From Pontimonas sp. (GTDB lineage: Bacteria > Actinomycetota > Actinomycetes > Actinomycetales > Microbacteriaceae), in the NCBI GenBank assembly GCA_017857245.1, contig JAFMDO010000011.1:1-35137 (forward strand): a stretch of 35,137 nucleotides of DNA, read 5' to 3'. Shown one piece after another: positions 1 to 35,137 of the stretch. Position 1 is the stretch's first letter. Every line of letters begins with the position of its first letter. The notes under the pieces were generated by a model. That model saw only the letters and a list, made by a program, of their open reading frames with translations, was not told the origin of the DNA and did no database searches. A program made the position numbers and the translations under genes.

Positions 1-1
1 C

Positions 2-367
2 ATAGGGCACCCCCACGTCTTCTCGCGGCTGGATGCCCTTGATCGAGACAGCTGGGTGATTAGCTCCTTGGTGGTAGCGGAGCTTCAGTTCGGGCTGGAA
101 AAGGGTCAGCTGACGCCTCGGTCCCATGAAGCCCTGAGCAAGTTTTTATGCAGTGCCGCTGTGATTCCCTTTGACCTTGCAGCGGCGCAGGAAGCTGCCA
201 CCGTGCGATGGGAGCTTGAGGCCCTGGGCAAACCCTCGGGAGCGGTTGATCAGATGATTGCCGGGCACGCCCGGGTACTCGGTGCAACCCTGGTGAGCGC
301 CAATACGAAGTATTTCCGTCATGTCCCAGGGCTGAGCCTGGAGAACTGGTTCGAGGGGGACCACTAA
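2..367 (+). CDS. vapC: PIN-domain toxin, VapC type (5' end outside window)
   Basis: This is a ribonuclease toxin of a type II toxin-antitoxin pair. The frame is open back to base 2, so the gene enters from the left edge and its N-terminal Asp strand is not visible. Visible PIN features are the helix with the conserved acidic residue (SSLVVAELQFG), a second acidic position in GAVDQMIAGHA, and the C-terminal ALGATLVxxNTxxF...VPGLxLENW-like ending, here GATLVSANTKYF and PGLSLENW. These match the family closely. The usual TNN triplet reads SAN. The GTG at 56 lies inside the fold and is unlikely to be the real start. The antitoxin would lie upstream, outside the window. It converges on the FAD oxidase gene that ends at 401. 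Confidence 0.82.
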   Translation: MGHPHVFSRLDALDRDSWVISSLVVAELQFGLEKGQLTPRSHEALSKFLCSAAVIPFDLAAAQEAATVRWELEALGKPSGAVDQMIAGHARVLGATLVSANTKYFRHVPGLSLENWFEGDH

Positions 368-400
368 GTCACACTCTTCATCACTCCTGATGGTGACGGT

Positions 401-1774
401 CTATGGCGTAAAAACTTTCCCAGGATTCAGGATTCCCAGTGGGTCAAAAACTTCCTTAATCTTTCGCTGTAATTCCCATTGGGTTTGGCCCAGTTCTTCC
501 AGAAGCCACTTTCTTTTTAGCAACCCCACACCGTGTTCCCCGGTGAGGGTGCCCCCGAGTGCTACCGCCTGACGAAATAAGGCGTCAGCGGCTGACCATA
601 TTTCTGCTGGCACCTCGTCACCGGTGTAAAGAAAGTTGGGGTGTAAGTTGCCATCCCCGGCATGGGCCACCGTGGGAATTTCGATTCCAAACTCTTTTTC
701 AATCTCTCGGATGGCTGCGAACATGGCACCGATTTGAGATCGAGGGACAGCGACGTCCTCAATCAACACCGTGCCCTGAGCCTCCATCGCCGGGTGCATG
801 GAGCGACGGAACTCGATCAGGTCTTCCCGATCCTGCCCCACCTCAACGTCGATACCGCATTCTCGCCAGGTTTCTGCGATGCGTTCGGCCTCTTCTTCTG
901 AACCGGGCCCATCGGCCTGAGCGATGAGCTGCACGGTGCCAGGGTGGTCAATCTTCTGGGCAAGCAAGTTCGAGATGTGACGAACAGATGCTTCATCCAA
1001 CAACTCCATGATCGCTGGCTTGAGCCCGCGGGCGATCGTGTGCTCGATGGCGCCGGTGGCCACACTCATGTGTGGAGCGCGCCCGGAGATCGTCCACACG
1101 GGGTGCGGGTCGAGGGGTTCGAGCGACACCCGGGCTTCGCAAATGATGCCCAGGGTGCCCTCACTGCCCACCATCAATGCGGCAAGGTCATAGCCGGTCA
1201 CGCCTTTGACGCTTTTGTGGCCGACCTTCAGGATTTCTCCACTGGCCAGCACCACGGTCAGCTCTAGTACCGACTCTCGGGTCACCCCGTACTTCACGCA
1301 CAACAAGCCACCGGCGTTTGTGGCGATGTTGCCCCCCACCGTTGACCACTTGCGACTGGCGGGATCAGGCGTGAACCACAATCCCTGTTCCTTGGCTGCT
1401 TCGTTCAGGTCGTGATTGATCACTCCCGCTTGCACCACAGCCCATCGATCACTCGCAGAAATCTCCAGGATGGCGTTCATTTTCGCCAGCGAGAGGACGA
1501 TTTCTCCGGGGCCGCCAATGGCGCCCCCGGCAAGGCCACTCCCGGCGCCTCGCGTCACCAGGGGAATCTGGTGCTGGGAGGCAATGGTAACCACCTTCAC
1601 CACATCCTCGAGCGCGAGAGCCTCGACCACACACAAAGGGGGTCGCGCGCTGGTGTGCCCAGATTTATCCGACATCAGGGCACGGAGTTGTTCCGGTTCC
1701 AGAACGAGTGCGTGGGGCAATTCCTGCAACAGCTGCTCGAGTACAAGGGAATGCTTCGATGCGGGATCGCTCAT
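401..1774 (-). CDS. FAD-linked oxidase, GlcD / D-lactate dehydrogenase type
   Basis: A 457-residue FAD-binding type 4 oxidoreductase (GlcD/Dld family) that oxidises a 2-hydroxy acid such as D-lactate or glycolate to the 2-oxo acid. The FAD-binding loop RGAGSGLAGG is near residue 75, followed by PDPASRKWSTVGGNIATNAGG. The C-terminal oxidase domain carries HAGDGNLHP, GEHGVG and the terminal FDPLGILNPGK, all standard for the family. The ATG at 1774 is preceded by AGGAC. It lies downstream of the L-lactate dehydrogenase on the same strand, separated by 280 bp holding a PIN relic. Oxidative fucose breakdown yields L-lactate, so this enzyme probably takes the D-isomer or glycolate. The exact substrate cannot be read from sequence. 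Confidence 0.88.
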   Translation of the reverse strand: MSDPASKHSLVLEQLLQELPHALVLEPEQLRALMSDKSGHTSARPPLCVVEALALEDVVKVVTIASQHQIPLVTRGAGSGLAGGAIGGPGEIVLSLAKMNAILEISASDRWAVVQAGVINHDLNEAAKEQGLWFTPDPASRKWSTVGGNIATNAGGLLCVKYGVTRESVLELTVVLASGEILKVGHKSVKGVTGYDLAALMVGSEGTLGIICEARVSLEPLDPHPVWTISGRAPHMSVATGAIEHTIARGLKPAIMELLDEASVRHISNLLAQKIDHPGTVQLIAQADGPGSEEEAERIAETWRECGIDVEVGQDREDLIEFRRSMHPAMEAQGTVLIEDVAVPRSQIGAMFAAIREIEKEFGIEIPTVAHAGDGNLHPNFLYTGDEVPAEIWSAADALFRQAVALGGTLTGEHGVGLLKRKWLLEELGQTQWELQRKIKEVFDPLGILNPGKVFTP

Positions 1775-1823
1775 GAGGGTGTCCTGATCACTGGGTGTTC
1801 TCCCAAGCTTAGAAGGCGGAGCA

Positions 1824-2045
1824 GTGGATAGGCAGAAAAGGCTGTCCTCAGCGTTCCCGTTTTCTTTTCTCGACGTAGCCTCGGTGGTGTGGGAATTGCG
1901 CCATAACTTTTCCCTGTACGACGCGTTGTACGTCGCGATTGCGTTGACTCACCAGGCACCCTTGGCCACTTTGGATCGGAAAATGGCCTCATCTGCCGCC
2001 GGCTATTGCACGGTGCTGGTGGGGCCCCCTCATATTCGGGCGTGA
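1824..2045 (+). pseudogene. Remnant of a VapC-like PIN domain (C-terminal part)
   Basis: A short open frame whose residues from about 15 onward resemble only the C-terminal half of a PIN-domain toxin: VWELRHNFSLYDALYVAIAL, then APLATLDRKMA and a strand ending CTVLVGP. Both downstream acidic positions (YDALYVA and TLDRKMA) are present. The N-terminal half with the first catalytic Asp and the Glu is missing, and the upstream frame gives no PIN sequence. The frame opens with a GTG at 1824 that has no convincing ribosome binding site. It lies antisense in the gap between the two lactate oxidase genes. I read it as a decayed toxin gene. A translated fragment cannot be excluded. Confidence 0.68.
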
Positions 2046-2054
2046 TTCCGTGCT

Positions 2055-3287
2055 TTAGACCCTTGGCAAGAGCCTTCGCAGTTGAGTAACGTGGCCGGGC
2101 TCGAGCTCCTCCAGGGAGGCAACACCCAAAAGGCGCATCGTCCGCGTCATCTGTTCGGTCAGAATATGGAACATCCGATCAACGCCTTGTGTGCCACCGG
2201 CCATCAAGCCATACAAGTAGGCGCGACCGACCATCGTGAAGCGGGCTCCCATCGCTATGGCAGCGACAATGTCGGCACCGGACATAATTCCCGTGTCGAC
2301 ATGAACCTCAACATCTTTGCCAACCTCTTTGACCACGGAAGGCAGAAGGTGGAACGGAATGGGCGCGCGGTCTAGCTGGCGTCCCCCGTGGTTGGAGAGA
2401 ACAATTCCATCTACGCCCATGGTGGCCAGCTTCTTCGAGTCCTCCAGACCTTGAACGCCCTTTACGACGAGTTTGCCTTTCCACTGCTTTTTTATCCACG
2501 CCAAATCTTCATAGGTCACGGTGGGGTCAAACATGTGATCTAACAGTTCCCCCACAGTTCCTTGCCAGGAGGAAAGGGAGGCGAACTCCAGCGGGTCGGT
2601 CGTTAGAAAATCAAACCACCACCACGGTCGAGGAAGCGCGTTCAGCACGGTCCCCATCGTCAACGCCGGGGGAATAGAAAAGCCATTTCGTTTATCTCTA
2701 AGCCTCGCGCCAGCCACCGGCACATCGACGGTAACCATCAAAGTATCTACGCCTGCTTGCGCGGCACGCTCCACCAACTCCATTGAGCGTTCGCGGTCTT
2801 TCCACATGTAGAGCTGGAACCAGTTACGCCCCTCTGGGGCAACCTGCTGGACGTGTTCGATAGAGCGCGTTCCCATCGTTGACAGCGTGAAGGGCACCCC
2901 CCACTTTGCTGCCATAGAGGCACCCGCGTCTTCCCCGTCGGACTGCATCATTCGGGTGAAGCCTGTGGGGGCAATCCCCACCGGGAAAGCCACGGGAGAC
3001 CCCAATACATCCCACGAGGTGGACACCTGGGATACATCGCGCAAAATAGAGGGCTGAAATTCGACATCCTCGAAGGCTTGTCGGGCGCGAGCTAACGATA
3101 TTTCGGCTTCAGCGGAACCGTCGCAGTAATCAAAGGGCGCTTTGGGTGTTCGACGCTTGGCGATGGTGCGCAAATCCCAGAGCGTGAGGGCAGATTCCAG
3201 ACGCCGCTTCTTGAAATTCAGTGTTGGCGTTTTGAATTTCAATAACGGTGCCAACTCAGCGGGCCTGGGAAAACGACGCTTTGTCAT
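2055..3287 (-). CDS. lldD: FMN-dependent L-lactate dehydrogenase / alpha-hydroxy acid oxidase
   Basis: A 410-residue TIM-barrel flavoprotein of the LldD/glycolate-oxidase family that oxidises L-lactate to pyruvate. Family signatures are [11 protein letters not shown] near residue 52, the substrate-binding segment [11 protein letters not shown], and the active-site block [13 protein letters not shown] with catalytic His and substrate-binding Arg, followed by [12 protein letters not shown] and [13 protein letters not shown] for FMN phosphate. A longer frame starts at a GTG at 3320, but the ATG at 3287 has AAGGA eight bases upstream and overlaps the stop of the upstream hydrolase (TGATG), so 3287 is preferred. 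Context gives it a clear job: L-lactate is the expected end product of the fucose pathway encoded next door. Confidence 0.9.
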
Positions 3288-4249
3288 CAGAGGGTTCCTT
3301 CCAGTATTCGATCGAGCCACATTTTTCGCGAGGAAATGGCTAATTGGGAAACGTGGGCGCTAGGAAATGTCAGGTCGAATCCGTGAAATGCCCCAGCCCA
3401 AAGGTGGAGTTCCACCGTAACGTCGGATGAGGCGAGGCGCTCGGCATACTCAACAACCTCGCTGCGGAACACTTCTAGTGCTCCGACGTCAAGATATGTC
3501 GGGGGCAAACCTGAAAGGTTCTTCTCTAAAGAAGGGGATGCATACGGGCTCACTTCACTGGTGTGCCGCCGACTTCCCAACAGGGCGTTCCACCCGGTGT
3601 CGTTGCTTTCTCTGTCCCAGAGGCCTAGTTGGGAGAACTGGCGGCTTGATGCGGTGTCGTTTGATTCATCAAGCATGGGACACATCAACAATTGGCCGGC
3701 GAGCACAGGCCCACCCCGGTCTCGGCTCATGAGCGCGAGGCCGGCGGCGAGGCCACCCCCGGCGCTCATCCCAACGGCAATGAGGGGAATGTCACCATGC
3801 TTGTCGCTCACGTCCTTGGCAAAGGAAACAAACCCGTCATAACAGTCGTTGAGTGGCGTCGGGTCGGGATACTCAGGGGCGAGGCGATAGTCCACACTCA
3901 TGCAGACAAGATTCTCCGCCTCTACCCAATCAGCCATCAAGTCCATGCCAATCAGACGATCGCCCGCAATCATCCCACCACTGTGAATATGGAAGAGGGC
4001 TGCCCGCGGGTGTGTGCTGCCTTTCTTCGTGAGCGTGGTCGCCAGCAGGCTCGTTCCGTCCCGGCTGAGAACGGAACTCTCCTGGAGATCCACCTCACGG
4101 CCGTCGGTGAGGGCTTCGGCTCCCGGGGACCTAAATTGTTCGCGTAACTCTGTGATGCCCTCTGGTTGCAGTGGAACTCGCCCAATTTCTGGGGACGAGT
4201 CGAGCATGCTCTGCAACTCGCGGTCATACCGTGGTGGCTTCTGCGACAT
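3287..4249 (-). CDS. Alpha/beta hydrolase, HSL-type esterase
   Basis: A 320-residue alpha/beta hydrolase of the hormone-sensitive-lipase type. The oxyanion-hole segment is HSGG (residues 89-92, in place of the commoner HGGG), the nucleophile elbow is GMSAGG with Ser162, and a C-terminal FHGFD supplies the catalytic His at 289. An acidic residue in [12 protein letters not shown] is the probable third member. There is no signal peptide, so it acts in the cytoplasm. A TTG start at 4270 is possible, but ATG 4249 is more likely. A TATACT hexamer lies six bases before this ATG, which would suit a leaderless transcript. It is the first gene of the leftward operon with lldD. A role in removing acetyl or other ester groups from an imported sugar is inference. 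Confidence 0.82.
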
Positions 4250-4279
4250 GATGCGAGTATAGACCCCCAACTTGATAAC

Positions 4280-4292
4280 CTATAGGATGTAG
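4280..4292. promoter_or_regulatory. Regulon motif site 1 (hydrolase-lldD / RraA-fucose divergent promoter)
   Basis: CTATAGGATGTAG on the plus strand, reverse complement CTACATCCTATAG, an imperfect dyad. It lies in the 83-bp gap between the divergent starts at 4249 and 4333. It shares the ATCCTA core with five other sites in the window. Inferred to be an operator for the GntR/FCD regulator encoded at 7672. Confidence 0.62.
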
Positions 4293-4332
4293 TATCCCCC
4301 CGATTGTTCAGATGAGGCGAGGAGTCTTTGCA

Positions 4333-5007
4333 ATGTCCGGCCAGCTAGACACTCTCCCCTGGGGCGAGGACCCCCTAGATTCCTCGATCACGGTTTCCAT
4401 GCTTTCTGATTCCCTCGATAGGGCAGGGCTTCGAAGCCAAGTTCTTGCCTCCCGGCTCCAGCCTCTGGTTCCCTTGACACGAGCAACAGGGCGGGCAAGA
4501 ACCGCTCTCTTTGTGCCCGATGACACCATTGATCCTGAGCGCCCCTACGATGACGCCATCGACTTTATCGATGGATCTCAGCCGGGGGATTTCATCGTAG
4601 TCTCCACTTCTGAATCAAACGCGTCGGCTTTTTGGGGAGAACTCTTCAGCGCCGCCGCGCACGGAAGACACGCAGCCGGGATGCTCACGGATGGAAACGT
4701 CCGGGACTCGGACAAAATTATGGCATTGCGTTTCCCGGTATTCGCCGCCAGCAGGCGCCCCATAGATTTTCGCGGGCGGATGAAAATTGAATCTCAACAA
4801 ACCACGGTGCACATCGGCGGCGTAGCGATTGAGCCAGGCGACCTCATTGCGGCCGATGACGATGGAATTGTGGTAATTCCCCACGCCAGCGAGAGGGAAG
4901 TTATCGAATTTGCCCGGGAGAGAGCCCGCGCAGAATCGACCGTTCTCGCTGAGTTACTTGCCGGTGCGACGCTTCGCGACGTCTGGACCCGGCACGGGAT
5001 TTTGTAA
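4333..5007 (+). CDS. RraA-like protein, possible 2-oxoacid aldolase
   Basis: A 224-residue member of the RraA / HMG-CHA aldolase fold. The metal and substrate motif is visible as GNVRDSDKI (Arg and Asp typical of the aldolase branch), with the following ADDDGIVVIP strand also conserved. ATG 4333 is preferred over ATG 4312 because GAGGAG sits eight bases before it. It heads the rightward operon with mutarotase, fuconate dehydratase and fucose dehydrogenase. Known family activities include class II pyruvate aldolases acting on 4-hydroxy-2-oxo acids. Here it could cleave 2-keto-3-deoxyfuconate to pyruvate and lactaldehyde, but that is inference. An RNase E inhibitor role is less likely in this operon. 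Confidence 0.78.
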   Translation: MSGQLDTLPWGEDPLDSSITVSMLSDSLDRAGLRSQVLASRLQPLVPLTRATGRARTALFVPDDTIDPERPYDDAIDFIDGSQPGDFIVVSTSESNASAFWGELFSAAAHGRHAAGMLTDGNVRDSDKIMALRFPVFAASRRPIDFRGRMKIESQQTTVHIGGVAIEPGDLIAADDDGIVVIPHASEREVIEFARERARAESTVLAELLAGATLRDVWTRHGIL

Positions 5008-5026
5008 ATAGATTAAGGAGAAGAAA

Positions 5027-5359
5027 ATGGGATCTGTCCAAAGAATAGCTTCGGTCATCAACCTTGACCCAGAGGGTATCGAAGAGTACGAGCAGCTTCA
5101 CGCCGCAGTCTGGCCCGCTGTCTTGGCAAAAATATCTGAATGTAACATCCAGAACTATTCGATCTACCGCTATGGGGTTCTACTTTTCTCCTATTTTGAA
5201 TATGTTGGCGAGGATATGGATGGCGACATGGAGTTGATGGGGCAGGATCCCAACACTCAGGACTGGTGGGCAGTCTGCAAACCGCTCCAGCGTCCCGTTT
5301 CCGAAATACTCGAGGACGAGTGGTGGCACACTCTCCCCGAAGTGTTCCACCACGACTAG
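5027..5359 (+). CDS. L-fucose/L-rhamnose mutarotase family protein
   Basis: A 110-residue dimeric alpha-beta-barrel protein of the RhaM family, which interconverts anomers of 6-deoxyhexoses so the dehydrogenase receives the right form. The hallmark YEQLHAAVWPAVLAKI (conserved Tyr and His, then WP) is at residues 24-39, followed by NYSIYRYG and the tryptophan pair in TQDWWAV. Length is typical. AAGGAG lies just before the ATG. It sits 19 bp after the RraA-like gene and 25 bp before the fuconate dehydratase, so it is part of that operon. The operon context favours L-fucose over L-rhamnose as substrate. Confidence 0.86.
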   Translation: MGSVQRIASVINLDPEGIEEYEQLHAAVWPAVLAKISECNIQNYSIYRYGVLLFSYFEYVGEDMDGDMELMGQDPNTQDWWAVCKPLQRPVSEILEDEWWHTLPEVFHHD

Positions 5360-5384
5360 CAACTGAGCCCGAGAGCTGGACCCC

Positions 5385-6683
5385 ATGAGAAAAATAAATC
5401 ACTGGCACACCGAAGACATCCGGTTCCCCACCTCGAAAGAGCTGGACGGGTCTGACGCTATGAATCCAGACCCTGATTACTCCGCTGCCTATATATCTTT
5501 CGGCCACCATGGCGAAACCCTCTCGGCGGGCCACGCATCAGTTTTCACCATAGGCCGCGGTAACGATGTGCAGGTGGCAGCTCTTGAAGCGCTAAAGCCT
5601 TTTGTGGTGGGCCGAGATTTGGACGAGTTGCTGGCGGACATGGGCGCTCTCTATAAGGAGCTAACCGGTGATTCCCAACTGCGGTGGCTGGGCCCGGAAA
5701 AGGGGGTCATGCATATGGCCATTGGCGCTGTAATCAACGCCCTGTGGGACATCAAAGCCAGAGAAGAGAGCATGCCATTGTGGGAGCTACTGGCTAGTTT
5801 CTCCCCGGAGGAGCTGTGCAATCTGATCGACTTTAGGTACCTTTCTAGTGCTCTTACTCCAGAAGAGGCCCTCGACATCTTTGTGCGCGCCGAAGATGGC
5901 CGCCCCGAACGGATAGCTGCCTTGCGCGCTGAGGGGTATCCGGCCTATACAACAAGCCCCGGATGGCTCGGTTATGACGATGAAAAGCTTGAGAGATTGT
6001 GCAAGGAAGCTCAGGCGGACGGGTTTTCCCGCATCAAGTTGAAGGTTGGCGGGAACCTCCAGGATGACATTCGGCGGATGGGCATTGCGCGAGCTGCCTG
6101 CGGCGACGGGTACCCCATTGCTATTGATGCGAACCAACGCTGGGAAATCAGCGAGGCAATTGAGTGGATTAAGGCCCTGGCTCCTTTCGGAATTGACTGG
6201 ATAGAGGAACCCACCAGTCCCGACGATGTTGCTGGCCACCGGGAGATTGCTCGCGGGGTCGAGCCTGTTCGGGTATCCACCGGAGAGCACATGGCCAACC
6301 GTGTGGTGGCGCGTCAGCTGCTCGAGAGCCAAGCTGTCGGGCTGCTCCAAATCGACAGCGCGCGAGTCGCCGGCGTAAACGAAAACATCGCCATCCTTGC
6401 CCTCGCCGCCAAATTCGGGGTCCCGGTGTTTCCTCATGCCGGGGGAGTGGGTCTCTGTGAAGCAGTCCAGCATGTGGCGTTCTTCGATTATGTCGCCTTG
6501 ACCGGGATGAAAGAAGACCGCGCAATCGAGTATGTCCAGCATCTGCATGATCACTATGTTGATCCCGTGGTCGTGAAGGATGGGCGCTACTGGCCCTCAG
6601 ACGTGCCGGGCAATAGCCAGGAGATTCTCGAAGTCACGCGTCAGGATTATGCCTACCCTGATGGCATCATCTGGGGCAGCTAA
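5385..6683 (+). CDS. L-fuconate dehydratase (enolase superfamily)
   Basis: A 432-residue enolase-superfamily enzyme dehydrating L-fuconate to 2-keto-3-deoxy-L-fuconate. The N-terminal capping domain contains [18 protein letters not shown] and [19 protein letters not shown], both highly conserved in known fuconate dehydratases. The barrel carries KLK at 218-220, the Mg ligands Asp248 (IDAN), Glu274 (EEPTSPDD) and Glu301 (STGEH), Asp324, His351 ([11 protein letters not shown]) and Glu382. These positions coincide with my recollection of the numbering of the Xanthomonas enzyme, which also supports the ATG at 5385. Substrate assignment is stronger here than for most enolase-family proteins. It shares the operon with the mutarotase and the fucose dehydrogenase. 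Confidence 0.95.
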
Positions 6684-6685
6684 GG

Positions 6686-7678
6686 ATGACAATCCCTACT
6701 GTGGCGCTCGGCCAGGGTGGAATTGTCACGAGCTCACTGTCTTTTGGTGGCGCTGTCATCGGCAACCTCTTCACGGAGGTCAGCGATGAACAGGCCGAGG
6801 AAGCCCTGTCGGTTTCGTATGAAGCGGGGATCCGATATTTTGACACCGCGCCGCACTACGGGCTGGGACTCTCAGAACACCGTATGGGCAGGTTCCTCTC
6901 GGGACTCGACCGCTCGTCGGTCACGCTTTCCACCAAGATGGGCCGGCTTATCCGGCCCAATCCGAACTATGCAGGTGGCCAGGACACCCAAGGATTTGCG
7001 GTCTCGGGGAAGCTCCACCGCGAGGTCGACTATTCCTATGATGCGACGATGCGCTCCCTGGAGGAGTCGTTGGAGAGGCTCCAGACCGATTACGTGGATG
7101 TCGTGTTTGTCCACGACCCTGACGACCACGAGGCAGAGGCCCTGGAAGGGGCTTTCCCGGCTCTGGAAAAACTTCGCTCCGAAGGTGTGATTCGCTCCTA
7201 TGGGGCGGGGATGAACCAATCTGCGATGCTGACGCGGTTCATCCAGAGAACAGATCTAGACGTGGTGATGCTTGCCGGTCGGTTTTCACTCCTGGAGCAG
7301 CCTGCTCTCGAGGATCTTCTTCCCCTGGCCCAGAGCAAGGGGATTTCCGTCGTGGCGGCGGGAGTATTTAACTCCGGGATCCTGGCGCGGGAGTACCCTC
7401 CCGATGGCTCGCACTACAACTACGACATCGCTCCGGCGGACATTCTTGCCAAGGCCCGTGAGCTTGCTCGCGTATGCGTGGAGCACGGCTATTCGCTGCC
7501 GCAAGTTGCCGCTCAGTTCCCCTTGACTCACCCTGCTGTTTCGGTGGTGTGCCTCGGAGCAAGAAATGGCGACCAGGCGCTCAGAAACGCAGCCTTATTT
7601 GATGAGCTAATCCCCGAGCAGTTCTACCGCGACCTGTTGGAGCAAGGCCTGCTCAGCGAGGGCTCGCTTCGTTACTGA
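6686..7678 (+). CDS. Aldo/keto reductase, L-fucose dehydrogenase type
   Basis: A 330-residue aldo/keto reductase of the D-threo-aldose / L-fucose 1-dehydrogenase group, oxidising L-fucose to the lactone with NAD(P). The catalytic tetrad is visible: Asp and Tyr in RYFDTAPHYGLGLSE, Lys in LSTKMGRL and His in VFVHDPDDHE. The N-terminal GGIVTSSLSFGGAVIGNLF is characteristic of this branch. The ATG is only 2 bp after the dehydratase stop and has no well-spaced ribosome binding site, so translation is probably coupled. It is the last gene of the operon. Its stop overlaps the convergent stop of the GntR regulator. It performs the first oxidation of the pathway. Confidence 0.9.
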   Translation: MTIPTVALGQGGIVTSSLSFGGAVIGNLFTEVSDEQAEEALSVSYEAGIRYFDTAPHYGLGLSEHRMGRFLSGLDRSSVTLSTKMGRLIRPNPNYAGGQDTQGFAVSGKLHREVDYSYDATMRSLEESLERLQTDYVDVVFVHDPDDHEAEALEGAFPALEKLRSEGVIRSYGAGMNQSAMLTRFIQRTDLDVVMLAGRFSLLEQPALEDLLPLAQSKGISVVAAGVFNSGILAREYPPDGSHYNYDIAPADILAKARELARVCVEHGYSLPQVAAQFPLTHPAVSVVCLGARNGDQALRNAALFDELIPEQFYRDLLEQGLLSEGSLRY

Positions 7679-8439
7679 TTTTCTTCCATCATCGACATGG
7701 TGGGGCCAAAGCGTTCCAAAGAACTGTTGATGTGCGCGAGCATTAATGTTGAAGCCTTATCTTGGTCTCCTGCGGAAATTGCGTCGGCAATGGCTTGATG
7801 CTCAGTGAAGGCCAGGAATCCCGATTTTGGTTCGTAATAGAGCTCGAAGAGTTCGCGGATGACGGCGGCATCTTTTCGGTCTTCGCGCAATCTGGTTTTG
7901 AGAACCGTGTACAGCCTGAAGAGGTGTAAGTGGCAGTGCGTTCGTATGTATGCTTCGCGAACAAAGTCACTCCCGGAAAGCTCGGCCACCAGCGCGTGAA
8001 ATCTGGCGTCATGCTCACTCATCGCCTTGTACGAGTCTTCCGTGTTGAGGTGTTGAGCGTCCTTTCCCGCAGTGAGTTCCGCAGCCAGGCGCTCCCTGCC
8101 GTCCTCTGTGATTCCTCGCGCCGCGGTCATAGCGGCCCAAGGCTCGATGATTCCGCGAAACTGAAAAAGATCTTTGAGCTCTGAGGCGCTGAGCAAAGCG
8201 GTCGCCTGATATCCGCGAAGGGGTTCCTTAATGACTAGGTCATCGGACTCCAACCTCGCCAATGCTTCTCTCACCGGCGTTTGGGAGACATCTAACTCCC
8301 GGGCGAGGGCGTCAATGTTGATTCTCTCGCCGGGAGCTATTTCATGCGTGAGCAACATTTCGCGAACGCGGTTGTAGGTTTCGTCCGACAAGACGGTTCG
8401 GAGGGGTCGAGAGATTCGGGCTTTGGGCGCTTCTGCCAT
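7672..8439 (-). CDS. GntR-family regulator with FCD domain (FadR type)
   Basis: A 255-residue transcription factor. An N-terminal winged helix (VRREMLL-like start, then INIDALARELDVSQTPVREA and the wing) spans about residues 15-80. The C-terminal all-helical FCD ligand domain has the metal-binding set: Asp and His in EHDARFHALVAELSGSD, His in THCHLHLFRLY and His in FTEHQAIADAI. FCD regulators usually bind sugar acids or other small acids. It is the second gene after the keto-deoxyfuconate dehydrogenase, so it is probably controlled by the motif at 9332, giving autoregulation. It is the only FadR-type regulator in the island and the natural candidate to read the six 13-bp sites. ATG 8439 is chosen. 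GTG 8442, with AGGAG eight bases upstream, is an alternative. Confidence 0.9.
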   Translation of the reverse strand: MAEAPKARISRPLRTVLSDETYNRVREMLLTHEIAPGERINIDALARELDVSQTPVREALARLESDDLVIKEPLRGYQATALLSASELKDLFQFRGIIEPWAAMTAARGITEDGRERLAAELTAGKDAQHLNTEDSYKAMSEHDARFHALVAELSGSDFVREAYIRTHCHLHLFRLYTVLKTRLREDRKDAAVIRELFELYYEPKSGFLAFTEHQAIADAISAGDQDKASTLMLAHINSSLERFGPTMSMMEENQ

Positions 8440-8519
8440 CACTCGTTTGTCTCCTGCTCTCAACTGTTGAAAGAAAGTCTAGCTCTCGAGGGCGGTGCTA
8501 CCGGGATTGGGCCAGGAAC

Positions 8520-9275
8520 CTAAATCCGTGCCCGTGTTCTCAGCCCATCCATGCCGCCATCAACGGCGAGAGAAGTTCCGGTGGTCGATGCCTGCCGGGG
8601 ATTAGCTAAAAAACAGACTGCGGCGGCTACTTCGTCTGCGGAGACGAGGCGACCAATCGGCTGGCGGGCATTGAGCGCTTTGCGCTCCGCCTCTGGGTCA
8701 TCTGCTTGCGCGAGAAGGCGAGCAACCCAGGGAGTGTCTGCGGTACCCGGATTGACACAGTTAACGCGGATGTTGTCGGGGATGGCGTCCGCAGCCATTG
8801 CCCGGGTAAGAGAAAGCACTGCCCCTTTGCTTGCGCTATACACCGCCCGATCGGGAAGCCCGACCGTTGCCGCGATGGAGCAAATGTTCACGATGCTGGC
8901 GCTGGCACTTTTGCGCAGCAGCCGCATGGCGCGCGAGGAGATGCGGGCGGTGCCCACGACGTTGGTGTCATAGACCCGAGCCCACTCTTCATCGGTAGCC
9001 GTCTCGATAGACCCGATGGCCCCTATTCCCGCGCAGTTGACCACAATGTCGAGCGAAGGGGTGAGGGCTTCGATCGCCATGAATGCCTCTTCGATGGCGG
9101 GCTTGGAGGTGACATCGCAGGGGAACCACTCCATGTCGCTTGAGAGCTCACCACGGCTGATGTCCAAACCAACGACGGTGACGCCGTATCCACGGAGCAT
9201 ATTCGCGGTGGCCAAACCGATTCCCGAAGCGCTGCCGGTAACAACGGCGTTGAGGCCTGCCAATTCTTGGTTCAT
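8520..9275 (-). CDS. SDR, 2-keto-3-deoxy-L-fuconate dehydrogenase
   Basis: A 251-residue classical short-chain dehydrogenase. The NAD-binding TGSASGIG is at residues 13-20, NCAG follows beta-4, catalytic Tyr and Lys are in YSASKGA, and the C-terminus has NPGTADTPWVARLL with ARQPIGRLVSADEVA and TGTSLAVDGGM. The TADTPWV...RQPxGRLV combination is typical of the 2-keto-3-deoxy-L-fuconate 4-dehydrogenase group, which makes 2,4-diketo-3-deoxy-L-fuconate. ATG 9275 is preferred over the in-frame TTG at 9287 because GAAGG lies six bases upstream. It precedes the GntR gene in a leftward operon and shares a divergent promoter region with the gene starting at 9397. Confidence 0.9.
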   Translation of the reverse strand: MNQELAGLNAVVTGSASGIGLATANMLRGYGVTVVGLDISRGELSSDMEWFPCDVTSKPAIEEAFMAIEALTPSLDIVVNCAGIGAIGSIETATDEEWARVYDTNVVGTARISSRAMRLLRKSASASIVNICSIAATVGLPDRAVYSASKGAVLSLTRAMAADAIPDNIRVNCVNPGTADTPWVARLLAQADDPEAERKALNARQPIGRLVSADEVAAAVCFLANPRQASTTGTSLAVDGGMDGLRTRARI

Positions 9276-9331
9276 GGGAACCTTCAATCCTTATATTTTG
9301 CGCGGACACAAATGCACTCCAAGCAGATTTA

Positions 9332-9344
9332 CAATAGGATACAT
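9332..9344. promoter_or_regulatory. Regulon motif site 2 (SDR-GntR / CoA-transferase operon divergent promoter)
   Basis: CAATAGGATACAT on the plus strand, reverse complement ATGTATCCTATTG. It lies in the 121-bp gap between divergent starts at 9275 and 9397. The core and the ATACA flank equal those of site 3. Binding here would couple the regulator's own operon to the rest of the regulon. Function inferred. Confidence 0.62.
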
Positions 9345-9396
9345 GATTTAAGGGGATGCGCCGCAAGTATTGTGTGAAAAAGTTACGGGGATAGCA

Positions 9397-10536
9397 ATGG
9401 CTGAGATGACGGTACTCAAGGGAATGACCTGGGATCACCCGCGGGGGTTTGATTCCGTGGTCGCATGCAACGCACTCCTCGAGGAACGTTTCGGGGTTAC
9501 CGTCGATTGGACGGCAAGAAGTTTGCTCGAGTTCGGTGACCAGCATGTGCGCGAGTTCGCCCCGGGCCACGACCTGATGGTTATCGACCATCCTCATGTG
9601 CCTGACGGCGTAGCGGATGGGGCCCTCTTGGCAATGGATGACCTACTGAGCCACGAACAGCTCGAAAAATTGGCAAGGGAGAGCGCCGGGCCTTCCCATG
9701 AGTCATATCGTTTTCTCGGAAAGATTTGGGCATTGGCCATCGACGCGGCCACCCAAGTGTCTGTGTATCGTCCCGACCTCAGCGACGGGGTCCCTCCCTT
9801 TTGGGACGACGTGATGACTGATGCGAGGAAAGGCAAGGTGTTGTGGCCGCATAAGCCCGTGGATGCCTTCAGTACTTTTGCGACGTTGAGCGCGCAATGG
9901 GGATCGCCCCTAGGTAGCAGCGAAAACTTTCTGGATGAGGACGTCACTCAGGAGGTGATGGAGTTTCTTCTCAGTTTTGCCGCCCTGGTTCCCGAGGAAT
10001 GTCAGCGATCCAATCCGTTTGAGATTTCCGAAATGTTGGTGAGCTCCGATGACTATGCCTACGCGACGCCGCTCTACGGCTACACGAATTATTCGCGCCA
10101 AGGCTTTCGCTCTCGGGTACTGGCCTACGACGACGTGCCCAGTTTTGACGGGCTTGCTTCCGGGGCACAGTTGGGCGGGGCCGGGATAGCAGTATCTGCG
10201 CATTCTGCTCAGCCCGAAAAGGCGGCCTTGGTTGCCGCCTACTTGTCTTCCGCTGAGGCGCAAAACGGCCCATATACCGAGATGCATGGTCAGCCCGGAA
10301 ATGTGCGAGCGTGGCTATCGCCGGCGATGAATTCGCTTACCCACGGTTTTTTTCGCAACACGCTGCGCACCATTGAGCGGTCCTGGGTCAGGCCCAGGGT
10401 CGTGGGGTGGCCCGATTTTCAGTTTGCGGTGTCCCAGGTGATTCATCAAGCATTAGTTAATAAGGTCTTCAACGCTTCAGACTGGAGCGAGATGGTTGCT
10501 CAGGTTGAGCATCTTCGGGAAAGGGCAGAGCAGTGA
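9397..10536 (+). CDS. Solute-binding-like protein without export signal
   Basis: A 379-residue protein with the look of a type 2 periplasmic-binding fold (family 1 solute-binding proteins), for example [17 protein letters not shown] at the start, [11 protein letters not shown], and a late [24 protein letters not shown] segment typical of sugar-binding proteins. It has no signal peptide or lipobox, so it should stay in the cytoplasm. Similar leaderless relatives are often found beside CaiB CoA-transferase and MaoC genes. ATG 9397 is preferred over TTG 9370 because ACGGGG lies six bases upstream. It is the first gene of a six-gene operon. Possible roles are a cytoplasmic ligand sensor, a substrate-delivery subunit or an enzyme. 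None can be chosen from sequence. Confidence 0.78.
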
Positions 10537-10982
10537 TGTATTTCGACGACTACGAGGTCGGCTCCTTGGTAAAGAGCCATGGGCGCACCATGACTGAGGC
10601 CGACATCGTCTTACATGCTGGGCAGACAGGCGATTTCTATCCCCATCACATGGATGCGGAGTTCTGTGCCACGCAGCCTTTTGGGCAACGTATTGCTCAC
10701 GGCACGCTAATTCTTTCCGTTGCCGTAGGAATGTTGGCTTCGGGAGATATCAATGAAGCCGCTATGACCTATGGGTATGAAGCTATTCGGTTCATCCGAC
10801 CCGTGTTTATCGGAGACACCATCACCGCTCACGCGAGCATTGCCGAGAAGCGGGAGTATCGCAAAAATCCGGAAAACTACGGGCTTGTCGACGAAAAAGT
10901 AGAAGTACTCAATCAGCACGGTGAGATTGTGATGGCGCTGACACACATTTATCTTGTCTCCAAAAACCCGCACCAAGGCTAA
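10536..10982 (+). CDS. MaoC-like hotdog hydratase (first copy)
   Basis: A 148-residue single-hotdog protein of the MaoC / (R)-specific enoyl-CoA hydratase family. The catalytic Asp-x4-His pair is intact in [14 protein letters not shown], and RIAHGTL and [14 protein letters not shown] follow in family order. The ATG overlaps the stop of the upstream gene (TGATG), with AAAGGG upstream. GTG 10533 is the alternative start. The protein probably hydrates or dehydrates an acyl-CoA in the cytoplasm. Its partner CaiB-type CoA-transferase two genes downstream could supply the thioester. The acyl group is unknown. Confidence 0.85.
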
Positions 10983-10995
10983 GAGAGGAAAACCC

Positions 10996-11853
10996 ATGCC
11001 CTACACACCAGCTCACTGCGTGGACACCCATCAGCACCTCTGGGTGATGTCTGAGCGGACCTACGATTGGATCTCCCCTGATTACGGAGTTCTTTATGGT
11101 GACCATCGCCCGGAGGATGTCGCTGAGGACATCGTCAAGGCCGGTATAACGGCGACCGTACTTGTTCAAGCCGCTGACACGTACGACGATACTTTTTATA
11201 TGCTCAGCGTTGAGCGCGCTTTCGAAAACGTCCGAGGGGTTGTGGGGTGGGTTCCCTTTGACCGGGTCCACGAAGCACGAGAAGCACTGGATCTCATATC
11301 GGGCCATCAGGCGCTCAAGGGGTATCGGAATCTCACCCACAATTATTCAGACCCGCGCTGGATCCTCCAGGCACCGTGTCTCGAAACGCTTCGCGATCTA
11401 GCATCGCGCAACTTAAGCCTGGATATGGTGAGCGTCAACTCCGACCACTCTCGGGCCATCGTCGAATTGGCGGACCTTATCCCCGACCTGCGCATTGTGG
11501 TTGATCACATGGCAAAACCCGACATTGCCTCCAAGGCCTGGGACTCCTGGGCCGAAGACATGGCGGAGTTGGCCAAGCGCCCCAACGTCTATGTAAAACA
11601 TTCTGGATTGAATACTGCCTCTGGTCCCGGCTGGAGCGCCACTGACTGGGAGCCCTACGTGAATCACTGCCTGGAGCACTTTGGATCTCAGCGCATGATG
11701 ATGGGCAGTGACTGGCCTGTCTCATTGTTAGCGGGTGACTTCGTCGGTGTGTGGCAGGCACAACGCGACTCTATTGCGAGCTTTTCAGAGTCAGAGCAGG
11801 ATGACATCTACTTCAGGACCGCTCAGAGTTTCTATCTCTTGGAGCTCGCATGA
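10996..11853 (+). CDS. L-fuconolactonase (amidohydrolase family)
   Basis: A 285-residue TIM-barrel amidohydrolase of the fuconolactonase / 2-pyrone-dicarboxylate lactonase group, opening L-fucono-lactone to L-fuconate. Signatures are DTHQHLW at the start (metal-site HxH and the group's Trp), LVQAADTYDDT, the VVDHMAKPDI strand and GSDWPV near the C-terminus. A longer frame begins at TTG 10954, but ATG 10996 has GAGAGGA upstream and starts directly before the first barrel strand. It fits the missing hydrolysis step between the fucose dehydrogenase (6686) and the fuconate dehydratase (5385), although it is in a different operon. The stop overlaps the next ATG (ATGA). Confidence 0.9.
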   Translation: MPYTPAHCVDTHQHLWVMSERTYDWISPDYGVLYGDHRPEDVAEDIVKAGITATVLVQAADTYDDTFYMLSVERAFENVRGVVGWVPFDRVHEAREALDLISGHQALKGYRNLTHNYSDPRWILQAPCLETLRDLASRNLSLDMVSVNSDHSRAIVELADLIPDLRIVVDHMAKPDIASKAWDSWAEDMAELAKRPNVYVKHSGLNTASGPGWSATDWEPYVNHCLEHFGSQRMMMGSDWPVSLLAGDFVGVWQAQRDSIASFSESEQDDIYFRTAQSFYLLELA

Positions 11854-13031
11854 CATCAATCAGTGGTGGCCCACTAGAGGGCTATCTTGTTCTTGATTTC
11901 AGTCAATTTCTTGCCGGCCCTATGGCCGCTATGCGGCTGGGGGACCTTGGTGCCAGGGTCATCAAAGTAGAAAGACCACCCGCGGGCGATATCGGCCGTG
12001 GTCTCGCTTTTGGCGGAATTAGCGAAGACGGGGACACGCTTTCCTTCCACATCACCAATCGGAACAAGGAAAGCTACGCGGCTGATCTCAAGAGTGATGA
12101 TGACCGCGAGAAGGTGCTGGAGCTGGTCAAAAGTGCCGATGTGATTGTCCAGAACTTCCGCCCCGGCGTGATGGAAAGATTGGGCCTCGGGTATGAAGCG
12201 GTGCGGGCGCTCAATCCGACCGTAATTTATGCCAGCATCACAGGTTATGGCGCCGAAGGTCCGTGGAGCACTCGACCCGGGCAGGACCTTCTCGCACAGT
12301 CACTTTCGGGGCTGCCCTGGCTGAACGGAAGTGGCGATGGTCCTCCTGTGCCAGTGGGAATAGCGCTGGCGGACATAATTACCTCAATTCATTTGGCTCA
12401 CGGTGTAACAGCTGCCCTCTTGAAGAAAGAGCGCACAGGCGAGGGAAGCCGCGTGGACACGAGCCTCCTGGAATCGATGCTCGACTTGCAGTTTGAACTC
12501 GTCAGCGCGCACCTCAATGACCCCAGTGTTTTGGTCCAGCGAGGTGCGCCACACACCGCACACGCTTTCTTGCAAGCCCCCTACGGCACGTACCCCACCT
12601 CTGATGGATATATAGCCCTTGCCATGGGTTCTGTTCCTGACCTGGGCGAATTGGTTGGTTTGGACGCGCTTGCCGAGTTCGGTGACCCCGATACCTGGTG
12701 GACCGAGCAAACTCGTATTACCCAATTGCTTGCCGCTCATTTAGCCACGAATACTACGGATCACTGGCTCAGCATTTTAGACGCTGCTGATTTTTGGTGC
12801 GCACCGGTGCTTTCTTTGCCGGAGCTGGTGAATCATGAGGGTTTTGCCGCTATCGATATGGCCCAAGAATTCACTCGCACTCGTCCAGATGGCACCGACA
12901 TCACGCTCACTACGACGAGAGCCCCCGTGCGATTTGATGGCAAGCCGCTGGGGTCCCCCCGAGGGGCGCCGCGGGTGGGGGAACACACGAAGTCGATCGA
13001 CGTTGAATTCAGAGGAAAAGATAATGAGTAA
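11850..13031 (+). CDS. CaiB/BaiF-type family III CoA-transferase
   Basis: A 393-residue family III CoA-transferase, which moves CoA between carboxylic acids through an aspartyl-CoA thioester. The N-terminus has [31 protein letters not shown], then NKESYAADL and [17 protein letters not shown]. The catalytic Asp lies in [19 protein letters not shown], followed by [15 protein letters not shown]. Length and motif order are typical. It starts within the lactonase stop (ATGA) and overlaps the following MaoC gene by 8 bp. In the operon it should activate an acid for the MaoC proteins. Neither donor nor acceptor can be named. Confidence 0.88.
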
Positions 13032-13566
13032 CCCCAACCCGGATAAGGCCAAGCGCTATGAGGTTCCCGTGTGGAATCAGGATGTCAAGAAATACGAGGA
13101 CTACCAGGTGGGCGAGGTCGATCGGTCGATCCGACGGACAATTTCCGAAGGTGAAGTGATGCTCTTTAATTCCCTGCTTCTGGACATGCACCCTTATGTC
13201 GCGGACGAAATTTTTGCCCGGGAAGAGGGACTCTTTGGCAAACGACTTGTTCCCGGGGCGCTGGTTTTCAGTTTTGGCATGGGGTTAATGGCCCACAACA
13301 ACGTTCACACCTTTAGTTACGGGTATGACCGGCTCCGGTTTATCAAGCCCGTATTCGTGAATGACACCATCTACACGATGAGGACGCTGCTGAGCAAAGA
13401 GCCAAAATATGACGACATGGGCCTCTTCAAAGTCAGTTATGAAGTTTTTCGGGCCGATGATGAACAGATTGTTTTGTACTGCGAACACTTGCAGACCGTT
13501 AAGTATCACGATCCTGTCGAAGCAAAAAAGGGTGGCCTCGAAGAGAGGAAGGACTCCTCCTCATGA
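13024..13566 (+). CDS. MaoC-like hotdog protein (second copy, catalytic His replaced)
   Basis: A 180-residue hotdog protein related to MaoC hydratases. It has an N-terminal extension, then [36 protein letters not shown] and [18 protein letters not shown], paralleling the first copy. Where that protein has GDFYPHH, this one has LDMHPYV. The Asp is kept, but the expected His five positions later is Val, with another His at plus two. It may therefore be a catalytically weak partner of the first copy, or a diverged enzyme. The ATG follows AGAGGA and overlaps the CaiB gene by 8 bp. The stop overlaps the next start. Tight coupling suggests a complex or sequential reactions. Confidence 0.82.
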
Positions 13567-14639
13567 TTGACCTGTTTCACGACATCTCAGCAGCGTGCAA
13601 ACTCTCTATCCCCGCGCACCACCACAAAGGTGTTGGGGTCATCGGGGCGGGCGGAATAGTCTCAGGGGCGCACCTGCCCGCATATTCTAAAGCCGGACTG
13701 CCCGTGCATGCGATTACGGATATTAATCACGACAGAGCTCAGCAGGTGGCTCAAGAATTCTCCATCCCCCACGTGTATCAGAGCGTGGAGGAGTTGCTGG
13801 CAGATCCTGCTATCGAGGTTGTAGACATTGCGGTGCCCGTATCTGAGCAACGCGAGATACTGCTCGCTGCCCTCCAAGCGGGCAAGCATGTTCTGGCGCA
13901 AAAGCCCCTGGCCACATCGGTGGGCGAGGCCCAGGAGATGGCCGATAAGGCACGTGACTCTGGTCTTATCGTTGGGGTTAACCAGCAGCTACGGTTCGAC
14001 GAGGGCATGGCAGCCGCTCACATGATGGTCAACAAGGGGTGGATCGGAGAAATATCAGGGTTCTCCATCACCGTGAATCTTGACACTCCCTGGCATCTCT
14101 GGGATTGGGCTCTCACCTGGGAGCGCCTCGAAATAATGGTGCACTCTATCCACTACCACGACGTGGTCCGGTGGTTCTTGGGCGAGCCAGCGATGGTCTT
14201 TGCCACCTCGGGTCGAACGCAAGGACAAGCCCCGATTGGCGAGACTCGAACGGTGAGCACCTACGTGTATGACGACGGTCCTGTCGCTGTCGTGCATGCC
14301 AATCACGTGAACCGAGGAGGAGACAATTCCGCGGAGTTTCGCATCGATGGGTCCGCTGGTTCAATTCGGGGAACGTTGGGCTTGCTCTACGACTACCCGG
14401 ATGGCCGCTGTGACACATTAGAGGTTAACTCTGACGTAGTGCCGACCGATGGTTGGGTCCCTTATCCCGTGACGCAAAGATGGATACCCGATGCCTTCAT
14501 AGGGACCATGGGCTCACTGCTCGCTGAGATCGCCGGCGAGAAGGCCTTACGCAGTCCCATAAAGGACAACGTCAACACGGTGCGTTTGGTCAATGCCCTC
14601 TATGAATCGATCGACTCCAGGTCGGCAGTGACGCTTTAG
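13563..14639 (+). CDS. Gfo/Idh/MocA-family oxidoreductase
   Basis: A 358-residue NAD(P)-dependent dehydrogenase of the Gfo/Idh/MocA family. An unusual lead of about 22 residues precedes the Rossmann motif [17 protein letters not shown]. The substrate Lys is in LAQKPLATS, where the family usually has EKP. A histidine-bearing helix [15 protein letters not shown] follows, and the C-terminal beta-sheet domain looks complete. AGGAAGGA lies upstream and the ATG overlaps the MaoC stop. It is the last gene of the operon, and its stop overlaps the convergent FAH gene. Substrates in this family are sugars, inositols and their acids. The actual one is not apparent. Confidence 0.85.
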
Positions 14640-15496
14640 CGAGGCCCAATTACAGTCTGGCGCTGTGACCCGAGGCCTTCGATGTGGAGCTCTACGACGT
14701 CGCCCTCGTGCAAATACTTCGGCGGCTTCGACCCCATGCCCACACCCGGAGGTGTGCCCGTGTTAATTACATCTCCGGGTTCGAGAACCATGAATTGGCT
14801 TAAGTAGTGCACCAGGAAACCGGGCGTGTAGACCATTTGACGCGTAGAGCTGCTCTGCATGGTGGCTCCGTTCACGCTCAGCTCCATGCTTAATGCCGTG
14901 GGGTCGGGGACTTCGTCCGCCGTGACCAGCCAGGGTCCCGCGGGATTAAAGGTTTCGCAGGACTTCCCTTTAGACCATTGGCCTTGGCGTTCGATTTGGA
15001 ATTCCCTTTCACTGACGTCATTGCAGACCATGTAGCCGGCAATGTGACGCATTCCATCTTCCTCATCCGCAAGGTAGCTGGCGCGTGATCCAATGACAAT
15101 TCCGAGCTCGACTTCCCAGTCAGTCTTATGGGAGTTTTTGGGAAGACGAATGGAATCGTTGGGTCCTACCAACGTGTTGGGCGACTTGGTGAAGATGATG
15201 GGTTCGCTGGGGATATCTTGTCCGGTCTCGGCGGCGTGATCTGCGTAGTTCAGGCCGATGCAGACAATCTGGTGCGGCCGACCAATGGGAGCCCCGATAC
15301 GTTGGCCGGATAAAGGTTGCGGCTGTGCGCCATCCACCAGCAGCTGGTCCACCAGGGCGGGAAGTTGAGCTAGCTTTCCCGAGCGAAAGAACTCTTCGGT
15401 GAAATCCCCTCCCACAGACACGTCGAGAAAGAGGCCATCGCCCATCAGGACGGCCGGTATTTCCGATCCAGGAGCGCCAACACGGAGAAGCTTCAT
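14636..15496 (-). CDS. Fumarylacetoacetate hydrolase family, 2,4-diketo-3-deoxy-L-fuconate hydrolase
   Basis: A 286-residue FAH-superfamily enzyme. Motifs are CIGLNYADHAAE at about residue 80, EPIIFTKSPNTLVGPND, the metal-binding DWEVELGIVIG (Glu pair), MVCNDVSEREFQ (Asp), KSCETFNPAGPWL and NTGTPPGVGMG. FTKSP, CETFNPAGPW and GTPPGVGMG are typical of the hydrolases that split 2,4-diketo-3-deoxy-L-fuconate into pyruvate and L-lactate. Two in-frame ATGs exist, at 15502 and 15496. The second has the better-spaced AGG. It is transcribed alone, divergent from the ABC importer and across from motif site 3. It completes the oxidative fucose route. Confidence 0.9.
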   Translation of the reverse strand: MKLLRVGAPGSEIPAVLMGDGLFLDVSVGGDFTEEFFRSGKLAQLPALVDQLLVDGAQPQPLSGQRIGAPIGRPHQIVCIGLNYADHAAETGQDIPSEPIIFTKSPNTLVGPNDSIRLPKNSHKTDWEVELGIVIGSRASYLADEEDGMRHIAGYMVCNDVSEREFQIERQGQWSKGKSCETFNPAGPWLVTADEVPDPTALSMELSVNGATMQSSSTRQMVYTPGFLVHYLSQFMVLEPGDVINTGTPPGVGMGSKPPKYLHEGDVVELHIEGLGSQRQTVIGPR

Positions 15497-15544
15497 CTGC
15501 ATTCACCTAATTTTCTCTAAATGAAACAATAAAATAACGATACC

Positions 15545-15557
15545 CTGTATCCTATAC
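15545..15557. promoter_or_regulatory. Regulon motif site 3 (FAH / ABC importer divergent promoter)
   Basis: CTGTATCCTATAC on the plus strand. It contains the dyad GTAT-CCT-ATAC, the most symmetric GT...AC form among the six copies, as expected for FadR-type operators. It lies between divergent starts at 15496 and 15650. Function inferred from recurrence and position. Confidence 0.65.
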
Positions 15558-15592
15558 GAAACGACACTTTGTGTTATAGAGTCGTGTGAAAC

Positions 15593-15624
15593 GGGAGCGA
15601 AGAAGCTTGTTGGGCTTCGCTCCT
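15593..15624 (+). promoter_or_regulatory. Hairpin upstream of the solute-binding protein gene
   Basis: GGAGCGAAG (15594-15602) pairs perfectly with CTTCGCTCC (15615-15623), with one extra G-T pair at the base and a 12-base loop. It ends about 10 bp before the GGAGGGA ribosome binding site. No T-run follows, so it is not a standard terminator. If transcription starts upstream, it would fold in the leader mRNA. If the TACAAT at 15624-15629 is a -10 box, the dyad is in DNA upstream of transcription. Confidence 0.5.
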
Positions 15625-15649
15625 ACAATCTAAATGGAGGGAAGTTGCA

Positions 15650-16957
15650 ATGAGTAGGAAATTGATTGGTGCGCTCGTCATGTCGGGGGCGCTTTTGCTT
15701 TCCGCATGTGCGGGTGGAACCACTACTGCAGAAGAAGCGGCTGGAGGCGGAGAGACAGCCGAAGCCACTGGCCCACGTACGCTGCTGCTTTACGTAGACC
15801 CCGTTCGGGAACCTGCCGCACTGGCCTATCAAGCATCGGTCGAGGGTGAAATTGAGGTGACAGTAGAAGTGCTTGGACAAGAGGAGATTCTTGCCAAGGT
15901 TGCTCTGGCGAACCAGACCGGACAAGGCTGGCCCGATGTTACCTTCAACCCATCGAACAACGTCGGCGTTTTCCAGGACCCTCTGAATGGGTATGCACTA
16001 AATCTGGACGACTATGTTGATCCAGCAATCATTGATGGCTACCAAGGCTCTGGTGACTGGTGTCTCATTGACGGATCATATTGGTGCCTCAAGAATGACC
16101 TAGCGCAGACCGTGCTCTGGTACGACACAGTTATCTTTGACGAACTCGGGCTCACTGTGCCTACGACCATGGAAGAATATGCTGCTACCGCAATGAAGCT
16201 AAAGGGTACTGACTACGTAGCCGGCGCCATCGGCGACCAAGGCTTCTATGCAGGCTACCTATGGCCAAGCGGCTGCCCGATTTCTCAAGTGCTTGACCAG
16301 GAAACAGTCCGGATTAATCCCGACGCGGTCGAGTGCACACGAGTATTCGAGCTGGTCCAGCCCCTCGTTGATGCTGGAGTCGTGGACACTCGCGGATCCT
16401 TCGACGCTGGCTTCCTCGAGGACGTTGCTCGTCAGCAGAACGTTGCGATGACCATTGGTCCATCTTGGTGGGGACAGTTTGTCATCCGGCCTGAAGATTC
16501 ATGGGCAATTCCCGCAGGGCGAATGGCTGCTGCGGAAATGCCTATTTGGTCCGGTGAGACCACGAACTGGTCCGGCGAGTGGGGCGGCGGCGTCTGGGTT
16601 GGAAATGCCAACGCCGATAACCCTCAGGATGTCGCGGACGCAATTGTGTTCTTGGCTACTGACCCAGACATGCGGGCTGACAAGGTAACCTTCCCCGGTT
16701 ACGGGCCCGCATTTGAAAAGTGGGCCGCAACGATATCCACCGACCCATATTATGTCGGGGACGTGACCGCAGCAATGGTTGCGCAAGTGCCAAAGATTCG
16801 TCAAGACGAGCGACCTGCTCGTTTTGATAGCCGTGGACAACTCGGCGTTCTTAGCACGGAGCTCCAGGCTTCAGGTGACGTAGAAGCTGCAGTCCGCATA
16901 TTTATGGCGGGTGCGGCAGAGCTCGCGGCGGGAGCCGGTTACACAGTAGTTAAGTAA
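15650..16957 (+). CDS. ABC transporter sugar-binding lipoprotein
   Basis: A 435-residue extracellular solute-binding protein of family 1, anchored in the membrane by lipid. The signal peptide is short, with a hydrophobic core and lipobox LLSAC, so Cys20 would be lipidated. A Gly/Thr/Glu-rich linker follows. The mature part has the family pattern: WPDVTFNPSNNVGVF, WYDTVIFDELGLTVPTTMEEY, and a C-terminal DVADAIVFLATDPDMRADKV segment. GGAGGGA precedes the ATG at 15650. It is followed after a strong stem-loop by two permease genes. The ligand is inferred from context to be a fucose-containing, possibly sulfated mono- or oligosaccharide. Confidence 0.92.
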   Translation: MSRKLIGALVMSGALLLSACAGGTTTAEEAAGGGETAEATGPRTLLLYVDPVREPAALAYQASVEGEIEVTVEVLGQEEILAKVALANQTGQGWPDVTFNPSNNVGVFQDPLNGYALNLDDYVDPAIIDGYQGSGDWCLIDGSYWCLKNDLAQTVLWYDTVIFDELGLTVPTTMEEYAATAMKLKGTDYVAGAIGDQGFYAGYLWPSGCPISQVLDQETVRINPDAVECTRVFELVQPLVDAGVVDTRGSFDAGFLEDVARQQNVAMTIGPSWWGQFVIRPEDSWAIPAGRMAAAEMPIWSGETTNWSGEWGGGVWVGNANADNPQDVADAIVFLATDPDMRADKVTFPGYGPAFEKWAATISTDPYYVGDVTAAMVAQVPKIRQDERPARFDSRGQLGVLSTELQASGDVEAAVRIFMAGAAELAAGAGYTVVK

Positions 16958-16984
16958 TCGACTAAGAGCTGCAAATTAGGTGAA

Positions 16985-17025
16985 GTGTTCTCGTGCAGGG
17001 CCATTAGTGCTCTGCACGAGAACAC
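16985..17025 (+). promoter_or_regulatory. Intercistronic stem-loop between binding protein and permease
   Basis: A 17-bp stem (16985-17001 with 17009-17025, one G-T pair, no bulges) closes a 7-base loop CATTAGT. It begins 27 bases after the binding-protein stop and ends 23 bases before the permease ATG. No T-tract follows. Such stems after binding-protein genes commonly protect the upstream mRNA and lower permease expression. That role is inferred here. Confidence 0.75.
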
Positions 17026-17048
17026 CACCTGACTGAGAAAGAGGAAAT

Positions 17049-17954
17049 ATGTTGCGGCATCGTTCAAAACTAATGGGCCAAATAAATGCGCTCCTGATGT
17101 TCGCGCCCTATCTGGTGCTGTTGGTCATGTTCGCCATCATCCCGATCATCATGGCATTCCGTGTTTCCATCGGCCCATCGAGGCTTTCCCCAGAGGGGGG
17201 CTTCGGTAACTACATGTTCGTTTTCGAGGACTTCCGCTTCCTGTCGGCTGTTGGCAACGTTGGTCTTTTTCTCCTGATCTACTTGCCCGCGATGCTTATC
17301 GTGGTTGCTGGATTGTCGCTACTGATGGACACGATCAAAATGAAGTACACCCTGCCTCTGCGCTTGGCATATCTTGTTCCAGCTGGGATTAGCGGATCGG
17401 TTGCAATCTTGGTCTGGTACTTTATGCTCGAGCCGACCTACAGTCCATTTGCAGGGATATTTGCCGAATTTGGTCTAACTGAGGGTGTGGAGATATTCAA
17501 TACCAGCAACCTCGTATACATTTTTGCCCTTATGGCGTTTTTCACGGGAGCCGGCAACTGGATAGTTATTCAGTACGGATCGTTGCAGTCCATCCCCGAT
17601 GACATTTTAGAGGCGGCCAGAATGGATGGCGCAAATGCTTTCCAAATGGCCTTCCTGATCAAATTACCCCTTATTCGAAAGTATCTCGTTTACATGCTGA
17701 TTTTGGTATTCGCGGCGGGACTTCAAATTTTTGTCGAACCGTACTTGATTTCTTCTTCGGTCTATCCGGGGCTGGCAAAAGACTGGTCGCTTAACCAGCT
17801 GAGCTACACCCTTGCTTTCTTGGGGTCCAACTTAGGCGCTGCGATGGCGCTGTCGATGGTTATGCTCCTAGTCTCTGTGGTGGTCGCTCTAGTGATTATT
17901 TACAGGACTGATTTCTTTGACGAGGCAAGACTCAGAGTAAAGGATACAAAATGA
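17049..17954 (+). CDS. ABC sugar transporter permease, MalF type
   Basis: A 301-residue inner-membrane permease with about six hydrophobic helices (first YLVLLVMFAIIPIIMAF, last MALSMVMLLVSVVVALVII). The EAA loop that contacts the ATPase reads EAARMDGANAFQMAFLIKLP at about residue 194. AGAGGAAA precedes the ATG. Its stop overlaps the start of the second permease by 4 bp. This is the usual order for carbohydrate importers of the CUT1 class. No ATP-binding subunit is encoded in the window, so a shared MsmK-like ATPase elsewhere is needed. Confidence 0.92.
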   Translation: MLRHRSKLMGQINALLMFAPYLVLLVMFAIIPIIMAFRVSIGPSRLSPEGGFGNYMFVFEDFRFLSAVGNVGLFLLIYLPAMLIVVAGLSLLMDTIKMKYTLPLRLAYLVPAGISGSVAILVWYFMLEPTYSPFAGIFAEFGLTEGVEIFNTSNLVYIFALMAFFTGAGNWIVIQYGSLQSIPDDILEAARMDGANAFQMAFLIKLPLIRKYLVYMLILVFAAGLQIFVEPYLISSSVYPGLAKDWSLNQLSYTLAFLGSNLGAAMALSMVMLLVSVVVALVIIYRTDFFDEARLRVKDTK

Positions 17955-18889
17955 GTGAAAATTCGACGGCTCTGCGGCGACCAGGGAGTGCGCGACTAAA
18001 GTTTCCGGCTGTTGTCGCTGCGAGGAATGTTTCAGCCAAGGCTGCTGCGTGGTTCGTAATGGTCATGTTCGCGGTTTTTAGCGTCCTGCCTATGCTGTGG
18101 TTGGTCCTGGCTCCGTCAAAGACACAGGTCGAGCTGCAAAGAGACCCACCTCTGTCGTTCGGTCGCTTTCAGGGTTACAGAGACGCCTGGGACAACTTGA
18201 CTTTGTTCCAGGACGGACGGATTGTCGATTGGATATTCAACTCGATTTGGTACACGGGAGTTCAGGTTCTGGTGGCCTGTTCCGTCGCGATACTCGCTGG
18301 GTACGCGCTTTCCGCAACTCGTTTACCGTTCAAGAAGACCCTGCTTATTGTCACCTTGGTTGCGATGATTGTTCCCCAAGTGGCCTTTGTTCTCCCTCTT
18401 TTCGTTGAGATCACTGCCCTCGGTCTGTACAACACAGCCTGGGCTATTATTCTCCCGGGCAGCTTTTACCCGTTTGGCGTTTTTCTGTCTTACATCTATT
18501 TCAGCACCACGATTCCGAGCGAGCTTTATGACGCTGCGCGAATTGATGGGGCTGGTGACTGGGGAACCTTTTTCAGGGTTGCGCTTCCGCTCGCTGGCGG
18601 CCTCATAGGGATGCTCGCTTTCTTCAGCTTTCAAGTGAATTGGATTAACTTTTTCCTGCCGTTCGTGGTGGTGTCATCGGGGGAGGTGCTGACTCTGCCG
18701 GTTGGGCTCGGAATTTTGTTTTCCTCCACGCCCGCGTTGAGCCCCCAAGTCGGCGCGAATGCCCTGCCGATTCGAGCACCCGAAATCGCCTTGGCGGGAA
18801 TGATTGTTGCGATTCCGATTCTGATTGTCTTTCTCTTTTCCGCGAGATTGCTCGTGAGGGGAGTGTTGGCCGGCTCGGTCAAGAGCTGA
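17951..18889 (+). CDS. ABC sugar transporter permease, MalG type
   Basis: A 312-residue inner-membrane permease with six predicted helices, starting with AAAWFVMVMFAVFSVLPMLW. The EAA loop is DAARIDGAGDWGTFFRVALP near residue 195. An extended loop after the first helix (SKTQVELQRDPPLSF) is typical for MalG relatives. It overlaps the first permease gene (ATGA) and ends the importer operon. A GC-rich hairpin follows at 18898. Confidence 0.92.
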   Translation: MSENSTALRRPGSARLKFPAVVAARNVSAKAAAWFVMVMFAVFSVLPMLWLVLAPSKTQVELQRDPPLSFGRFQGYRDAWDNLTLFQDGRIVDWIFNSIWYTGVQVLVACSVAILAGYALSATRLPFKKTLLIVTLVAMIVPQVAFVLPLFVEITALGLYNTAWAIILPGSFYPFGVFLSYIYFSTTIPSELYDAARIDGAGDWGTFFRVALPLAGGLIGMLAFFSFQVNWINFFLPFVVVSSGEVLTLPVGLGILFSSTPALSPQVGANALPIRAPEIALAGMIVAIPILIVFLFSARLLVRGVLAGSVKS

Positions 18890-18897
18890 TTCGTCGA

Positions 18898-18932
18898 CGC
18901 GCTCGGGGGTCGCGTGTGAGCGCGAGCATTTT
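18898..18932 (+). terminator. Possible intrinsic terminator after the ABC importer
   Basis: CGCGCTC (18898-18904) pairs with GAGCGCG (18918-18924), a perfect 7-bp stem with a 13-base loop, followed a few bases later by TTTT at 18929-18932. It lies between the importer stop (18889) and the convergent exporter stop (18954). The T-run is short, so this is a moderate call. Confidence 0.45.
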
Positions 18933-18953
18933 CGTCACCGATTCAGAACACTT

Positions 18954-19733
18954 TCACCGAGGCCTTTCCCTCAGGGCACTGATTGCAATCAGAGTTCCGA
19001 AGGTCAGGGCAAGTACAGCCAGTGAAACTCGCGAAACTTCCGTATCAATGACGTTTGCCAGCAGGGCGCCACACAGCGACCCTGCTGCCGCGGGCAAAAT
19101 CATGGACGCCCCGAGGGCGACGTCTAGGCGTCTTGCGCGGTAGTTGGACAATGTTCCGACGATACTTGCGGGAATTAGCGCTAACAGTGAGATGCTTTTT
19201 GCGTCGAGGTCGGAGAAGCCTGACAAGATGAGAAAGGGGACTAGCAAAATTCCACCGCCGGCCCCGAAAAAACTGGAAAAGCTGCCTGCCAGGACACCGA
19301 GTAGCGCAATGCCAGCGTAAAGCGCCAACCCACCTTCGTTATTCATTGCATCTGTGGCAGGGGTGTCGATGAGCAAGGTAGCCGCAGCCACGATCTGGAG
19401 CCCCACAAAGCTCCATGTAAGCGCTGTCGCGTTGGCTCTGGCGAGGATAACTGAACCCAGGAACGAGCCACTCACAGCAAAAACTGCAACTGTGGCAGCA
19501 AAGAGTGGCAGAAAGTGCCCATTAGCACCGTAGGTGATTGAGCCGATTATCGCGATGGGGGCGATAACGAACAGAGACGTTGCACTGGCTCTCCGCGCGT
19601 CCAGTGAGCCCCAGACTATGAGGAGCGGAACCATAATAATCCCGCCGCCAACACCGAATATCCCCGACAGAAGTCCGCCGAGGACTCCAATAACGAGCAG
19701 AACGGCAAACTCCCGACCAGGGCGCTTCTTCAT
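18954..19733 (-). CDS. TauE/SafE-family (TSUP) anion exporter
   Basis: A 259-residue membrane protein with two internally similar halves, each with the family's glycine signature: GGLLSGIFGVGGGIIMVPLL near the N-terminus and AGSFSSFFGAGGGILLVPFL in the middle. About eight hydrophobic helices are visible. The TSUP family exports sulfite, sulfoacetate and related anions. ATG 19733 has GGAGG five bases upstream and is preferred to the GTG at 19772. It is divergent from the sulfatase across motif site 4. A plausible job is removing sulfate or another sulfur anion released in the cytoplasm. That is inference from the pairing. Confidence 0.86.
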   Translation of the reverse strand: MKKRPGREFAVLLVIGVLGGLLSGIFGVGGGIIMVPLLIVWGSLDARRASATSLFVIAPIAIIGSITYGANGHFLPLFAATVAVFAVSGSFLGSVILARANATALTWSFVGLQIVAAATLLIDTPATDAMNNEGGLALYAGIALLGVLAGSFSSFFGAGGGILLVPFLILSGFSDLDAKSISLLALIPASIVGTLSNYRARRLDVALGASMILPAAAGSLCGALLANVIDTEVSRVSLAVLALTFGTLIAISALRERPR

Positions 19734-19829
19734 GACTACCTCCGGGCCACAGTTGCGGATACTTTCAAGCACCCATCACTGACGTTGACTTCACAACCGG
19801 ATGCCAACTGGAGGCGGGTCAAGAAAATC

Positions 19830-19842
19830 GTGTAGGATATAT
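19830..19842. promoter_or_regulatory. Regulon motif site 4 (TSUP exporter / sulfatase divergent promoter)
   Basis: GTGTAGGATATAT on the plus strand, reverse complement ATATATCCTACAC. It lies in the 176-bp gap between divergent starts at 19733 and 19910. The core ATCCTA is intact and the flanks are slightly divergent. It places sulfatase and exporter in the fucose regulon, if the motif is an operator. Confidence 0.58.
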
Positions 19843-19909
19843 TTTACCGCACAGACAGTGATCTAATCAACCTAAGGTGGGCGCACCTTGATTTGACAGG
19901 GGGAATCGT

Positions 19910-21301
19910 ATGAGTGGGCAGCCAAACATATTGTTCATTTTGGCGGACGACCTTGGCTATGGAGACCTATCCGCGGTAAATGGTGGCTTGAGCGACACCC
20001 CCGTTCTCGATAATTTCCTTAGTCAGAGCGTATCCCTGACGCAGCAGTATTCCTCCTCACCAGTATGTAATCCCTCGCGGGCCTCGTTGATGACGGGGCG
20101 GTACCCGCATCGGACAGGGTCGATAGACACGCTCGAGTGGCGAGGGCTCGAACGTCTTGCCCTTGATGAGACAACGCTCGCTGATTTGCTTTCGAGAGGG
20201 GGCTATCGGACTGCGCACATAGGAAAGTGGCACTTAGGCGCGTTCGATAACCGTTACGCGCCACTTAGTCGCGGTTTTGATGAATCTGTCTGCTTCCGCG
20301 GCGGTGGGCACGATTATTTTGATTGGAGAATTGAGTACGACAATATTCCCCAGCATTCAGATGGTCGATATCTGACCGACGTTTGGACTGATGAGGCGAT
20401 TGGTTTCCTTGGTCGGGTGCCCAAAGACCAGCCGTTCTTCCTCAACTTGTGTTACAACGCTCCTCACGTGCCGCTCCAGGTTCCTGAGGAGGAAGCAGAT
20501 ATTTTCCGGGCCAAGGGTCTTTTTTCTGAAGATGTGTGCAAACTGTACGGCATGATTCGACGGATGGACTCTGGGATCGGTCGCGTTTTGGAGGCGCTTA
20601 AGGCCAATGGCCAGTATGAAAACACCATTGTGATTTTTACATCAGACAATGGCCCCGAATTTATGTCAGATTATCTCCCCACTCCGACCCATACAGAACG
20701 CTTTAACTCTGGACTGCGAGGTTCAAAAGGTTGCGTTTATGAGGGTGGGGTGAAAGTTCCGTTGCTCATGCGTTGGCCAGGGGAGCTTTCGGCTGGAACA
20801 GAAGTCAATCAGATGACACATTTCACCGACTGGTTGCCGACGTTGCTCGCGGCGGCCAACATTTCATTGCCGTCGGATCTCGCAATTGACGGCGTCAATT
20901 TACTTCCCCTTCTTAGGGGAGAAAGCCACTCATTGCCCGATACCCGTTATTGGCAATGGAACCGCTACTCCCCTGTTGCCGAGTGCAACGCGGCCGTTCG
21001 TGAGGGGGATTGGAAACTGGTTTTCCCCGCTATACCGGAGGCTATGAGGGTCTTTGACCTCGAATGGCTTGCAGTGAGCATGTACCAGCCCGAGTATTTC
21101 ATCGAGAGAGGAATCATTGATGATGCCGAGCCTTTTCGGGTGCTAAGCACCCCTGGTCAAGTCGAGCTTTACGACCTTAGCGAGGACCCGGCAGAATCGC
21201 ATGACCTTGCCGAGAGGAACCCAGAGAAGGTCCGGCACCTCAGCCTGAAGTTAGAGAACTGGTTTCTCGAGGTGGAGGCTGACCGCCAGCGAAACCGCTA
21301 A
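19910..21301 (+). CDS. Type I (S1) sulfatase, no signal peptide
   Basis: A 463-residue formylglycine-dependent sulfatase. Calcium-site Asp13 and Asp14 lie in LADDLGYGD, and Cys53 of the PVCNPSRASLMTGRYP signature is the residue converted to formylglycine. Lys106 and His108 are in GKWHLG, His186 is in NAPHVPL, and Asp246-Asn247 are in TSDNGPE, completing the active site. It starts directly with the first barrel strand, so there is no export signal and it should be cytoplasmic. GGGGGA precedes the ATG. Context (fucose pathway, importer, its own maturase) suggests it removes sulfate from an imported sulfated fucoside. The linkage position cannot be predicted here. Confidence 0.93.
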   Translation: MSGQPNILFILADDLGYGDLSAVNGGLSDTPVLDNFLSQSVSLTQQYSSSPVCNPSRASLMTGRYPHRTGSIDTLEWRGLERLALDETTLADLLSRGGYRTAHIGKWHLGAFDNRYAPLSRGFDESVCFRGGGHDYFDWRIEYDNIPQHSDGRYLTDVWTDEAIGFLGRVPKDQPFFLNLCYNAPHVPLQVPEEEADIFRAKGLFSEDVCKLYGMIRRMDSGIGRVLEALKANGQYENTIVIFTSDNGPEFMSDYLPTPTHTERFNSGLRGSKGCVYEGGVKVPLLMRWPGELSAGTEVNQMTHFTDWLPTLLAAANISLPSDLAIDGVNLLPLLRGESHSLPDTRYWQWNRYSPVAECNAAVREGDWKLVFPAIPEAMRVFDLEWLAVSMYQPEYFIERGIIDDAEPFRVLSTPGQVELYDLSEDPAESHDLAERNPEKVRHLSLKLENWFLEVEADRQRNR

Positions 21302-21657
21302 AGCTTTCCTTCGGTGTGGCTTCTCGATCGTGAGGCGCATTTTCAGGGGCCGTCGGCTGGAACTGAACTGTCTGCTTCATAATGCCTGGCGCACACGGGC
21401 GCTGTGTTGGGGGTCCTGATCGGCGGCTCTGACGGGTTGCATGAAATTAGCGCCTAAAATAGTAAGGGGCAAGGGAACGGCTGAATCCTGGGAGTAATCC
21501 CAACGGGTGGAATCCGCAGAATGATGAAAGGTCCCGCGCCGGTGCCGACAGCGATGTGGCTAGCGTCGTCCGGGGAAAGAGGAGATATGCAGTGGTAGCT
21601 GCCCTTGATGCAGATTTCCTAGCTAAACGCGGACCTGCTTTAACAAAGGTCGCGTGA
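21302..21657. other. 356-bp gap between sulfatase and FGE genes
   Basis: No convincing gene or RNA was found. The most open frame is 64 codons on the plus strand (21466-21657), ending in a TGA that abuts the FGE GTG. It has no ATG and no recognisable protein similarity. No copy of the 13-bp regulon motif is present. A promoter for the FGE gene may lie here, but I could not assign one. Confidence 0.4.
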
Positions 21658-22683
21658 GTGCTGATGCCTCCTCAAGATAACTGCGCCGATGGGTGCGGGT
21701 GTGGCGCACCTACCCGGTCGGAATTCTCGAAAGCAAACGCCGGAGAGACTCGCGTGGTTCAGGTGTCAGCTGCTGGGAACCACCGCATCAAGCAGTCACA
21801 GATTCCGCCCGGCACAATGATGATGGGCGACTCCTCGGGAGACGAAAATCTTGGCGACGGCGAGACACCCGTTCACGAGGTCTCACTGGACTCCTTTGAG
21901 ATTGACGCTACGACCGTTACGAATGATGACTTCGCACGGTTCGTCTCCGACACAGGGTACGAAACAGAAGCCGAAGCGTGGGGATTTTCTGCGGTATTCC
22001 ACTCTGTCGCTCGCGCAACGGAGGAGGAAATTATTGGTCCAGCTGCTGGAACGCCCTGGTGGCTCGCTGTCCGTGGATCGAGCTGGGCGCATCCGGAGGG
22101 ACGGGATAGCACGCTCGCTGGGCGCGGTGATCACCCAGTGGTGCACGTGAGTTGGACCGACGCGAAAGGCTATTGTGCTTGGGCCGGCCGGCGTCTTCCG
22201 ACAGAAGCTGAATGGGAGTTTGCCGCGCGTGGGGGGTTGGAAGGCTCCAAGTATCCCTGGGGGGAAGCAGAGGTTGACGCTGGCGGTTGGCGTGCCAATA
22301 TTTTTCAAGGAAATTTCCCGCGAACCAACACCGGAGAGGACGGCTGGCTCACAACCGCGCCAGTTCGCGCCTTTCAACCAAACGGATTCGGCCTCTGGCA
22401 GCCGATAGGAAATGTTTGGGAGTGGTGTGAAGATTGGTTCGACAATTCGTATTACGCGTTTTCTCCTCGTAACGACCCCCGCGGCCCTATCGGGGGGACG
22501 ATGAAAGTGATGCGCGGTGGGAGCTATCTTTGCCATCCCTCGTACTGCAATCGCTACCGAAACTCGGGCCGCTCGGCCAACACCCCGGAATCGTCAATGG
22601 GTAACGCGGGGTTTCGAACAGTAGGGCTATCAGGGAACGGAGGGCTCGTCGCGAGGCCGGTTGAGGGGAGTTCGTTATCCTAG
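21658..22683 (+). CDS. Formylglycine-generating enzyme (sulfatase maturase)
   Basis: A 341-residue copper-dependent FGE that converts the sulfatase CxPSR cysteine to formylglycine. Landmarks are GTMMMGDSSGDENLGDGETP near residue 52, VVHVSWTDAKGYCAWAGRRLPTEAEWE, GNVWEWCEDWF, and the C-terminal RGGSYLCHPSYCNRYRNSGR followed by NTPESSMGNAGFR. Both copper-binding cysteines (292 and 297) are present, which separates true maturases from other members of the fold. The N-terminus is Cys-rich (DNCADGCGCG) and there is no signal peptide. GTG 21658 has AAAGG at good spacing. ATG 21664 is the alternative. It follows the sulfatase, its evident target. Confidence 0.93.
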   Translation: MLMPPQDNCADGCGCGAPTRSEFSKANAGETRVVQVSAAGNHRIKQSQIPPGTMMMGDSSGDENLGDGETPVHEVSLDSFEIDATTVTNDDFARFVSDTGYETEAEAWGFSAVFHSVARATEEEIIGPAAGTPWWLAVRGSSWAHPEGRDSTLAGRGDHPVVHVSWTDAKGYCAWAGRRLPTEAEWEFAARGGLEGSKYPWGEAEVDAGGWRANIFQGNFPRTNTGEDGWLTTAPVRAFQPNGFGLWQPIGNVWEWCEDWFDNSYYAFSPRNDPRGPIGGTMKVMRGGSYLCHPSYCNRYRNSGRSANTPESSMGNAGFRTVGLSGNGGLVARPVEGSSLS

Positions 22684-22721
22684 GGGCCCTTGACGAACAG
22701 GGGTGCGATCAGCGGCAGGCT

Positions 22722-24644
22722 TTATTGGCGAGAGGAAATGAGGGGACTCCAGTCGGCGCGGGCCGACCATGGAGTGTCGTAACGCGGTGTCCGTGAATAG
22801 CGATCCATCGTCAGGCGAAGAGAAACGGTCACATTGCCAGGGATCGATATTTCTAGCCACGGTGTGGGTTCCGCGAGCGGCGCAGAGTCCTCGGCATTGT
22901 CACCCACTCCCGTGATGAGGTGCTCACCGAAAGCACCTGCTTGAATAATAATGGTGACCTCTTCGTCCCCCGTGTTAGCGAGCTGAACATCGGCATCGGT
23001 GGCACTGATGCGAGTAACCAGGGCGGCGACCGAGTCGGGCAGGCCGGGACGCTGGGTTGCACTGTTGTAGTAACGAAAGGTGGCGTGTTGGAAGCCGCCG
23101 TGCGAGATGTGCATGGGCGCGCCCCATTGCAACTGCACCAGCGACTCGAAGTAGACCGGGCAAAATTCCTGCCATGCATGGATTGCATAGCCATCGACTT
23201 GCATGCTGAGCGAGTCTGGGTAGCCGTTAATTTGCTCGACCGTGTCCCAGGTCAGTGGGTCGCCATCCCCAGAGCGCATTCGCGCAAGTTGCTGGTCAAT
23301 GAGCCTGTTGTTTGCAGCAAGGATTTCTAGGGGATAGTTCGGCAAGTTTCCTGTGATGTATTCGTACCACGCTGTTGTATTGGTGTTGTAGTGCTTGGCG
23401 CTAAAAGGTTTTTCCGCGATAGAGACGTGGGACCAATCGAATCCGCCGCGGGATCTCTCAACTCGATCTTGGTCTTCTTTAGCGAGGCTTTTCGTCCACA
23501 AATGAATGGAGTGGAAGGGCGTGATCGGGCGGAAATCCGTCCAGCCGGCGTCGAAGTGCTTGTGGGGGGTGAAGCGCATGCCGTCTCTGTCTTCGCCCAG
23601 CGCATAGTTCGCATCTATTTGCTCCCGGGCGAGTGCCAAGAACGAGGAATCTCCCGTCAGCAGGTAGGCATTGCTGCAAGCATTTATTGTTGGCTCGATA
23701 ATGGTCAAGAATCCGTGGGGCCAGCGCCACCCATAGTGGCCGCCCCACCATTTGCCATCAAGGTATTCGCCCACTTTTCCTGAGAGCCCGACGTTGTCGG
23801 GCAGTATTCCGCCATTCTCGATGGCTCGCGTGCGCCACCGAAGCAGGTAGTCGGTGACCCAGTCCTTCAGGCTTTCGTCCCCCGAGTACATGTATGCATG
23901 AGCCATCTGGCCGGTGGCATTCATGTTCAGAGGGACATCTCCCCGGGTCGTTCGCTCGTTCATCAAGCGAACTACTTCGTCAAACACCGCGTCGTCAGAC
24001 CAGTTGCAGGTGCCCAACGCAAAAGGGGAGGTTTTCATGTCTTCAAAAGGGGCTAGATAGTCATCGAGCACTCCACGGTGAGTACCTAAGTCCTCCTTGG
24101 TTACCTGGAGACGCGGGCCGCGGGAGCCACTCTGTGGCGCCCGAATGATTCCCGTTTCTGTGTCGTAGTTGGGCGCCTCGGGGTCTTCGCCCGTGTACAT
24201 CCGAGCAAAGCGATCAGCACGCGTTCGGTCTTGTAAAGATTCCGGTTTGGTCAAGCCAAAAAAGTAGTGGAATAGGTTAGCTTCGCCGTGGTGCATCCAG
24301 TCGTAGTAGCCGTCGAACTCTCGATGAATCTGCCCATATTGAGTCCATTGCCACGTAATGGACTCCCACATCTTCCGGGCTAATTCATAGACCGACTCGT
24401 CTCCCGTTAGCGCATAAAACAATGCCAGGTACTGGAAAGCTTCGTAGGGATCGTCCGACCCGTCCATACCGGGCCAGCTCTCGCGCCAGGTCAGGGTGCC
24501 ATCAGGGCCCGTGTAGCGGGCGACAAATTCATGAGCTCCTGCACTGAGGCGCTGCTTGAGGCTGACCTGCTCGAGTGCCCATTGCGGCACGACTGGCTCC
24601 GAGTGCGTGAGTGTGTAGCGAGAGAGTGCAGCGTCACCAGACAT
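22722..24644 (-). CDS. Large helical-toroid protein of unknown function, possible glycan-active enzyme
   Basis: A 640-residue protein I cannot place in a named family. The first 450 residues or so are mainly helical, with repeated aromatic-rich hairpins (YEAFQYLALFYALTGDESVY, GQMAHAYMYSGDESLKDWV, ACSNAYLLTGDSSFLALARE), the spacing expected of an (alpha/alpha) barrel. Conserved-looking acidic and aromatic clusters are EFDGYYDWMHHGEANLFHYF, GGHYGWRWPHGFL and DAGWTDFRPITPFHS. The last 130 residues or so look like a beta-sandwich. There is no signal peptide. ATG 24644 with GGGGA upstream is preferred over TTG 24692, and motif site 5 lies 23 bp before it. The fold and context suggest a cytoplasmic glycoside hydrolase or lyase acting on the imported sugar, but no catalytic residues can be named. 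Confidence 0.75.
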   Translation of the reverse strand: MSGDAALSRYTLTHSEPVVPQWALEQVSLKQRLSAGAHEFVARYTGPDGTLTWRESWPGMDGSDDPYEAFQYLALFYALTGDESVYELARKMWESITWQWTQYGQIHREFDGYYDWMHHGEANLFHYFFGLTKPESLQDRTRADRFARMYTGEDPEAPNYDTETGIIRAPQSGSRGPRLQVTKEDLGTHRGVLDDYLAPFEDMKTSPFALGTCNWSDDAVFDEVVRLMNERTTRGDVPLNMNATGQMAHAYMYSGDESLKDWVTDYLLRWRTRAIENGGILPDNVGLSGKVGEYLDGKWWGGHYGWRWPHGFLTIIEPTINACSNAYLLTGDSSFLALAREQIDANYALGEDRDGMRFTPHKHFDAGWTDFRPITPFHSIHLWTKSLAKEDQDRVERSRGGFDWSHVSIAEKPFSAKHYNTNTTAWYEYITGNLPNYPLEILAANNRLIDQQLARMRSGDGDPLTWDTVEQINGYPDSLSMQVDGYAIHAWQEFCPVYFESLVQLQWGAPMHISHGGFQHATFRYYNSATQRPGLPDSVAALVTRISATDADVQLANTGDEEVTIIIQAGAFGEHLITGVGDNAEDSAPLAEPTPWLEISIPGNVTVSLRLTMDRYSRTPRYDTPWSARADWSPLISSRQ

Positions 24645-24666
24645 GGTGTCCCCATTTCGTCTATGG

Positions 24667-24679
24667 AAAAATCCTATAG
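24667..24679. promoter_or_regulatory. Regulon motif site 5 (toroid protein / SDR divergent promoter)
   Basis: AAAAATCCTATAG on the plus strand, in the 66-bp gap between divergent starts at 24644 and 24711. The right half matches sites 1, 3 and 6, while the left half is A-rich. Position this close to both starts suits repression. Function inferred. Confidence 0.6.
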
Positions 24680-24710
24680 CATCTAGGGACAATGATGGAC
24701 AGGGGTATTC

Positions 24711-25469
24711 ATGCGAGCAGCACTCGTTACAGGGTCAACTTCAGGACTGGGGTTCTCTACGGCTCGAAAACTTTTCGAGGCAGGCTTTGCTGTGTCCCTC
24801 CATGGGAAAAGCGCCTGGGAGCAGTTGCCCGCAGAGTTCCAAGCCTGGGTGAATTCGAGCCCGTTGCTCGAGTACCTATCGGCTGATCTCTCGGACAGTG
24901 CTGCTCCCGATGCACTCGTCCAGGGTGCTGCGGCGCACTGGGGGCAGCTCGATTGCCTGGTATCTAACGCCGCAATAACGCTGCATGCAGAGTCCTCCGA
25001 GGTCCTTCCCGCGCAATGGGAGAGGGTCTTTCACGTTAATGTCCAGGCGCCCTTCTTTCTCGCCCAGGCAGCGCTGCCTCACCTAGCGCTTCGATCGGGC
25101 TCGATTGTCTTTGTGAGCTCCACTAACGCCCACCGAGTGAACAAGAAGAATCTCGCTTATGACGCATCCAAGGCTGCGCTTAACCACATGGCCAAAGGTG
25201 TTGCATTGGAAGCGCGCAGTCAAGCGGTGAGAGTCAACGTGGTGATGCCAGGGGGAATTGACACGCCTATGCTTCAGCGCTGGCTTGTCGACTATGCCGG
25301 CTCCGAGGATGCCGCTCAGGCAGCCCTGGCTCAGGCCAAGGAGGATGGTGTGGTGGGAGCGGCCGATGACATCGCTGATTCGATAGTTTTTCTGGCTTCT
25401 GATTCGGCTAGATGGGTGACCGGAGCGTCGCTCATCGTGGACGGTGGCGCTTATCTCGAAGAGGGCTAG
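24711..25469 (+). CDS. Short-chain dehydrogenase/reductase (second SDR)
   Basis: A 252-residue classical SDR. The cofactor motif TGSTSGLG is at residues 8-15, VSNAA stands for the usual NNAG, catalytic Ser is in VFVSSTNAH, Tyr and Lys are in AYDASKAALNHM, and the C-terminus is WVTGASLIVDGGAYL. AGGGG precedes the ATG. The VSNAA variant and the overall divergence set it apart from the keto-deoxyfuconate dehydrogenase at 8520. It is a single-gene unit opposite the toroid protein, and its stop overlaps the convergent MFS gene. Probably it oxidises a sugar or sugar acid. The substrate is unknown. Confidence 0.86.
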   Translation: MRAALVTGSTSGLGFSTARKLFEAGFAVSLHGKSAWEQLPAEFQAWVNSSPLLEYLSADLSDSAAPDALVQGAAAHWGQLDCLVSNAAITLHAESSEVLPAQWERVFHVNVQAPFFLAQAALPHLALRSGSIVFVSSTNAHRVNKKNLAYDASKAALNHMAKGVALEARSQAVRVNVVMPGGIDTPMLQRWLVDYAGSEDAAQAALAQAKEDGVVGAADDIADSIVFLASDSARWVTGASLIVDGGAYLEEG

Positions 25470-26731
25470 TCCTTGTCTTCCACGCTGAAGACGGGGAGGG
25501 GGCCGGTGGGGGGATTCACAAGCTCAAGATCCCTCGCTTGCGTCTTTTCCGAGGTGCGATGGGCGATAGCGGCCCCGAAGAAAATGAGAGCAACCGGGAG
25601 GACAAAGGCCCACGAAACCCCATAACCCTCGGCGACAGCTCCCATCGCAATTTTCGCGCCGATGGAAACACTCTGAGTGACAAAGACCAAGGTGCCCACC
25701 GCCTGAGCGGTCGTGAGTCCCGGCACTGTGCTGCTGGTCGAAATCATTGTGGGGCCTAGGGGGGCGAGCCCTAGCCCTGCAAACAACCACAAGGCCGCGA
25801 GCCAGATGATGGCGAGCTCAGCGGAGTAGGCACCTAAGAGGTGCGCCCCCCAAAGGCCAGCGGCCATGGCCGAGCCTGAGATCATCGCTCCGGCAACCGA
25901 AATACTGTGCACGTCAAAACGCCGGGTGAGGCGAGAAATGGCGAGTCTCCCTACGATCATGCCCATCATGAAAGTCGCAAAGGGCAGCGCTCGGAGCACG
26001 AGGTCCACGCCGCTCGCTCTCGCGAGGGTTGCCGACCATTCGAGCACGGCAATCTCGGGCATGACGGAGCACAGTAGACCAAAAGACAACAGCCACAAAC
26101 GAGGAGGGAACCGGTAAAAGGGGATTCGAGTGCCGCTTAACCGCTCCTCGCGGTGCCCGTCCTCAGCGGGCGAGAGCAAGAATCGCGATGTCACAAAAAC
26201 TCCGACCGCCGTCACCACTGCCACGAGAATCAAGTAGGCCTGGAGCGAAATAAAGACGGAGGCGATAGCGCCGGTTGCGGCGGCCATTACAGCGCCGATG
26301 CTCCAGCCTGCATGCATTCCGCTCATGATGGATTCCGGTACTTTTCGCTGGAGCATCACGGCGTGGGTGTTGACGGCCATGCCGGTAAGCGACGCAGTGA
26401 AGTTGAAGACGGTGTTGATTGCCGTCCAGGTCACTACCGAGTCTGTGAAACCCAGCGGTATGAGAAATCCTGCAGACAATATGGCGCCCACCCGCACGAC
26501 GGGCATAGCTCCCGCTCGACTGATGACCGAGGGCGCTAGAACAACGGCAGTAATTGCGCCCAGAGGGGCGAAACTGAGGATAAAGCCCCATGTGGCAAAC
26601 GACACACCGAGCCGATCGATATATTCGGGAACCCACGCGACCGAACACAACACGACTTGGCCCATGAGCAAGAAACTCATGAACCCTGCGCGTCGCGCGG
26701 TCGCAAAGCGACGAGGGGAGACGCTTGTCAC
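25466..26731 (-). CDS. Major facilitator superfamily transporter
   Basis: A membrane protein of about 421 residues with 12 predicted helices, starting GFMSFLLMGQVVLCSVAWV. A charged loop in the middle (LLSPAEDGHREERLSG) separates the two six-helix halves. The segment VMLQRKVPESIMSGMHAGWSIG resembles YbjJ-like MFS carriers. The frame is open to a TTG at 26782 inside the dehydratase gene, but the GTG at 26731, 12 bp after that gene's stop, is the likelier start. It is the second gene after the enolase-family dehydratase, so it may import the sugar or sugar acid that enzyme uses, or export a product. Confidence 0.85.
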   Translation of the reverse strand: MTSVSPRRFATARRAGFMSFLLMGQVVLCSVAWVPEYIDRLGVSFATWGFILSFAPLGAITAVVLAPSVISRAGAMPVVRVGAILSAGFLIPLGFTDSVVTWTAINTVFNFTASLTGMAVNTHAVMLQRKVPESIMSGMHAGWSIGAVMAAATGAIASVFISLQAYLILVAVVTAVGVFVTSRFLLSPAEDGHREERLSGTRIPFYRFPPRLWLLSFGLLCSVMPEIAVLEWSATLARASGVDLVLRALPFATFMMGMIVGRLAISRLTRRFDVHSISVAGAMISGSAMAAGLWGAHLLGAYSAELAIIWLAALWLFAGLGLAPLGPTMISTSSTVPGLTTAQAVGTLVFVTQSVSIGAKIAMGAVAEGYGVSWAFVLPVALIFFGAAIAHRTSEKTQARDLELVNPPTGPLPVFSVEDKD

Positions 26732-26742
26732 TATTTTCGGTG

Positions 26743-27864
26743 CTACAGCGTCACGACAGTGTGGTCGTCGATGAAGTCCCAATCGTAGTCAATTCCCAGC
26801 CCCGGTCCCGTGGGGGCCTGAACCATGCCATCTTTAATCACGACCGAGGTGTTTGTCCCGAAAGTGAAGTCTTCAAAGGGGTAGAGCATTTCGAAGAATT
26901 CGCAGTTGGACAGAGCCAAGGCGGCATGAACCTGCACCTGCTCGAGAGCTTGATAGATGGTGGTGTGAAGCTCGCACTGAACACCAAACGACTCTGCGGT
27001 GTGAGCCGTTTTCATCACCGAAGTGATTCCCCCTCGCCACGAAACGTCGGTTCGCACGATGTCTGCAATTCCTTCGTGAATATAGTGCGCCGTGGAATAG
27101 TGCCCACCCGCGAGGACCTCGGTGCCGCAGATGGGGATGTCAAGTTTTTCTCTCAGTTTGCGCAATCCGTTAAAATTGACGTCGAGGAGAGGCTCTTCGA
27201 GCCAGCGGAATCCAAGCTTCTCCAGTTCGCGCCCCACAACGAGAGCTTGTTCATAGTTGTAGCTAATGACGGGATCGGCCATAAGGGTGAAATCATCACC
27301 GACCGCTGCGCGAACCGCGCGGTAGCACTCAATGTCCACTGTGGGGTCACCGGGGGGGTGCAGTTTGTAACCGCGGATACCTCGGGCCTGCACCTCTAAC
27401 GCTTGAGCGACATATTCATCTGGCCCCGGCAGAAACATTGAGCTCACATAGAGAGGCACCTCGGTGCGCGCGGCGCCAAGGAGCCGGTATACCGGCTCGT
27501 CAGCGGACTTTCCCACGATGTCCCAGCAAGCATTATCGAACGGTCCGTAAGCATAGATTGGAGTCAGATTCCATTTTCGATCGAACATCTCGAAGTCTTT
27601 GAGGTTCTGTTGGGTGTGAAAAGGATCCCGCCCCATGAAGAAAGGCTTGACCTGGCTGAGAGCGTGAGCAGCTGCCACAGCGTCCAATGCCCCGAACCCG
27701 AAGGATGTGCCTGTCGTGCCGTCAGCGGTGGTCAGGGTTACCACTGTGAAGTCCGGCCGGGAACCGCCCGGAAGCTGAACAGCAGAGACCGAGTCGAGGG
27801 GAGCTAATTCATCGGCCCCCCGGCACCCTCGAACTTCTACGTTAACGATTTGTTTGGGATCCAC
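26743..27864 (-). CDS. Enolase-superfamily sugar-acid dehydratase (mandelate racemase-like)
   Basis: A 373-residue enolase-superfamily protein distinct from the fuconate dehydratase. The barrel shows GYKLHPPGDP (a KxH in place of KxK at the second strand), Asp in LMADPVIS, Glu in RWLEEPLLD, Glu in CGTEVL, and ELHTT for the C-terminal His. YAYGPFDNACWDIVGKSA links the capping domain and barrel. These are the metal ligands and general bases of an acid-sugar dehydratase, but the substrate is not apparent. The GTG at 27864 is preceded by AGGA about eight bases away, which itself falls inside motif site 6. It is co-transcribed with the MFS carrier. Confidence 0.85.
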   Translation of the reverse strand: MDPKQIVNVEVRGCRGADELAPLDSVSAVQLPGGSRPDFTVVTLTTADGTTGTSFGFGALDAVAAAHALSQVKPFFMGRDPFHTQQNLKDFEMFDRKWNLTPIYAYGPFDNACWDIVGKSADEPVYRLLGAARTEVPLYVSSMFLPGPDEYVAQALEVQARGIRGYKLHPPGDPTVDIECYRAVRAAVGDDFTLMADPVISYNYEQALVVGRELEKLGFRWLEEPLLDVNFNGLRKLREKLDIPICGTEVLAGGHYSTAHYIHEGIADIVRTDVSWRGGITSVMKTAHTAESFGVQCELHTTIYQALEQVQVHAALALSNCEFFEMLYPFEDFTFGTNTSVVIKDGMVQAPTGPGLGIDYDWDFIDDHTVVTL

Positions 27865-27867
27865 CTA

Positions 27868-27880
27868 ATAAATCCTATAG
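27868..27880. promoter_or_regulatory. Regulon motif site 6 (enolase-MFS / scoAB divergent promoter)
   Basis: ATAAATCCTATAG on the plus strand; with the next bases it makes the perfect palindrome TCCTATAGGA (27873-27882). It starts 4 bp before the dehydratase GTG and lies 122 bp upstream of the scoA ATG. It extends the shared motif to the far side of the island. Function inferred. Confidence 0.6.
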
Positions 27881-28001
27881 GAAAGTTGCTGCTGCGGCAA
27901 GTATCGCTGGGAGATTCCGTTGCACCTTTCTCTCGGCGAAGCCAGTGTTCGTTTGCATCGGCTAACGTGAACTGATTACGTGACCCTGTCCGGGAGTGAA
28001 G

Positions 28002-28721
28002 ATGAAAACCAAAGTTGTTGCCTCTGCCGCTGGGGCTCTCGCCGAGCGCGTGAAGGATGGCATGACAATCGCGGTGGGGGGTTTTGGCCTTTCCGGGATA
28101 CCCACAAACCTTATTCGGGCCCTGCGCGATTCCGGTGCAAGTGACTTGACCATCGTGTCCAACAACATGGGGGTCGATGGCAAAGGGTTAGGGCTCGTCC
28201 TGGAAAACAAACAGGTCAGTCGGGTCCTGGCTTCCTACGTGGGCGAAAACAAGTTGTTCGCCGAACAGTTCCTCGACGGGTCTCTGGAAGTGGAATTTGT
28301 TCCCCAGGGGACCCTCGCAGAGCGGCTCCGCGCCGGCGGCGCAGGAATCCCTGCCTTTTACACGCCCACCGGCGTGGGCACGCCCGTGGCCGAGGGTAAA
28401 GAAGTGCAAGTTTTTGATGGCGTAACGGCCATTCTTGAGCGGGGAATCACTGCTGATATCGCTTTGGTTCGGGCATACCAGGCAGATCGGGCTGGAAATC
28501 TGACCTATCGGCTCACGGCGAGGAATTTCAATCCCCTGATTGCTGCCGCTGGCCGCTTCACGCTCGCCGAAGCAGAGTCGGTGGTTGATGATTATCTGGC
28601 GCCAGACTCGGTGATGACACCTGGAATCTATGTCCAGGCCGTCGTGGCAGTCGAAGATTCGGTGAAACACATTGAACAACGCACCACACGCGGTGAAAGG
28701 AATGCAGCAGATGTGGACTAG
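28002..28721 (+). CDS. scoA: 3-oxoacid CoA-transferase subunit A
   Basis: A 239-residue alpha subunit of a family I CoA-transferase (succinyl-CoA:3-oxoacid type). Motifs: [74 protein letters not shown] and [16 protein letters not shown], in family order and length. ATG 28002 with GGGAG six bases upstream is preferred over GTG 27996. It overlaps the B subunit by 11 bp. The pair could activate acetoacetate or another 3-oxoacid with succinyl-CoA. 3-Oxoadipate transfer is an alternative I cannot exclude, since the two subfamilies are close. Confidence 0.9.
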
Positions 28722-29373
28722 AGACGAAATGGCAGCCATCGCGGCAAGTGAGCTTGAGGATGGTCAGTATGTGAACCTCGGCATTGGTATCCCCACCCTT
28801 GTTGCTAATCATCTCCCCGAGGGCGTCGACGTCACCTTGCAGTCCGAAAACGGAATCTTAGGGATGGGTCCTTTCCCCTTTGATGGGGAAGAGGATGCTG
28901 ACCTCATCAACGCGGGCAAGCAAACAGTGACATTGCTTCCCGGCGCCAGTATTTTTGACTCCGCCACCTCCTTTGGCATGATCCGCGGAGGGCATGTCCA
29001 GGTTGCGATTCTGGGTGCGCTGGAGGTTTCCGAACACGGCGATCTGGCCAACTGGACCATCCCTGGAAAAATGGTCAAGGGAATGGGGGGCGCGATGGAT
29101 CTCGTTGCCGGCACACCCCGCGTGATCGTGTTGACCGACCATGTCTCCAAAGACGGCTCGCCCAAGATCGTGAAGCACTGCAGCCTGCCCTTGACCGGAG
29201 TGGGCGTTGTTTCCCGGATCATCTCTGACCAGGCCGTGTTCGATATCGATGATGAGGGACTGGTCTTGGTCAGGAGTGCGCCAGGAGTTGACCTCGATTC
29301 GTTGCACACTTCCACCGGAGCGCCATTTCGCGTGGCACCCACCTTCACGAGCGCAGAGCCTGCGCCATCATGA
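28711..29373 (+). CDS. scoB: 3-oxoacid CoA-transferase subunit B
   Basis: A 220-residue beta subunit carrying the catalytic glutamate in [13 protein letters not shown], after the [19 protein letters not shown] motif. The later blocks are [33 protein letters not shown] and HCSLPLTG, all standard. ATG 28711 is chosen: GAAAGGA lies nine bases upstream, and the frame extension to TTG 28672 lies inside scoA. Its stop overlaps the ATG of a thiolase remnant, so the ancestral operon was probably scoA-scoB-thiolase. Confidence 0.9.
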
Positions 29374-29578
29374 GCATCATTGTCGGATGCCGCAGAACCC
29401 CTGCGGTCAATTTTTAGGCGGCGCTATCGCTCCGGGTCACCCGATTGGCAGCTCTGGTGCCCGCATCGTCGGAGCCCTTTCCAGGATGCTGACCCAGCTC
29501 GAATCCGGAACCCTGCGTGCGGCCGTACTTTGCGGTGGTGGCGGTCAAGGATCTGCCGTCATTCTTGAGGCTAGATAA
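29370..29578 (+). pseudogene. Internally deleted thiolase (acetyl-CoA acetyltransferase) relic
   Basis: The first 11 codons from ATG 29370 read [11 protein letters not shown], a standard thiolase N-terminus. The frame stops at TAG 29415. From about 29405 a different frame reads GGAIAPGHPIGSSGARIVGA and ends AVLCGGGGQGSAVILEAR at 29578, the thiolase C-terminus with its His and second Cys. Some 300 central codons, including the nucleophilic cysteine, are gone, and the join is out of frame. The ATGA overlap with scoB shows it was once a coupled third gene. No functional thiolase can be made from it. Confidence 0.85.
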
Positions 29579-29616
29579 AAGATTTCCCCACGCCCCACGA
29601 CGCCACTAGTCACGGC

Positions 29617-30387
29617 CTATTGTTCCCCGGTAATCGGTCCTTCCAGGGCATCAAAGTCGATCGTTTCCGCTGAGCGACTACCTGGGTTTTCTAGGCGCAA
29701 ATGAAGCTGATCGATCCAGAGTGCTGCCACCACCGGCTGGGAGAGCGTGGCGCTTCTCAGGTGGCCGCCTGATGTTCTGTCGGCACTAATCGCATGCAGG
29801 TGGAGACCTGGGATGGTCGCGCCGGTGCTGGCATCGGGGTATCGAAAGCCCACCAGAGTGCCCGACCACTGCTCAAAGGGGAAGCGGGCCTCAGCTTCGA
29901 TCACCTCTTCCAATGTTTCCCCCTCGTATTCGGGGGTTCCCACGGTCCGCAACAACACATCGTGGAAGTTGCCCTCAATTTTGAGAGCACAGACCACCTG
30001 TTCGTGGTCGACATGGGTGTCTTTGAGGTATCGATCGAGGGCATCATTGATGCCCTCGAAATCAAGACCCTGCTCAAGGGGAAGGTAGTGGGCGATGCCG
30101 CCGTGGGCGGCAATGCCAAAGGCGAGGGTGTCTTCGGGCGCGGCAACACGGGGAGTGCCGTCCTGCGGAACGAACCACGTCTCTCCAGAGAGGCTGATGA
30201 CTTCGCCCCCCAGGTTGTCCATGACCCCCAGCCCCAAAATGCTTCGGGAGAATTCAGCCTCGATGGTCGTTGTTCCCACGAAGTCGCCGGCAAACAGCGA
30301 GGAGGCTTCGCGATCTTGGTCGACGTGACCGTGGCCCAGCCTGCCTAGTCGGCTCGAGCGAAGCGCTTGCAGGACACTGTCAAACAT
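29617..30387 (-). CDS. budA: Alpha-acetolactate decarboxylase
   Basis: A 256-residue zinc enzyme converting 2-acetolactate to acetoin in the cytoplasm. The N-terminus MFDSVLQALRSS and the strand AGDFVGTTTIEAEFSRSILGLGVMDNLGGE are typical. The C-terminal half has FPFEQWSGTLVGFRYPD, and the metal-site histidines are in LHLHAISADRTSGGH. ATG 30387 begins at the conserved MFDS and has an AGG upstream. An upstream in-frame extension to 30522 is unlikely. It is divergent from the GntR/UTRA gene and is not tied to the fucose regulon by the 13-bp motif. Pyruvate overflow to acetoin is a possible link, but this is inference. Confidence 0.9.
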   Translation of the reverse strand: MFDSVLQALRSSRLGRLGHGHVDQDREASSLFAGDFVGTTTIEAEFSRSILGLGVMDNLGGEVISLSGETWFVPQDGTPRVAAPEDTLAFGIAAHGGIAHYLPLEQGLDFEGINDALDRYLKDTHVDHEQVVCALKIEGNFHDVLLRTVGTPEYEGETLEEVIEAEARFPFEQWSGTLVGFRYPDASTGATIPGLHLHAISADRTSGGHLRSATLSQPVVAALWIDQLHLRLENPGSRSAETIDFDALEGPITGEQ

Positions 30388-30456
30388 GAAGCCTAGTTTA
30401 CGAGGGGCTGGGCGGTCTTTGCCTGTCACCCCAGCGCCGAGGGGTTCTTTGTCATA

Positions 30457-30474
30457 ACATAGTTCGAAACATGT
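30457..30474. promoter_or_regulatory. TTCGAA-centred dyad between budA and the GntR/UTRA gene
   Basis: ACATAGTTCGAAACATGT is an 18-bp dyad with 14 of 18 positions symmetric (ACAT, TTCGAA, ATGT). It lies 19 bp before the GTG of the regulator and 70 bp from the divergent decarboxylase start. A candidate operator for the adjacent regulator. No second copy was noticed in the window. Confidence 0.4.
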
Positions 30475-30492
30475 CCCTTTGTTAGGTGTCTC

Positions 30493-31254
30493 GTGCGTAA
30501 AACTGAAGTACTTCTGCCTCATTCTCTCTTTGCGGATTTAGACCGCGATGGCACTATGCCGCTCTACCAGCAGGTGGCGACCAAAATTGAGATGGCCATC
30601 CGACAGGGGACCTTGGCCTCAGGCTCGCGAATTGAAAACGAAGTGTCCCTTGCGGAGCGTTTGAAACTGTCCCGTCCCACCATTCGTCGGGCCATTCAAT
30701 CCCTGGTAGACGCTGGCCTTGTTGTGAGGCGCCGGGGGGTTGGCAGCCAGGTTGTTCACGGTCAGTTGACGAGGGGTTTGGAATTGACCTCCCTTTACGA
30801 CGACATCCGCCGTGGTGGCGCCAAAGCAGAAACCGTTGTGGTCAGCCTGGCCGATGCGCCTGCACCGAACCACGTTGCTCAGCAACTGGGGCTGAAGCCT
30901 GGCACACCTGTCACGGAGTTCGTTCGTATTCGCCTAGCCGATGGCGTCCCCATTGCGGTATTGCACAACTGGATTCCCCAATCGGTGGGGAAGCTTAAGG
31001 CAGAGGAGCTCAAGTCTGAAGGCCTCTATGAATCCCTCCGTAGCAGAGGATTTGTGCCACAGGTTGGCAAGCAAAAGATCAGTGCCCGCAAAGTAAGCGC
31101 CCTCGAAGCCGAGCAACTTGATATTGACACCGGATCCGCCGTGTTGACCATGGACCGGACTGCCTATGACTCCATGGGTCAGGCGCTAGAGCATGGCGAG
31201 CACATTTATCGGACCGACCTTTATGCGCTGGAATTCACCGTCGTCAACAAATAG
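30493..31254 (+). CDS. GntR-family regulator with UTRA domain (HutC type)
   Basis: A 253-residue transcription factor. The N-terminal winged helix spans about residues 20-90 (MPLYQQVATKIEMAIRQGTL, LAERLKLSRPTIRRAIQSLV, RRRGVGSQVV). A UTRA ligand domain of the chorismate-lyase fold follows (VTEFVRIRLADGVPIAVLHNWIP, ALEAEQLDIDTGSAVLTMDR). The GTG at 30493 is the only reasonable start. It is convergent with iolD across a 41-bp gap. UTRA regulators typically sense sugars or sugar phosphates, so control of the neighbouring inositol genes is likely but inferred. Confidence 0.9.
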   Translation: MRKTEVLLPHSLFADLDRDGTMPLYQQVATKIEMAIRQGTLASGSRIENEVSLAERLKLSRPTIRRAIQSLVDAGLVVRRRGVGSQVVHGQLTRGLELTSLYDDIRRGGAKAETVVVSLADAPAPNHVAQQLGLKPGTPVTEFVRIRLADGVPIAVLHNWIPQSVGKLKAEELKSEGLYESLRSRGFVPQVGKQKISARKVSALEAEQLDIDTGSAVLTMDRTAYDSMGQALEHGEHIYRTDLYALEFTVVNK

Positions 31255-31295
31255 CGCGTAGCACAGGCCCTCCCGCTGCTCCGAACTCTTGGATC

Positions 31296-33146
31296 CTAAA
31301 TTCCTGGACGTTGAGCGCGTAGGCCCTCATCCATGGCAGCCCTGGCCGCGGTAACGCTGGCACGAGGCGATACTTCAGGAACCCCCACCTGCCAGAAGGC
31401 ACCACCTTCGGTGAAGTCTTTGGCGCGGACCTGTGTCACGATAACGGCGGTGCGATCGGCGGCACGGGCTTTGACAAGGGCTTTGGCAAACTCATCAAGG
31501 CTGGAGACCTCGAAGGTTTCTGCCCCCATGGCTGCTGCGTGAGCGCGGAAATCCACGCGAGCATCGGTTCCCGTTCCTGCGGAGTCAGCCAACATGTTGT
31601 TATACGAAGCCCCACCCTGGCTGACCTGAAGCCTCTCGATCACGGCGTAGCCCTCGTTGTCGCAGACAACGAGGATCATCTTGTGACCAGAAAGTACCGA
31701 GGCATAAATGTCGGAGTTCATCATCATGTACGAGCCGTCGCCGACCAAGGAATAGACCTCGCCCTTCGGGCGTGCCATCGCAGCACCCCAGGCGCCAGAT
31801 GTTTCATAGCCCATGCAGGAAAAGCCATATTCGCAGTCAAAACTCGCGATACCTTTGCTCATCCAGTTGATGTTGAGCTCTCCAGGCAAGCCACCAGCTG
31901 CGGTTAGGACGTAGTCCTCAGCAGTTGCTGATTCGTGAACGAGGCCCACGAGTTGGGCGTAGCTGGGTGGCCAGACACCGTCATCCACAATCCGGGAGGA
32001 GACAAAGGTCTCCAGATCCTTGCGGCACGCAACAGCGTGCTCTCGCCAGGAGGAATCTACCGACCAGCCTTCGAGTTCCTTGCCCAATTCGAGCAGCGTT
32101 TCTCGGGCATCAGCCACCACGGGAAGAGACTGGTGCTTCATCGCGTCAAAGCGGGCGGCGTTGATGCCCACAAACGTGGTGTCTGGATCAAAGAGTGTCC
32201 AGGAGCCGGTGGTGAAGTCTTCCAGGCGCGTTCCCACCGCAAGGACGAGGTCAGCTTTGCTGACGACCGCGTTTGCTGCTGCAGCACCGGTAACACCGAG
32301 GGGGCCGGAGTACTGGGGGTGATCCGACAGTAGCGAAGATTTGCCCGCCACCGTTTCCACGACAGGAATCCCGAACTTCTCAGCGAACGCAGCGAGTTCG
32401 GCTTCCGCCAGGGAGTAATGCACACCGCCGCCGGCGATAATCACCGGACGGGTTGCGGCCTTAATCGCCGCCACAGCTTTGGCAAGCTGTGTGAGGTCCG
32501 GGCGAGGCCTGGGGATGGTGTGAACGTGGGTGGCGAAGAAGGCTTCAGGGAAGTCATAAGCCTCTGCTGCTATGTCTTGGGGGAGCCCGATAAATGCTGG
32601 ACCACAGTCTCCTGGATCGAGCATGGTTGCTACCGCCTGCGGGAGCGAGCTAAGAATTTGGGCGGGGTGCGTGATTCGGTCCCAGTAGCGGACCACCGGC
32701 CTGAACGCATCATTCACCGTGATGGAGGGTGTCCCGAAGTGCTCAACCTGCTGCAACACAGGGTCGGGAAGCCGCGAGACAAAGGTGTCACCGGAGAGAA
32801 ACAACACGGGAAGTCGGTTGGACATCGCCACACCCGCTGCGGTGACCATGTTGGTGGCACCGGGACCAATCGACGAGGTGGCCACCATGATTTGCTGGCG
32901 CCTGGATGCCTTGGCAAAAGCTGCGGCAGCGAGTCCCATGCCCTGTTCGTTCTGGCCACGCCAGACAGGAATCTCGTCGCGGTGGGTTTCCAGCGAGTGG
33001 CCCAGGGCGGTCACGTTTCCGTGACCGAAGATCCCGTACACCCCAGGGAACAGCGGCACATCTTTGCCATCAACGACGGTGCGTTGAGCAATCAGGTAAC
33101 GAACGATCGCTTCGGCGGTGGTGATGCGCAGTGTTTTAGGGGTCAT
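31296..33146 (-). CDS. iolD: 3D-(3,5/4)-trihydroxycyclohexane-1,2-dione hydrolase
   Basis: A 616-residue thiamine-diphosphate enzyme that opens the ring of the diketone intermediate in myo-inositol breakdown. The N-terminal domain has VPLFPGVYGIFGHGNVTALG and the TPP-activating Glu in RGQNEQGMGLAAAAFAK. The central domain has VIIAGGGVHYS, and the C-terminal domain has the TPP motif GDGSYMMMNSDIYAS with VCDNEGYAVIERLQ. GIFGHGNV and ERLQ are characteristic of IolD. It overlaps the upstream dehydrogenase by 4 bp. No other inositol gene lies downstream in the window. Confidence 0.93.
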   Translation of the reverse strand: MTPKTLRITTAEAIVRYLIAQRTVVDGKDVPLFPGVYGIFGHGNVTALGHSLETHRDEIPVWRGQNEQGMGLAAAAFAKASRRQQIMVATSSIGPGATNMVTAAGVAMSNRLPVLFLSGDTFVSRLPDPVLQQVEHFGTPSITVNDAFRPVVRYWDRITHPAQILSSLPQAVATMLDPGDCGPAFIGLPQDIAAEAYDFPEAFFATHVHTIPRPRPDLTQLAKAVAAIKAATRPVIIAGGGVHYSLAEAELAAFAEKFGIPVVETVAGKSSLLSDHPQYSGPLGVTGAAAANAVVSKADLVLAVGTRLEDFTTGSWTLFDPDTTFVGINAARFDAMKHQSLPVVADARETLLELGKELEGWSVDSSWREHAVACRKDLETFVSSRIVDDGVWPPSYAQLVGLVHESATAEDYVLTAAGGLPGELNINWMSKGIASFDCEYGFSCMGYETSGAWGAAMARPKGEVYSLVGDGSYMMMNSDIYASVLSGHKMILVVCDNEGYAVIERLQVSQGGASYNNMLADSAGTGTDARVDFRAHAAAMGAETFEVSSLDEFAKALVKARAADRTAVIVTQVRAKDFTEGGAFWQVGVPEVSPRASVTAARAAMDEGLRAQRPGI

Positions 33147-34321
33147 TTTTTCTCTCCGGCTAAGTCGATGACGGGCTCCCAGCTGCGGGAATCCCAGGAA
33201 TTGATGAGGGCCTGCTGCACACTGACAACATCCACAGCTTCACGGAAGCTCGGGGAGAAAGCCGTGCCGGTGGCGATGGAGTCCAAGAAGGACAAGTCTT
33301 CGATCGCGACGATGTCTTCAAAACCAATCGCGTTGGCCTGTCCGGGAGCAAAAGCACCGTGGAAGGGGAAGCGGTCACCACCATAGATGGTGGTGTAGCC
33401 GGAGCTGGGGTCCTCGGTGAGCTTGTAGTACTGGAGCTCGTTCATCTTCTCCAGGTTCCAGGACAGGGAACCCTTGGTGCCATACACCTCAAACGCATTC
33501 TGGCTCTCTGGCCCGACCACGGTTCTACTGGTTTCAAATGTTCCGGTCGCACCGTTGTCGAACGTGCAGAGCATGGAGGCGAAGTCTTCATTCTCCACAG
33601 CACCCATAGGGTCCCCAGGGTTGCCGCGACCGTAATGGCTGGCGGCACCGGTGGGGAGGGGGCGCTGCGGGATCGTGGTGTTGCGCATCCCAACAACTTC
33701 CTTGATTCCGCCAACCAAGAACTGCGCCATCGACACCGAGTGACTGAGGATGTCACTGCTGGCGCCATATCCGGCCTGGTCCATCAAGAAGCGCCAAGTC
33801 AAAAGGCCCATTTCGTCACTGCCATACATTGAAAAGAAGCGCCCGCGGTAGTGGGTGATGTCCCCCAGAGCCCCGGATTCGATCAGGTTTCGTGCGTGAA
33901 TGACCAGGGGAGCCCAGAGGTAGTTGTAGCCAACACCTGTGGGTACACCGGCAGCGCTGGCTGCGTGAAACGCTGCCAAAGTCTGCTCGGGCTTGCCGCC
34001 AATGGGCTTTTCGCTAAAGACTGCTTTTCCGGCGGCGGTGGCGGCTTCGATCATGGGGACATGGAGCATGTTGGGGGCTGTCACCCACACGGCGTCAACG
34101 TCGTCAGATTCGACAGCTTCGCGCCAGTCGGCCACGGCTCTCTGGAATCCGAAGTCCTTGACCGCGCGTTCGCGACGCTCTTCTTCGGTGTCAGCACACA
34201 CCACCAAGACGGGGTCAAAGGAGCGTTCGGGGAATAGCGAGGGAATGCGGAGCATGGAGCGACTGTGCGCCTGCCCCATCCAGCCCAACCCCAGCACGGC
34301 AATTCCGATGCGACGATTCAT
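33143..34321 (-). CDS. Gfo/Idh/MocA dehydrogenase, inositol cluster
   Basis: A 392-residue NAD(P)-dependent oxidoreductase. The Rossmann motif is AVLGLGWMGQAHSRSM, the active-site Lys lies in VFSEKPIGGKP, and WRFLMDQAGYGASSDILSHSVSMAQFLVGG gives the Asp/His region of inositol and sugar dehydrogenases. The C-terminal domain is complete. It lies between the aldolase-like gene and iolD, so oxidation of an inositol isomer or keto-inositol is likely. I do not assign IolG or IolW specifically. The ATG at 34321 is followed by a normal start of the fold. Confidence 0.88.
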   Translation of the reverse strand: MNRRIGIAVLGLGWMGQAHSRSMLRIPSLFPERSFDPVLVVCADTEEERRERAVKDFGFQRAVADWREAVESDDVDAVWVTAPNMLHVPMIEAATAAGKAVFSEKPIGGKPEQTLAAFHAASAAGVPTGVGYNYLWAPLVIHARNLIESGALGDITHYRGRFFSMYGSDEMGLLTWRFLMDQAGYGASSDILSHSVSMAQFLVGGIKEVVGMRNTTIPQRPLPTGAASHYGRGNPGDPMGAVENEDFASMLCTFDNGATGTFETSRTVVGPESQNAFEVYGTKGSLSWNLEKMNELQYYKLTEDPSSGYTTIYGGDRFPFHGAFAPGQANAIGFEDIVAIEDLSFLDSIATGTAFSPSFREAVDVVSVQQALINSWDSRSWEPVIDLAGEKK

Positions 34322-34444
34322 GCGTTTGTTACCTTTCGTGGCCCACTCGTTGCGAATCGCTGACGGTGGGGATGTGGTTGTTCAGAGTGTGGTGTGGAGC
34401 GGATGGTGCGGTTGATTTTCGTTTTTGTGTCTGATGGTGCGCGG

Positions 34445-35137
34445 TTAGGAGTGGTGGGGGTGAACAATTGCGCCGGCGCGAACAGCGGCGCTTTCGGAGT
34501 CCCCATCGGAGGGGTAGAGCAGGGTTCGACCTGCGGTCAAGCCGCGGATGTTGGGCTCTTTCATGGCGGTGGACCACTGGTCAAAAATGTCACCGCTGGA
34601 ACCTTTGGGTTCTCCGCCGAGCATCAGGATAGGAAGTGTGGTGGCCGCTGCCACTTCGTCCATCCGGTCACTGGTGGGGAGCTTCAACCAGGAGTAGGCC
34701 GAGGAGGACCCGAGGCCAGAGGCAATAGCGACAACTTTAATGAGCGCATCCGGGTCGGTATCCAAGATGGCGCCGCCGTTAGCGTCCTTGAGGTAAGGCA
34801 GCGGCTCAATCAGAGACATCAGGCGACGATCTGCGAGCTGGGTCGTAATCGACGCCACCGTTTCCAGGGTGCGGGCGACACCGGGGTCGTGGTGGTCGAT
34901 CCGGATCAGTGTTTTCCCGCCATCGAGACCGAGGGATTCGATGTGGTCCACGTCATAGGCGGTGACCCGGTCATCGAGTTCCCACTTGGCGCCAATGATG
35001 CCCCCGCGGTTCATGGTGCCGATCGCCAGCTTGTTATCGAGTGCTCCCAGCCAGGCGAGCTCTTCCAAAATGTCAGCACTGGCCAGCACTCCATCGACCT
35101 GAGGCAGGGCAAGACAGCGAACCAGACGATCCAGCAG
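34445..35137 (-). CDS. Aldolase-like TIM-barrel protein of actinobacterial iol clusters (5' end outside window)
   Basis: The last 230 or so residues of a (beta/alpha)8-barrel protein. The frame is open to the right edge (LLDRLVRCLALPQVDG precedes the GTG at 35089), so the start is outside. Landmarks are LDNKLAIGTMNRGGIIGAKWELDDR, GKTLIRIDHHDPG, SLIEPLPYLKD, SAYSWLKLP (barrel Lys) and PILMLGGEPKGSSGD. It resembles the class I aldolase-like protein linked to inositol catabolism in Actinobacteria (Cgl0158 type), probably cleaving the deoxy-keto-gluconate phosphate. It precedes the dehydrogenase by 123 bp in the same direction. Family recognised from memory, function inferred. Confidence 0.78.
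   Translation of the reverse strand: MLDRLVRCLALPQVDGVLASADILEELAWLGALDNKLAIGTMNRGGIIGAKWELDDRVTAYDVDHIESLGLDGGKTLIRIDHHDPGVARTLETVASITTQLADRRLMSLIEPLPYLKDANGGAILDTDPDALIKVVAIASGLGSSSAYSWLKLPTSDRMDEVAAATTLPILMLGGEPKGSSGDIFDQWSTAMKEPNIRGLTAGRTLLYPSDGDSESAAVRAGAIVHPHHS

Follow-up and report, generated by a model that had tools for sequence, protein, structure and literature searches.

The window (the whole 35,137-nucleotide stretch of DNA that was analysed) contains the following genes and gene units between positions 401 and 29373. Names are from Pfam unless another source is given.

401..4270, minus strand: alpha/beta hydrolase, FMN-dependent L-lactate dehydrogenase-like protein and FAD oxidase (Pfam/NCBIfam, the NCBIfam matches below cut-offs)
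4312..7678, plus strand: RraA-like aldolase, mutarotase, predicted L-fuconate dehydratase and aldo-keto reductase
7672..8463, minus strand: FCD-type GntR regulator (Pfam GntR and FCD), the proposed owner of the operators
8520..9287, minus strand: SDR oxidoreductase, in the unit of the GntR
9397..14639, plus strand: solute-binding-like protein, MaoC, fuconolactonase-like protein, CoA-transferase III, MaoC and Gfo/Idh/MocA
14636..15502, minus strand: FAA hydrolase, L-2,4-diketo-3-deoxyrhamnonate hydrolase-like (8GSR, 242 bits; NCBIfam, 315 bits with a cut-off of 500)
15650..18889, plus strand: ABC importer (binding protein and two permease-like proteins)
18954..19772, minus strand: TauE/SafE-type exporter
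19910..22683, plus strand: sulfatase and formylglycine-generating enzyme
22722..24644, minus strand: helical-toroid protein (no Pfam or NCBIfam match)
24711..25469, plus strand: SDR oxidoreductase 2
25466..27864, minus strand: second enolase-superfamily enzyme (MR_MLE_2) and MFS transporter
28002..29373, plus strand: two-subunit CoA-transferase

The product of 5385-6683 has a 599-bit match, spanning 430 residues, to the L-fuconate dehydratase 2HNE and, by sequence, is assigned as the L-fuconate dehydratase of the oxidative L-fucose pathway. The FAA hydrolase (14636..15502) is likewise predicted to catalyse the 2,4-diketo-3-deoxy acid hydrolase step, be it L-rhamnonate- or L-fuconate-preferring. 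The SDR oxidoreductase at 8520..9287, a homologue of which adjoins the GntR in lake and groundwater actinobacteria, is likely a 2-keto-3-deoxy-L-fuconate dehydrogenase; as for several island enzymes, we infer the exact substrate. The fuconolactonase-like protein scores 134.6 bits with the NCBIfam L-fucono-1,5-lactonase model, below its cut-off of 400, and 73 bits with 4DLF, and the first permease of the ABC importer is below the Pfam gathering score. The toroid protein is not assigned to a known enzyme: its best PDB matches are the GH146/GH127 arabinofuranosidases (E 2.5e-4 and 8.9e-4), with a TM score of only about 0.2-0.3 from a low-confidence model (mean pLDDT 68).

Each of the six divergent gaps in this region contains a single copy of a short motif, as an earlier note on this DNA had claimed. 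The sites, with their scores from the weight matrix described below, are:

Operator 1, 4277..4288, AACCTATAGGAT: between the abhydrolase/LldD/GlcD unit (minus) and the RraA-like unit (plus); score 18.8
Operator 2, 9329..9340, TTACAATAGGAT: between SDR-GntR (minus) and the SBP_1 unit (plus); score 11.1
Operator 3, 15549..15560, ATCCTATACGAA: between the FAA hydrolase (minus) and the ABC importer (plus); score 18.8
Operator 4, 19827..19838, ATCGTGTAGGAT: between the TauE-like exporter (minus) and sulfatase/FGE (plus); score 17.0
Operator 5, 24671..24682, ATCCTATAGCAT: between the toroid protein (minus) and SDR_2 (plus); score 20.0
Operator 6, 27872..27883, ATCCTATAGGAA: between MR_MLE_2/MFS (minus) and the CoA-transferase (plus); score 24.1, the best in the window

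All six 13-mers that the note had read were found in place, and ATCCTA, which it called invariant, is the sole hexamer common to the six gaps. The window contains 8 copies of ATCCTA compared with 7.7 expected; six of these fall one per divergent gap, within gaps that total 670 of the 35,137 bases (ends set at the start codons judged most likely), while the remaining two, at 22677 and 31293, are outside. The hexamer is not enriched by count; the non-random feature is its placement. When the six gaps were shuffled (mononucleotide shuffles), they shared a hexamer in none of 2000 trials. The degenerate 13-mer SWRTAGGATDYWK occurs seven times in the 1.28-Mb genome, namely at the six sites and at C22:15623, which lies within an RmuC-like reading frame (name read from the translation), and its backwards control occurs 0 times. 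Because the six sites themselves supplied this pattern, a matrix built without the window's genus is a fairer test.

The underlying element is the 12-bp palindrome ATCCTATAGGAT, centred on CTATAG. The 13-mer is present but is not the whole element, being the stronger half of the palindrome plus flank. The dyad GTAT-CCT-ATAC (GTAT-N3-ATAC) proposed at site 3 is in the wrong register and was rejected because relatives have palindromes centred on CTATAG. The reading of the island as a regulon was largely right, with these two errors of register and extent. A weight matrix was constructed from 74 training sites in other genera only, chosen by their likeness to ATCCTATAGGAT. The six sites are the top six in the window (24.1, 20.0, 18.8, 18.8, 17.0 and 11.1), followed by a coding match at 6.9, and the best score in 271 kb of other contigs from the same genome is 10.0; across the window and these contigs no coding match is equally good. 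None of 500 symmetric column-permuted decoy matrices reaches the top-six sum. A consensus scan that allowed 2 mismatches, and is too strict to pick up sites of the weakness of site 2, covered the whole genome; the genome contains three palindromes with up to 1 mismatch, all inside the window.

The sites are conserved in G013, a species of the same genus with a syntenic island, where all five comparable gaps keep the site at 12/12 positions and the alignments outside the sites are 50-76% identical. Operator 1 (at 1088 of G013:C7), operator 5 and operator 6 are retained with the rest of the alignment at 54%, 56% and 50% identity, respectively. Operators 2 and 3 are retained within conserved blocks longer than the site, the rest of the operator 3 alignment being 76% identical. 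The operator 4 gap is absent in G013 and hence outside the comparison. The MR_MLE_2 enzyme is 88% identical in this species. The letters of operator 5 are also identical in two copies of the toroid-SDR_2 module in G007 (53% complete), which has two sites and in which no close GntR match was found. In G006 (74% complete) a 72%-identical GntR is present and no site with up to 1 mismatch was found. In G004 and G008, a FAA hydrolase homologue (47-48% identical) has ATCCTATAGGAT upstream, about 52 bp from its matched start.

Operator 2 is the weakest of the six, with one strong half only and 3 mismatches, and control through its gap, which precedes the GntR's own unit and through which the GntR could regulate itself, is therefore the least certain. 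The placing of the GntR gene in a controlled unit is favoured by conservation of this site in G013 but weakened by its having the lowest matrix score.

The DNA-binding helix of the window GntR, IDALARELDVSQTPVRE, lacks the residues equivalent to FadR Arg35 and Arg45 and has Asp and Gln there, the Asp being paired with Arg35 by counting residues backwards, without gaps, from the recognition helix, as alignments are gapped at position 35. The metal site of FCD domains is formed by Asp and three His; D152, H156, H222 and H244 are invariant in 11 sequences. The only other match to this GntR in its own genome at E up to 0.001, on C31, has Arg45. Among 80 named relatives, classed by their DNA-binding helix rather than by individual FCD domain scans, the FadR-35 position is D in 69, E in 10 and T in 1, and the FadR-45 position is P in 41, Q in 38 and T in 1, with P/Q partly built into the search pattern.

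Across genomes, the palindrome is linked to GntRs of this residue class. As a check free of the choice by likeness to ATCCTATAGGAT, all 4096 12-bp palindromes were counted in the upstream regions of GntR relatives from other genera (78 of 79 loci, the remaining one being too short). The top-ranking palindrome is ATCCTATAGGAT, present with up to 1 mismatch upstream of 21 of the 78 compared with a palindrome mean of 0.13. The pattern WTCCTATAGGAW has 42 sites in 31 of 149 genomes (backwards control, 4). Outside the window's own genome, 33 of 41 sites have a GntR relative within 5 kb (tblastn), and for 32 of these 33 a nearby GntR has Asp or Glu at the FadR-35 position. No GntR relative was found within 5 kb by tblastn for the other eight, two of which have a GntR at 6 and 14 kb, the latter in G013's own cluster.

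Centred on the GntRs, a site was found within 1.4 kb of 4/15 Asp35/non-Arg45 proteins versus 0/57 others (p 0.001). Within 5 kb the figures are 10/12 versus 3/60 (p 3e-8), in a test of long loci only, for which most long Asp-type loci were chosen because they carry a site and classes of GntRs near sites were read from the printed helix. All three misfits lie in loci that also contain an Asp-type GntR, and the 60 frames include at least one spurious frame (in L088). The 5-kb test left out Arg-type loci of about 3.4 kb and three Asp-type loci, L018, L021 and L026 (helix DDDAL, Lys45), which have no half-site within 1.4 kb; with all three counted as misses the figure becomes 10/15. A control 8-mer that overlaps the motif, TAGGATAT, is also commoner near Asp-type GntRs (4/12 versus 1/60 within 5 kb). 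Of the 80 named GntRs retrieved by their likeness to the window helix, 44 lack a site (2 mismatches allowed) in the interval that runs from 300 bp before the match to 60 bp within it, and in 47 of the 80 loci no site with up to 1 mismatch was found anywhere. The core fuconate dehydratase-SDR-GntR-MR_MLE_2 recurs in seven of the eight loci L161-L168, with a site between GntR and MR_MLE_2 in four of the eight. Sites like ATCGTATACGAT, which fit GT/AC, occur in a minority of the class. The simple rule that Asp35 means C is insufficient, because PID-type proteins with Asp have such sites.

These sequence comparisons show that the sites form one conserved motif that belongs with the class of the window GntR. 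Since the palindrome lies beside GntRs of one residue class, the regulator is very probably the FCD-GntR at 7672-8463, the candidate named in the earlier note, for which matrix, conservation and residue-class linkage all argue. The preferred reading is that the six sites are operators of this protein, controlling an L-fucose oxidation island (probability about 0.88).

The earlier note had itself raised the alternative of TAGGAT as a promoter -10 box, here one per gap and with no dedicated regulator. The hexamer fits the loose actinobacterial -10 pattern (TANNNT), at site 6 its end lies 7 bases ahead of a GTG start as in a leaderless transcript, and the perfect half faces the plus-strand gene at sites 1, 2 and 4 and the minus-strand gene at sites 3, 5 and 6. 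However, a housekeeping -10 box should recur genome-wide, whereas the near-perfect palindromes are confined to the window and matrix scores in the 271 kb of other contigs never exceed 10 (the bare hexamer was counted within the window). TAGGAT is thus unlikely to be simply a -10 box. Moreover, no sigma-70-like pair lies over any of the six sites, in a scan that finds no more pairs than in shuffles and so has little power (on the minus strand, the end of one pair is 3 bases from operator 4), and both the palindromy and the linkage to one GntR class would be left unexplained. This alternative is very improbable. That a GntR operator overlies the -10 region of one divergent promoter, or of both, is a possibility that we hold tentatively: distances from the operators to likely starts range from 7 to about 118 bases, the half-sites are asymmetric and CTATAG reads TATAG on both strands, but the same low-power scan finds no -35 partner 16-18 bases upstream at the sites, and the spacing to starts varies widely.

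Binding by another regulator, either the UTRA-type GntR on the same contig (30493-31254) or a protein encoded outside the window, is unlikely, as the palindrome goes with a single residue class of GntR, the UTRA protein retains the Arg equivalent to FadR Arg45 (SRPTIRR, by eye) and its divergent gene start has no site. That the six are look-alikes picked by eye from AT-rich gaps is barely credible; the lack of enrichment by count and the derivation of the 13-mer pattern from the sites themselves would fit such an origin, but the shuffles, the matrix from other genera and the conservation in G013 make it very unlikely.

With the FCD-GntR as the preferred regulator, a dimer would bind the predicted operator ATCCTATAGGAT in each divergent gap and so tie together the 28 genes between 401 and 29373. 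The six sites are very probably bound by one island-encoded regulator, so the island genes are probably co-regulated; we infer that one site serves both divergent units. The GntR probably acts by repression, and its release from DNA would be triggered by a pathway sugar acid, for example L-fuconate or 2-keto-3-deoxy-L-fuconate. The island would oxidise L-fucose, perhaps derived from sulfated algal sugars, by import, desulfation, lactone hydrolysis, L-fuconate dehydration and oxidation of the keto-deoxy acid, and the pathway may end with hydrolysis to pyruvate and L-lactate followed by lactate oxidation.

On balance, we lean towards a wider reading in which the regulator represents an undescribed FCD-GntR specificity class without both DNA-reading arginines of FadR, whose actinobacterial core reads ATCCTATAGGAT, C replacing the conserved G of the family. 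Such a class would be common in Actinomycetota, with members in the Alpha- and Betaproteobacteria (variant sites) and the Chloroflexi (helix only, no site found). If true, it would break the suggested conserved contact between a recognition-helix arginine and guanine in GntR proteins and would yield operator predictions for many uncharacterised sugar-acid regulons. For an L-fucose island in small-genome marine actinobacteria, the analysis names a regulator, an operator and a set of genes that can be put to the test. It also places a conserved toroid protein in the proposed L-fucose regulon and points to a link between residues and operator in a large group of FCD-GntR proteins that are so far uncharacterised.

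Among the papers listed by full-text searches of open-access literature for the operator, none describes this operator-GntR pair by title, subscription papers and RegPrecise being outside that scope. The FadR-subfamily consensus is TKGT-N2/3-ACMA, some members have other motifs, and an Asp at HTH position 28 (FadR Arg35), which is seldom seen, has a preference for a G/C pair and may read C (Suvorova et al. 2015, PMC4494728). Like the regulons of that subfamily (DgoR, LldR, UxuR and GntR; PMC4494728), the island combines a GntR helix and an FCD-type C-terminal domain with a short palindrome, single sites in divergent gaps (each usually serving both units in those regulons), and sugar-acid and lactate metabolism. 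Unlike the TKGT/ACMA boxes (PMC4494728), it has TCCT-AT-AGGA, with C for the conserved G, and where FadR has its two G-reading Arg residues the window GntR has Asp and Gln. The FucR loci of microbial-mat bacteria (Halomonas, Algoriphagus and a Rhodobacteraceae bin; PMC5507952) similarly contain fuconate dehydratase, COG0179, COG1028 and a predicted local regulator with sites; the available text mentions no sulfatase unit and names neither the family nor the motif of that regulator, and no matching operator motif is given in the available text of the FucR papers (PMC5507952, PMC8579813). The non-phosphorylating L-fucose/L-rhamnose pathway of marine SAR202, which are Chloroflexota, uses the same sugar-acid oxidation enzyme families in genomes with sulfatases (PMC10444878); the term GntR is absent from the main text of that source. 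The island exemplifies, with good support, a known type of gene control in which the recognition sequence is unusual.

All six 13-bp copies described in the earlier note were found in the window at the positions it gave. Their core, ATCCTA, occurs 8 times against 7.7 expected, so its number is ordinary and its placement is not. Six of the eight copies lie one per divergent gap in the six gaps between 401 and 29373 (670 bases in total), which are flanked by 28 genes in the gene table of this analysis; ATCCTA is the sole hexamer common to all six, and 0 of 2000 shuffled gap sets shared any hexamer. The sequence ATCCTATAG occurs three times in the 1.28-Mb genome, always on the 35-kb window contig. 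A degenerate 13-mer, derived from the six sites themselves, is found seven times genome-wide: at the six sites and once within a reading frame of another contig.

The 13-mer of the earlier note equals the better half of a palindrome plus flank, and the GTAT-N3-ATAC dyad also proposed fits none of the sites except site 3. The full form is found beside FCD-type GntR genes in related genera (e.g. TTTCCTATAGGATCTAC and ATCCTATAGGA, also ATCCTATAGGAT). Aligned on the palindrome, the window sites are as follows.

4277, candidate operator 1, AACCTATAGGAT
9329, candidate operator 2, TTACAATAGGAT
15549, candidate operator 3, ATCCTATACGAA
19827, candidate operator 4, ATCGTGTAGGAT
24671, candidate operator 5, ATCCTATAGCAT
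27872, candidate operator 6, ATCCTATAGGAA

All three of the genome's palindromes with at most one mismatch are in the window, as are 5 of the 12 with at most two (backwards control, 4).

The training set of an 18-position weight matrix comprised 74 sites, 36 of them preceding named GntRs and 38 taken from a scan of relatives, with none from the window's genus as judged by record titles and kinship labels. Its top six hits in the window are exactly the six sites, the seventh scoring 6.9, and all six are intergenic, where intergenic sequence makes up 6% of positions. Permuting the matrix columns gave 500 decoys, none of which attained the observed top-six sum; the best score in 271 kb of the genome's other contigs was 10.0, little under that of site 2 (11.1). 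Since the training sites had been chosen for similarity to ATCCTATAGGAT, all 4096 possible 12-bp palindromes were counted in the upstream sequence of 78 GntRs that lie outside the genus. Of these palindromes ATCCTATAGGAT ranks first, being present with at most one mismatch upstream of 21 (mean across palindromes, 0.13). Among 80 named GntRs the motif lies upstream of 21 at one mismatch and 36 at two, compared with 0 and 0-4 for nine typed decoys; 44 have no upstream site at two mismatches or fewer, and none of 45 Arg45-type GntRs has one. The finding holds, and is stronger than the earlier note could show.

The regulator proposed for these operators is the FCD-type GntR of the island.

7672-8463, minus strand, FCD-type GntR with Asp and Gln at the positions of FadR residues 35 and 45

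The genome's other relative of this protein has Arg45, and by eye the UTRA-type GntR at 30493 has it too. When 149 relatives were scanned with WTCCTATAGGAW, 42 sites turned up in 31 genomes (backwards control, 4). Outside the window's own genome, 33 of 41 sites have a GntR relative no more than 5 kb away, in 32 cases one with Asp or Glu at FadR-35 in its helix. The half-site TATAGGAT lies within 1.4 kb of 4/15 Asp35/non-Arg45 GntRs and 0/57 others. Within 5 kb the counts are 10/12 and 3/60, a test that leaned on loci fetched for carrying sites and becomes 10/15 when three omitted Asp-type loci are taken as misses; all three misfits share a locus with an Asp-type gene, and a control 8-mer overlapping the motif gave 4/12 and 1/60. 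Five loci from five genera (L077-L081, in genomes G020, G019, G085, G090 and G074) have near-perfect palindrome pairs about 8-9 kb apart around an Asp-type GntR. In L077 and L078 only SDR and GntR matched window proteins, so this GntR class probably regulates other pathways as well. Members of the class are also found in L214, L229 and L239 (titled Rhizobiales bacterium, Rhizobium sp. and Agrobacterium salinitolerans), where a variant palindrome, ATCCGATCGGAT, precedes the matched GntR start by 84-120 bases.

In G013, of the same genus, a syntenic island lies on a 19.9-kb contig that carries all three of that genome's palindromes with at most one mismatch. The motif is conserved in this homologous cluster: the site is identical at 12/12 positions in all five comparable gaps, where the remainder of each alignment is 50-76% identical; conservation extends far beyond the site in gaps 2 and 3. 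The G013 island lacks the genes for the sulfatase, the FGE and the TauE-like exporter, which suggests an insertion or loss, and the MFS gene was not seen there either. The gap within 18954-22683 (exporter, sulfatase, sulfatase-modifying enzyme) carries a good operator though the otherwise largely syntenic G013 island is without these genes; among the genomes compared, operator 4 was seen in that of the window alone, so that its assignment to the set is based on its score of 17.0.

Sites with at most one mismatch occur in 5/19 genus genomes: the window's own (G000), G013, G004, G008 and G007. A close GntR is present in G000, G013 and G006, whereas the relative in G004, G005 and G008 has His at position 35 and Pro at position 45; G005 and G006 have no site at this threshold. 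The remaining 13 have no GntR match better than 8e-15, and 12 of them are without a site, the exception being G007. Operator 3 precedes the FAA hydrolase gene in the window; G004 and G008 have a homologue of this hydrolase, and a perfect palindrome lies upstream of its matched start at a distance of about 52 bases. G007 has the toroid-SDR_2-MFS-MR_MLE_2 module twice, with the operator-5 letters in each copy. The two copies (L157 on G007:C43, L158 on G007:C73) are diverged; the genome is 53% complete.

The genes of the island include the following.

5385-6683, L-fuconate dehydratase match, 599 bits across the protein's length
14636-15502, minus strand, FAA hydrolase, match to L-2,4-diketo-3-deoxyrhamnonate hydrolase
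22722-24644, toroid protein, 640 aa, conserved
fuconolactonase-like amidohydrolase, score under the family cut-off

The mutarotase, this amidohydrolase, the SDRs, an L-lactate dehydrogenase-like enzyme and the ABC importer are in keeping with a route of L-fucose oxidation. Fucose accounts less readily for the two CoA modules. Homologues of fuconate dehydratase, SDR_1, GntR and MR_MLE_2 stand in a row in seven of the eight named loci L161-L168 (titles include lake and groundwater actinobacteria, among others), the exception, L167, having no SDR_1 and another gene order; in four of the eight a site lies between GntR and MR_MLE_2. The toroid protein has no match in Pfam or NCBIfam. Its model (mean pLDDT 68) is a helical toroid with a beta-sandwich, weakly like GH127/GH146 sugar hydrolases. 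The protein occurs in the fucose loci L161 and L167 and in 3/19 genomes of the genus, G007 having two copies. The adjoining block at 29617-35089 (acetolactate-decarboxylase-like protein, TPP enzyme, Gfo/Idh/MocA, Cgl0159-like protein and UTRA-type GntR) contains no operator and seems to be a module of its own, possibly for inositol.

Most likely, a GntR dimer at each divergent pair would repress both units and be released from the DNA by a pathway acid. A metal would most likely be held in the FCD domain by Asp and His residues that are invariant in the sequences compared. The distance from a site to the start judged most likely ranges from 7 to about 118 bases. TAGGAT matches a loosely defined -10 pattern and at site 6 lies 7 bases from the GTG, so that operator and -10 element may coincide; in a low-power scan no promoter-like pair covered any of the six sites, one ending 3 bases from operator 4.

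In the account of Suvorova et al. (PMC4494728), operators of the FadR subfamily have TKGT/ACMA boxes, and its conclusion is that Asp at the FadR-35 position may read C. In the window operator the G of the family is replaced by C, in agreement with that suggestion. The rule is incomplete, as Asp-bearing PID-type proteins have ATCGTATACGAT-like sites. The regulon is of a well-known kind, and its unusual part is the class of operator and residue.
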